DNA of 64,000 nucleotides, taken from the NCBI GenBank assembly GCA_039583875.1, contig CM077164.1, positions 68,541,628 through 68,605,627 on the forward strand, written 5' to 3'. This DNA is from Platanthera guangdongensis. Its lineage: Eukaryota; Streptophyta; Magnoliopsida; Asparagales; Orchidaceae. The translations under genes were made by a program, and so were the position numbers. Below are positions 1 to 64,000 of this stretch, in pieces (the first letter of the stretch is position 1; each line of letters starts with the position of its first letter). The notes under the pieces were generated by a model. The model was not told where the DNA came from. It saw only the letters and a program-made list of their open reading frames with translations, and ran no database searches.

Positions 1-633
1 GAATTTGATATTGAAGGAGCTTCATAGTTAGGAGCTGATCAGGTAAAAGGCTGTCCAGCTGTTAATCAAAAATGATATCTGGACAGTGGGTGCTCCAAGC
101 ATATGACTGGATACAAGGAAAGTCTAATCAACTTCAAGCCAAAGCTTGGTCGAAAAGTGATCTTTGGAGACTCCAGCTTTGGACAAACTGAGGGCTATGG
201 AGAGTTCAACAGTGGAGTTGTCACCTTCAGAAAAGTGGCATATGTCAATGGTATCAAACATAACCTAATATCCATAAGTTAGTTATGTCATGCAGGTTAT
301 CTGGTTTGCTTTAACAATTCTAAATGCATTATTTGTTCAAATAATCAAACTATTTTAATAGGGTGTAGATAAGGGAATATATACTTAGTAAATTTTAATT
401 CTGCTAACTCAGAAATATGTTTATTCAACCAAGGTAGTAACAACAATATCCTTTGGCATAAAAGACAAGGTCATGTGAACCTTAAAAATATCTATAAGCT
501 ATCTAGGGATAACCTTGTCAGAGGATTACCTTCTGACCCCTAAAAGAAGTAAAGCATATGCAAGGCTTTTCAAGAAGGCAAGAAAACTAAAAACAGCTTT
601 AAATCAATTAATAAGAGTGATTCACCTAGGATT
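1..633 (+). pseudogene. Copia protease and GAG-pre-integrase region, broken (element A)
   Basis: This is the remains of the pol N-terminus of element A. A retroviral-type aspartic protease active site, DSG followed by CSKHMTG, is encoded at about 82-111. A GAG-pre-integrase zinc region follows, with WHKRQGHVN encoded near 450-480 (the two histidines of the HHCC site). Several in-frame stops (for example near 280, 370 and 540) and frame changes break the reading, so no product is possible. It runs directly into the integrase core ORF at 634. The protease normally cuts the Gag-Pol precursor inside the virus-like particle; that role comes from the family. Confidence 0.75.
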
Positions 634-1654
634 TTGTACTTTCTACATATGGATATTTTTGGACCCATTGTTGTACAAAGCTTCGGAGTGAAGTCTTACA
701 CCTTGGTTATTGTAGATGAACTCTCTAGATTCTCTTGGTTTTTCTTCTTGAGAAACAAGTCAGATAACTTTAAATTGCTTACAGATTTTCTTAAGTGCAT
801 AAGGATTGAGTATTCTACTCCAGTTGCATTGATTAGAAGTGATCATGGAACTGAGTTTGAATCTCTTCCCATGCAAAACTTTTGTGAGGAGGAAGGTATC
901 AGGCATTGTGTCTCTGCTCCTAGAACTCCTCAACAAAATGGGGTAGCAGAAAGGAAAAATAGAACACTCATTGAATTTGCAGGAACATTGCTTGTAGATG
1001 TACACATGCTCCTATCCTTTTGGGTAGAGGCTGTGAGAACAACAAACTATATGCTGAATAGAAGTTTGATAAATAAACTAATGGGCAAGACCCCTATGAA
1101 TTACTCAAACGTAAGCGACCTAAAATTGATTACTTTAGAATTTTTGAGTGTAGGTGTTTCATTCATAACAATAACAAGAAACACATTAGAAAATTTGAAG
1201 CTAAAGCTACAAAGGGAATGTTTCTGGGATATTCCCAAGTTAGCAAAGCTTATAGAAGAATCTGTACATATTTATTTTGATGAAGCTAACATGTACTATA
1301 AGGAGAAGGACTCTTCTACCAATAACACTTTGCAGGTACCTCACTTGTGTGCGAAATTAGATGAGTTTAACCTTCCACAAGAGTTTACATCACCTTCTAC
1401 TCCACAAGCTGATGAAGATAGTGACGATGAACTTTTGGAAGAGGTTGAACCTCATTCAACAGCAGACTCTATTCCACAAGAGGAATTAACTCCACATGTT
1501 GTTGCTGAACCAACTCCACCCACTGATCATATCACACTAATGGATCACTCTAGATCTCAAGTGATTGGAGACAAATCAGTAGGTGTACAGACAAGGCATG
1601 AACTCAACCAAGATGTGATGCATGCCTATTTCCTCTCTCAAGTTGAGCCTCTAT
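634..1654 (+). pseudogene. Copia integrase core (element A), cut by CACTA insertion
   Basis: This is an open stretch of about 340 codons encoding the integrase catalytic core that joins retroelement cDNA to chromosomes. The DDE triad is visible: Asp7 in HMDIFGP, Asp70 in IRSDHGTEF and Glu106 in QQNGVAERKNR, with normal copia spacing. The region after residue 180 has lost the expected LTR-connecting sequence FGCKCF and appears frameshifted. The reading then continues through an acidic linker to VQTRHELNQ, which leads into the reverse transcriptase in related elements. The ORF runs a short way into the CACTA element that starts at 1655. The reverse transcriptase sequence resumes at 5536, immediately after the CACTA element. 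Confidence 0.85.
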
Positions 1655-1689
1655 CACTACTAGAAAACAAACTTTTGGCCAGGACAAAT

Positions 1690-1900
1690 TTCCCTGGCAA
1701 AAAGTCAAAAACCGTGGCTAAAAGGTTTTAGCCACGGTCTAGCCACGGAAAAATTCCGTGGCTAAAGTCGACGTTGCTAAAACTTTTAAGCCACGAATTG
1801 GCCGTAGCAGCAAATAGTATTAGCCATGATAAAAAATGTCGTGGCAAATAAGCCAACTTTTAGCCACGGTATGAAACCCTGGCTAAAAGTAAACTCATCA
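1690..1900. repeat. CACTA left subterminal motif array
   Basis: Many copies of TAGCCACGG and its complement CCGTGGCTA lie within about 200 bp of the left terminus, often as inverted pairs about 15 bp apart. In CACTA elements such subterminal repeats bind the TnpA-type protein that brings the ends together. Some copies show CG to TG/CA decay, for example gccatgat and gccatagt. Confidence 0.8.
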
Positions 1901-2459
1901 TTTTTTAAAAAAAGTATTTGCCATAGTTACAACCCGTGGCAAATACTAATTTATGTTTTTTTAAAAAAAACAACACTAATTAGGGGGAATTATTACCCCC
2001 ACTTCGAAGCTGAATCTCTGTATACGCTGCAGCAACAAGCACGAAAGACGGTGGAAGGCATATGCGCAAAATGGACAGTTTTAAAGATCATCTTTGCGCA
2101 CATCTATGACTTTGCACACATCTATGATTGGTTTGAAGTCCGCCACGTTGCGTTATAATTGGCCTTAAGCAACTACTATTAAGTTAGCAACAAGAATAAG
2201 AATCGCGAACTATATGCAACTTACCACGGGGCGGATAAAAAGAAGATAAAATGGCAAATCTCTCACCCAAATAATTCATATTCCATACAAACTGTCACCA
2301 ATAGAACTAATGATTCTCTAACATAGCATCTCAAAAAGCTAAATAACTGGCAAGCTCAGAAGATTAAGAACAATGTCTACAATAAGTAAGATGGTAGCAA
2401 GATATCTGAATTAGTTTTGAAAGACAAAACTAATGGGAGAGTTTTGGATAGAAAATTGT

Positions 2460-2586
2460 TCGTGAAGAGAAGATCGATCCGGCAGCAAGAGGATAACTCC
2501 GCACTCGTTGAGGGATGTCAACCGTTTCGCCATCTTAATCTGTTCGGATGATCCAAGTATCTCCAAGATGCACTCAGCGCCACCTG
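2460..2586 (-). other. Exon-like block of unidentified gene inside the CACTA element
   Basis: On the minus strand a good splice acceptor (TTTGTTTTCTCAG) precedes about 40 open codons encoding AECILEILGSSEQIKMAKRL and then LNECGVILLLPDR. The amino-acid content looks like real protein. It does not match the M3KE1 parts I can recall, so it may come from a second captured gene or from a diverged exon. Confidence 0.45.
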
Positions 2587-2699
2587 AGAAAACAAAATAT
2601 TTCAGTTAAAGTCCGAAGTCAAGAAATAACATCATAAGAGAATGAGAATGAACAAAATGGGTGGAAGAGTCCTATCAGCTGAAAGGAATTGAAATTGGA

Positions 2700-3463
2700 A
2701 GCAAAAATTGAGGTCAATTCTAATTCAAATGGACCGGATCTAGGTCGTGCAGCTGCCCCATTTTGTACGGATGCCAAACGAGCTGCCTCATTCAAGCTGT
2801 GAAGGGTATTGACAAGTATAAGAAGAATTCCATTCTTTGCAGCTATACGGCAGAAGTCATTCCTTGGAATGGAATGCTGGAGCTTAAATACATGCCACAT
2901 GCAATCTATAGCAAGATGAACCATCTCTCTGGTGGTTGACAAAAATTATACAACATAATTTCTATTAGTTTAACAAGATACATTATAGGACTTCAAAGAT
3001 AAATTTCATAGAGGTATAATTGTATAAATATAATATATTTTTAAGTGTAAACTAAACACATACCTATATTTCGCATAATCAGCCTCGAGAAAACACACAA
3101 GTACAGGAATTCCCCGACAAGCAATAACCATTTGAAGGGTCAAGTTACTGAAAAAAAATAAAGAGTTTGAAAATAAACACATTTTAACAAAATGTATGGA
3201 AGGACTAGAAATGAAAACATTTAAAAAAACCTGGACTGACAAAGCTTCTGAAGAAAGAAAGCTGCTTGCATTCGAACTTCTCGAGGGCGATCAGGCACTG
3301 CAATGTTCATTACCACTGGAATCTACAATTAGAGTCAAAGCCAACATCAAATGCTTTTAAAAAGTTGCGTATTATTAAAAAAGAATCATGCTCATCTTAC
3401 AAGTCCACAAAGGCAAGCATTCTCTTGGAAACCAACATTATCCATGATAATCTGGTTGATAAC
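2700..3463 (-). pseudogene. M3KE1: Captured MAP3K epsilon (M3KE1-like) armadillo-repeat exons
   Basis: Four consecutive minus-strand exons with GT-AG junctions lie inside the CACTA element: 3463-3401 (VINQIIMDN...FQENACL), 3322-3231 (VPDRPREVRMQAAFFLQ, ending CQ-S), 3147-3064 (IPVLVCFLEADYAKYR) and 2928 to about 2720 (PRNDFCRIAAKNGILL, then RPRSGP). When the introns are removed the frame stays open across all three junctions. The sequence matches, from memory of the family, the armadillo-like region downstream of the kinase domain of plant MAP3K-epsilon (BCK1-like) proteins, which act in cell division and plasma-membrane integrity. The kinase domain and the C-terminus are absent, so this is a transduplicated fragment and not a working kinase gene. 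No promoter is evident. Confidence 0.85.
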
Positions 3464-5349
3464 CTGAAGAACAGAACATATGAACTGAGAAAGAAAATCT
3501 CTTTGTTTCAATCAGAAATGCAATTGAAGTCATGCACCTGTTGAAGTCATGACCTCGCCTAAGGAAATTCATCTACTTTTATATTCAAAACTAGTTCTAT
3601 TTTCCTGGTGACGGTCATAATCGTTGGCATGCCAAAAATACATTCTATGACGGTGGTGTTTTTGCCCAAACTTACAGGAGAAAAAACACTGCGCTAAACA
3701 GAGCCTAAAGCCAATATAAAGATTTTCTAAGTATGGATTTGGCATAATAAGAGAATCAAGAAAACTTAAACAGTACAAAGAAAATACACGAGACCTTAAA
3801 ATTTGTTGCAGAAAGGTTAGACAGATTACATTCAACCTGTCTTGCCAATAACTATAGTTTTTAAGCAAGTAAAGTAGTACATCTGATGCCTATGAATTTA
3901 ATCATACATAGTAGATGTATAAAGCAAGAGAACCAGTAAACAATCAATAACCAATAAACTTTGGGTAATAGCTGTAGATACTTTGACGTTAGAGTTAACA
4001 CAAGATTTAGAAAATCATTAAAGAATGAACAGAGAAAGGGGACTTCAAAAACCAGCACCGCCAAATAGTTGGGAGAAGACCAATGATGATGATAAAAATA
4101 TAGAACGCATAAAAACAAAGACACTGAGATTACTCACAAGCCTAAATTCATCCGGGCACTTGAGATTGTTAAACTTGTGTCGACATCCTCATGCTTTTCC
4201 TTTAACTGGGAATGGTAAATAATATCAGATAAGCAAATTTTTTTTTATAGAACAAGTCAATTCGAAAGCAATCTTATCGTTGCAGATTGTAAACGGATAC
4301 CTTAGAGAAAGCAGACTCCAGAAGCTTGAATTTACTATTAAAAATCGTCTGAATCTTTTGCAACCATATTCTTCTAATGATGAGTGAGAGCCACCAAAAA
4401 TATCCAAAATCATTAGAAGAAAGAAAACAAAACTTAGGTAGCTCAACACTTGCAATCCATTACCTATAAAAAGACAACCTTGGAGAGTTGCTCTACTTGT
4501 TGTGTAGCTGCTCCTTCCAATTTTTAATTATTCCTTCTTCTTGAGTCTCCAACTACGCTGATCTTCCATTGTTCTACACACCGAATAACATTACAGAAAG
4601 CACACTAAATTGGTCAGACGAATGACACAGGGAAGGATGTAGTGTCAAAATATGAACTGGTTTCATGAGGAGAGCTGCAGAAAAGTGGTTGGGGGTGTGT
4701 GGGACGCAGCCCAGTGCGACATCAGAAGCCATGCCAATACTAAGGAAATCAAACCTACCTTTGTATCCAACGCTCCTTCCAACCTCGCATAGAGGGAGCT
4801 CCGCTTTCTGTGCAGAGATCTCAAGCCATAGCATTCGCTTAATCTTCATGAAAAATGGAGGGATCAAAAAACAGCGAAAAAAATCAGAGAAAATGGGGGG
4901 CGGGGGGAGGAGAATGAAGTGAATCGAGATGTGGTGATGGATTCACCTGTAGTTGACGCATCAGTGCAGAATGAAGAGAGGTTAGAGTTCTAATAGATAG
5001 CACAGCTAGTGGATTCTTGTTCATCTCCACAGTCGCTGCCCTAATCGCAGATTTTTTTAGGTTTCATGAGGAGAGCTTGTAGAAATGCAGTGTTGGTGAA
5101 CAAAATAAGTTGAAATATATGGGAAGGAGGAGGTCTGGCCGATGGGCAGCGCTCTCCGGCGAGTTAAAGCGACTTCCAGGAAGAAGTTGCAGAAATGAAG
5201 CTCTGGTGAAGAGAGGATAATGAAATCGATGGGGAAGAAGGAGAATGTACCCGGATATTCTAGGGTTTGTTCGTGAGTGCGGGAACGGGCGGATGTTAGA
5301 CTATTTAACATATAATTAAAAATTTAATTGGAAATACTATATAATAATA

Positions 5350-5535
5350 ATTGTTTAGCCACGATTTGGTCAAGGCCGTGGCTAATGATTTAGTTTTTTG
5401 CCATGAATTTGTTATCCGTGGCTAATACTTAATTATTTGCCACGAAATATGAACCGTGGACAATACCTAACTATTAGCCACGAATTTTGACCCTGGCAAA
5501 AAAAAGTGTAGCTAATACTCATTTTTCTAGTAGTG
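5350..5535. repeat. CACTA right subterminal motif array and terminus
   Basis: At least four inverted pairs of TAGCCACG and CGTGGCTA variants lie at 5357-5510, mirroring the left end and followed by the inverted CACTA terminus at 5527-5535. They share motif and spacing with the left array, which confirms that the two ends belong to one element. Confidence 0.8.
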
Positions 5536-7055
5536 AATCCATAAAAGATGCTGAGCAAGATCCCCACTGGATCATTGCAATGCAAGAGGAACTCAATCAA
5601 TTTGAGAGATGCAGCGTTTGGGATTTAGTTCCAAGACCCAAAGACTACCCAGTAATTGGAACTGAATGGGTATATAGAAACAAGCTAGATGCTCAAGGTG
5701 TAATTGTGAGAAATAAGACTAGGCTTGTTGCTCAAGGCTATAAGCAAGAATAAGGAATAGACTATGACCAAACCTTTGCACCAGCTGCAAGGTTAGAAGC
5801 AATTAGGATTTTACTTGCTTATGCTGCCTACAAGAAGTTTAAAGTCTATCAGATGGATGTCAAGAGTGCCTTCTGAATGGAGTACTTAAAGAAAGAGTTT
5901 ATGTTAAACAACCTCCAAGTTTTATCTCTCCAAATTATCCTCATATGTCTTTAGATTGCATAAAGTTCTTTATGGTTTAAAGCAAGCTCCAAGAGCTTGG
6001 TATGAGACCTTAACGAGCTTTCTGATCGAGCATAAATTTACTAGAGGCATTGTAGATAGGGCATTATTCACTAGGCACCATAAGCACCAAATCTTGTTGG
6101 TACAAATTTATGTAGATGATATATTATATTGGGGTTACAGATTCCAACTATGAAGAGGTTCTCTGACCTCATGCATTCAAAGTTTGAAATGAGTAGCATG
6201 GGTGGGCTCTCTTACTTCCTTGGTCTCCAATCAAGCAGCTACCTGATGGCATCTTCATATCCCAGGCTAAGTATGCTAAAGAGCTTATTAAAAAGTTTGG
6301 GATGGTTGATGTCTCAGTAAAGAAAACACCCATGGTCACTAATGTTGTAATAGAATCTGATGAACATGGGAAACGTTTTGATTAGAAATTATGTAGGGGC
6401 ATTGTTGGGTCCCTACTATACCTTACAGCTAGCAGACCTGACATAATTTTTGCTACATGTCTTGTGCTAGGTCCAAGTGAACCGTAAAGAATCTCACCAA
6501 GTTTCCTAAAAAGAATTTTGAGATATATAAAGAGTTGTCCTAGTCTAGGACTCTGGTATCCTACTAAAGTCGTATTGAGTAACTAGATACTCAGATGCTG
6601 ACTTTGCTGGATGCAGGGTAGACAGAAAAAGTACCTTAGGGACTTGCCAGTTCCTTGGTATGAGATTAGTGTCTTGGTTTTGTAATAAATAGTCATCTGT
6701 ATCTACATCAACTGCTGAAGCAGAATATATAGCAGCTGGCAGTTGCTGTTCCCAGATGTTGAGGATTCAAAACCAACTCCTGGACTATGGGTTCAACTTA
6801 AATAATTCAACTCACTTATGTGAGAACACAAGTGATAGATCCATAGCACAAAATCCAGTCCATCACAGTAGGACTAAGCATATAGACATTAGACATCATT
6901 TCATTAGAGAGTATGTAGACAAAAATAAAATGAAACTTGTCTATATCTACACTGATTTACAAAGACCAGATATTTTCATCAAACCCCTGGATGAAAGAAA
7001 TCACTTGTTCTTTATAAATCATCTTGGAATGATAAATGAAGAAGCTTTAATTTAA
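5536..7055 (+). pseudogene. Copia reverse transcriptase and RNase H (element A), broken
   Basis: Pol of element A resumes right after the CACTA element. The reverse transcriptase fingers and palm are recognisable: [21 protein letters not shown] and the catalytic YVDD at 6109-6120. The RNase H part follows, with sequence encoding SDADFAG near 6590, AEAEYIAAGSC near 6715 and SRTKHIDIRHHF near 6870. The gene ends at TAA 7053-7055 after MINEEALI. Stops at about 5752, 5875 and 5959, and several indels, break it. These enzymes copy retroelement RNA into double-stranded DNA in the particle. Stop-to-spacer order is as in Sirevirus B and B2. Confidence 0.85.
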
Positions 7056-7069
7056 TTTCTATCTATGGT

Positions 7070-7320
7070 CAACGAATTTTTCAAAGTTCGTCGAACGGAG
7101 ATCGACGAACTGGGAAAAGTTCTAGAGATATTCGTCGAACGGAGAACGACGAATATCTCTGTGAGTGAAGTTATTTTCATCAAACGGAGATCGACGAATC
7201 TGCTTCAGAAAAGTTCGTCGAACAGAGATCGACGAAATGTTTTCAAATCTTCTGACTAAGCTCGACGAATTTTTTAACTGTAAAATATTTCGTCGACCTC
7301 AGATCGAAGAATTCTTTATT
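7070..7320 (+). repeat. A-family inverted-repeat (TTCGTCGA/TCGACGAA) array between pol and the extra ORF
   Basis: This stretch holds a series of perfect or near-perfect short inverted repeats that share the loop ACGGAGA. Examples are 9-bp arms GTTCGTCGA (7086-7094) and TCGACGAAC (7102-7110), and 14-bp arms at 7124-7137 and 7147-7160. Further copies lie near 7180-7200 and 7217-7236. The same motif recurs in the 3' LTR of this element (about 19500-19970). It sits where Sirevirus B has its GTGTCGACAC spacer array. It may act as a promoter or enhancer for the extra ORF. Confidence 0.8.
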
Positions 7321-8396
7321 TTTCTCTTAATGGAGTTTGTCAATTCATATTCTGAAAAATCTTATATCTAGGTTTTTGTTCGACCTCCATCCCACGCTTT
7401 CAGTTCCATTGCACTTGATCTCTCTTGTTTGTTGCAGGCGCACTCATGGCAATTCCCGCATGCAGTCTTGGAGTCATGAAGTTTGATAATGGTTTTGTTA
7501 TAGATTTTGAGTTGTTTCAACACTCGGATCCTATCTTCCTGGAAATTTTGAAACTGCATGAAGATCACCAGTTGAAGAATCTCATGACCACCAGAATAAA
7601 GATAGCCAGCGCAGAGATCAGAGAATGGGTTTACACTTCCTCCACCATAGATGAGAACACCATGACAGGAAAAATATCGGGTAATGAAATATCTCTTACC
7701 CCCGCAGTTTTAACAGACATTTTTGGATTAACAAATGGTGAAGAAGAACTGGAGATTGACAGTGATGAATTTGATGAAATGCTGAATAAAATGGGTTATT
7801 CTAGAGATACACCCAACAAACTATTGAAGAAACATCTATCTGCTGAATATAAGTTTCTAGCAGATGTTGTGGGAAAAGTGTTGCTGGGTAAGCATATAGC
7901 CCATGACTACATCACTAGGCATCAATTCCTGATGATGTGTGCTGTGGTGAATAAGATGCCTGTAAATTGGGCTAAGATTATGTTTGAGATGATCAGGAAA
8001 AAGAACACCAAGAAGGAGGTATGTTTTGGAAGAATTCTGAGAATCTTCCTTCAGGAAAATACTACTGAATCTCGGATCACACCGACATATTCATTAATTC
8101 CTCCAAGTGGATCACTTGTGCCCTCTTTGGCAGGTGGGAGAGGACCATCACCAAGCCATCCAAGGCTTTTTCCTCTTCCTCTAGGACTTCTGAGAGTACA
8201 AGGGATGCTCCAGCCACTACCCACCCTAATGAAGATGCTCCATCTTCTCTTCCACCACCTCCAGACATCCAAAGTTCATCTCAAGTGGTACACCAACTCC
8301 CCTCACTAGTTCACACCACAGTCCACACTCCTACACCTCCATCATCCCCAGTACATCCATTACAAACACATATTCACTTTCATACCTCACCTCCAT

Positions 8397-8502
8397 CCCA
8401 ACATGGTACACCAATTCCATCACAACATGGTACACCAATTCCATCACAACATGGTACACTAATTCCATCACTACATGGTACACAAATTCCATCACCACCC
8501 TT
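8397..8502 (+). repeat. 24-bp coding tandem repeat (QHGTPIPS) in extra ORF A
   Basis: Four to five copies of a 24-bp unit, read as an 8-residue peptide QHGTPIPS with small changes (LHGTQIPS), lie in the Pro/Ser-rich part of the extra ORF. The period is a multiple of three, so copy changes keep frame. I see no counterpart in the B-family ORF. Confidence 0.85.
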
Positions 8503-8905
8503 ATCTCCACTATCACCATATTTGGCTGATATTCCCCTTTACAATCTGTCATCCCTAAAATCATTCAATCTGCTTTCATCCCCCTTCATACTCCTTCCCC
8601 AGATGAACCAATGCAAGACTTTCTCCCTCCTCCTCCTCCATCATCTTCCATCCACCCTTCTATCTCTACCGAGTCGCCTCCTACATTCCTGACACTGGAC
8701 CCCTCCATCATTCCACCTCTTCTAGCACTTCTCACTCCCCTCCTCAAAACCCTCATAGCAGAGGCTATTTCCCCTCTTGCTACCTCCATATATTCATTTA
8801 CTGCTCAAATCTCTGCTCTCTCCACCCCTCCTTCTTCAGTCAGTTGCCTGCCTCTAGTACCCACTGAAACCAGGTAGGGGGAGATACTCTATGAAGAAGT
8901 AACAA

Positions 8906-8981
8906 CAGCAGCAGTAGCAGAAGAAGTAGCAGCAAAAGCAGAAGCAGCAACAGCAGAAGCAGAAGCAGAAGCAGAAGCTGA
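8906..8981 (+). repeat. GCA/GAA-type coding microsatellite in extra ORF A
   Basis: Runs of gcagca, gcagaa and agcaac triplets encode an Ala/Glu tract (EAEAEAEA) in the frame that opens into the acidic region DDLFDFINFTESVMDLDE. It is a simple-sequence expansion inside a low-complexity acidic segment. Confidence 0.8.
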
Positions 8982-10160
8982 TGATTTGTTTGATTTCATT
9001 AATTTTACTGAATCTGTTATGGATCTGGATGAGACAATCACAGAGGAAATAAAGACGGTTGGTGATTATATAATAAATCCCACAATAGATGTTGAGAATT
9101 TGTTGAAAAGTTTTGATACAGTTTACTTAAATTCTCGTCCAGACTACAACATAAAGTCATCCATGGCTATAGTTCCTTATACCTCCCCAATAAGCCCCAA
9201 AGTTGCCAAACAACTCAAGGCTAGCTTTGCTATTATAGAGGCTCCTGTTATTCCATCTCCAACAAGAGTTGATTCCCTTATTACTTCATCCCCTACCAAA
9301 GTCATCTCTGCTCCAACATTCATTATGGATGATAGCCCCATGCCTGATCTTGATGAGTTGATCATGTCTGATATTGAAGAAGAGAATAAATCAGTTGTTG
9401 AAAGCATTGATGTATATAGTTCCCCAGCTCCAGCTCCAGCTCTTCCTCCAGCTCCTCCTCAGGCTGAAAAGTCTATTGATAAAAATGTACTAAAAGCCAT
9501 TCATGCTTTATATGATTCTCCTCAAGGATCTTCTGATGATGCAGATGAGGAAGAAGATTCTGATAATGAGCCCAAAAAAAGTCTCTAAGAAGAGGAAATC
9601 TCCTCCACCTCCTGCCCCAAAGCCAAACCCAACACATGATACTACATACTATATTCTCAGAAATTATCCATACAAGGTCATGCCAGCTTGGATGTGGCTG
9701 TTGAAGAATCAACAGAAAGATAGGAAGAAAAGCAGGAAGTACTCACCTCCTCCATAGAGATACAAGAAAGACCCTCCTCCTCATCCTCCACCTGCTGCTG
9801 GTGCTTCAGGCTCTTCATCTTAGAGGATGACCCAATATCAAACCTATCAGAGGTAGCAGGGTAGATCTTCTTCTTCTGGAAGCAGCCAGCATAGGCACTA
9901 TTCTTCAAGCAGGCAACAGCAACATCAACATCAACAGCAACAGCAACATCTACAACAAACTACAGAACATCAAAAGGCTAAAAGCTCAAAGAGACCTGAA
10001 TCTCCTCCTGTACCTTTTGAGGACCCAGAAACAGCTACTACTGCAAGGATGGCCAGGTTTTAATAATTGGTTGGCATATCTATGATTAACAAAGCCAAAG
10101 CTGAAGGGAAGGATCCCTCTGAATATACAACAATGTCCAAATATAGGAAGGTGGAACTAA

Positions 10161-10165
10161 ACAGG
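10161..10165. other. Target-site duplication (acagg), left side of Tat element
   Basis: The 5-bp sequence acagg immediately precedes the left LTR and is repeated right after the right LTR at 18903-18907. The duplication lies inside codons of extra ORF A. Confidence 0.9.
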
Positions 10166-10890
10166 TGTTGATGCATGAAAACACACAGGGAGTCGGGAAC
10201 CACCAGCTAACAGTTCGAGCACCGGGGGAAAGAAGGGAAAAGAGGAGACTGTTAAGTAGTCGGTTTCTAGCGGTCGTAGCTAAAGGACATAAAAAGAGGC
10301 CGCTGGCAGCGGCAACAGCAGAGTTCGCCTGTCGCGGCTTAAATGCCACTCCTGCGACGGGCTTCCTTTATTTAAAGTGAGAAAACAGTTACACGAAAAG
10401 AAAAAAGAGGAAGCCGGCCGGATTGCATGCCGCAAAACACTAGACTTGAGACCGCAGCTCTTAACAGGGAGCTCCTGGATACAAGTCAGCGGTCTTGGGG
10501 AGTGCACCCTCCCCTATTTATAGGCTCGGGGGCTGCCCAAGCGGAAGGGCTAAAGTTAGGCTGCCCGGGGTACAGGAGAACCGGTCAGAGGTGAGGTGAA
10601 GCAAATGAGCAGAAACGAGAAAGGAGGGAAGCCGCGCGGTCTGGCGGATTCCTCCTGGCGAGCTGACTGTCTGGATCCTGGCCTTGTCGCTGAGCGGGGC
10701 TGGCGCTAGCGGCGGTCTGACATGGAGACCGCCCGACTTCGGTGTTGACCAGACGGGTTGATCTGAGATGCAGCTAGCCGGAGAGGCCGCCATCTGGTGA
10801 CCGCCCGATTCGGGAGACTTGGCGGCTAGAAAGATCAGGCTGCCCAGTCTGGAAAGATACGTGAACAGGTCGCGGATTCCGGGCTTAACA
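10166..10890 (-). repeat. Left (3') LTR of the Tat element
   Basis: The LTR is 725 bp long, starts tgttgatgcatg and ends gggcttaaca, and is closely matched by 18171-18902. On the element's own strand it begins TGTTAAGCCCGG and ends ATGCATCAACA, the usual TG...CA ends. Confidence 0.9.
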
Positions 10891-10905
10891 TAATCCCCAC
10901 ACATT
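10891..10905 (-). other. Putative polypurine tract of the Tat element
   Basis: Read on the minus strand, the sequence next to the left LTR is AATGTGTGGGGATTA, a short G-rich tract directly before the 3' LTR start. It supports the minus orientation, though it is weaker than the Sirevirus tracts. Confidence 0.5.
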
Positions 10906-11077
10906 TAAGTTCCGAAAAAACTTCGAAAATGTAGAACTAAGCCGGAGACCGCGACTGCCCTATCGGTGTCTTTAAAATCCCCTGGCCCTTGACATTCTTC
11001 AAGATATCTGCCAAACCACGGGTCTCTACTCGCCCCTTGCGGTCAGAATCCTTCAAGCTGACGCGGACATTCACAGG

Positions 11078-13059
11078 ATGGCTGTCATGTCATGGATGTT
11101 AGCCCGCGATAAGAAATTGGCTGAAAAGAAGAAAAGACGGAGCGAGAAACCGGATGACTCTGACCGACAGCTGCGAAGAAGATTGGGAAGTCGGTGACTC
11201 CAGCGGCTTCTGGATCTGAAAAGAGGCCGACACAGACCATCGGCGAATCATCGCAGGCCGCAACAGATCAAAAAGCGGTTTCGAAGATGGCGCCGCCACA
11301 AACCGGAACTGCCAAATCCTTTGATATGACTTTCTCTCCATCAGGCGAACCACTCTTAAAAATAGGTGAGACGGAGGAGAAAAGTGTTGAATCCGGCAAA
11401 CCGTGCGAATTATCGGCTAAGGTCGACCTAATCGTTGTGGACGACAAGCGAGCCGGAGAAGGCAGCGAGACCCCGGATTTTGGCTACAGATCAAACGGAC
11501 TGAAATGGTGTTCGGCTTCTTGAAACGGCAGAAGAAAAGGAGCGAGACCCTTGAGGAAAGGATGAAGAGGAAGTTGAGGAAGATGCAGGCCAGAAAACCG
11601 AATATTTCCGTAAAGACCGGCGCGGACAGTCTTCAACATAGGCCGCACGAGAAGTAGGTACCTGAGAGTCCGTCCACACCGGCATTCAAGCCGAATGAGC
11701 CGGAGTTTGTATCCGCGACTAGCGAGATGCTTAGCGACCACTTCAAGGGCATGGAGACCCTCCAGCAATAGGATGCGCTATTGTCGACTCCAGGGGCCTC
11801 TGAGGAGGTGATCCAGCCCGATCAAGTCCCGGTCATTGGGGAGAACCCTGGCGATCCGGCTCACGGCTTCTGAAGAGCCGAGAAACTGAAGCTTCGAGAG
11901 AAAATGGAGGAGATGAAGAAGTGATCGCCGAGAAGCCGGTGGCGACCTCACTTCCATTACTGCAAGGTAAACACAGGGAAGTTAAGCGAATTGTTAACTT
12001 CTACAAGCGCGGTCAAGGAAGAAGGGGGCGAACATAGTATTAAATCCGTCGGCCAGCTTTTTCCTGACCACGGCCCAACTAAAAAGCCGAGCTAAAGAAA
12101 CCGAGAGGCTATGGAAAGAAAAGATAAAGAGGATAGATCTCAAACGATTCAGTCGGTAAGTGTTTAAAAACCATACCACGACCTCTGGAGGAGATAAAAA
12201 TCAAAACGGCAGTCTTATCCTACTGATTCCCTGCTAGAAGGTCGCAATTATCGGCTGGACCTGACTGCGGTTATCTTCTGCAGGTGAATCGGAGACCGCA
12301 ATGAAACCGGGCGACTTGACATCATTTATGTCTATGCTGCCGCCGCCTCCGCCTCCGCCAAGTGTTCGCGAGAAAGAGACGGCCGACTTCCAGAAGGAGG
12401 TCGACACACTGCAGACAACTTTGGACGTGCTCGCCGAAACCCTGCAAGTTAAGGACGAAGAAAAGTGGGTTGCCGAGGAGGCCGCCGAGAAAAGGATCCA
12501 AGAGTTGCAAACCCTCCGGGAGCAAGAGACCACAAGGCTGCAAACCGCGCTTGAGCAGGACACCATAAAGTTGAAGTCTGAGCTGCAGACCGCGATGGAG
12601 GCTGCTGAGACGAAGATTGCAGAGATGCAGGTCGACTTGGAGCAGGAGAGGGCAGAGAAGTATTTGTTGATCGCCGGGAGGCTAGAAGGAGACAGAGAAG
12701 AGGCTCCACATGTTGAGGATGGCGAAAACCAAGATCTGCCAGCGGAGACCGGCGGAGAGCAGCAGCCTGCACTGCCAATTTCTGGAAAGTTGCAGGTTAC
12801 TGGCCGCCCGGCCTCCAGTGAGACTTCAAATCCATCGGAGGTCGCGGCGCCCAGACAGGCCGCAGCTTCAAGCGGGATGGGGGTTCAGGCGATCCCAATG
12901 ATCCAATTTGTGAGAGTAGAACGCGACACTTCGTGGGTTCATCGGTCTCTGCACTCGCTTCACAATCTGGTTAGCCAGGTGTACGTCGCGATTGTGCAAA
13001 TCGGGGAACAGGTCGCACGAATAGGCCGAGACAGATTGAATGGCGATAAGCAAGGCTGA
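11078..13059 (+). pseudogene. Antisense gene 1 of the Tat element (coiled-coil protein)
   Basis: The reading starts at ATG 11078 with a basic N-terminus (AVMSWMLARDKKLAEKKKRR) and is interrupted by stops (for example at about 11195 and 11521). A good intron is visible: donor AAG/GTAAAC at 11967 and acceptor CTTCTGCAG ending at 12283. The open 3' part (12301-13059) encodes a Pro run (LPPPPPPPS), a long heptad-like coiled coil of about 110 residues rich in Glu, Lys and Gln, and a C-terminal block (VERDTSWVHRSLHSLHNLV). It lies opposite to gag and upstream of antisense gene 2. The same order of two genes recurs at 48439-51946. Its function is unknown; the coiled coil suggests a self-associating protein. 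Confidence 0.6.
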
Positions 13060-13084
13060 GCGACTTGAGAGATCTAAGCCGTGC

Positions 13085-13178
13085 GGACAATTGAATATTA
13101 TGTTGTAATATATATTTTTCTGCTGGATGTTGGACAATTGAATATTATGTTGTAATATATATTTTTCTGCTGGATGTT
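13085..13178 (+). repeat. 47-bp tandem duplication after antisense gene 1
   Basis: Two copies of a 47-bp unit beginning ggacaattgaatattatg (13085-13131 and 13132-13178) appear identical. They lie just after the stop of antisense gene 1 at 13059, in its likely 3' untranslated or terminator region. Confidence 0.9.
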
Positions 13179-13289
13179 GGACAATTTGGCTGTTGTAAAC
13201 TGTTGTATTTTTATTCCGCTCTGAACTGTTTGCGGCGTATGCAGTTTGTATTTATGATCACCATGTCTGTGCTTTGTTCTGAAAAATCT

Positions 13290-13495
13290 CAAGTATAGGA
13301 AAGTAGCCGTGCGGTCTGGCGAACAGATCTCCGGCTTAAACAGATGATATCCACATGATTTTCCATGAAAATTATTCTAAGTGCAGGGATATAGCCGTGC
13401 GGACTGACGAACTAAACTGCGGCTTAGGCGTAGCACTGATCCGTATTTCCTGCAGGTTTAGGTCGCGCGGCGTGACGGCTAGCCACGATTTGATG
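13290..13495 (+). repeat. Short repeated motif block upstream of antisense gene 2
   Basis: Two copies of a unit reading tagccgtgcgg(t/a)ctg(g/a)cgaac and then, after about 8-10 bp, gcggctta or ccggctta lie at about 13305 and 13391. A looser third (gtcgcgcggcgtgacggct) lies at about 13462. They are directly upstream of the TATA box at 13523. Related GCCGCGCGG motifs are scattered through the LTRs and the 15500-16160 region. Confidence 0.6.
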
Positions 13496-13522
13496 TTGAG
13501 TACTGTACCTCCACTGGTTTTC

Positions 13523-13530
13523 TATAAATA
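13523..13530 (+). promoter_or_regulatory. TATA box of antisense gene 2 (Tat element)
   Basis: TATAAATA lies 35 bp before ATG 13565, in a sequence (ttttctataaatagagctg) typical of plant core promoters. It suggests that the antisense gene has its own promoter and does not rely on the LTR. Confidence 0.65.
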
Positions 13531-13564
13531 GAGCTGACCCAGAAGATTTCATCACAAGACAGAA

Positions 13565-15361
13565 ATGATGCGGTCTAAGTCCAAGTCATTGCGGTCTGAC
13601 AAGGCCTCTACGTCCAGGACTGACGCGGCCTCCGCATTCCACTCTGCAGACCAGAAAGAATGCCAGCTTACAAAATCCGAGCTAGATGATTTTGTAGAAA
13701 AACATATGCAGGGAAGCCCGCTGTCGCGGGCTTCCGCTGCAGGACGAGCGGATTAACACATCCAACGCCAATCAGATCGCCATCCCAATCGACCACTTCT
13801 ACTGCGGTGTTCCGCTTTCGGTCATGATGGAGGTCGTGGCGGTCTTCGACCATTATGGCGGTGTGCCAGGACAAATGCCACCAAACTCGATAGCCGCCAT
13901 ATATAGCTTCATCTCCTACTTAAAGTCGGAAAGAGTCCGATTTTCTATGAGGCTGTTCCGGGAATGCTCTCGGTGAGGTCTATCCTGGACTCCGGGACAA
14001 AGATCTCCGGGGCATTGTTGTACTTCGGCTGTAGGGGCTGAAGATCGTAAACCTAGCGAAACAAGATCGCCAACTGGTCGGAACGGTTTCTATCATCATC
14101 GAGGGAAGGTTGCTGTCAGTGCAACCCCGCAAAATCCGTGAAGAGGCCGCATTCGGCAGCGACGTCTTGGACGGCGGGAGAAGGAAATTTACACCTTCTT
14201 CAAGGGGGAGAGGCTTGTTTAAACCATTAAATCCCGATGCTGCCCTCCTTAGAAGGAATTGAAAGCAGAAGATTAAGCTCCAAACCGGCCGAACTGAACT
14301 CCTAGTCGCGCAGCTTGTGAACTGACTTTGTTTTTGTCTTTGGCAGCTGCTGTGGCGGTCCCGCAGAACAAGCCGCTGACACATGGCGTGACTCTTCACC
14401 CAAAGAGAGAAGTAAGCCAGGCGGGCCAAGCGGACGCGGGCTATGGAGGAGAGAGGAGTCGGCCCTCCTCTGATGAGTTTAAGCTGTAGGGAACGGGCAG
14501 CGGCCTGAAGGACGTCCATGGCAAACCCGTGTGGTGTTGTGGAGTCCGGACGGCGAGTCCGTGACGATTTCACCGCCTGCCTTACTGGGGGAGAGAAGAA
14601 GTAACCCGCCACGCGAGCGTGGTTGGCAGCGCGCTGTATGGCAAGCGCAACCTGAAGGCGATGCGCCGAGTTCCAGCTGACGACCTGCCACGGCTAGCCG
14701 CGCAAGTCGGGGCGAGGAGCTTCGTGGCAAGCCACTTCATGGGCCTTGCCTACAAGCAGTTAATGAAAGAGAAGAGCAGCCTGGAGAGGCAGTTAGAGGA
14801 ACAAGTGGAAGAAAACAAGCGACTGAAAGAAAGGGAGGCAGTAAGTCATTACCGATACTCGTGCGGTTAGCATTATGAAACCGCGCGGCTTTACCTTTAC
14901 TTCTTTTGCAGGCAATGTATGACCCGGCCAACCCCACCTTCCAAGACAACGTCTTCCCATAAGTCGTCCAGGGGATTGACGGAGAGCTTAAACGCCTCCG
15001 AGACCTTGGCGGCTTGGCGACCGGCTTCACCGACTTCACCTATGCCGACATCTACCCCACCCTGAAAGAGCAGGTGGCCGCCATCTACAGGGAGATCAAG
15101 GGTAAAGGAAAGGTCGGCGAGGAAGACGGCGAAGAGGAGGAAGACGACGAGGAAGAGGGCGGCCAGGGAAGCTGGAGCGGAGGCGCATCGTCTGAGTCCG
15201 GCGGTCAAGAATCTGAGACCCCGCGGCCAAATTCGTCAACTTCTGGCGGTTCAGGCAGCTCGGCGGCTAGCAGCAGCGGGTACTCTGAATCCTCCGTCGA
15301 TAACGATGAAGGCAGTGATTCGGGTTCTCCTGCGGCTAAAAAGCTCAAGTCGGCCGATTAG
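13565..15361 (+). pseudogene. Antisense gene 2 of the Tat element (gypsy-type Transposase_28-like protein)
   Basis: The reading starts at ATG 13565 (MMRSKSKSLRSDKAS) behind a TATA box. It encodes a segment, IPIDHFYCGVPLSVMMEVV and then PPNSIAAIYSFISYL, laid out like the domain I know as putative gypsy-type transposon, PF04195 (tentative). Splice signals are visible: an acceptor TCTTTGGCAG ending at 14346, and a complete intron 14841-14911 (GTAAGT to TTTTGCAG) that rejoins EREA to AMYDPANPTF in frame. A coiled-coil stretch (KEKSSLERQLEEQVEENKRL) and an acidic Ser-rich tail (EDGEEEEDDEEEGG) follow, ending at 15361. A frameshift near 13750 and a stop at 14959 break it. Homologue in plan: 50004-51946. 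Confidence 0.65.
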
Positions 15362-16280
15362 GAAGTTTGTAATTTGTTACTTGTATTTTGATCTTTTTGG
15401 GAAATCGGCGGTATTATTTTTTTGTAAACTGCGCGATTAACATTTTGCAGCATTTAAAGAAATAGAAATGAAGGACAAGTTCACCTTTGACGTCTCTTAC
15501 TTTACATCTCACTTTTCTTACTTGTTCAAGCCTGCGCGGTCTTAGTATAACTTCCGATTTAATACACGGTTAACATAAAAAAAACCGGTCTGACGCCATA
15601 CTGCGACTTCAATGAAGTTACCCGCAAGAGAGATAGATATCCTTGCGGCTTATTTCGGAATACACGTCGACCATAAGCCGCACGGCGAACAATTTTAACC
15701 CTCCATTTGCCATGAAACTAGAGAGAAATGATCACGCCTTACTTGTACATAAACTACGACCAATAAGCCGCGCGACTATCCTTCTTAGTCACCAAAAAGC
15801 CATGACATTGAAGTATAAGATTGCGGCTAGGGCGAACTCTGATACAAATTGACCTTTTAATGAAAGAGACAAGGATAGAGAAATATCCTGCGGCTTCTGA
15901 TAATACAGGCCGGCAATAGGCACATGGAAGCCAAATAATTTTTTGATGGCAGGTCGCTGAGCGACTAGTATAAATGATACCATATAAGTCGGCGGACTAA
16001 GGTCGAGAATTAACTTCCAGAAATAGGACGGTCGAGTTCATGAGTATATGAATAATAAACCGGCAATGGGCACATGGAAGCCACATAATTTAAGCCGGAA
16101 TAAGTAACCACGCGAACTGTGTATTGAATGATATAAATTGGCACAGGCCACCTAATAAAGCCGCAAGATAGTGAATAGGCTCGTGTTGTCCTACAAGAAT
16201 AGATGGAGCTAAGCGCTTATGTGTCGATGTGGGCAGGTGCGTGTGGCAGTACTTTCCTCACAAGGAACACATAAGCGGGA
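15362..16280. other. Non-coding interior of the Tat element
   Basis: I see no gene here. Dispersed copies of motifs such as aagccgc(g/a)cgg, tgcggctta and ggtcgctgagcgac occur, similar to those before antisense gene 2. This is where pol would be expected in a complete element read on the minus strand. Confidence 0.5.
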
Positions 16281-16298
16281 TTGAAATTCTTAATATCC

Positions 16299-16442
16299 GC
16301 GACCGATGTCAAGCGGGACAAGTATGCAATGTCTGCGACAAATGTCAAGCGGGACAAGTATGTAATGTATGTGACTGATGTCAAGTGGAATTTCCACTAC
16401 ACATCTGCGATTGATGTCAAGCGGGATGTGGAGGGCTTAAGA
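16299..16442. repeat. 36-bp tandem repeat, four copies
   Basis: Units start at 16299, 16335, 16371 and 16407 (gcgac..atgtcaagcgggacaagta). On the plus strand they read as a 12-residue repeat containing DVKRDKY. The third copy is altered. They lie between antisense gene 2 and the minus-strand gag. Confidence 0.85.
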
Positions 16443-16706
16443 ATTCAAAGGGCCTTTTGCCCTTATATGCATGCATGTTAGCATTATAAGTAAAGCTAAG
16501 AAATAAGCTTTAAATGAAAGGTATTGCTTGTTTGATGTTAAGGATGTGGCAAAAGGATATATGTTCGAAGCTTGACTATGCCCCATTAATACCAATTGAT
16601 AAGGGGACTTTATATATTATTCTGATCATAAGCACTTTTATCATATAGAGAAAAAGAAATCCCTGCTTGAACTATCGAGTAAGCCATGGAAGAATGCCTT
16701 AGAAAA

Positions 16707-17894
16707 TTACTGAATGATATAGTCTTGCAACTTTCCAGCTCTTGCAAGTTGATTAGCTAACTCCCGGAGAGCTATGCAACCTTCTGCTAGATGACCAATA
16801 TCTTTATGATAGTTGCAAAAAAGCTCCTCATGCCGATATTTTATTTTAGATTTCAAACGCTGTGGCTTTTTGAACTCAGGCATTCCTTGAAGGATTATCA
16901 GAAGATCTTCCATATGAGTTTTGAATTTAACATATTTATCTGAAGCTTTCTTACGCTTAGGAGTTTTCAGACGCGAAGATGCGAATGGATGTACTTTCAC
17001 AAACTTCGATAATCTGTTCTTTTGAAGAGACAATGTAGTTCTATCCTGAGGAAGAGGAGGAGATTTGCAATATTCAACTTGTGAAACATTTTGAGAAGAA
17101 ATGAATTACTGATCACCAGAAGTCCCTTGAGATTGTCTAGCCATCTGATTCAGAAACAAGATATAAACTTTATTCGCTTCTTCACCTATTATGAACTTAT
17201 TAACTGTATCAATAAGATCTCCATAAGTTTTGGGATACTTTGTGGTGAGCTTAAATTTCAAAGGGCCTTCTCGAAGTCCATTTATGAAAGTGTGTAAGTA
17301 AAAATCTTGATGAGCGTTACAAACATCCAGAACTTCCTTTTGGAACCAGTCAACAAAATCTGGATTAGACTCATCAATTCCTTGCTTGATTCGGAAGAGA
17401 GCTCCAACGTCTCTTCATCACTTCCTATAAATAGTGAACCTTGAAATGAATTGACTTCGAAGATCTTTAAAACTGGTTACCGATCGAGGCGGAAGACTCT
17501 AGAACCATTCCCTTGCAATATTGCCAAAAGATATAATAAAGAGTTTGCATTTTACTCCATTTGACACGTTTCTTAGTGAAGTAGCTGATTCAAAGGCTTG
17601 CAAATGAGAAAACGGATCATCACATCCCGAATACTTCGGGATACGCGGTACTCTGAAATCATCGGAGACAGTAACCCACCGAATATGATCAATGAATGGA
17701 GAAGGGGCCTCTTCTTCTTCCTTATAAGAAGGTTCATTTGCAACAGATTTTGGTGCATGCTCAACACAATTCGCAGAAAATTTATTATCATGGCCAAGGA
17801 ACTTATTATTAAATTATGAACAATCCTGCACTTCTGAGAGATCCATAGCAGTTGCCATGAAACTAGATTCAATTTGTCCCTTTGCAGGATTCAT
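16707..17894 (-). pseudogene. Tat-type gypsy gag, broken
   Basis: The minus-strand reading from ATG 17894 encodes a retrotransposon gag domain (FRVPRIPKYSGCDDPFSHLQ, LFRIKQGIDESNPDFVDWF, YLHTFINGLREGPLKF). A zinc-knuckle-like CNYHKDIGHLAEGC (normal pattern CX3HX3GHXTXXC) and a conserved tail (LRELANQLARAGKLQDYI) follow, ending at 16707. It forms the capsid and binds RNA in related elements. Stops at about 17818, in the middle of the capsid region and at about 17105 break it. It sits about 275 bp inside the right LTR, as expected for 5' LTR, leader, gag. No pol follows. Confidence 0.8.
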
Positions 17895-18170
17895 CTTGAA
17901 AAGAAGAAGATAACCAAACTTTTCTCAGAGACCGCCGACTAGTCACGGCTTGAACTGGCGGCTAGACGGCACAACAAGCTGACAAGAAGAGCGGCGGAAA
18001 AGCGAGCGGGTAGAACGGCAGGTTCTACAGTGCTGGAGGCGGGGTGAAGGCCTTAGTCGGCGAAGTCGCGGCTTGCTCGATAGGCCGCCGAGCTCTAGAA
18101 GCTAGAGCGGTATGACCAACTAGACCGCTGATTTCTTCGACTAATCGAGATCTGAAGGTCGCGTGTTAAC

Positions 18171-18902
18171 TATTGATGCATGAAAATGCACAGGCAGTCG
18201 GGCACCACAAGCTAACGGTTCGAGCACCGAGGGAAAGAAGGGAAAAGAGGAGACTGTCGAGTATCGGTTACTAGCGGTCGTAGCTAAAGGATGGAAAAAG
18301 AGGCCGCTGGCAGTGTCAACATCAGAGTTTGCCCGCCGCGGCTTAAATGCCACTCCTGCGACGAGCTTTCCTTTATTTAAAGTGAGAAACAATTACACGA
18401 AGGGGAAAAAGAGGAAGCCGGCCGGACTGCAAGACGCAAAACACTAGACTTGAGACCGCGGCTCTTAACAGGCGAGCTCCTGGATACAAGTCAGCGTGTC
18501 TTGGGGAGTGCACCCTCCCCCTATTTATAGGCTCGGGGGCCTGCCCAAGCGGGCAGGGCTAAAGTTACCTGCTACCCGGGGTACAGGAGAACCGGGCAGA
18601 GGTGAGGGGAAGCAAATGAGCAGAAAACGAGATTGGAGATAAGCCGCGCGGCCTGGAGGATTCCTCCTGACGAGCTACTGTCTGGATCCTGGGCCTTGTC
18701 GCTGAGCGGGGCCGGCGCTGGCGGCGGTCTGACATGGAGACCGCTCGACTTCGGTGTTGACCAGACGGGTTGATCTGAGATGCGGCTAGCCGGAGAGGCC
18801 GTCATCTGGTGACCGCCCGATTCGAGAGACTTGGCAGCTAGAAAGATCAGGCCGCCCGGTCTGGAAAGCTGCGCGAACAGGTCGCAGATTCCGGGCTTAA
18901 CA
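18171..18902 (-). repeat. Right (5') LTR of the Tat element
   Basis: The LTR is 732 bp long, starts tattgatgcatg (the expected tg is mutated to ta) and ends gggcttaaca, followed by the acagg duplication at 18903-18907. It matches 10166-10890 with scattered differences. I could not identify a convincing primer-binding site next to it. Confidence 0.9.
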
Positions 18903-19123
18903 ACAGGTTTGCAAAAGCTAACAAATTTTTTAATGTAGATGACTATATGAAATTACATCCAGAAGTTGTGGTGCCAAGAGATACTTCCCTAAATATTATT
19001 GGAGCAGCTGATATGACCATGACAAAGATTCAAGTGGGCAATCCAAACAGGGAAATCAAGTTTATTCAGCCTGGTGATAAAGCTAAAGAGAAGAAGCACA
19101 AGGAGCCAAAGAAGAAGAAATGA
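18903..19123 (+). pseudogene. Extra ORF (Sirevirus A), C-terminal end after the Tat insertion
   Basis: The extra ORF resumes after the Tat element. The codons for KYRKVELNR before 10165 are followed here by FAKANKFFNVDDYMKLHP, the reading passing through the duplicated acagg. It ends in a Lys-rich tail (KEKKHKEPKKKK) at TGA 19121-19123. The B-family ORF also ends in a Lys-rich segment. About 180 bp of non-coding DNA separates the stop from the polypurine tract. Confidence 0.8.
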
Positions 19124-19292
19124 GTTCTTAATCTCTTTAATCTTTCTGTATGTCTTAAAAACTGCTTATTTATTTCCTGATACAAAGCTCACTGTATATA
19201 TATATATCTGCTGCATATTTTGAAGTTTCCTGCCAGATATATTTTTCCCTTGCTTTGTAAATATTTTGTGTCTGCAATTAGTGACCTCACTC

Positions 19293-19306
19293 AAATATGG
19301 GGAGAT
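19293..19306 (+). other. Polypurine tract of Sirevirus A
   Basis: AAATATGGGGAGAT directly precedes the 3' LTR start TGTTGG. This is the plus-strand priming site and resembles the corresponding tracts of B (CCAAATAGGGGAGAT) and C (CTTTAAATAGAGGGAGAT). Confidence 0.85.
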
Positions 19307-19499
19307 TGTTGGATCCCTAATTGGATTTGGGCTAGGTTCACTAAACTAGGATATTTGACCTAACATGTATAACAAGGGTCATGTTTGTGTCCTAGAGTCT
19401 AGTCCATGTCCTTAGAGTCAACATTGCATGTACCAGCCAACAACAAACTGCATAAGACTCCAGACTTATAGAAATTTCAAAGGTTCAGAAAAGTGAGTT

Positions 19500-19970
19500 C
19501 GACATTCATCGAACTCAGCTCGACGAAAGTCGTGATCATCTCGACGAACTCAGAGAAAATTCTCTGAGTTGAGGTAGACGAACTTAGTTCTCAAGTCGAC
19601 GATTTCTGGATACTCTACTTCAACATTCCCAGTCCAGAGTCATTTCTCTGAATTCCAGTCGACGAATTTATGTTCTCAGCTTGACGAGCTTAGACCATAG
19701 TATTAACAAGTTTTATCAAGTAACAGTTAGCAGTTCTCAGGTCGACGAACTTAGTTCTCAGGTCGATGATTTCTGGATACTCTACTTCAACATTTTAAGT
19801 CCAGAATCATTTCTCTGAACTCTATTCGATGAAGTTAGATTATAAGCTTGACGATCATAGTGCACATAATTGGCAAGTTTCTTCAGAAAGCAGCTAGCTG
19901 TTCTTAGGTCGACGATGTTGGATCTCAGGTCAACGAACAACAATTATAGACGAATTTTGTTCTTTGCTCA
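19500..19970 (+). repeat. A-family TCGACGAA/TTCGTCGA motif array in U3
   Basis: Repeated motifs such as gtcgacgaact, ctcgacgaactcag, ggtcgacgaacttag and decayed forms (gtcgatgat, ttcgatgaag) occur every 30-60 bp, with larger duplicated blocks (about 19570-19640 and 19740-19815). The core matches the array between pol and the extra ORF of this element. Confidence 0.75.
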
Positions 19971-20251
19971 ATGATTTCTATGCAGATCTAGACTTGGATT
20001 TTTCCTTTCTTCTGTCCCTATTTTATTGTAGTAATTTCTGAATAATCAATGCTCAATATTCTCTGAATATTACTGTTAGAAGCAGTATTGATTATGGTAT
20101 TCATCAGGATTATTACTTGTCATTTTTCAATGGGACAGTTGGGGAAATCTAATTAATGCAGACATTCTCTCCAGCCGTATTACATTCTCCAGGCCGACAA
20201 CAATCAATGCAGGAAGGAATTAGAAATTCAAAGAAGAAATTCCATTGAGAA

Positions 20252-20259
20252 TATAAAAG
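20252..20259 (+). promoter_or_regulatory. Putative TATA box of Sirevirus A LTR
   Basis: TATAAAAG lies downstream of the U3 motif array, a position comparable to the TATAAATA box in the B-family LTR. Confidence 0.4.
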
Positions 20260-21071
20260 TGTTTTTTCCTTCCTCTGAATAGAAGATACACAGGAACAAA
20301 GACAGAGAATTATACAGCACTGACCACAAAAAGAGTACAAGGTCTATAGAGAAGATTATCAACAACAATTCAAATTCTTCTCTGTGCAGAAAATGAATCT
20401 GGTCTTCACCTTGACACTGCTGAAGAAGAAGAAGAAGAACATCCACCCAAATCAAGAGTCTTCTTCATTCTTCACTCCAGGATTCTTCAAGGACAACAAA
20501 TCTCTGTCAGTCAAGGAGTTCCTGGATTTCTTCTGGTCAATGCTAAAGGTAGAAGATCTACTCACCCTGAATCAAAACTCCAATCTTCCTGAACAACTCA
20601 ATATCTCAAGGGGAGCTTTGATAACATCATAGATCCACAAGTCTTCTCAGTTGTATTTGATAAAGAGAAGACACCATAACTCTCTCACCCCCTTACTGTA
20701 TAAAGGGTTCTTTAACTCCCTTCAAAAGTTATTCCTTGGTTGCATGTCACCTGATCAAAAGACTGGGGTTGGTTTTTGAGTACCTGATCAACAGTTCATG
20801 TTGGCAGTCACCTGGTCAAAACCTGTGAGTGGATTCCTACCAGGGTGGTAGAAGAGTGGATGTACCCAGGTTGGGGAACCACTATAAAAATTCTTGTGTT
20901 GTCTGGTTCCCTCTTTCCTTTTTGTTCTTGTTGTGCCTGTGTTAGTTAGATTATTTTTTGTTGTGCCTGTGGTAGATTAGTGTATCTTAGGATTTCACTT
21001 TTTTTACAGCAAAATTGTATCATATAGCTGCCTTACTCTGAAGTGTTTTTATTAATAGCAAAAAGTTTAAA

Positions 21072-21076
21072 GATCT
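21072..21076. other. Target-site duplication (gatct), left side of Sirevirus B
   Basis: The 5-bp gatct precedes the element start and is repeated right after its end at 34202-34206. This fixes both ends of Sirevirus B. Confidence 0.92.
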
Positions 21077-21958
21077 TGAAAGATATGGTACCTAAACACC
21101 TAGAGGGGGGGGGGGTGAATAGGTGACCTAATCCTTTTTAAACTTAAATGGCAGCAATCAGTTATATCACAGAATACTAACTATTTTATCACAGCAAACA
21201 CACAGCATGCACAGCAACAATGACAGCACAGCACAGCATACACAGTGGTTTATAGTGATTCCCCAAGATATGGGTACATCCACTTTCCCCCTTCGCCTAT
21301 CTAGCAGTGTCCTAGATTCGGCCAAACTCCTCCACTGTCTCAGAACCCAAATTGGTTCCTACACCTCAGGCCCAAAGCTTACAACTCAGCTTTATCCCAA
21401 AGCCTACACTCAGCCAATCAAGGCCTACACTCAGCCAACCAAGGCCTACACTCAGCCAACAAGGCCTACACTCAGAGATCTCAATCTCCTACACTCAGGC
21501 TCTCAAGCCCTACCCTCAGCCTTTATAATTATAGGCTTACAATTCACTCAGATCCAAAGGATCCTACAAGATAAAAATGTATTACAAATATTAACTCAAC
21601 AACTCAGAAATAAAAGAGGGGAGTTGAGAGTTTCTTGATGAGTTCTTGGAAGAACTCAGCTGGATTCAATCTGACTTAGCTTTCTTCAAAGCTTCTTGAG
21701 TAGAACTGAATAAGACTGAATCCTCCTACAGTAGTTCCTTGACCTCTGCCACTTAAGATCCAGAATGAATCTGAATCCTTCTTCTCAGCCTAGTTCCACA
21801 GGCTGATTTCTTGGATGGAGCCCTCTCTCTCCAACTTCTTAGATCTGCACTTGGACTGCAAGATCTTCTTGTGTTGATACTCTATGTACCACTTTAATAA
21901 CTTGTTCTTCAACAATGTGATCAACTCAACAACAACGTTTCTGTAAACTGTATGAGCC

Positions 21959-21966
21959 TATTTATA
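21959..21966 (-). promoter_or_regulatory. TATA box in 3' LTR of Sirevirus B
   Basis: TATAAATA on the minus strand (plus tatttata in gcctatttataggcc) lies about 160 bp downstream of the palindrome array. The same sequence occurs at 32985-32992 and 55136-55143. Confidence 0.7.
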
Positions 21967-22124
21967 GGCCTTCTTCATGGTAAACGGCTGGTCCGGTCCA
22001 TAACTGACTTCTGATATCTCTGACAGGTGCTGTAGACCGGCTGGAACGGCAGCTGTCAAGTCATCCAGTCATTTCTTGAAAATCTCTAACTGTCTGAAAG
22101 TGAGTCGAGACTTTCTGTCTTTAA

Positions 22125-23031
22125 GTGTCGACACTTATAGTGCAAGTGTCGACACATGCTGTGTAAGTGTCGACACAAGTCTACAAGGTGTCGACACAAC
22201 TCCTTGTATGTCTCGACACAGATTCTTCTTCAGGTGTCGACACTGAAATTGAGTGTCGACACAAATACTTGATCTTCTGTCTCTTTACTGAATTCTTCTA
22301 AGTGTCGACACATCACCTTTGTGTCGACACATCTTCATGTGTTGTAACTGTTAAGTGTCGACACTGCTTCTTGGTGTCGACACATAGTCTTTAATGTCGA
22401 TACTTGCTGAGTGTCGACACAGCTCCTTGTGTCGACACACCTTCTTTTGTTGAGACTTCAGCTGAGTGTCGACACATTCCCTTAGTGTCGACACTTGTAC
22501 TTAGAATAATTTTGTTGATCTTTCTGATCTTTGCTAAGTGTCGACACAGCTCCTTGTGTCGACACTTTCTTCAAGTGTAGAGTCTTTAGCTAAGTGTCGA
22601 CACATTGTGCTGGGTGTCGACACTTACTTCATGTGTTGACTCTTCTGGTTGTGTGTCGACACATTGTGCTGAGTGTCGACACTTACTTCAAGTGCTGACT
22701 CTTCTGTTGAGTGTCGACACATTGTTCTGAGTGTCGACACTTTAACTTAGTCTCTGCAGACTTTTGCTGAGTGTCGACACAGCTCCAAATGTCGACACTT
22801 TCTGGTGTAGACAAGCTTCACTGGGTGTCGACACAGCTCCTTGTGTCGACACTTTCTGTCTGCACTTTTCTTCACTGAGTGTCGACACAGCTCCAAGTGT
22901 CGACACTTTCTGTCTAGTGTCGACTCTGCATCCCAGGTGTCGACACAATGACTCCAAGTGTCGACACTGCTTGTCTGGGTGTCGACACAAGTCTTCTTAA
23001 GTGTCGACACTTTCCCTCTGGGTGTCGACAC
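22125..23031 (-). repeat. GTGTCGACAC palindrome array in U3, 3' LTR of Sirevirus B
   Basis: I count about 32 perfect copies of the 10-bp palindrome in about 900 bp, plus one-base variants. They come largely in pairs 8-10 bp apart (for example 22538-22547 and 22556-22565, spacer agctcctt), with pairs about 25-35 bp apart. The array lies just upstream of the TATA box, an enhancer-like position. Confidence 0.92.
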
Positions 23032-23176
23032 ATGGACTTAGAAACTTTTTGCTTCAGTCCAGTGATTACTTAACCTGCACAAGTAAACTCAACATACATC
23101 AAATACATTATGATGTATATCATTGAGTTGGGTGAGGCTTCTTCAAATCAGGTACATTTGACCAATGTACCCAACA

Positions 23177-23191
23177 ATCTCCCCTATTTGG
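23177..23191 (-). other. Polypurine tract of Sirevirus B
   Basis: On the minus strand CCAAATAGGGGAGAT directly precedes the 3' LTR start TGTTGGG. Confidence 0.88.
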
Positions 23192-23476
23192 AGAAGTCAT
23201 AACCCTTAGTCAATGATATACACCATTCATAATTAAAAATTACAAAATGATGTAAAGCAGGTTATATTCAGCAGGGTAAACATAAACATGTATTAATTCA
23301 CACATGTATACACATTCATCAATTCAGAACAAATAAGAAATAGACACATTCACAGAACAATCATGAAATATATTGATCATATATTGTTCTAACATTTTTC
23401 TTATACATTTTCAGTAGTTTACAAAAATGTTTTACATTTAAAAGATTACAAAATAATCTTCAAGTAAAATCTTAAT

Positions 23477-26269
23477 CTATTTCTGATCAGGTTCCTTGAT
23501 AACTATTCCCTTGCCAGCTTGAACTTGAGCTTTGACAGGGGCATCAACAGTTTCAGCATCAGCAGGCTTCTTGCCTTTTAGATCTTTCTTTTTGAGTTCT
23601 TCTGCCTTGATCTTCTGCCTCTCAAAATAGTGATATGGCTTAGGAAAGTACTTGCTAGGCTCCACTGCAGTAGGAGGTAGCTTTCCCATCTTTGCCTTCC
23701 TTCTATAATGAACTATTGCTTCCTGCCTGATCTCATGTTTTCTCCATTCTGCTTCAGAAAACCATTTGTTCCTGTCATGAGTATTGTCCTTGGCAGCTTT
23801 CCAGGCAGTTAAAATTATATTCCTAGAGGTAGGGCTCCACTGTTCAAAGTCTGGCCTTTGTTCTGCTTGTTCCCTAAACCTCTTCTTAGACAACCTTGTC
23901 TCTTCCTCCTTCTGTAATGCCTCTTGCATGGCTTCAGTAATAGGCTGAACCACTTTATCCAAAATAACATTAGACTTTCCTTCAGTTGGGCTATACATCT
24001 GCTGAATGTCAGCTTGCACCATGTCAAAATCTGGTGGAGGATATATCACCTGAGCTACCTCTAGTTGCTCACCTCCAAGATATGCAGGTTGAATTCCAGA
24101 TTCAGCCACATTGTCATCATCACAAGTGGAGGATGGCCCAGTGTAGCTCTGATGGAATTTGATATCCACTTTGCATGGTCAGAGCTAGCTTTGACTAAAA
24201 CTCTCTCCCCCTTTATGACTTCTCTAGCCATATGATCTCTGACATCATCCTTTTGAAATCTTATTTGACTATCCAAGTATCTGATCCCTCTTTAAAGAAT
24301 GGTTTGAGCTTTTGAAGTTGTTCAGAGATGGCTTTCTGGGAGGCTTGGATTGCAGACTTAACAGCAGAAATTTCTTCTTGAAAGGCTTTATCAAATTCAG
24401 CTTTGATAGTAGCAGAAGATGTAGAAGGTCAGCAGCCTTGTTCTTCAACTCAGTGACTATAGCATTATGGGAGGCAGTCAAATTGTCATTCATTCTTAAC
24501 TGATTTTCAAGAACATATCCTTGTTTCAATGCTATGTCATCCACTTGTTCTTTGATCTTCTCTTGGTGTGTTGCCAAATACACCATTGCATTTCCACCTT
24601 TATGGAAGCATTCATTCATCTCCTTCTTGTTAAGGTTCATTTCAAACCTTATAGACTTTATATCTTGGGCCAGATCAAATTGTAATGACTTCTGCCCTTC
24701 ATCCACATAAGCCTCTATAGCTTTTCTCTGTTCATCCAGTTTTATCTGCATTGCAATCATTAATGCACTATAATCAACAGTTGGAGCTTGTTGAACTATA
24801 GGCTGTGGGGCTATAGATTGCAGAGCTTTCTTATAACTCTGACTTCTCCTTTTAAAGACATACAGTTTCTTCTTCTTTGCCCTAGCACTCTCCTCATCTT
24901 CAGAGGCAGAAGTGCTGGCTATGTCAACCCTATCCTTAGGGCTTGGAGGTCTGTCAGCTTGCACATCAGGTGCCTTCTCATTTTCTGGCCTTAAAGGCTC
25001 TTCCATAACTTGCACTTGCTCCCCCTCAACAGCAGCATGATCTTTTTCAGCAGCATCCTTGTCCATGTCAAAATCTGCTTGATCTAGATTGAGAAATAAA
25101 TCTTCCATGGTGTATTCAGGGGGTGAAGAAGCTGGAGACATTCTTTGCTCTTCAACTACTGGATCAGGAATCTTTTCTTGTACAGCAGATGTGTCTTCTA
25201 TAACAACGTCTGGAGCTTGACTAGGCAGCTGAGTTTGCTGAGGAACATCAGACAAATCAGCATCTTCTTTAAGATATTCTAAAGTATTTAGGTCAGTGAG
25301 TACCTCTTGTATGATGGTGGTGGCTTGCTCACTGTCCAGTGTAGAGGGTTCTTCTACAACTGGAGGATCCCCCTGGATCTCAGCAATCTCTTGAGCAGCA
25401 GGAGATTTCACTGCAGGCTCTTCCTCATGCTCATCTAGAGTGAAGACAACATGTTCTTCACTCCCAGAACTGCTAGTGGACACTTGTTCCACAGGAGCTG
25501 TTTTCCTTTTCTTCTTTGGAGGAGTGTCTTTCTCAGTAATTGTCTTCTCTGGGGTTGGCATTTCCTTGGACAACACCCTGTCCCATCTTGAAAAGATCCT
25601 TTGATCCATCTTCCTCATGCGGTTTATCTTGCTGCCTGCAGTAGTATTCATTACCTCTGGTATGGTACCAGCTAGGTAGAGACTAATGATTCTGCCCAGA
25701 TTGGGCTTCTTCAAGCTCTCCTTAATCTTCTCATAAACAACTATAGACCAGTCTGTTTTCAGAGTGAAGATTATCCTTGTCATGATTCCAAACATATAGG
25801 CAGACACTCTGTCATGCCCTCCAGGCTTACTGAGTAAGACCTTTCCAACAATCTCAGACATGAATTTTCCTTGATTATTCATGCCTTTCCTGTTAAATAC
25901 AGAACCAATCTTCATCTTTGGATCAAGTCCACACCAGGTTAGAGCTTCCCTGGTCTTGGATGCAGTAATTTCTTCTTCATCTTGAGTTTTTGGTAGCTGG
26001 AGCACCTTCCTCAGATTTTTAGGTGAAACCTTGACCTTAGTTCCATGAACTCTGGATTTGATTCTGTATCCAGATTCATCTACTGCAGCTCCATTAAGGA
26101 ATTCAAGAAGCTCTTTCTTCCATATCTTAGTAGGTTTGGAAACTAAGTACTCTAACCCAGAGTCGGCGACTAGGGTTACTACTGCCTGAATTTCTTGATC
26201 GGCATCGTCGAACGCGCCGCGCAAAAGCTCATATCCTTCGTTAACGTTCTCCTCAAGCTTAGGTGCCAT
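23477..26269 (-). pseudogene. Extra ORF downstream of pol (Sirevirus B), one frameshift
   Basis: ATG 26269 follows a TATA box and palindrome array. About 600 codons are open before a frameshift near 24430; the rest reads on to a stop at 23477, giving roughly 930 residues. The N-terminus (IWKKELLEFLNGA, RVHGTKVKVSPKNLRKVLQL, FMSEIVGKVLLSKPGGHDRV) has the plan of the Transposase_32-type plant transposon domain (tentative). Next come an SV40-like nuclear-localisation motif PPKKKRKTAP, long acidic stretches, a second basic run (RAKKKKLYVFKRRSQSYKK), helical segments and a Lys-rich tail. I see no signal peptide or hydrophobic membrane span. Comparable Sirevirus ORFs are usually labelled envelope-like. 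The nuclear motifs and the acidic regions fit a nuclear regulator better. Confidence 0.78.
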
Positions 26270-26303
26270 TAGGGTTTGTAGAATTTGTCTTTAGAAAAGA
26301 GAG

Positions 26304-26750
26304 GTGTCGACACAGTAGTTTTGGTCTCGAAACTTTGAAAGCGTGTCGACAAACAAAGACAGAACCCTATTTATACCTTTCTAATTTTGAAGATGAACAG
26401 GCGGGACAGCTAACTTAAAATGTGTCGACACTGGCAATAAGTGTCGACACTGACTTATAATGTCTCGACACATATGTGTCGACACAAGTTTAGTCAACAG
26501 ATTTTATGTGTCGACACTTGGTTATGTGTCGACACAACATAACTCGACACATTGTCGAGACTTTACTTAGAAAATTCTGAGTAAAACATAAGTGTTGACA
26601 CCATATTGGATGTGTCGACACCTACTTGTCATGTGTCGACACTAACATTCTGAAGTGTCGACACCAACATCCTGGATGTGTCGACACCTTTTTCCTGAAG
26701 TGTCGACACCACCATTCTGTGTCGACATAGACTTGTCTATGTGTCGACAC
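26304..26750 (-). repeat. GTGTCGACAC array in the pol-extra ORF spacer, Sirevirus B
   Basis: About 12 perfect copies of the same 10-bp palindrome as in the LTR, plus variants (tctcgacac, gtcgacat), lie between the pol stop (26783) and the extra ORF start (26269). The spacers here are more variable than in the LTR. Confidence 0.9.
26368..26375 (-). promoter_or_regulatory. TATA box before the extra ORF, Sirevirus B
   Basis: TATAAATA on the minus strand (AAAGGTATAAATAGGG context) lies about 100 bp upstream of ATG 26269 and just inside the array. It is conserved in B2 at 61705-61712. It implies a separate transcript for the extra ORF. Confidence 0.68.
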
Positions 26751-26782
26751 CTTTTTGCTTAGCCAATTTTAATTCTGTAAAC

Positions 26783-29700
26783 TTACTCTAAGTTTATCAT
26801 TCCGAGTTCAATTTTGAATCTATTGAACTTAGCTTCTTCTAGGGGCTTAGTAAACATATCAGCTATTTGATTATCAGTTTTAACATATTCTAATAAAATA
26901 TCTTCTCTTTCTACATGCTCCCTAAGAAAATGATATTTAATCTCAATATGTTTTGTTCTACTATGCGATACAGGGTTATTAGCTATTGAAATAGCACTTG
27001 TAGAATCACAGAAAAGTGGAGTTCTATTTACCTGAAATCCATTAGTCCTCTAGCTGATGTTGAATCCACAGAAGTTGAGCACAGCAACTTCCTGCAGCCA
27101 CATACTCTGACTCAGCTGTGGAGATAGCCACACTGGTTTGCTTTTTGCTACTCCATGAAATTAGTCTCCCACCTAGGAATTGACAGGTTCCAGTAGTGCT
27201 CTTTCTATCCTCTTTGCATCCTGCAAAGTCTGCATCTGAATAACCTGTTAGATCAAAATCTTCATTCCTAGGGTACCAGAGGCCTAGATAGGGAGTGCCC
27301 TTTAGATATCTCAATATTCTTTTGACTGCTGTCAAATGAGACTCTTTAGGGCAGGCTTGATACCTGACACAAACACATGTAGCATACATGATGTCAGGTC
27401 TACTAGCAGTCAAGTATAATAGGAAGCCAACTATCCCTCTATACAAGGTTTCATCTACAGGTTTCCCTGCATCATCCTTGCTAAGAGACATACTTGACCC
27501 CATAGGAGTCTTCATGGTGCTGGATGAATCCATACCATACTTCATTATGAGTTCTAGGGTGAACTTGGACTGACATATGGATAAACCACTTTCAGTCTGT
27601 TTAACTTGGAGACCCAAGAAAAACTTCAGCTCTCCCATACTACTCATCTCAAACTGACCTTGCATAAGTTTTGCAAACTTTTTGCAAAGGCTGCTTTCAG
27701 TAGACCCAAATATAATGTCATCTACATATATTTGGACTAGTATGACTTTGCCTCTAGATTCCCTAAGGAATAGAGTCTTATCTATTTTCCCCCTTGAGAA
27801 CTTGTTCTCAATGAGGAAACTAGATAGGGTTTCATACCAAGCCCTAGGGGCTTGCTTTAACCCATATAAAGCTTTCCTAAGTCTATAGACATGATGAGGT
27901 AGAGTTGGATCAACAAAACCTGAAGGCTGTTCCACATAGACTTCTTCTTTAAGATTACCATTTAGGAATGCTGACTTGACATCCATTTGGTAAACCTTGA
28001 ATCCTTGATAGGTTGCATAGGCCAAGAACATTCTTATGGCTTCCAGTTTGGCTACTGGAGCAAAGGTTTGATCAAAATCAATACCTTCTTCTTGCCTATA
28101 TCCTTTAGCAACCAATCTTGCCTTATTCTTAATGATGACCCCTTGTTCATCCATCTTATTTCTGTAGATCCACTTAGTTCCTATTACATTGTGGTCTTTA
28201 GGTTTAGGAACAAGTTCCCAGACCTTGCACCTCTTGAACTGATTAAGCTCTTCTTGCATTACTTCAGTCCATTGTGGATCTTGTATTGCTTCTTCAAACT
28301 TCTTAGGTTCAACTTGTGATAGAAAGCTGGAGTAGATTGCTGCATTCATGTTTCTACTCCTGGTTTGAACTCCTTGTCTTGGATCTCCAATAATCAGCTC
28401 TACTGGATGATCGCTAAGATGTCTGTGGGCTGGAGGCATCCTAACTTCTGGTTGAACCACTTCAGCATCTGCATCATGCTGTATACCTTGGATTTCTTCA
28501 GCAATTGGCACATGTAGTTCTCCCCCTGGACAACAGCTACTGTCTTCTACTTGCTGTCTTGCAGCAGGCACTTCTTCTATAGTAAGCTTGTCCATTTTCT
28601 TTGTCAAACCTGTGGGGCTGCATACACTACTAGACAACTCATTATTAATAAGTTTAGTCTCATCAAAAACTACATGCACAGATTCTTCTACAACTTGTGT
28701 AGTCAAGTTGTAGACTCTATAAGCCTTACTATTATTGCTGTACCCAACAAAAATTCCCTCTTGGGACTTGGCAGCAAACTTAGTTAAGTAAGACTTCCCA
28801 TTGTTAAGTATGAAGCATTTGCAACCAAAGATCCTAAAATAGGATAGGTTTGGTTTCCTGCGTTTCACAACTTCATAGGGGGTCTTGTTAAGCCTTTTAG
28901 TGATGGTAGCCCTATTTATAACATGGCATGCAGTGTTAACTGCTTCAGCCCAGAAATATTCTGGCAGTGATGTATCACTTAGTAGGGTCCTACCAGCCTC
29001 TATCAAGGTCCTATTTTTCCTCTCAGCAATGCCATTTTGCTGAGGTGTTCTAGGTGAAGAGAATTCTTGAAATATTCCAAAGTCTTCACATAGTTTTGTC
29101 ATGTTATCAGACTGAAATTCAGTACCATGGTCACTTCTAATTTTGACCACTGTACTATTTAGTTCATTCTGAATTTGCTTGACAAAGCTATAAAAAACAC
29201 TAGGAGTTTCAGATTTCTGTCTTAAGAAGAACACCCAGGAAAACCTTGAGTAGTCATCTACAACTACAAAGGTATAGACCTTCCTACCTAAGCTGTGAAC
29301 TGGCATTGGACCTAAAGAGATCCATATGTAAGAGGTATAAACACCTCACAACATCTTTGTTTTCTATGCTTCTAAAGGTGGATTTAGTCTGCTTGCCCTT
29401 TTGACAAGCTGAGTAAATACCATCTTTAACACACTTAACTTGAGGACCATTCCTCACTAACTCTTTGCTAAAGAGTTTGCTAATAGTCTTGTAGTTAAGA
29501 TGGGCAAGCTTCTTGTGCCATTTGACACAATGAGAGACTGTCTCATCAGCTACAAGACAAACTGGAGAACCATTGTTCTCAACCATAATGTCTAGGCAGT
29601 AGACATTCCTCTTCCTATAACCTGTCAAAATGATCTCTTGATCACTTGACCTCTTGATATGACAACCATTTTTAACAAATGAGATATCATACCCTACATC

Positions 29701-29958
29701 ACTTAATTGACTTATACTTATTAGGTTGTGTTTCAACCCTTTAACATAAGCCACTTGAGTAATGGTAACCAAGTTTGTAGAAATGTTACCAAACCCTTTG
29801 ATGATTCCTTTTTCAGAACCACCAAAGGTGACTTTTGGACCATCTTTTACTGGAATGTAGTCCTTTAGTAATTCTTTAGTTCCAGTCATATGTCTAGAAC
29901 ATCCACTGTCCAAGTACCATGTTGGGGTATGGCCACTTGGACTCATCTGCAAAACAGA
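26783..29958 (-). pseudogene. Sirevirus B pol: protease, integrase, reverse transcriptase, RNase H
   Basis: The minus-strand reading starts after an in-frame TAA that separates it from gag. Protease: DSGCSRHMTG. GAG-pre-integrase: KWHKKLAHLN and then YSACQKGK, where the first Cys of the CxxC pair is replaced by Tyr (29413-29415). Integrase: Asp in HMDLF, then SDHGTEF and NGIAERKNR. Reverse transcriptase: [13 protein letters not shown] and YVDD near 27720. RNase [10 protein letters not shown] and [14 protein letters not shown] one-base insertion near 29300, right after the first integrase Asp, and another near 27041 shift the frame; otherwise 754 codons (29306-27042) are open. It ends with GMINLE at 26783. 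Confidence 0.9.
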
Positions 29959-32001
29959 TTAATGAACCTTAGAACCCAAAGAATTCTTGGGTCCTTGGTA
30001 CTTGTTAGTCTGCAATCTGACAAAGCTACCTTCTGGCTTTCCACCAGATAGCTTGGTACTCACTTTGGCACTAGCATTGTGCCAACAGTCCACTGCAAAA
30101 TGGCCAACTTTGCCACAGCACCAACATTCAAACTTATTGTACCTTTGCTTAGGTACAGCCTTGGCTGTCTTATCTACAACAACCTTGTTGAATGTTGGGG
30201 CTTTGCCCTTGGACTTAGACTTGGACTGCTCAGTCCCTGCAGGTCTAATAAAGCCCAGTCCAGCCTTGCCTTTATGATGAACAAATTCATCAATTAAAGG
30301 TAGCACTGACTTAGGTTTAGAAAACCTAGCAACAAGATCTCTCTCTTTCTGAAGATTTATCTCCAGACTCTTGATTTGATCATTCTTAAAGGTGATAGTG
30401 CCGATCTGAATCACTGTTATGTGTTTCAGCCTGGCTATTTCATTAAGCTTTTGATCAAATTGCTTCTCAGAATCTGTTGCAGCAGCTTTAAGATCAGCAA
30501 TTTACTTTGCCTGACTTTTGGCAAGGGACTTGCTTTTCTTGTAAGCTTGCAACAGCACTTTATATTCATCTATAAGCTGATGAATATCATCCTCAGACTC
30601 AGATACATTCTCATCACTTGATGAAGAAGAATCTGAATCTGAACTAGAACAAGAAACTGAACTTGAACTTGAACCTTGTACCTTACTGGGTCCTGGCTGC
30701 TTCAGGATTTTGGCACTCTCTGTCAAAGCCATTAGCCCTTGCCATTGACTGTCTTCTTGTTCATAAATAGACTCCATGATCTGCATGAATTCTTCTTCTT
30801 CTTCTTCAACAAATAGCCCTATGTAGGCTTCAGCCTCAGACTCAGTTTCTGAAGAAGAGATATCTGATAGAGTCTTCTCCTTCTTGGCAACAAAAGACTT
30901 CTCTTTCTTGCCTTTGAAGTGAGGCTTTTTCCTGTCACCAGATTCCTTTCTCTTCTCTGGACAATCTACAATAACATGACCCTGTCTATTGCAGCAATAG
31001 CACACTATCTTTGAACCAGTTGCCTTGCTTGACTTTGTCATCTTCCTGTCTTTCTTTGAAGGCTTTTTCTCCTGATAAAAGACTTCCTTTCCCTTTGAAG
31101 AAGAAGGTCTTGACCTCCACTATTTCTTCTTCAAGAATTTCTGAAAGTGTCTAGTGAAGGCAGCAAAGTCTTCATCACTTTCACTGCTCTCAGTCTTTGT
31201 GCTGACTGACTCATCTGATTCTGATTCAACTACCTCTGGAGGTGGAGTTGATGACTTATTCCTGCACTTTCTGGGAACTTCTGTCTTGAAAGCAACAGTT
31301 CTTTCCTAGTGCTCAGTGCTTGTTGATTTCTCATCCTCCTTCCTCACTGTCAATTGCATTTCATATGACAACAACTTGCCAAACAGTGTAGGAGGAGGAA
31401 TTTCCCCCAACTTAGCCATTTCTCTAATGGCACAGATCTTTGTGTCCCAATCTTTGGTTAGGGACCTTAGGAACTTGTCATTTAGTTCATAGTTACTGAA
31501 CTCTCTTCCATAAGACATGAGTTCATTAACTATTTTGTAGAACTTCTTATAGCACTCAGTTATGCTATCACCTTTACCTTGTCTAAAACTCTCATACTCC
31601 TGATTTAGCAAGGATTTTCTATCTTGTCTTACTTCTTCAGATCCTTCCATATACACTATAAGAGTGTCCCACATCTCCTTGGCTGTCTTACAGTGTATAA
31701 GATTCTGAAATGTTGCATCATCTATGGCACTCACTATAATGTTTTGTGCCCTCTTGTCCATTGTGGCTAGGACAATCTCATTCTTAGTCATCTCAGAGAA
31801 ATCCTTTGGAGTTCTCTGATTTGCATCTAAAACTGAAATCTTCATGGGCACATAAGGCCCTTCCTTTACTGTGATGTAGATTCTAGGGTCTGAGGCCTCC
31901 ATAAACAGCCTTACCCTTTCCTTCCAGATCCCAAAGATCTCTTTCCTGCATATGGGTAATTTCATGGAACCCAATTCCTTGTGATTCTCAGAGGAACCCA
32001 T
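29959..32001 (-). pseudogene. Sirevirus B gag
   Basis: ATG 32001 opens a gag of about 680 codons. The N-terminal 220 residues are a copia gag (UBN2-type) domain (EIFGIWKERVRLFMEASD, CKTAKEMWDTLIVYMEGSEE). An acidic Ser-rich region and a first CCHC knuckle, CYCCNRQGHVIVDC, follow, then a Ser/Asp-rich and coiled-coil region (about 200 residues) and a second knuckle, CWCCGKVGHFAVDC. Two widely separated knuckles with a long helix between them fit the enlarged Sirevirus Gag. It packages RNA and forms particles. Stops at 31306, near 31122 and at 30502 break it. An in-frame TAA at 29959-29961 ends gag, and pol continues in the same frame. Confidence 0.88.
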
Positions 32002-32092
32002 GTTTCTTGAATTTCTTGAATCTGTGTTTTGCCTTACACTGAATCTGCCAAACAGGATCTCCTCAGACTGTTAGTCCTTTTTGAGAAACCTC

Positions 32093-32104
32093 CCTCTGAT
32101 ACCA
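32093..32104 (-). other. Primer-binding site, Sirevirus B
   Basis: TGGTATCAGAGG on the minus strand, two bases after the 5' LTR end, is complementary to the 3' end of initiator methionine tRNA, the usual copia primer. Confidence 0.9.
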
Positions 32105-32984
32105 CTTGAAAGATATGGTACCTAAACACCTAGAGGGGGGGTGAATAGGTGTCCTAATCCTTTTTAAACTTAAATGGCAGCAATCAGTTATATCACAGAA
32201 TACTAACTATTTTATCACAGCAAACACACAGCATGCACAGCAACAATCACAGTACAGCACAACATACACAGTGGTTTATAGTGGTTCCCCAAGATATGGG
32301 TACATCCACTTTCCCCCTTCACCTATCTAGCAGTGTACTGATTCGGCCAAACTCCTCCACTGTCTCAGAACCCAAATTGGTTCCTACACCTCAGGCCCAA
32401 AGCCTTACAACTCAGCTTTATCCCAAAGCCTACACTCAGCCAATCAAGTCCTACACTCAGCCAACCAAGGCCTACACTCAGCCAACAAGGCCTACACTCA
32501 GAGATCTCAATCTCCTACACTCAGGCTCTCAAGCCCTACCCTCAGCCTTTATAATTATAGGCTTACAATTCACTCAGATCCAAAGGATCCTACAAGATAA
32601 AAATGTATTACAAATATTAACTCAACAACTCAGAAATAAAAGAGGGGAGTTGAGAGTTTCTTGATGAGTTCTTGGAAGAACTCAGCTGGATTCAATCTGA
32701 CTTAGCTTTCTTCAAAGCTTCTTGAGTAGAACTGAATAAGACTGAATCCTCCTGCAGTAGTTCCTTGACCTCTGCCACTTAAGATCCAGAATGAATCTAA
32801 TCCTTCTTCTCAGCCTAGTTCCAGAGGCTGATTTCTTGGATGGAGCCCTCTCTCTCCAACTTCTTAGATCTGCACTTGGACTGCAAGATCTTCTTGTGTT
32901 GATACTCTATGTACCACTTTAATAACTTGTTCTTCAACAATGTGATCAACCTCAACAACAACGTTTCTGTAAACTGTATGAGCC

Positions 32985-32992
32985 TATTTATA
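32985..32992 (-). promoter_or_regulatory. TATA box in 5' LTR of Sirevirus B
   Basis: TATAAATA on the minus strand lies downstream of the U3 palindrome array. This copy would drive the genomic transcript. Confidence 0.72.
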
Positions 32993-33148
32993 GGCCTTCT
33001 TCATGGTAACCGGCTGGTCCGGTCCATAACTGACTTCTGATATCTCTGACAGGTGTTGTAGATCGGCTGGAACGGCAGCTGTCAAGTCATCCAGTCATTT
33101 CTTGAAAATCTCTAACTGTCTGAAAGTGTCGAGACTTTCTGTCTTTAA

Positions 33149-34056
33149 GTGTCGACACTTATAGTCCAAGTGTCGACACATGCTGTGTAAGTGTCGACAC
33201 AAGTCTACAAGGTGTCGACACAACTCCTTGTATGTCTCGACACAGATTCTTCTTCAGGTGTCGACACTAAAATTGAGTGTCGACACAAATACTTGATCTT
33301 CTGTCTTTTACTGAATTCTTCTAAGTGTCGACACATCACCTTTGTGTCGACACATCTTCATGTGTTGTAACTGTTAAGTGTCGACACTGCTTCTTGGTGT
33401 CGACACATAGTCTTTAATGTCGATACTTGCTGAGTGTCGACACAGCTCCTTGTTTCGACACACCTTCTTTTTGTTGAGACTTCAGTTGAGTGTCGACACA
33501 TTCCCTTAGTATCGACACTTGTACTTAGAATAATTTTGTTGATCTTTCTAATCTTTGCTAAGTGTCGACACAGCTCCTTGTGTCGACACTTTCTTCAAGT
33601 GTAGAGTCTTTAGCTAAGTGTCGACATATTGTGCTGGGTGTCGACACTTACTTCATGTGTTGACTCTTCTGGTTGTGTGTCGACACATTGTGCTGAGTGT
33701 CGACACTTACTTCAAGTGCTGACTCTTCTGTTGAGTGTCGACACATTGTTCTGAGTGTCGACACTTTAACTTAGTCTCTGCAGACTTTTGCTGAGTGTTG
33801 ACATAGCTCCAAATGTCGACACTTTCTGGTGTAGACACAGCTTCACTAGGTGTCGACACAGCTCCTTGTGTCGACACTTTCTGTCTGCACTTTTCTTCAT
33901 TGAGTGTCGACACAGCTCCAAGTGTCGACACTTACTGTCTGGTGTCGACTCTGCATCCCAGGTGTCGACACAATGACTCCAAGTGTCGACACTGCTTGTC
34001 TGGGTGTCGACACAAGTCTTCTTAAGTGTCGACACTTTCCCTCTGTGTGTCGACAC
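33149..34056 (-). repeat. GTGTCGACAC palindrome array in U3, 5' LTR of Sirevirus B
   Basis: It has the same organisation as in the 3' LTR, with about 30 copies in close pairs. A few copies have decayed by single changes, for example gtttcgacac near 33451 and gtatcgacac near 33510. Confidence 0.92.
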
Positions 34057-34206
34057 ATGGACTTAGAAACTTTTTGCTTCAGTCCAGTGATTACATAACC
34101 TGCACAAGTAAACTCAACATACATCAAATACATTATGATGCATATCATTGAGTTGGGTGAGGCTTCTTCAAATCAGGTACATTTGACCAATGTACCCAAC
34201 AGATCT

Positions 34207-34271
34207 AAAAGATACTCTATTCACCCCCCCCCACCCCCTCTAGAGTATTTCAGGTCTAACCCTCTCTTTCA
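34207..34271 (+). repeat. 3' LTR of Sirevirus A, last 65 bp
   Basis: After the gatct duplication the LTR of element A resumes: a C-rich run, ctctagag, and the end ctctctttca at 34271. The equivalent end in B2 is ctctaggtgtttagg...actttca. This joins 21076 to 34207 and proves that B is inside the LTR of A. Confidence 0.8.
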
Positions 34272-34819
34272 CAAATCCAAAATAATTCTCACATCTTAGT
34301 TTTGAAATCATTAAAATTTATTTTACAAATGATAGAATAACAACCCACTATGTGTTCCTTAGGAGATCGAAACTCGAGGAAATCCTCTCTATTTTATAGT
34401 ACTTGTGTGGTCGGTACACTTTCTGTCAAGCTCATCAGTCATGCATGCATTTATGTGGCCTTTCCTCGAGTTTATGATTTTTGGGGGGGATATTATACTC
34501 TCATATGTTAATCCAGTTATAAACTCGGGTATCTTTCTTCCAATATTAATGAACAGGTAGAAATAATGGGTCCTTTAATAATGACTTGTGTCATAGCCAT
34601 GAAGAATTTATATTCAGAGTTTGTCCAGGAAGATAGCTATCATATCTGTATCTCTTATTAGCAATTTCTAATTAGCCATAATGAACAAAGTACACTCTCT
34701 ATGAAAATAACAAAACTACTGTGTTTTCTACTTATGTAATTTTTGTAATGTTTTCAGTGAAGAGGCCCTAAATAGCATTTTTACTCGTGAAGTAATGCTA
34801 GTTGTTATAGAAGGAAATT
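34272..34819. other. Unassigned AT-rich stretch
   Basis: I see no gene, repeat or element end in these 548 bp between the end of Sirevirus A and the start of LTR1. This may be older host or element DNA. The 5 bp after element A (caaat) would be its target duplication, but the matching left copy is outside the window. Confidence 0.4.
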
Positions 34820-37800
34820 TGTAACATCTCATTTTCTTCTAGCCCCATAACTTGGTTTAGGGTAGTAATGTGTAAGTGAAAAAGGAATAGGCAATGTTTA
34901 CCCAAGGAAATAGGATGGATTCACATAGGGAACACTAAAGGGTTCAAGTTAAACTTCGAGAAAAAATGTTCAAAATCAATAAGCGTCGAGTAAACTCGAC
35001 ACCATTCGACGAAGTGTCGAGTGAGTCGAGTGAAATCGATGTCATTCGATGAATCATCGAGTGCATTGAGTGGAATCAACGCCATCATTCTGAATCAACA
35101 GGCATCGAGTGAACACAATGCCATTCGATAAAGCGTCGAGTGCATTGAGTGGACTCAATGCCATCGTTCTGAATCAACAAGCATCGAGTGAACATGACGC
35201 CATTCGACAAAGCATCGAGTGCGTTGAATGGACTCAACACTATCATTATGAATCAACAAGCATCGAGTGAACTCGACACCATTCTAAAAAACATTGAGTG
35301 AACTCGACGATATTCGAAAAAGTGTCGAGTAACACTCAACGCTTTTGGATTTGGAGCATTTTTTCGGTCTGATTCATATATATGGTTGAACCGAGTTTTC
35401 GGGATAAGTGCTAATGAATAATTTAAACCCAATCTTTTCAACAAATATAATTAATGCATTGATCTTCTCAAGAAGACATATTTAAAATGATGACTGGCAG
35501 TCCAATACTAAGATGACACGTGGCAAAGCAACTCAAACTAATTATCATCCCAACATTAGGCTAACACGTAGCAAGCAACTTAAGCCCTAATTCTTCTTAT
35601 AAAAAGAAAGAGACAACAAAACCTAATTATCATCATCTTCATTGATCCCAGAGGAGTGGAATATAATTGCTAGAGCTAAGCTTTTTCTGGAGAAAATAGA
35701 AATCGAGAACACTAGCTGGAACAAGGGTCGACCACTGATCACCACTATCGTTCACACCGCAAAGCTCACATCCAGGTCCGTTTCTCCACCCCTCCCTCCG
35801 TGCTAGTCATTTAGATCCTGTTGGAGACATATCGGGCTCATTTGAGCCTGATGTCATGTGAGAAAGAGGGAGAAATGCAAAGCTTTTATTCTTGCTCGGG
35901 TTTGCTGAAGGAGCTGCCTTTAGAGGCCATGTCATCGGGAAACGCTAGCCGCCACCTCAACTGAGGTGGTGGCGATATTCACCGGCGGTGGTAGTGGCCT
36001 AGTGGCCGAGAAATAAGGTTTGAGGTTGGTACAGGCAGGGTAAATCTTGATCTTCGGCTGGAGGAGGAAGATGCTTGTATGCCATCGATTTAAACATTAT
36101 AAACTATAGCATACTATTATTATTATGTATTTTTTTGTCATATTTATATATAGACATTGCATGTTACTTTTAAGCCTCTTAGAGGCAAATAAAGAAATGG
36201 TCACAAAAATAAAATTGTAGATCTATGTCTTACCTTTAAGTTGACTCCATAAACTTGCAATTTGGAGCATTGTAGCTTATATTAGGGTACTTATCCTAGG
36301 ACCGCTCCTATACTAGGGATGAACTTCAAATGGATACCTAGGCTAAACCATAAGCCCACATGCTATGAAATTTAGGTCATATATGTGTGTATACCATACT
36401 TAGAGTATGTCCAAAAATCATAATTTTTGGAGAATAATTTTCTATGGTTATAATATAAATATGAATTATTAAATAAATGGAATTTAGGTAGATTTCTAGT
36501 TCTAAATGGCCCCAAATTTGGGTAGCATGACTCTAAGGTCATTATGTGGCCTTCTAAAAATTTGGAGCCATTTGGATCTTTGTATGTTAAAGGATCCAAC
36601 ATATATGGTGAAGGTAGATTTATAATTAGTGTGTAAATGGAAAAATGAGAATTTAGCCCATTTGAGCCAATGCATGTCCATGAGATTTTGTACAAAGCCT
36701 CACTGGGATGAAATACAACTCCAACAAAAAGATTGGGATTTTTGGGATCAAAAATCCAATTATTTTGAGTTATTGGAAAATAGGCTCATTTAGAAATAAA
36801 AATGAGAAGTAGGGCTACTGACCTTAGGAAATTCCAAAATTGTGATACAAGATCTAACAGGTCATTTGACATCTCTGGAAAAATTTTGGAACAATTTTGA
36901 TATATATTTCTTATGTAATTGGCATATTTACAATTTTACCCCAATTGGGATTTAAACGAAAAGTAGGGGTAATAATGTTTGGAAAATTATGGAAAAATGT
37001 ATAGAATCTTATTTCTATGATATAAAACCCTGCAAAGTTATTTAAGAATTTTTTTGATGACTAATTATGCTGCAAACCTTAGTAGTGGCATTTTTGTAAT
37101 AATGTTCACATGTAATTATTTTATGTCAAGTCACTATCTAGGAGTATTAAATTTTGTTTTGAGTATTATAATGACAATGTTAATCACCAGTAATTTTCTA
37201 TGAATTTTTAGTTGAATATTTTAGGTACTTCATTTGGAAAATGGACTAATTGTGATTATAATCATAAATAGAAAATGAATGTTAAATCAAGTGGAAAAAT
37301 TTGTATCTTTTGTGAACAGTCATTTTTAATTTAGATGAACTCTGGGTAAATTACCTAGACATAATAGACCATTGGATATAGTAGCTCAGGTACAAAGTGG
37401 CCTATGTCACCTAATTAAATGATTTAATTTATGGTCCTAAATACTTAGAAAAAAATGATGAAATTATAAATGGTCAACTTTAGACACATGGAGAACCCAT
37501 GATATTTTTTGGGTCCTTTGGCCCAAGGAATTGGAAGTCATCTCATATGGGTTAGTATTAGGTCTCGGGCTGTGTTTTGCAAAAGTAACATATAACACTA
37601 GGACCCACATGGGAAATGATAGGTGGTTGGATTGACAACTATATTGGGAAGTTGAAACCCTGGTCAGGATCACAAGTAGGTCACTACATAGTAACGAGTG
37701 TTAGAGTGCAAGCCACATGAGAACAAATTATAACGGGGGGCGGCAAAAAATCATCGTCCTTCCCAATAGGTACCTTAAACCATTAGTTCTACACAAGTGC

Positions 37801-38634
37801 AATAACTAGATTGGGATTTTTATAATGGGTAAACACCAAAAAAACTAAGTGCCCTTGAGAAAGGGAGATTTGGGATTCAACCAATCGTAGTTCCTAGTGC
37901 ACTCGAGATCCCTTCACCGGGTATGCCTTGGGCAGTCCAAGGATTAACCCTAAGCTGCTATGAATAACAAGAATTAGGAAAGGGTAGTGTAATAGTTTAA
38001 GGGAATGTTGTGGAAAACTCACCTGTATAGGGTTGGAGAGATTCAGGATAGTTTTAGTCCTACGAGTTGGAGGCTAGGATATTTGGTAACAGGATGGGTT
38101 TAGTCCTATGAGCTTGAGGCTCGGGCGGATACTTAAGGACAGGTTTGGTCCTGCAAGCTGGAGGCTCAGATTTGAAATAACTTGTATGTGCATAAAACAT
38201 ATTATTGGCAAGTCATGTGTTACTACACCATTCATCACACCGATGGTATTACGGTGACTCTGGTGAGGTGTGAGGGTTTGAGGGGCCAGTGGGTTGTTTA
38301 CACTGCGGTCTGGAGGACGATACCTGAAAACTCACACTCGACCAACAAGACTGGTGGAGATGGCTAGCAAATTGTACGCAAGATCTCTAGAGTGTACCGA
38401 CATACGAAGGGGCTAGTCTTGGAAGTGTGTATACCCGCTTAGGAAGTGGAGACGCACGCTCCACTACTTCTGTAGCCATAACGGTGGTATTAGAGAGTTC
38501 AGCTAACTCAAAAAAGTGGGATCTAAAGGTCTATGATCACAGCATCAGGTGTGTGAGTTGCACTTGTATGAATAATAACCTACATAACTATTCATAGCAT
38601 ACATACATACTTAAGGAATACGTAATATGGATCC
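34820..38634 (+). mobile_element. LTR1: Tekay/Del-like gypsy LTR, truncated by Sirevirus C
   Basis: It starts TGTAACATCTC and aligns by eye in the same order with LTR2 (41083-46366). Shared blocks include a gctcatttgagcctgatg / gctcaattgagcccgatc pair, a cctcaac(t/g)gaggtggtggcg segment (35957 and 42580), a block of caccggg/cagggtatgcc..gggcagtcc (about 37920 and 44875), and the gagttgcacttg(t/c)atga segment (38550 and 45430). It stops at 38634 where Sirevirus C begins; the last roughly 0.9 kb seen in LTR2 is missing. No reading frame is convincing. The family call rests on the TGTAACA start and TTACA end typical of such LTRs. Confidence 0.65.
34974..35340 (+). repeat. 79-bp repeats of TCGAGTGAACTCGA-type motifs in LTR1
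   Basis: Units starting aatcaacaagcatcgagtga occur at 35093, 35172 and 35251, 79 bp apart, with an earlier, longer copy from 34974. Each unit contains inverted pieces such as gtcgagtgaactcgac and cattcgacgaa, often decayed (cattgagtg). LTR2 has a different array at the same place. Confidence 0.8.
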
Positions 38635-40866
38635 TGAAAGTCTTATTTTCAAGACTAACTTTACACCTAGAGGGGGGTGAATAGGTTTTCCTCTTTGTTT
38701 AAGTTTTCTAATCTGGTTTTTTAGAATACAATGTCTATTGATTAGATTAAATCAGGTTTCAAGAATATTTACAGAAGACACATCAAATTTATACTGGTTC
38801 CCCAATCTTGGGTACATCCACTATCCCTCTATGCCTATCTAACAGTGTGTTAGATTTGGTTCTCCCTCCAGAACACAGCTTACAGCACCGATCCCGTATG
38901 ACCACACACAGGTCACACAGACCAACAACTTAGGCATTAAGCCAACCCAAGTCACAAAGACCTATCACCAGGCACAAAGCCAAACACAGGTCACTAAGAC
39001 CCAGCCTTTATAGTACATGCTTACAAACCCCAGATTCATAAATAATCTTTACAGAAAATAGAAATAAAGAGTGTGATGATTAGACACCAGAGCAAGCTCT
39101 GTGTCTCCTTCTTCTTGGACTGAGCAGATATCAGATCAAAGATATTGCTATTGAAGACAATATGTAGATAGGAGAATCTTTTTCAAGCAGCTTCTGTTTT
39201 CCCTGCAGAACTTGTAGGTCTGCTTGCTTCAAAACAGCTTCTGATCCTGCTGATACAGATAGGGATTGCTTCAGCTATCTCTTTCCTAGCAAGGTTCTCT
39301 GTGCAGAACAACTTCTTTAGGCTTGACGAAAATTACGAGGAAGAAGATGACGTTCAGCCGCACTTTTGCTTTCATAAAACCTTGACAAGGAATTGATTGA
39401 TTGCTCTGGGCGATTTTCTTCATTTTATTCTCAGAAGGCCAATTGAGCAGTGGGTCCCACCACTAGGATTGATGGCCGAGATTTAGCCAATTAAGCAAAT
39501 GCTTTCAATTAATTTCTACTTCAACGCCTTTTTGTTGTGAGTGGGCCCCAGCACTTAATGATGAAATATTCCTTGTTAATTGCAGAAGATAGCAACAGCT
39601 GGCCCCACCAACATCTTTGGCAGCATTTCTGCAACATTTGAATTTTGGTTGACTTTTTACTTTGCTGACGTCAGCATGACTCAGCATTTGTGGACTTAGC
39701 CAAAATTGAATCATTAGAACCAAAGAAGTTGAGTGAGTAGGTATCACTCAACGCCACAACACTTAGATAAAATTTTTCCTGTCTAGGTATTGAGCTCGAC
39801 GAACTCCGAGCTCCGTTTGACGAACGGCAAGCTCAGTTCGACGAATGCATAAAATTAGTTCAACGAACTTTAGACTTAGATCGACGAAAGTCAAAACTAA
39901 GTTCGACGAACTTCAAGCTCAGTTCGATGAACGGTGAGCCCAGTTCGACGAAGCTGAGCTCAACGAAAGCCAAGCTATCCATGCATTTGTACTTATCCAA
40001 AATTCTGCATCAAGGTGTTGATAGTATTGAGAGTGTTGTGAGAGATTGCCTCACTCAACGCTTTTTACCTTGGCAAAAATTTCTGTGCCTTGGCACTGAG
40101 AGAGTAAGAAACACTCAACGCCAAACTACTTAACAAAATTTTTTCTGTTATCTAGCATTGAGAGAGTAAGCTACACTCAACGCCTTTTGCCATGACGTTG
40201 AGGGAGTAAGCTCCACTCAATGCCAAACTACTTAACATAATTTTTCTATTATCTGGTGTTGAGTGAGTAAGCTACAATCACTGCCTATGGACTTAGTCAA
40301 ATTTTTGCTCAACATTTCTGTAGAGTTGACTGGCACAACAACACTCAATGCTTTGAGATGTATGGCATTGAGTGAGAAGACCACACTCAACACTTGTGAA
40401 CTTATCCACATTTTTAGCCAATTTTTCTAGGCTTAGACTGACTAAGCCTAACTCACAGCCTTTTGTTGTATGTCATTCAGTGAGTAGACTACACTCAATG
40501 CTTTTATACTTAGCCATCCTTTTTGGCTATCTTTCAGTTAAGCTGAGATAGTCTCAACATTATATGTTATATGTCGTTGAGTTAGTAGACTACACTCAAC
40601 GCTTTTGCACTTAGGCAAATTTCTAATAGACAATATTGAATCCATACCTCTGGCATTGAGTGAGCTTGCTCTACTCAATGTCTATGGACTTAGTTGATTT
40701 TGTGTTATGTCCAGCAACCACTTCTTATGTACACATGTCCAATCAATATGAAATGGACTAACCTGCACTCAAGAACTCAAATGCACATCAAATACAGTTG
40801 ATGTGTGTGACATTGACCTGTTTGATTTCTCACAAATCAAGGTCATTGGGAACAATGAACCCAACA
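38635..40866 (-). repeat. 3' LTR of Sirevirus C
   Basis: The LTR is about 2.2 kb long, starts on plus tgaaagtcttattt and ends gaacccaaca, with the Sirevirus acacctagaggggggtgaatagg segment near its start. Its U3 carries a family-specific motif array. gatcc at 38630-38634 would be the left target duplication; the right copy was not found because the other end is missing. Confidence 0.82.
39735..40690 (-). repeat. C-family motif array: CACTCAACGC/GCGTTGAGTG and TTCGACGAA
   Basis: About ten units pair (g)cgttgag(t/a)gag with cactcaacgc, 8-10 bp apart, for example 40175-40192. They recur roughly every 60-100 bp. A second block, 39790-39970, carries TTCGACGAAC-type motifs like those of Sirevirus A, for example agttcgacgaacttc. 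Many copies are decayed by single changes. Confidence 0.8.
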
Positions 40867-40884
40867 ATCTCCCTCTATTTAAAG
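40867..40884 (-). other. Polypurine tract of Sirevirus C
   Basis: On the minus strand CTTTAAATAGAGGGAGAT precedes TGTTGGG of the 3' LTR. This fixes the minus orientation. Confidence 0.85.
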
Positions 40885-41077
40885 AAGTCAAAACCTCATT
40901 GCTGCCCTTAGTCAATGGCACATACAGCCAATATAGCAAAAAAAAAATAAAATATGTAAATTTTGATGAGCTATGAGTAAGTGTACCTCATTTACTTACT
41001 CCCCATGTTTTGCGACAAGGTGTTTGTCCTTCCTTCAGTGCCACATTACTTTCTTTCCATTTGCCATCTATCCCACT

Positions 41078-41082
41078 TGCTA
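41078..41082. other. Target-site duplication (tgcta), left side of LTR2
   Basis: tgcta lies directly before LTR2 and again at 46367-46371, inside Sirevirus C DNA. Confidence 0.88.
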
Positions 41083-44000
41083 TGCAACATCCCATTTCCA
41101 ACTAGACCCCTAGGTGTGGTTTTGTCCATGGCTAGGTCATGACAAACCCTAGGAAGCCAGGAATGGGCCAAGAGATAGGAGACCAAGTGGGGAAACTCAT
41201 CATGGTCTGCCAGTAGTAGAACTCTGAGCAATGGTTTAGGATGACCATGGGCTACATCTTGACCCCAAGACCCTACCACAACACCCCCTAATACATTGTG
41301 AGGCCCTTTAGAGCCATAAGGACCCATTGGGGTCAACCAAAGAGGCTCAGTTGACCAAGGTCAACCCTAGCCCTTAATGGGTCAAACTAGCCTACTTAGG
41401 GTCAATTAACCTACCCCTAGCCTAGAGGACCCCACCTATGCCCTCCTAACCCTAACGTGAGGTCAATGGGTCACTAAGTACACATTGGGGCCAGCCCTAG
41501 AGGCCGGGTTGACCCAAGTCAACTCAAGCTCCTAATCTGGTCAAAGTACCCTTACTAAGGGTATGTGACCTCCAAAGTGCAGGGTAACCCTACATAACCC
41601 TACCTAGACCTTAGGGGAAGCCAATGGGTCACCAAGGACCCATAGGGGTCAACCCAATTGGGCATGTTGACCCAAGTCAACTCTAGCCCTAAAATGGTCA
41701 AAGTGCCCTTACCAAGGGACATGTGACCACCAAGATGTCCAACCCACCCTATTCAAGTAATCCTAGACCTTAAGGGAGTCCAATGGGTCACTAAAAACCC
41801 AATGGTGTCAACCCAGATGGTCAAATTGGTGCAGGTCAACCCTCATTTAAGCCAAGTCAAACCTAGCCCAAAAGGGCTAACCCAAGCTCAAGCCATTTTT
41901 CTTCCTTAGGCTAACCCCATTTCCATGTTCATCATAACCAAGTGGGCTGCACATAGCCACTGGTGTTGACAGTCAACATGGGTGACTAGGAGAGAGAAAG
42001 GAGCTCCCTCCATGTTAATGGTGGAGAGAGAAAATGGGGGAGAGGAAGGGGAGAGTGGAAAACCGGCCAAGGAGATCAACAGCCACCATTTATGGCTGCA
42101 ATCAACTCCTCTAGGGAAGAGGAGTTGATTCCAGCCGTTTCCGGCCACCAAGAGGAAGATTCTGCCCCCCCCCCCCCCCCACTCAACCCGAGCCAAGCCT
42201 TCAAGGGCATTAATGGCCATTGATGTTTGGCCTCTCCCCTCCCCCAATTGATGATTTATACACAATCAGTGACATGAGAGGATCCCTTCCCATCATTTAC
42301 CGTAGGAATTCAGGCAACTTGACTGCACTGTTGCAGAAATCCAGCCGCGGCACCACCACCATGGCAACCCGGAGATCGACTCGCATTCAGGCCGCCAGGA
42401 AGGTCCGTCCCCCTCTCCTTAACTCACGGGTAGATCATAGGACTACTTAGGTTGAAGTTTCTGGCTCAATTGAGCCCGATCCAAACCAGGAATTTTCATG
42501 GTTTTCGGCTAAAATGAACTTGCTAGAACCGCCGAAAAATGCCTCTCCGGCGGCAGAGCCACCGCCTGGCGATAGCCCCCACCTCAACGGAGGTGGTGGT
42601 GGCGGTGGCCGGCCGGGGAAGGGGCTGGATGGCCGGCGGCAGCCGCTTGAAGTCAGCCCAGGAAAAATGCATCCTGGCCATCGGCTCAACGAAGGAGATG
42701 AACGGATCCCGTTCTTCTGCGCCAAGATTCGTGCTCCATCAGAAATTAAACTATAGGAATCAATTTCTTGATTATTTTATTTCTGTCACACTATATACAC
42801 TAAATGGTTTTAATTTGTAAAAATACTTAGGCGCCTCTGCAAAAAAGTCACCAAAACAAAAGTTGTAGCCCTCTGAGTCTAATTTATTTTAAACTTTGTT
42901 TGAACCCATTTGGATGCAGGTTCTGACCAGGGCACCCATTTTGGTGGGACATACCCTTAGGGCTAGGCAGTCATTAAACTGAGTGCCCACACTTCATCCC
43001 TAGCCAAAATCAATTGGAATTTTGGCAGGGAGCCTAACCTAGCTATACTTAGGGCCTGCCCCAAACTCAGAATTTTTGGACACACTTTTCCTAAAGTTTT
43101 TGATTTTATTTAATAAAGCTAGGGTAATTTAATTAAGTAGTCAAATGACCTTCAAACCATCCCAAATTTTGGGGAGTGGTCCCTGGCTTCAAGACCTAGT
43201 CCTGTACAAAATTTGGACTCATTTGGATATGTTTTTGTTAGAGAATCACCAAACCCTAGTGTGGCCCTAAGGTGGTATTTTTGTTCAAAAAGTGCACTTT
43301 TGATTTTGAGTGACAAACTCACCTCAACAGAGGCTGAAATTTGGGACACTTACTAGCTTTGGCATTTATCACCTCCCCATGGAATGTGGGGTAGTGTGGA
43401 ATTGATTTGCCCTAAGTTCCTAGGCCAAACCCTAAGGAAGGACCTTTTTGCCTTGTAAAGGGTATGAGTCCTAAACACCTTGGATGAACATCAAATTTAG
43501 CATGGAGGGTCTTAGGGTATATAAAACCCTCTGGTAAAAATATTAAATACTTTTGAAAAGGGTAGAGTCCACAAAACCCTAACCCTAGCTTAGGTCATAA
43601 AACTTGTAGTGCTAGTTTAGGTTAGCTAAACTTCTTGAAATTTAATCAAATTTGGGTAGTAAGGGAATAAGGATATTTTGAGCCTCAGGTAATTTATTTG
43701 GGAAGTTTTGATCAATATTGGTAGCACTTCATTTGTAACCAATAGGATTGCCCTAATTAATAATTTGACTATTGTGATCTCACTGCCCATTGAAAGGTCA
43801 TGAAACATTGGCAAACGTAGTTTTAGACCATACTGATCATATAAGATTTTTGATAGAATTTTTGGATACTTAGTTAGGGCATCTACTTCACAAGTGCATT
43901 ACTTCGGTTACATATTAATAATTTTTACAAGAGCTCAATACATGTTGAAAAATTATGAAACTTGATACATAGTGTTCCTAGTTCATTATTATCATGTGGG

Positions 44001-46366
44001 AATGTTTGTGGAAATGTTTGATGGATAATTAGTATACTTTGTTCATTAACCCAAAAACTTGAAATTTCATGAGAAAATCAAGTATAGCCTTTATTATTAA
44101 ATGATAAATTATGAAACTTTTTCTAGGATATTTGTATGATATCATAATCATCCCTGAATTTTCTCTAAATTTTTGGAGGTATTATTGCTGTAAAATCTTT
44201 TAAAATGACTTTTTTATGAGATATCTTTGAAATTAAATTTAAGGGCCTAAACCTTCCTGAAAACTTTGAAGACTTAGGCTTTAGAGTTGATTATGCATTT
44301 TGTAATTAACATAAATTTATTGGAATATTATCTTGTCTGAGAGTGGTACTTCATGTTCAAACTTGGGCTTTTTGGATACTAGAAAAAATAAATAAATTAT
44401 CAGACAAATTAGGAAAATTATGAATTTCTGGATTTATGCTACAAATGTCATTTTAGCCCTCTAATAATTATCATTGGGGTACTGGATGAGTATTTCATGG
44501 ACTTCCCTTTTTACGGGTCATGTAGCTTAAGTGGTCTGCATATAGCAAACCTGCACGAAATCATTTTGGATATGAATTAGAGCACGTGTGATGGGTCTAG
44601 TTTGGTTTGCTGGAAGGATAAGTAGAATTGGGTGCATCTATGGAAGATAAGTGAGTAGGGTGTTGTTTTGTCTAGGGTTTAGAGTCGTTCGGGTCCGACG
44701 AAAGATCGTCCTACCCAAGGAGAGTTGGAGTCAAATCACCCTAGGATTAGCATATCAGAACATGAGAAAGTAATGGGTAAGGGAATCAACCAACAATAAA
44801 AATAAGTACCTTGCGAAAGGGAACGCTGGGCGTAATTCCAACATAGTTCATAGTGCCCCTTGAGAGCCCTTCACAGGGAATACCGGGGGCAGTCCTGAGT
44901 TAACGTAAACTGTATTAACAAGCTGAAAAGAGTAACTTAGTAATTAGGGTTGCACCTTCACAAACACTGATAACACCGGAAGTTAGCTGGATCCTCGGCT
45001 CGGATGGTTAAAAGATGGACTTTGGGTCTGAGGAGCTTCGGCTCGATTGTTTGAGACGGACATGTTGGTCCGGGGAGCTTCGGCTCGGGTTTGATTACGC
45101 TAAATTTGCATGTGCATAAAAGGAAGGAAAAACTAAGGTGGTGGGTCTTCGGTATTGGAGGGTCGATGCACCGACGCCAATACATTGACTCGGCAAGTGC
45201 GGTTAGCACTTCGCCAACAGAAGTCCGGTGCGCCAGCCGGCAAGAGTACGCAGGAGTCCGCTTTGTGCACCAAGCGTTGAGGCGTACGATAGGTCTGACA
45301 GGTAGTGCTTTACTGGTTTAGAGGTGGGCGAGGCCCAACCCACCGCTTCCGTCTGCCACTACGGAGGTATCCTGGGAGGTTACCGCTCCAGAAAGGAGGA
45401 ACTAAAGGTCTGTGTGCACAGAGTCGGGTGTGTGTGTTGCACTTGCATGATCCATCATACCCACTTGCATGTCATAGCATAAACGATTCATTCAACCCTG
45501 ACACCTAAAGTATAAGTGGAATGGGACGCTTATACTTTAAGACCTGCAAAATGACCCCTTGGTTCTATAAGCTTGTGTGGGAAAGTTTATAAATTAAGGT
45601 TAATTTTGATATATATATTTACTGCTGTTTGATAACTGACACCCCAACGTATAAATTGGTATGGGACTTTTTATACGATGGGAGCCTTGCAGAAGACCCC
45701 TTGGCTTATGTGTTCTCACATAAGTGAAGGTTATTTTTCATATTTCAACTTTTATCTATACATGTTATAGAATTGCTAGTATAGGTCCGCTGCCATCTGT
45801 TTTTCTTGATATTCTCCACCTTCAAGTCCTCCCCTTTCTTCCTCTCCGCTTGGTGCCTAGGAGCCGTGGGGGAAGGGGCGGGGGATGATAGGACTTACTC
45901 TTTTAGACTAACGGTTTTCGAACCGCATCATTTAGGGGATCGTGGAGACCAGCATGGAGGAGCAGCCCCAAAGACCGGTGCGCTTGGAGGTGGGGCAGTC
46001 TAGCTCCGGAGTTCATACAGCCGGGACTGTGAGTCTCAACCTTGAGTAGTTTTTTCTGCTTTTGCTTCCGCATGAGTGATTTTGTAGTGAGGATATGATG
46101 TACCGGGCATAAGCCCGTATTTTGCTACTTTAATATTTTATCCTGTGGACACTCCCTTCGTGGAGACTTATTTACTATGATATGTGATTTTCTATGGACT
46201 GCAATTTTGCATTTACATTATTGTGCTTCTTTTCTGCGATCGATTTGGCCGGCAGAATCGGCGCTTTGTGGTGATGACCCTTCAGGGCGTGAAGGAGTCA
46301 CTGCAAAACGGCGGTTCTGGGCCTAAGACCCCGGTGTTGAAAAGGAAAAAAAAAGGGGGTCTTACA
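41083..46366 (+). mobile_element. LTR2: 5.3-kb solo LTR of a Tekay/Del-like gypsy family
   Basis: It starts TGCAACATCCC, ends GGGGTCTTACA and is flanked by tgcta duplications, with no internal coding region, as expected after LTR-LTR recombination. It shares ordered blocks with LTR1. Inside are degenerate 160-bp repeats rich in GGTCAA/TTGACC (about 41325-41900) and 17 consecutive C at 42164-42180. There is also a GC-rich stretch (42340-42720) with a short ATG frame encoding MATRRSTRIQAARK before a donor-like AAG/GTCCGT, followed by compact GC-rich blocks at 45000-45450. I could not support any protein gene. The length is large for a solo LTR but fits the long-LTR chromovirus families. Confidence 0.78.
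41325..41900 (+). repeat. About 160-bp degenerate tandem repeats rich in TTGACC/GGTCAA in LTR2
   Basis: Blocks containing gttgacccaagtcaact, tggtcaaagt and gggtcaaccc recur at about 41330, 41486, 41647 and 41810. More than 15 TTGAC or GTCAA cores occur in under 600 bp; TTGACC/T is the W-box core bound by WRKY factors. Confidence 0.65.
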
Positions 46367-46600
46367 TGCTATGACTCCCCCTTGCTAGGACCTTATCTCT
46401 TCTCTTCTCTCCCCCTTTTTGACTTCTACAAAATAGGCAGATGGGGGCTGGCCTTCCCATTGGCTGACCTTCTTTCTTGTATCCAGAGTATCTTACTCCC
46501 CCTCAGTAGAAGCATCAGTGAACTGATACTACTAGGGAGTCTGTGTGTCCAGCAAAAGGAACAATATCTATAAAAAAAATACAAAAGGGAGTGTCTGAAG

Positions 46601-48230
46601 CTATGCCAAGTTGAACATACCAAACTCAAATTTGAGGGTGTTGAACTTTGCTTCATCTAATGGCTAAGTGAAGATATCAACCGCTTGCTTATCTGTGGGG
46701 ACAAACTCAAGACTGATGTCTTCCTTCTCCACATGCTCCCTGATAAAATGATAACTTATTTCTATATGCTTAGTGCTGCGATATGAGACAGGATTCTTAG
46801 CAATAGAAATAGCACTTGTAGAATCATAGTAAAGAGGAGTTCTACATACCTACAGGTTTTAATCCTGGAGCTGATGTTGGATTCACAGCAGCTGACCATA
46901 GCAGATGCTTGCTGATATATATTCTGACTCAGTAGTGGATATAGCCATACTAGTTTGCTTCTTTCTACTACAAGAAACTATCCTTCTTCCTAAGAACTGA
47001 TAGGTTCTAGTAGTGTTTTTCCTGTCTTCTTATTAACCCACAAAATCTCCATATGAAAATCTTGTTAGATCAAAATCCCTATTTCTAGGGTACCGTAGTC
47101 CAAGATCTGGTGTGCTCTTAAGATATCTCAAGATTCTCTTTGCAGCAGAGTAATGAGATTCTTTATGGCAGGCCTGATACCTAGCACGGACACATGTGAC
47201 ATACTTGATGTCAGGCCTACTAGCAGTCAGGTATAGAAGGGAGCCAATTATCCCTCTATACAAATACTCATCAACAGGTTTTCCTGCCTCATCTTTGTTT
47301 ATAAGCATACTTGATCCATGGGAGTTCTCATGATGGGGGCATTCTCTATACCATACTTTTTGATTAGCTCCCTGGTGAACTTGGATTAGGATATGGACAA
47401 GCCATCATCAATCTGTCTTACTTGGAGTCCCAAGAAGAACTTGAGCTTACCCATGCTGGTTATCTTAAACTTCGCTTGCATAAGTTTACCAAACTTCCTT
47501 CAAAGGTTGTCATCAGTAGATCCAAAGATAATGTCATCGAAATATATCTGTACTAGGATAAGCTTGCCCTTTGATTCCCTTAGAAATAGGATCTTGTCTA
47601 TCTCCCCCCTTGAGAATTTATTCTCAATGAGGAAGCTAGATAAGTTTTCATACCAAGCCTTAGGGGCTTGCTTTATCCCTTATAGAGCTTTCCTAAGCTT
47701 ATACACAAAATTAGGAGAGTTAGGAACTATACAATCTGGTGGATGAGCCACATATAATTCCTCTTTGAGGTCCTCATTCAGGAATGCTAATTTGACATCC
47801 ATTTTGTAGACTTTGAATCCCTAATGGGAAGCAAGTGCAAGTAAGATCCTTATGGCTTCCAGTCTGGCTACTAGTGCAAAGGTCTGGTCAAAGTCTATGT
47901 CCTCTTCTTGTCTATAGCCTTGAGCGACTAGTTTAGCCTTATTCTTGACAATAATGCCATCTTGATCCAACTTGTTCCTGTAGATCCACTTAGTCCCTAT
48001 GACATTTTATCATTGAGGTCTGGGGACCAACTTCTAGACCTTACATCTCTTGAATTGGTCTAGTTCTTCTTGCATTGCTCCAATCCAAAACTGGTCCTTG
48101 ATTGCTTCTTCAAACTTCTTTGGCTCTTCTTTTGACAAGAAGCCTGAGTAGAGAGTTGTATTCATGCTCCTGCTTCTTGTCTGGACCCCATGATGTGCAT
48201 CACCAATGGTTTAGAGATCTGCTGAAAAGG
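46601..48230 (-). pseudogene. Sirevirus C pol, C-terminal half (reverse transcriptase and RNase H)
   Basis: The minus-strand reading from about 48215 encodes the reverse transcriptase N-terminal block ([32 protein letters not shown]), then KMDVKLAFLNEDLKEELYV and [13 protein letters not shown], where the usual YVDD reads YFDD. A well-kept stretch follows ([18 protein letters not shown]), then RNase H remains and a stop at 46601 after FEFGMFNLA. Many stops and frameshifts are present. At about 48215-48230 similarity to pol ends abruptly just upstream of the reverse transcriptase; no integrase follows. Confidence 0.85.
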
Positions 48231-48368
48231 CTTCCCACGAGCCCAAGGTTGTACACAATCCCCTCTCTTTTTGAGGTTGGCCCAATCTCGGAAAGAAGGT
48301 CCAACCGAGGCTCACAGTTGTCGGGATTCATTTGTAAGAATCTTTGGCGGGGCCCTCCGCCTGGATTC

Positions 48369-48377
48369 TATATATAT
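48369..48377 (+). promoter_or_regulatory. TATA box of module gene 1 (48.4 kb)
   Basis: TATATATAT lies about 62 bp before ATG 48439, followed by a CT-rich leader without ATG. Confidence 0.55.
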
Positions 48378-48438
48378 GAGACTCCACCTCAACATAGAGT
48401 CCCCCCTTTCTCATTTCCACTTCTCTTCCACCCTCAAC

Positions 48439-49455
48439 ATGTCTCATAGCCAGAGCTTTCGCGAACATCTCGTGATGGTGCAGAAGCAAAACAAATCCAA
48501 CGTGGCTGCCTTGATCTCGTCTTTGGGCCGCACCCCCGCCTCAGCCCCTTCATCCTCTCTCTTGAAGAAGACAAAAGTTGTCGGCCCTCCCTTCTCGGCC
48601 AGCGCGACATCCTTGGCACCCTTGACTGCTGATACACTTCCTCCCGTGTCATTCGGGGAGAGACAGGTGATTCTTGATTCCCCCCTCTCTCCTCTCTTTT
48701 CTCTTATCATATCGCCTATTTACCATGCTCTTTTAGGGAAACCTAGCTGATTCCCCTATTCCCGCAAATCCTCCTGATGTCACCAACCAGCCTTATCAAT
48801 GCCCTGACTCGCCTGAGGAATCTTCCACTACAACTACAAGGAGAGAAGACCTCTTACAAATTGTGGGGAATCTTCGCATCCAAAGTATGAAAACTAATCC
48901 CATCTTTTTTGTTTCACACAGATTCTTGTTCCTTCACTGGGCACATACGAGACCATAGGGCTAATCCTTATACCCACGGCACACGGCCGCGATACCGTGC
49001 TTCATGATGATCTTTTGCCTTTCCTTTTTCTGTGCAGGTATCCAATTCGACTCGAGCACCGAGGGGTCTCCTGTGCCGCCTCTCCTCTCACCTCTTCCTC
49101 GCCCAGATGAAATAGAAGACTACCTGGGTGATCCCATGGACACCTTGTAGTTGAAGCGCCGGACAGCTAGGATGTTTCGAAAGTATACACATATCATCCG
49201 CGAGATGGAGCTGGAGAAGCAGGCTTCTGATTAGCGTATTAACTGGCTGGAAACTGAATGCACTCGCCTTTCTGCCGAGATCGAGGCCGACACCATAATG
49301 GATGGGACAGACCCCTAGGCCATCATAAGTGAGACAGATGAACACCTTCGTCTCGGGTGTCACAGTTTAGTCGCCATCCGCGCCTTCCATCTACCCGATC
49401 GCCATCCATGTGCGGGAGGTCGTGGTGACCGTTGCAAATGGCTCAAGAACTGAGG
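48439..49455 (+). pseudogene. Tat-module gene 1, second copy (spliced, coiled-coil C-terminus)
   Basis: Exon 1 is 48439-48666 (MSHSQSFREHLVMVQKQNKS...), exon 2 is 48737-48884 and exon 3 starts at 49038. The donors (CAG/GTGATT, AAA/GTATGA) and acceptors (CTCTTTTAG, TTTCTGTGCAG) join with consistent phases, and no stop occurs in exons 1 and 2. Exon 3 encodes an acidic segment (PDEIEDYLGDPMDTL), then a TAG at about 49149 and a helical segment (RMFRKYTHIIREMELEKQ) with another stop. It ends near 49455. Position and layout match antisense gene 1 of the Tat element, though sequence similarity is weak by eye. Function unknown. Confidence 0.58.
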
Positions 49456-49738
49456 AATCCTGGATTCATCTCTCCCACTTAATGCTTCCTTGTAACTGTT
49501 ATGAATCGATCAGCCACCCGCCCTTTTAACTATTATTTTTTACATAGGTCCCCCCGGACAAGATGCCCGCCCCGTGAGGGATGAAATAATTTATTATGAT
49601 AATCTATCATGATATTTTTTGTCAATATGTCATGTCAAGCTGGGTTTTTCATCATTGCTGTGTTTAATTAGTCTATTCTTTTGTTTTATTATTGGCTCAT
49701 ATAAAAAATCGCCGCGGTATTTCCGCACCTCGGGTTCT

Positions 49739-49762
49739 GGAGAGAGAGAGAGAGAGAGAGAA
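49739..49762 (+). repeat. GA dinucleotide microsatellite
   Basis: About 12 uninterrupted GA units lie about 80 bp upstream of the TATA box of module gene 2. GA repeats in plant promoters can bind BPC-type factors; no direct evidence of this here. Confidence 0.85.
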
Positions 49763-49838
49763 GATGAACCGTCGGATCGCCCCTTCGGCTTCCGCCTTTT
49801 CATTTTCCCGCTCATTCTCCTCTCCTCTCTCTATCCGC

Positions 49839-49846
49839 TATAAATA
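49839..49846 (+). promoter_or_regulatory. TATA box of module gene 2 (49.8 kb)
   Basis: TATAAATA in the context ctatccgctataaataccgc lies 158 bp before ATG 50004, downstream of a GA repeat. Confidence 0.65.
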
Positions 49847-50003
49847 CCGCTCTCCAGGATCTAGATGCTTCTACGCTTGTATTGTTGCTCTCTGCTATTA
49901 TCGAGATCCAGAGCTCTCGCCTACTCCTCCTTACCTAACACTTCTCGCATCCCGCTTCCCCTTCACTCTTTTCCCCTTATCTATTTCTGTCGTCTCGCTG
50001 GCT

Positions 50004-51946
50004 ATGGGGAAGAAGAAGGTAAAAGAAGGCAAGGGCCCCAGCTGCTGTGGGAGGCCATTTGCCGACCGCGATTTCCCTCTTGGCAGGATATCCGTAGAAG
50101 ACTACAATTGCTTCGCCAGCGAGTTCCCGACAGATGGATATCTGTCTCGCCCACCCAAGATCGGCGAGTCCATTAACACCTTCTATCCCGACGAACTTGC
50201 CTTCCCCGTCTCGCACTTTGAGGAGGGGCTAAGACTCCCCCTATGACCAGAGGTTAAACAGGTTTTCAAATACTTTGGCGTTGTTCCCGCGCAGTTCAAC
50301 CCAAGTGCGATATTGATGTTGGTCGCCTTCGCAAGTTACCTATGGCGAGAGAGCATCTAATTTAGCTTGACTGCCTTCCGCAAGATGTTCATTTACCATG
50401 CAAAAGACGACGACATTTCCTACTTCACAGGCCAAGGCCTAAATGTATGTGAGATGCCAAACAAGAATCACCATTGGCTCACTCGCTTCGTTTTCATTTG
50501 CGGGAACTTGGGAGGCGTCCCTATCGCTCCGGAGTCACCTACCGAGGTGTACTACAAGACCCCCAAGGTTGGGGGTGTCGAGAAGGCTCTCTGCGACTTC
50601 TTTGCAGGGAAAGTTTCCAGGTCAACTTCCTTCGGCGAGACCTTGACTCGTTTCTTCCCATCCTTCCCGGTGAAGGTACATTCGCGCCCCCTTAATATTA
50701 TGCTTATCTTCTTATTTTATTCTAACCACTATCTCGCTTAGGAGAGAGAACTATCCCTGTCCACCCCCCTTATCAGAGCAACAAGGTCTCTCCCTTGCGA
50801 GTATAGCGGCGGAGGAGGCAAAGGAAACGCTGACCCCCGCCCCAAAGAAGAGGCCTAGTGACGATGTCGCTACTTCTCGGCATAGCCCAAAGAAAAGGAT
50901 GAAGAAGGCAGTCTCCCTCCCGAAGAAGAAGAAAGGAGCCGCTCCTAAGGAAAGGAAGGAAATGTCGGGGTCCCTGACCCCCATTTATGTGGAAAGTTCT
51001 CCCTCACCTCGCCATCAAGCCGTCTCGCCTGCCCCCAAGATGGCCCTACCTGATCAAATAGCCACCACCTCTGTCCAGCCTGCCGAGCTTCCCCCTCGCG
51101 AGGCTGGCTCTTCCAGCAGCCCAGCCGCCTCCTCGCGTCCAAATTACAGCATGGGGCCCATGACGGACGATGCCGCCGGCAAGCCGGTACTCTTGTGGGA
51201 GAAGGACGCCAACGGCGTGTCGGTGTCTACTCTCCTTGCCTCCTGGAAGGAGTAAGACCCGCCCACTAGTCATGCCTTCTGCCTTGGGTATGGGCTATAC
51301 CGTGGCCTTGGGACTGAGTTCACGGATAATGAAGCATCGCGAGAACTCATCCTGAAGACCGCCCACGCCCAGCTTCGCTCCACGGAGCTCTCGCACCGGA
51401 TCTCGCTCTGCCTGGTCTACAACAATAAGAAGTGGAAGGAGGCCGAGTCCAGCCTTGCTGATTAGTGTAAGAAGTCCAATGACCTCGGGAAGCGGCTGGC
51501 CATCGCCGACAACCTTCTCGCGCGAAGCCAGGGCGGTGTGGCAATCTTTTAAACTACCCCTCACCAGTTTCACTTGCTAGATCTTCACAAACGTTTATTG
51601 ACTAATGGTCTTCTTGTAGGATGCCGAGACTGCTGATCGCATGCGCTCGCGCATTGCGGCTTTGGAGGGAGTAAACAAGAAGTTGAAGGTTGAAAACGCC
51701 CATCTCCTGGACAGTACCATGCTCCATCCATATCCGTTCCAAGCTCCCCTGCCACCTCGCTATTCCCTGGACGATGTCGACGCCCTCCGCCGAGACTCCA
51801 ACATCAATACGGCGGAGCTCCTCCTCAAGATTGTGAAGGAGCTCGGGGTGTTCCGGGATGATGCCGAGACAGTCACCGTCTGCGACTTGGTCCCCCAGTT
51901 GTATGGCGAGACGGATGACAGCTCCACCTCCGGTGATGAGGAGTGA
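50004..51946 (+). pseudogene. Tat-module gene 2, second copy (Transposase_28-like protein)
   Basis: ATG 50004 opens MGKKKVKEGKGPSCC. The N-terminal 220 residues (ISVEDYNCFASEFPTDGYL, FGVVPAQFNPSAILMLVAF, NKNHHWLTRFVFICG) have the plan of the gypsy-type transposon domain PF04195 (tentative). Intron 1 runs from GTACAT at 50676 to the acceptor CTCGCTTAG ending at 50741. Next come three basic nuclear-localisation-like runs (PKKRPSDD, SPKKRMKK, PKKKKGAAPKERK), a Pro/Ser-rich region, helical segments, and after another acceptor (CTTCTTGTAG, ending about 51620) an exon with a coiled coil and an acidic tail (SSTSGDEE) ending at 51946. Stops near 50244 and 51255 and a frameshift near 50750 break it. 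It resembles 13565-15361 in order of parts. Confidence 0.62.
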
Positions 51947-52410
51947 AGGGATGTCAGAGTCTGGGGACTTCTCCCACCTCCTTTTTTGTTTATCCCCTGT
52001 ACTTGTAAATATTCCTGCTAGTGAAGTGTTTCTTTTTTGTGATAGTGAAGTGTTTCTCTTCTGCAATGAACAAAGGGAACATTATTATAACCTTTTGCAC
52101 TTCTTACTTCATCGCGCTTTACCCATTGCCATTTTGCTTGATAGTTAGGTCAAAATGATAGCCCTTGGGCCTCTCCTCGCCTCTACCGCGCGCGAGACCG
52201 TCTAACCCTTTACTCTCGTCTCGCCGCAAGAAAAACCCGGCGCTGTAAACCATGGAGATCAAACCGCTTCTCATGATAGGCCCATCATTTTTATGCGAGG
52301 CCTGTGCCTTTGACAGTGAACACCCGCTCGCTGCGGGCGAGACCACCCCTTCTGAGTGCCAGTCAAGGATGCTCCTCCTCCTTATCCTTGCCCCCAATCC
52401 TTCCTTCTTC

Positions 52411-52565
52411 TGGGAATTCTCTACCAATTTCCTGATGAATATGGACACCTCTCTCCGCGATCTCCTACCACTTGACTTTCCTCCGATCCTTTCTTTTTTC
52501 CAGGAATTCTCTACCAATTTTCTGATGAATATGGACACCTCTATCCGTGAGTTCTTACCGCTTAA
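52411..52565 (+). repeat. 88-bp tandem duplication
   Basis: Two copies of a unit containing gggaattctctaccaattt and tgatgaatatggacacctc start at about 52413 and 52502. They lie just before the satellite, whose period is nearly the same. Confidence 0.8.
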
Positions 52566-52585
52566 CTTGCCTCTGAGTGAGCCAA

Positions 52586-53360
52586 CAACCCTGCCAGCTA
52601 GGTGAGAGCCTGGTTAGTGGGTCTGCTTGGGGTCTCCTTCTCCAAACCATCACCAACCACCGAGTGAGCCTACAGCCCTGCCAGCTAGATGAGAGCCTGG
52701 TTAGCGGGTCTGCTCGGGGTCTCCTTCTCCAATCCATCTCAAACCACCGAGTGAGCATACAGCCCTGCCAGCTAGATGAGATCCTAGTTAGCTGGTCTGC
52801 TCGGGGTCTCCTCTCCCAACCATCTCCAACCACCGAGTGAGCCTACATCCCTACCATCTAGATAAGAGCCCGGTCAGCGTGTCTTCTCGGGGTCTCCTTC
52901 TCCAAAGCATCTCCAACCACTGAGGGGGCCTACAGCCCCGCCATCTAGATGAGAGCCTGGTCAGCGGGACTGCTCGGTGTCTCCTCCCCCAACCATCTCC
53001 AACCAACGAGTGAGCCTACAGCCCTGCCAGCTAGATGAGTGCCTGGTCAGCGGGTCTGCTCGGGGTCTCCTTCTCCAAACCATCTCCAACCACCAAGTGA
53101 GCCTACAGCCCTGCCAGCTAGATGGGAGCCTGGTCAGCGGGTATGCTCGGGGTCTCCACTCCAATCCATTTCCAACCATTGAGTGAGCCTCCAGTCCTGT
53201 CAGCTAGATGAGAGCCTGGTCAACGGGTCTGCTCGGGGTATCCTCTCCAAACCATCTCCAACCACCGAGTGACCCTACAATCCTGCCAGCTAGATGAGAG
53301 CCTGGTCAGCGGGTCTGCTCGGGATCTCCTTCTCCAATCCATCTCTAGCCACCGAGTGAG
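52586..53360 (+). repeat. 86-87-bp satellite-like tandem repeat, nine to ten copies
   Basis: The unit contains cctgccagctagatgagagcc, then gcgggtctgctcggggtctcc and accaccgagtgagcc. Copies start at 52586, 52673, 52760, 52846, 52933, 53019, 53106, 53192 and 53278. Copies differ by a few substitutions and 1-bp indels. Confidence 0.9.
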
Positions 53361-53971
53361 TGTAACGACTCCATCCAATTATATAATATATAATAGAAGG
53401 TCCGATTGGGGCCCCACACCATATACCACAAAACAGGCGGGGAAGTTACAGGTTAATACCGAAACACAATCGCATCCTAACTCAGAGCATGCTAGCGAAA
53501 GATTTTAGCAAAAATATTGAACTCTAGACTTGAATGTCCACTATATATATAAACAACCACATTTATATATAAACTCTCGAAGGAATGTTCAGCATACACA
53601 CCATCGTTTGGCCTTATGGCCTTATAGTTACGATTCACAAGTGCGGATTCTAAACATCGGCGCCCAAGCCGGCCATATTTGAACAAAATACAATATGCTT
53701 TGCTTAGCCTTCAAGGGCTAGCACCGGCAACAGCAGCAGCAGTAGCAGGGACTTCAGCCCTTATGTGTCCTGCTCGGTACTCCAGCACCTGCAAAAGGAC
53801 AGCCCACCAAATGGTGCCAAACAAGGCAACGGTCAGCATTCAGCTGACCAATTTATAATGACCCTACCCCTTTACCGGGGCAGTGGTATTCCTTCCCTGC
53901 AGGTATAGCAATCCATAGGAAGATATATATATATAAATATCACACATTATGCTCTAACATACAAACAATCC
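53361..53971 (+). mobile_element. Start of a further gypsy-type LTR, cut by Sirevirus B2
   Basis: The segment starts TGTAACGACTCC right after the satellite, a beginning common in Tekay/Del LTRs, and runs for 611 bp with no gene. It is cut by Sirevirus B2 at 53972. It includes a short cagcagcag stretch at 53731-53748. It does not obviously match LTR1 or LTR2 beyond the start. Confidence 0.45.
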
Positions 53972-54116
53972 TGTTGGGTACATTGGTTCAAATGTACCTG
54001 ATTGGAAGAAGCCTCACCCAACTCAATGATATACATCAAAATGTATTTGATGTGTTTTGAGTTTACTTGTGCAGGCTAAGTTTTTACAGGAAAGAAGAAA
54101 AAGTTTCTAAGTCCAT

Positions 54117-54978
54117 GTGTCGACACCAAGGAGCAAAGTGTCGACACTTAAGAAGACATGTGTCGACACCCAGACAAGCAGTGTCGACACTTGGAGTCAT
54201 TGTGTCGACACCAGGGATGCTGAGTCGACACCAGACAGAAAGTTTCGACACAAGGAGCTGTGTCGACACTCTGTGAAGAAAAGTGCAGTAAAGCAGTGTC
54301 GACACATAGCGGTTGTGTCGACACCCAGTGAAACTGTGTCTACATCGGAAAGTGTCGACACTTGGAGGCTGTGTCGACACTCAGCAAAAGTCAGCAGAGA
54401 CTAAGTATAAGTGTCGACACTCAGAACAATGTGTCGACACACAACAGAAGAGTGAACACTTGAAGAAAGTGTCGACACAAGAAAGAATGTGTCGACACTC
54501 AGCTGAAGACTCAACACTTGAAGAAAGTGTCGACACAAGGAGCTGTGTCGACACTTAACAAAGATCAGCAAAGTTCAACAAAATATTCTAAGTACAAGTG
54601 TCGACACTAAGGGGATGTGTCGACACTCAGCTAGAGTCTCAACAGATGTAGAATGTGTCGACACAAGGAGCTGTGTCGACACTCAGCAAGTATCAACACT
54701 GACGACATATGTCGACACCAAGAAGAAGTGTCGACACTTAACAGATTCAACACATGAAGATGTGTCGACACAAAGGAGATGTGTCGACACTTACAAGAAT
54801 TCAGCAAAATACTGAAGTACAAGGACTTGTGTCGACACACATTATCAGTGTCGACACATGAATAAGAAGCAGTGTCGAGATATAAAATCTACAACACAAG
54901 GAGTTGTGTCGACACCTTGTAGGCTAGTGTCGACACTTAGTCAACTTGTGTCGACACTTGGTCTATATGTGTCGACAC
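54117..54978 (+). repeat. GTGTCGACAC palindrome array in U3 of Sirevirus B2
   Basis: Dozens of perfect or one-off copies lie in paired arrangement upstream of the TATA box at 55136. Some units differ in order and number from those in B, showing turnover inside the family while the 10-bp motif itself is kept. Confidence 0.9.
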
Positions 54979-55135
54979 TTAAAGACAGACAGTCTCGACA
55001 CTTACAGACAGTTACAGAATTTTCAAGAACTGACTGGATGACTTGACAGCTGCCATTCCAGCCGGTCTACTGCACCTGTCAGAGTTGTCAGAATTCAGTT
55101 ATGAACCGGACCAGCCGGTTACCATGAAGAAGGCC

Positions 55136-55143
55136 TATAAATA
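55136..55143 (+). promoter_or_regulatory. TATA box of Sirevirus B2 LTR
   Basis: TATAAATA in the context aaggcctataaatagtcc lies about 160 bp downstream of the palindrome array, as in Sirevirus B. Confidence 0.75.
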
Positions 55144-55987
55144 GTCCTATACTGTCTACAGAGAAAAGGTGGTCAAAATTCAGATCAAGTGATTGTCCAA
55201 GTTGTTCAAGTAATTCAAAGAAGATCTCGCTATCAAGTGAAGATCTAAGAAGTTGGAGAGAGAGAGCTCCATCCAAGAAATCAGCCGTTGGAACCAGGCT
55301 GAGAAGAAGGGTTCAGATTTATTCTGAATCTTAAGTAGCAGAGATCAAGGATCAACTGCAGAAGGGGTCAATCTTATTGAGTTCTACATTCAAGAAGCTT
55401 TGAAGAAAGCCAAGTCAGATTGATTTCAGCTGAGTTCTTCCAAGAACTCATCAAGAAACTAACAACTCTCCTCTCTTGTCTCTGAGTTGCTGAGTTAATA
55501 TTATTGTATTCATATTTTCTTGTAGGATCCTTTGGATCTGAGTCTTGTAAGCCCGTAATTATAAAGGCTGAGTGTAGGAGATTTAAATCTCTGAGTGTAG
55601 GCCTTGGTGGCTGAGTATAGGCCTTGGTGGCTAAGTGTAGGCCTTGGTGGCTGAGTTTAAGCTTTGTGAAGAAGCTGAGTTGTAGGGCCTTGGGCCTGAG
55701 GTGTAGGAACCTGTTTTGGGGTTCTGAGATAGTGGAGAAGTTTGGCCGAATCTAGTACACTGCTAGATAGGTGAAGGGGGAAAGTGGATGTACCCAAACC
55801 TTGGGGAACCACTATAAAACTGTGTGTCTACTGTGTGCTGTGATATTCTGTGAATGCTGTGTGATTGCAGTGTACAAATTGATATAACTCTGAGATAAAA
55901 TCTGATTGCTGCCTTAAAAAGTTAAAAAGATTCAAGTCACCTATTCACCCCCCCCCCTCTAGGTGTTTAGGTACAATAACTTTCAAG

Positions 55988-56003
55988 TGGTATCAAAGCC
56001 AGG
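55988..56003 (+). other. Primer-binding site, Sirevirus B2
   Basis: TGGTATCAAAGCCAGG lies two bases after the LTR end and is complementary to initiator methionine tRNA, with one change from the usual TGGTATCAGAGC. Confidence 0.9.
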
Positions 56004-56089
56004 TTACTCAAAAAGGACATAACTGTCTGAGTAGATCCTGTTGGCAGATTCAATGTAAGTCAATTACAGAATCAAGAAAATCAAGAACC

Positions 56090-58131
56090 ATGGGTTCCAC
56101 TGAAAATCACAAGGAATTGGGATCCATGAAGCTACCTATATGTAGAAAAGAGATCTTTGGTATCTGGAAAGAAAGGGTGAGACTTTTTATGGAAGCCTCA
56201 GACCCTAGGATTTATATCACAGTAAAAGAAGGGTCATATGTGCCCATGAAGGTGTCAGTCTTAGATGCAAATCAAAGAACACGTAAGGATTTCTCAGAAA
56301 TGACAAAGGATGAAATTGTTCTAGCCACTGTGGACAAAAGGGCTCAGAACATCATAGTGAGTGTCATAGATGATGCAACTTTCCAGAATTTGATACACTG
56401 TAAGACAGCTAAAGAGATGTGGGATACTCTTATTGTGTATATGGAGGGTTCTGAAGAAGTAAGGCAAGACAGAAAATCCTTGCTAAATCAAGAATATGAA
56501 AGTTTTAGACAAGGTAAGGCTGATAGCATAACTGAATGCTATAAGAAGTTCTACAGGATTGTGAATGAGCTCATGTCCTATGGCAGAGAGTTCAGTAATT
56601 ATGAACTCAATGATAAATTTCTAAGGTCCCTAACAAAAGATTGGGACACCAAGATCTGTGCCATTAGGGAAATGGCAAAGTTGGGAGAAATTCCTCCACC
56701 AACACTGTTTGGCAAATTGCTGTCCTATGAAATGCAGTTAATGGTGAGGAAAGAAGAGGAGAAATCAACAAGAAGTGAACACAAAGAAAGGACAGTGGCC
56801 TTCAAGACAGAAGCCCCCAGAAAGTATAGAAGTAAGTCACCTTCTCCACCACCAAAAGTAGCTGAAACTGAATCAGATGAGTCAGCAAGTAGAAAGTCTG
56901 AAAGCAGTGAAAGTGATGAGGACTTTGCTGCCTTCACAAGACATTTCCAGAAGTTCTTAAAGAAGAAACAGTGGAGGACAAGTCCATCTACTTCACAAGG
57001 AAAATAAGACTATTATCAGAATAAAAAGTCTTCAAAGAAAGACATGAAAAAGAGTAAGTCTAGCAAAGAAACTCTTTCAAAAATAGTTTGTTATTGCTGT
57101 AATAGACAAGACCATGTTGTTGCAGATTGTACAGAGAAGAGGAAGGAGTCTAGTGACAAGAAAAGGACTCAATACAAGGGCAAAAAAGAAAAGTCTTTTG
57201 TTGCCAAAAAGGATAAGAGCCTGTCAGATATTTCTTCATCAGAAACTGAGTCAGATGCTGAGGCATATATAAGACTGTTTGCTGAGGAAGAAGAAGAAGA
57301 GTACATTCAGATCATGAACTCTATATATAAACAAGAAGACAGTCAGTGCCAAGGACTAATGGCATTGACAGAAAGTGACAAAATCCTGGAGCAGCCAGGA
57401 CCTAGTAAGGTACAACATTATTCTTTTAGTTCAATTTCTTGTGCCAGTACAGAATCAGATTCATCATCATCAAGTGATGAGAGTGCATCTGAGTCTGAAG
57501 AGGATATTCATCAGTTGATAGATGAATATAAACTTCTGTTGCAAGCTTATAAGAAGAGCAAGTCCCTTGCCAAAAGCCAGGCAAAGGAAATTGCTAATCT
57601 CAAAGCTGCTGCAACTGATTTTGAGAAGTTATTTGATCAAAAGCTTAATGAGATAGCCAGACTGAAGCACATAACTGTGATTCAGATGGGGACTATATCA
57701 TTTAAGAATGATCAAATCAAGAGTCTGGAGATTAATCTTCAGAAGGAGAAAGACTTAGTTGCTAGGTTTTCTAAACATAAGTCAGTTCTACCATTAATTG
57801 ATGAATTTGTTCATCACAAAGGTAAAGCTGAACTGGGATTTACTAGACCTGCAAGGACTGTTCAGTCCAAGTCCAAGTCCAAGGTCAAAGCCCCAACTCT
57901 CAACAAGTCAGCTGTAGATAAAATGGCAAAGACAGTACCTAAGCAAAGGTACAATAAGTTTGAGTGTTGGTGTTGTGGCAAGGTAGGCCACTTTGCAATG
58001 GACTGTTGGCACAATGCTAGTGCCAAAGTGAGTAGCAAACAGCCTATTGGAAAGCCTGCAGGTAGCTTTGTTAGGATGCAAACTAACAGTACCAAGGACC
58101 CAAGAATTCTTTGGGTTCTAAGGTTCACTAA
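56090..58131 (+). pseudogene. Sirevirus B2 gag
   Basis: ATG 56090 opens 305 codons of the copia gag domain (EIFGIWKERVRLFMEASD). A stop at 57005 and a second open stretch of 367 codons (57044 onward) follow, containing the first CCHC knuckle (CYCCNRQDHVVADC), a Ser/Glu-rich part, a coiled coil (SLEINLQKEKDLVARFSK) and the second knuckle (CWCCGKVGHFAMDC). A one-base deletion near 58087 shifts the last codons. In the pol frame a TAA at 58129-58131 lies at exactly the same place as in Sirevirus B, so it was probably present in the common ancestor. Role: capsid and RNA packaging. Confidence 0.88.
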
Positions 58132-61100
58132 TCTGTTTTGCAGGTGAGTCCAAGTGGCCATGCCCCAATATGGTACTTGGACAGTGGATGTTCTAGACAT
58201 ATGACTGGAACAAGGGGTTTACTAAAGGACTATACACCTATCAAGGATGGTCCAAAAGTCACCTTTGGTGGTTCAGAAAAAGGGATCATCAAGGGTTTTG
58301 GTAACATTTCTAACTCCTTTATTACTATTACTCAAGTGGCCTATGTTAAAGGTTTGAAACATAATCTTATTAGTATAAGTCAATTGAGTGATGTAGGATA
58401 TGACATATCTTTTGTGAAAGATGATTGTCATATCAGGAGGTCAAATGATCAAGAGATCATTTTGACTGGTTATAGAAAAAGGAATGTCTATTGCTTAGAC
58501 ATTATGGTTGAGAACAATGGTTCTCAGTATGTCTTGTAGATGATGAGACAGTCTTACATTGTGTCAAATGTCACAAGAGGCTAGCCCATCTAAACTACAA
58601 GACAATTGGCAAACTCTTTAGCAAAGAGTTAGTGAGGAATGGTCCTCAAGTTAAGTGTATTAAAGATGGTATTTGCTCAGCTTGTCAAAAGGGCAAGTAG
58701 ACTAGATCCACCTTTAGAAGCATTGAAAACAAAGATGCTGTGAGGTGCTTATACCTCTTGCATATGGATCTCTTTGGTCCAATGCCAGTTCACAGCCTAG
58801 GTAGGAAGGTCTATACCTTTGTAGTTGTAGATGACTACTCAAGGTTTTCCTGGGTGTTCTTCCTAAGATAGAAATCTGAAACACCTAGTGTCTTCTATAG
58901 CTTTGTCAAGCAAATTCAGAATGAACTAGACAGTACAGAGGTCAAGATTAGAAGTGACCATGGTACTGAATTTCAGTCTGATAGCATGACAAAACTATGC
59001 GAAGAATTTGGGATATTTCAAGAGTTTTCTTCACCAAGAACACCTCAGCAAAATGACATTGCTGAAAGGAACAATAGAACCTTGATTGAGGCTGGTAGGA
59101 CCCTATTAAGTGATACATCACTACTAGAATATTTCTGGGCTGAAGCAGTCAATACTGCATGCCATGTTATTAATAGGGCTACCATAACTAAAAGCCACAA
59201 TAAGACCCCCTATGAGGTTGTGAAAGGCAGGAAACCAAACCTATCCTACTTCAGGATCTTTGGTTGTAAGTGCTTTATACTTAACAATGGAAAGTCTTAC
59301 TTGACTAAGTTTGCTGCCAAGTCCCAAGAGGGAATTTTTGTTGGGTACAGCAACAACAGTAAGGCTTATAGAGTCTACAACTTGTCTACTCAAGTTGTAG
59401 AAGAGTCTGTACATGTAGTATTTGATGAAACTAGACTTATTAACAATGAGTTGTCTAGTAGTGTATGCAACCCCACAGGTTTAACAAAGAAGATGGACAA
59501 GCTCACTATAGAAGAAGAACCAACTGCAAGACAGCAAGTAGAAGACAGTGGCTGTGGTCCAGGGGGAGTACTACATGTACCTAATGCAGAAGAAGTACAA
59601 GGAGTATAACAAGATGAAGAAGTTGAAGCAGTTCAACCTAAAGTCAGGATGCCTCCAGCCAATAGGCATTTAAGAGATCATCCAGCTGAACAAATCATTG
59701 GTGATCCAAGACAAGGGGTACAAATAAGGAGCAGAAATCTGAATGCAGCAATCTACTCCAGTTTTCTATCCCAAGTTGAACCAAAGAAGTTTGAAGAAGC
59801 CATCCAAGACCCTCTTTGGATTGAGGCAATGCAAGAAGAGCTGAATCAGTTCAAGAGGTGCAAGGTCTGGGAGCTTGTTCCTAAACCTAAAGACCACAAT
59901 ATAATTGGAACCAAGTGGATCTATAGGAACAAGATGGATGAACAAGGAGTCATCATTAAGAACAAAGCAAGATTGGTTGCTAAAGGATATAGGAAGGAAG
60001 AAGGTATTGATTTTGATCAAACCTTTGCTCCAGTAGCCAGACTGGAAGCCATAAGAATGTTCCTGGCCTATGCAACCTTTCAAGGATTCAAAGTTTACCA
60101 AATGGATGTCAAGTCAGCATTTCTGAATGGTAATCTTAAAGAGGAAGTCTATGTGGAACAGCCATCAGGTTTTGTTGATTCAACTCTACCTAATCATGTC
60201 TATAGACTTAGGAAAGCTTTATATGAGTTAAAGCAAGCCCCTAGGGCTTGGTATGAAACCCTATCTAGTTTCCTCATTGAGAATAAGTTCACAAGAGGGA
60301 AAATAGACAAGACTCTATTCCTTAGGGAATTCAGAGGCAAAGTAATACTAGTCCAAATATATGTAGATGACATTATATTTGGGTCTACTGAAAGTAGCCT
60401 TTGCAAAAAGTTTGCAAAACTAATGCAAGGTTAGTTTGAGATGAGTAGTATGGGAGAGCTAAAGTTTTTCTTGGGTCTCCAAGTAAGACAGACTGAGAAT
60501 GGATTATCCATATTCCAGTCCAAGTTCACCCTAGAACTCATAAGGAAGTATGGTATGAATTCATCCAGTACCATGAAGACTCCTATGGGGTCAAGTATGT
60601 CTCTTAGCAAGGATGATGCAGGGAAACCTGTAGATGAGTATTTGTATAGAGGGATAGTTGGCTCCCTATTATATTTGACTGCAAGTAGACCAGATATCAT
60701 GTATGCTACATGTGTCTGTGCAAGGTATCAAGCATGCCCTAACGAGTCTCATTTGACAGCAATCAAAAGGATATTGAGATATCTAAAGGGCACTCCTTAT
60801 CTAGGCCTCTAGTACCCTAGGAATGGGGATTTTGAACTAACAGGTTATTCAGATGCAGACTTTGCAGGATGCAAAGAAGACAGAAAAAGCACAACGGGAA
60901 CCTGTCAATTCCTAGGTGGAAGACTGATTTCTTGGAGTAGCAAAAAGCAAACAAGTGTGGCTATCTCCACTGCAGAGTCAGAATATGTGGCTGCAGGAAG
61001 TTGTTGTGCTCAACTTCTGTGGATACAACATTAGCTTGAGGATTATGGATTTCAGTTAAGTAGAACTCCACTCTTTTGTGATTCTACTAGTGCTATATCA

Positions 61101-61304
61101 ATTGCACATAATCCTGTTTCTCATAGTAGAACTAAACATATTGAGATAAAATATCATTTTCTTAGTGAGCATGTAGAGAAAGAAGATATTTTACTAGAAT
61201 ATGTTAAAACAGATAATCAACTAGCTGATATGTATACTAAGCCCCTAGAAGAAACTAAGTTCAATAGGTTTAAAATTGAACTAGGAATGATAAACTTAGA
61301 ATAA
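58132..61304 (+). pseudogene. Sirevirus B2 pol: protease, integrase, reverse transcriptase, RNase H
   Basis: Protease DSGCSRHMTG and GAG-pre-integrase regions are followed by the integrase core ([18 protein letters not shown], then AERNNR where relatives have AERKNR). The zinc CSACQKGK is intact here, unlike in B. Reverse transcriptase: [13 protein letters not shown] and YVDD at 60359-60370. RNase [35 protein letters not shown]. It ends GMINLE at TAA 61302-61304. Stops include those at about 58538, 58698, 58870, 60432, 60812 and 61033; several look like TGG to TAG or CAG to TAG. The domain order and spacing to the spacer array match Sirevirus B. Confidence 0.9.
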
Positions 61305-61330
61305 GTTTATGGAAATGGCTAAGTCAAAAG

Positions 61331-61776
61331 GTGTCGACACACAGAGATCTCTGTGTCGACACAGAAAATTGGTGTCGACACTCTAGGGAAAAGGTGTCGA
61401 CACATCTAGGAAGTTGGTGTCGACACTTCAGAAAATTAGTGTCGACACATGACAAGTAGGTGTCGACACATCCAAGGTGGTGTCGACACTTAAGTTTTAC
61501 TCAGAATTATCTAAGTAAAGTCTCGACTAAATGTCGAGTTATGTGGTGTCGACACATAAACAAGTGTCGACACATATAATCTATTGACTAAACTTGTGTC
61601 GACACATATGTGTCGAGACATTACAAGTCAGTGTCGACACTTATCGACAGTGTCGACACAATTTAAGTTAGCTGCCCGCCTTTTCATCTTCAAACCTAGA
61701 AAGGTATAAATAGGATTTTGCCTTAGTTTGTCGACACGCTTTCAAAAGTTTCGAGACCAAACTTGTGTGTCGACAC
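61331..61776 (+). repeat. GTGTCGACAC array in the pol-extra ORF spacer, Sirevirus B2
   Basis: About a dozen perfect copies plus variants lie between the pol stop and the extra ORF, as in Sirevirus B. The last copy lies between the TATA box and the ATG. Confidence 0.9.
61705..61712 (+). promoter_or_regulatory. TATA box before the extra ORF, Sirevirus B2
   Basis: TATAAATA in gaaaggtataaatagg lies 99 bp upstream of ATG 61811. It matches the box at 26368-26375 in both sequence and distance. Confidence 0.7.
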
Positions 61777-61810
61777 CTCTCTTCTCTCAGTTCAAATTCT
61801 TCAAACCCTA

Positions 61811-64000
61811 ATGGAGCCAAAGCTTGAGGAGAATGTCAACGAAGGGTATGAACTGGTGCGCGACGCATTTGGTGATGCAGACCAAGAGATCAAGAACGTG
61901 ATAACCCTAGTTGCAGACTCAGGGTTGGAATTTCTTATTTCTGAACCCACAAAGATCTGGAAGAAGGAAGTACTGGAATTCCTTAATGGAGCAACCCTAG
62001 ACGACACTGGACTCAAGATCAAGTCAAGGGTCCATGGTGAAAAGGTGAAGGTGTCACCTAAAAGTTTGAGGAAAGTACTACAGTTACCAAGAACTAAAGA
62101 AGAAGATGAAGTTACTGCTTCAAAGACCAAAGATGCTCTAACTTGGTGTGGACTAGATTCTAAAATGAAAATTGGATCTATTTTCAATAGAAAAGGCATG
62201 AACAGCCAAGGGAAATTCATGTCAGAAATAGTTGGCAAAGTGATTTTAAGCAAACCTGGAGGGCATGATAGGGTATCTGCCCATATGTTCAGCATTATGA
62301 CCAGGATAATCTTCAATCTGAAAACTGACTAGTCTGTAGTGATCTTTGAGAAGATCAAGGAAAGCCTGAAGAAGCCCAACTTGGGCAGGATCTTAAGTCT
62401 CTACCTTGCTGGAAGAATTCCAGAGGTAATGAGTCAAGCTGCTGGAACAAAAATAAATTATATGAGAAAATGGATATGAGGATATTCTCTAGATGGGACA
62501 TGGTGTTGTCTAAGGAGATGCCAACCCCTGAGAAGATAATTCTTGAGAAAGTATCACCTCAAAAGAAGAAGAAGAAGTCTGCCCCAGTGGCTCAGGATCC
62601 AACTAGCAGCTCTGATAGTAAAGAGTAAGTTGTTTTCTCATCTGATGAGCATGAAGAAGAGACTGTTGAGAAGACTCCGGCTCAACAAGTAGTTGCTGAA
62701 AGGCAGGGGGAGCTACCACCAGCTAGCCCCTTACACAAGGATCACATCCAGGGGGAGCCACTAGTTGTGGAAGAGTCAACTCCTCTTGAGAGTGAGCAAG
62801 CAACCAACATCATTCTAGAGGTAATCACTGAGCTTAATGCTTTAGATTTTCCTTTAGAGGATACTGATTTGTCTGATGTTTATCAGCACCCACAGATTCA
62901 TAGTCAAGTCACAGATGTTGTCATGAAAGACACATCTGTTGAAGTTGAAGTTGTATCTGATCTAGTGGTAGATGAGCTCAGAGTTACTCCAGCTCATTCT
63001 CCACAAGAATACACTATGGAAGATCTATTTCTTAACCTGGATCAAACTGATTTTGACAAAGATCCTGCTGCTGAAAAGGAAAATGCTCCAATTGAGGGGG
63101 AGCAAGTGCAAATTCATGAAGAACCTGCAAGACAAGAGACTGTGAAGGCACCAGATGTGCAGAAGGAGTTACCCCCAAGCCCTAAGGAGAGGGTAGAAAT
63201 TGCTAACTCCTCAGCTTCTGAAGATGAGGAGACAACAAGGTCTAAGAAAAAGAAGTTTCAAGTATTCAAAAGAAGGAGCCAGAGTTACAAAAAGGCTTTG
63301 CAAACAATAGCTCCACAGCCTCTGTCATAGCCAGCTCCAACTGTTGATTATAGTACTCTAATGGTTGTCATGCAAATCAAGCTGGATGAGCATAGAAAAG
63401 CCAAAGAAACTTATGTGGATGAGGGGCACAAATCACTACAGTTTGATCTGGCACAGGACATTAAGTCCATCAGATTTGAGATGAATCTCAATAAAAAGGA
63501 GATGACTGACTGCTTCCACAAAGGGGGGAATGTAGTGGTGTACTTGGCTACACATCAGGAGAAGATAAAAGCTCAAGTTGATGAACTTGCAGTCAAGCAA
63601 GGCTATGTACTTGAAAACCAAATTAGGATGAATGATAACTTGACTGCTTCTCACAATGCCATAGTAACAGAGATGAAGAATCTGGCTGCAGGGCAGACTC
63701 CAGCTAATGCTACTGCTAAAGCTGAATTTGACAAATTATTTCAAGAAGAAATAACTGATGTTAAGACTGTCATACTAGACTCTCAGAAGATCATTACTAA
63801 CAAACTCCAAAGGTTAAAACCTTTCTTTAAAGATGGAGTTAATTATTTGGATAATCAAGTGAGATTTCAGAAAGATGATGTCAGAGATCATATAGAAAGA
63901 GAAGTCATAAAGGGGGAGAGAGTATTAGTCAAGGCCAGCTCTGATCATGCTAAGTGGATATCTAATTCTATCAGAGCAACTCTTGGATATTCTCCTCTTT
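61811..64000 (+). pseudogene. Extra ORF downstream of pol (Sirevirus B2), runs off window
   Basis: ATG 61811 (MEPKLEENVNEGYELV) starts the homologue of the B-family ORF. The N-terminal domain (IWKKEVLEFLNGA, RVHGEKVKVSPKSLRKVLQL) is open for 174 codons to a TAG at 62330-62332 that replaces a Trp codon in B. Further on there are a TGA near 62478, a TAA near 62626 and a TAG near 63328. The basic run KKKKKSAPVAQ stands where B has PPKKKRKTAP, and a second basic run (RSKKKKFQVFKRRSQSYKK) is kept. Acidic stretches such as EYTMEDLFLNLDQTDFDKD are conserved with B. No membrane segment is visible. The last part is cut by the window end. Confidence 0.78.

Follow-up and report, generated by a model that had tools for sequence, protein, structure and literature searches.

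Sirevirus copies in the window

The window, by which we mean the whole 64,000-nucleotide stretch of Platanthera guangdongensis DNA that was analysed, comes from a genome of 4.25 Gb and contains four Sirevirus copies, each partial or whole, here called A, B, B2 and C. Copy B lies on the minus strand between a 5′ LTR (32105..34206) and a 3′ LTR (21075..23180) that are 98.0% identical. Its pol (27042..29306) has an integrase core and an RVT_2 reverse transcriptase, and the domain order rve, SH3_retrovirus, RVT_2, with integrase ahead of reverse transcriptase, is of the copia type. After pol come a linker and an additional open reading frame, ORF3, which in its present state runs for 666 codons (24269..26269, minus strand). 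The end of this frame diverges from its relatives, whose matching C-terminal part sits in another open piece (23477..24169, minus strand), similar to that part of the relative P0002.

Copy A, on the plus strand, is split by a nested LTR element. Its pol extends to 7036, its ORF3 begins at 7446 and its 3′ LTR begins at about 19309; ORF3 is represented by an N-terminal open piece of 287 codons with a weak PF20167 match (7446..8306, plus strand) and a further open piece (8986-9588, plus strand). Copy B2, also on the plus strand, starts at 53972 with its 5′ LTR (53972..55987) and is cut by the window end, the first open piece of its ORF3 having 173 codons (61811..62332, plus strand). Copy C, on the minus strand, is a further Sirevirus whose pol fragment (46602..48212) is closer to B (75% DNA identity) than to A (67%); its linker shows neither an ORF3 match nor an array, and its 3′ LTR, with ends judged by eye, spans 38690..40867.

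Several AGGGGGAG polypurine tracts ahead of the 3′ LTR are given as a Sirevirus hallmark in the portion of Bousios 2010 (PMC2829016) considered here. B has two such tracts, C three and B2, as far as the window shows it, four; outside its nested insertion A has a single tract, together with a variant by the LTR. The palindromes known as RM boxes, another mark of Sireviruses, are found in U3 and before ORF3 in A, B and B2.

Palindrome arrays in U3 and linker

The palindrome GTGTCGACAC has 115 exact copies in the window, against 0.02 expected from dinucleotide shuffles, and all of them fall in the five stretches that an earlier note on this DNA had assigned to B and B2. These are the U3 arrays in the 3′ LTR of B (22125..23031, minus strand, 32 copies), the 5′ LTR of B (33149-34056, minus strand, 28) and the 5′ LTR of B2 (54117-54978, plus strand, 29), and the linker arrays of B (26304..26750, minus strand, 12) and B2 (61331..61776, plus strand, 14). 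The motif that the note had placed at the same two sites of A is also present at both: TTCGTCGA has 18 copies in the window against 0.53 expected, eight of them in the A linker array of TTCGTCGA/TCGACGAA units (7087..7296, plus strand) and four at 19520-19749 in the A LTR. The U3 array of A (19520..19970, plus strand) is nevertheless weak, with four exact copies of TCGACGAA and numerous decayed ones. Five of the remaining six copies of TTCGTCGA lie in the C LTR (39796-39952) and one at 35006. Pairs of spaced motifs number 971,003 genome-wide. The CpG observed/expected ratio is 0.75-2.3 in the arrays of A, B and B2 (1.14 in the U3 array of A) against 0.48 for the window; the note had called the arrays CG-rich.

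Pairing of the two sites was assessed by picking the commonest 8-mer from the linker alone and counting it in the LTRs. The A linker 8-mer, TCGACGAA, occurs four times in the A LTR, a number reached by 0 of 300 shuffles, not at all in the LTRs of B and B2, and five times in that of C. The B and B2 linker 8-mer, GTCGACAC, occurs 66 times in the B LTR and 60 times in that of B2, and is absent from the LTRs of A and C. The linker word thus predicts its own LTR, exclusively as between A and B/B2, which bears out the claim that one motif serves both sites of a family.

Agreement between ORF3 type and linker motif was followed in 26 further pieces of the same genome, of which 20 were unselected (five sites on contig C1, each covered by four contiguous 10-kb pieces) and six were placed at listed B-motif matches. 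ORF3 N-domains were found by tblastn in two of the unselected pieces, L038 and L044, both of A type (52-68% identity to A). In their linkers TCGACGAA is the commonest 8-mer (five copies in the first; four in the second, tied with two overlapping words) and GTGTCGACAC is absent. Three of the six motif-picked pieces (L022, L025 and L026) have a B-type ORF3 and a B-motif linker, but having been chosen for the B motif they say little by their agreement. The statement that the extra ORF differs in step with the motif therefore agrees with three of three cases in the window, two of two in the unselected pieces and, uninformatively, three of three in the motif-picked ones.

The note had mentioned that Sirevirus palindromes had been seen before, and they are indeed the RM boxes described for the LTR by Bousios 2010 (PMC2829016). 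In the portion of that paper considered here, the RM boxes share with our arrays the CpG-rich palindromes in U3 and, where an envelope-like (ENV) gene is present, in the linker, a single consensus per element, and a TATA box after the LTR cluster. They differ in their core, which is CGG-CCG in 12 of 13 published elements and TCGA here (GTGTCGACAC, TTCGTCGA); as published Tnd-1 likewise has no CGG-CCG core, the core does not decide Sirevirus membership. The note's further remark, that it knew of no connection of the arrays with this ORF, stands only in part, because the same paper ties linker copies to ENV, reading them as a promoter. Linker copies before ENV were present in nine of nine ENV-bearing elements with palindromes and in none of four ENV-less elements with palindromes, while six further ENV-bearing elements had CpG islands there but no boxes. 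What reads the palindromes and how the ENV gene is expressed are left unsolved in that account.

Conservation of the palindromes

Conservation was measured in the alignment of B with B2, where palindrome sites were those with up to one mismatch in either copy and the resulting mask was slid along the alignment. For the 5′ LTR of B, 10 of 351 palindrome sites differ from B2 as against 71 of 556 in the rest of the array, and 0 of 1005 shifts reach this difference. The 3′ LTR of B gives 4 of 341 against 72 of 566 (0 of 1004 shifts) and the linker 2 of 160 against 43 of 315 (1 of 481 shifts). The two LTRs of a single copy are identical at insertion and drift afterwards, and the LTR pair of B was used as a control. 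Here palindromes and the rest change at about equal rates (5 of 369 and 9 of 609), and no difference is seen under seven of the nine mask settings. With the other two, the palindromes have fewer changes (0 of 280 against 14 of 698, 5 of 984 shifts; 3 of 359 against 11 of 619, 76 of 984 shifts), and these settings (exact; at most one mismatch; 5′ LTR only) are read as an artefact of selecting intact sites in one copy. Since the palindromes are spared between B and B2, but not between the LTRs of B, their conservation between lineages is best read as sequence selection.

The same conservation is seen among five B-type copies, in ten of ten pairs for the linker (0 to 6 of about 500 shifts) and in nine of ten for U3 (0 shifts), although four of these copies (L022, L023, L025 and L026) had been picked for carrying the B motif and pairs of copies are not independent. 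The U3 exception is the near-identical pair L022/L023, with 4 of 350 palindrome sites and 2 of 580 others differing. In the A family the signal is weak (16 of 109 against 53 of 278, 62 of 399 shifts; 15 of 110 against 54 of 242, 20 of 446 shifts). Judged by these comparisons, the palindromes of the B family are under sequence selection.

The results bear on two explanations that dispense with a DNA-binding reader. The arrays might be functionless tandem-repeat growth, the likeness of the two sites arising by copying between them; they do match themselves at many offsets, and two arrays within one element could exchange sequence. Against this, divergence affects the intervening DNA and spares the palindromes at either site and in numerous pairs, and no such contrast is clear when the two LTRs of a single copy are compared; we consider such growth very improbable. 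Alternatively, the arrays might act as RNA, paired palindromes forming transcript hairpins that supply small-RNA silencing or act as its decoys. Shuffled versions of the B2 linker array fold much less well than the array itself (z −10.8 for the array), and Sireviruses and palindromes are mentioned side by side in the portions considered here of two publications about small RNAs and transposons (PMC5311732, PMC10760457). Good folding is, however, inherent by construction in any palindrome array, and it is the exact sequence that is conserved: among the two-mismatch copies listed from four B and B2 arrays, 0 of 10 are palindromic again. This lack of compensated copies favours recognition of DNA over pairing of RNA, and makes an RNA role improbable in our view.

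Promoter layout

The TATA box TATAAATAG occurs ten times in the window against 0.6 expected. Five of the ten follow arrays, namely the U3 arrays in the 3′ LTR of B (21958..21966, minus strand), the 5′ LTR of B (32984-32992, minus strand) and the 5′ LTR of B2 (55136-55144, plus strand), and the linker arrays of B (26367..26375, minus strand) and B2 (61705-61713, plus strand); the other five lie elsewhere. The linker of both B and B2 has the order array, TATAAATAG some 106 bp before the ORF3 ATG, and then AAACCCTA immediately in front of the ATG (26270-26277, minus strand, in B; 61803-61810, plus strand, in B2). The A linker has only a TATATCT-like sequence, at 7363, which is kept in L044 and present in a varied form in L038. 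Given the TATA box that follows it in B and B2, the linker array probably forms the upstream portion of a second promoter. An internal ENV promoter was argued for, and none identified, in the portion of Bousios 2010 (PMC2829016) considered here.

Motif sharing among elements

The earlier note had held the motifs to be family-specific, and here the data go against it. C, with no ORF3 match and no linker array, carries in its LTR five copies of TCGACGAA, in a TTCGTCGA/TCGACGAA array (39985-39795), beside its own CACTCAAC/GTTGAGTG array (about 40660-40000). In L023, a Ty3/gypsy pol is followed after 180 bp by a 103-bp repeat with GTGTCGACAC, of which L024 has a second copy. In the A-type LTR of L027, the A-motif array encloses a block of the B motif. 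Nine A-motif clusters are spread over seven of the 20 unselected pieces. Five are located at Sirevirus pol or LTR sequence of A or C type (L037, two in L038, L041 and L044). A further one belongs to the copia element of L044, where it falls between the matches to gag and to pol; one lies in L035 0.5 kb past a gypsy pol, and two, of less certain assignment, are 2-3 kb from gypsy pol matches (L042 and L045). The single B-motif cluster of the unselected set lies in a distant B-type LTR in L041. Motif clusters were absent from the copia elements that are 31-48% like B pol (L028 and L030-L033) and from the pieces with gypsy pol matches L030, L033, L036, L043 and L046. Sharing of motifs with the ORF3-less C and a Ty3/gypsy family, together with the mixed array, contradicts a motif kept private to a family through its own protein.

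The sharing is best explained by a host factor used in several retrotransposon lineages. The palindromes would on this account be bound by a single host transcription factor or a small number of them, the lineages having converged on TCGA-centred palindromes or recombined, and the linker array would be part of the promoter of an ORF3 whose protein has another task. The same motifs in C, and immediately downstream of pol in a Ty3/gypsy family, speak for it, as do their probable presence in the further elements of L035, L042 and L045, the mixed array of L027 and the TATAAATAG box after both arrays in B and B2. So do the LTR palindromes of the four ENV-less published elements, their absence from six ENV-bearing ones, and the argument for an internal ENV promoter, as far as the portion of Bousios 2010 (PMC2829016) considered here shows. 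In the published palindrome elements, on the other hand, linker copies track ENV both where it is present and where it is missing, as in the copies here, and the predicted fold of ORF3 described below would not be expected. We regard a host factor as the whole explanation as a serious possibility, yet on balance somewhat doubtful.

The ORF3 protein

B ORF3 comprises an N-domain (residues 1-240), an acidic middle and a helical C-terminal part. The best PDB match for a structure model of the N-domain is 9lnj, VANC21 bound to its target DNA, so that a VANC21-like fold is predicted for it; an earlier model, built from six sequences, was of low quality (pLDDT 47) and did not retrieve VANC21. Sequence searches for a VANC protein or solved relative yielded none, the best E-values (6.3, none, 0.077 and 1.6) all belonging to unrelated proteins. 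A viral structure library gave 268 matches at E up to 10 and none at 0.001, and the NCBIfam search a single match (E = 0.75). With E up to 10, PF20167, the Transposase_32 family, is matched by 12 of 13 ORF3 members, all below the Pfam gathering score; A reaches E = 1.2e-8 (35.5 bits), B2 0.0029 (18 bits) and B 0.034 (14.5 bits), against a cut-off of 45. Neither DUF1985 nor DUF287 appears among the 25 of 26 matched families listed for these 13 members at E up to 10.

Homologous proteins came from overlapping searches with 4, 3 and 8 matches, the named ones all from Platanthera orchids and P0007 being unnamed. One relative, P0004, contains a kinase stretch. A scan of IMG/VR confirmed no ORF3 relatives; motif-pair scans there found one contig with the B motif, L001, which carries phage-like ORFs, and 12 with the A motif.

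Hydropathy, the sole method used, reveals no transmembrane-like segment: the top 19-residue Kyte-Doolittle means are 1.14 in B, 1.19 in A, 1.28 in P0002 and 1.52 in the far C-terminal part of P0008. ORF3 also has KKKR and KKKK runs, which we take to resemble nuclear localisation signals, and the protein looks nuclear rather than membrane-bound. ORF3 could still be a true envelope-like protein for cell-to-cell transfer, its array being merely its promoter, as the traditional name, the position after pol and the internal promoter argued for in the considered portion of Bousios 2010 (PMC2829016) would allow. The hydropathy, the basic runs and the VANC21-like model of the N-domain all tell against an envelope, which strikes us as most unlikely.

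The N-domains of A and B are homologous at about 23-24% amino acid identity, while pol pieces share 38-42%. Comparison of B with B2 gives dN/dS ratios of 0.08 and 0.05 for the two halves of the N-domain, 0.37 for the acidic middle and 0.04 for the helical part, which show ORF3 to be under purifying selection. DNA identity per 250 columns is 0.82-0.96 up to the linker and 0.74-0.84 in ORF3, the step being located at the ORF3 start. In parallel, dS is 0.29-0.42 in pol, 0.44-0.99 towards gag, 1.6-2.5 (near saturation) in the conserved parts of ORF3 and 0.63 in its middle. With dS so far above that of pol, the ORF3 modules look older, and the element seems to be a mosaic in which ORF3 has a longer history than pol, linker and LTR, the motif meanwhile unchanged. 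Fast adaptive change as the cause of the ORF3 difference was dropped, dN/dS being low and dS 1.6-2.5 against 0.29-0.42 in pol.

Comparison with VANC21 and Athila

VANC21, whose structure is documented by a PDB title and a meeting report (PMC8756742, considered in part), acts in a setting that resembles ours in several ways. In the considered portion of PMC5735166, VANDAL21 likewise has a transposon-encoded extra gene, and its non-coding regions contain arrays of short motifs; the arrays vary among related elements, and divergence is quicker in the extra gene than in the gene for transposition, as here (24% amino acid identity between A and B for the ORF3 N-domain against 38-42% for pol pieces). 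To these is added the predicted match of the ORF3 N-domain to the fold of VANC21 with its target DNA. The differences are also clear. VANDAL21 is an Arabidopsis Mutator-like DNA transposon, whereas ORF3 belongs to an LTR retrotransposon and lies between pol and the 3′ LTR, and the VANC21 motif is a 9-mer, YAGTATTAY, arrayed in one orientation, whereas the motif here is palindromic with a central CpG (PMC5735166). ORF3 has no detected sequence similarity to VANC proteins and no DUF1985 or DUF287 match in the searches above, and a VANC target motif is dense in its own family and rare in other transposons, while the motifs here occur across families.

The aORFs of Athila (PMC11728184, considered in part) are similar in being post-pol ORFs of an LTR retrotransposon with a PF20167-like domain and NLS-like runs; Athila is, however, Ty3/gypsy and the ORF3 element Ty1/copia, with PF20167 matches below the cut-off. 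In sunflower SIRE elements CG methylation drops strongly between the LTRs (PMC12844716), which fits an anti-silencing role, the considered portion of that paper being silent on arrays.

The link of ORF3 to linker arrays, the predicted fold and the nuclear look are best explained by a self-encoded VANC-like protein. The gene hitherto called envelope-like would then encode a nuclear DNA-binding protein with a VANC21-like N-terminal domain. We infer that its product binds the palindromes, probably as a dimer through the C-terminal helical part, and counteracts silencing. One binding site would be in U3, upstream of the TATA box for genomic RNA, and the other in the linker, upstream of the TATA box for ORF3's own transcript. 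The protein would keep both promoters active, most likely by holding the CpG-rich arrays unmethylated, as VANC proteins do. A B-type N-domain would be expected to go with GTGTCGACAC and an A-type one with TTCGTCGAAC, and palindrome carriers without ORF3, such as C and the Ty3/gypsy family, would be passengers on the ORF3 protein or share a host reader. We advance this reading of ORF3 as a nuclear, VANC21-like reader of palindromes tentatively, rating its chances a little short of even. The earlier note's proposal of a VANC-like protein reading the arrays accordingly keeps the backing of the model, of selection on the B-family palindromes and of the nuclear look, but loses its private reader to the motif sharing with C, Ty3/gypsy and L027. 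A host reader and an ORF3 reader can both hold at once.

In a wider form, retrotransposons may have evolved or acquired VANC-type anti-silencing, with ORF3, and perhaps the Athila aORF domain too, recognising, in a sequence-specific way, palindromes centred on CpG at both promoters of the element that encodes it, to the benefit of Ty3/gypsy elements and ORF3-less Sireviruses; this we offer as conceivable, with rather more doubt than confidence. RM boxes in the LTR and ahead of ENV were already known (Bousios 2010, PMC2829016, portion considered). Relative to them, B and B2 add the linker TATA box, and the protein link and predicted fold are new. We believe to be new, besides, the measurement of palindrome selection against the arrays' own spacers and against LTR pairs, the mosaic nature of ORF3, its non-envelope character and the motifs common with Ty3/gypsy. 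A literature search, which is no proof of absence, found no publication linking a Sirevirus ORF to VANC or to the reading of palindromes.

Implications

For the envelope-like gene of plant retrotransposons, so far of putative function, a VANC-like fold offers a direct test, one purified domain against two motifs. If the proposal is true, this plant gene would be a nuclear regulator, and its action would help to explain the huge number of arrays in the genome. Sequence-specific anti-silencing would extend beyond one group of DNA transposons into very successful plant retrotransposons, and the motifs common to superfamilies would represent transposons living off the regulator of another transposon.

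Distribution of the arrays

Forward pairs of GTGTCGACAC spaced 5-15 bases occur 971,003 times across the whole genome, against a single occurrence of the reversed pattern, so that arrays of GTGTCGACAC are very numerous in this 4.25-Gb genome. Together with ACACGCCCGTGTC-type inverted repeats, GTGTCGACAC is also contained in a Ty3/gypsy-associated 103-bp repeat, seen at L023:4845-5185 and L024:2959-3299, two genome pieces chosen at matches to the B motif (the palindrome of Sirevirus copies B and B2). GC-rich arrays resembling this repeat are found in L035, L042 and L045, which come from 20 unselected 10-kb pieces. In another of these, L044, a copia element has an array of the A motif (the palindrome of copy A) at 6733-6952, in the unusual position between its gag match and its pol match.

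Within the window, a further CpG-rich array (34950-35400; CpG o/e 1.60) lies in an LTR-like stretch and is built of inverted repeats of the TCACTCGA/TCGAGTGA type. An LTR element is nested in copy A (10168-18902); the repeats at its two ends are 91% alike and both contain TATAAATAG. The linker of copy C carries a 5-kb insertion (41094-46380), judged by eye to be a solo LTR whose target-site repeat is TAGCA, and the stretch 52387-53360 is a tandem repeat of units of about 86-89 bp.

Possible motif change and ORF3 exchange

The U3 array of an A-type LTR at L027:5115-5776 comprises 13 A motifs and a block of B motifs (5388-5540). The block lies inside the A-motif array, and this mixed array is a possible intermediate of motif change. 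Identity between B and B2 drops from about 0.90 to 0.75 where ORF3, the extra ORF after pol, starts (26240 in B versus 61841 in B2), and dS between the two copies is four to eight times as high in ORF3 as in pol, being near saturation. This step and the high dS suggest that ORF3 may be a module swapped between lineages.
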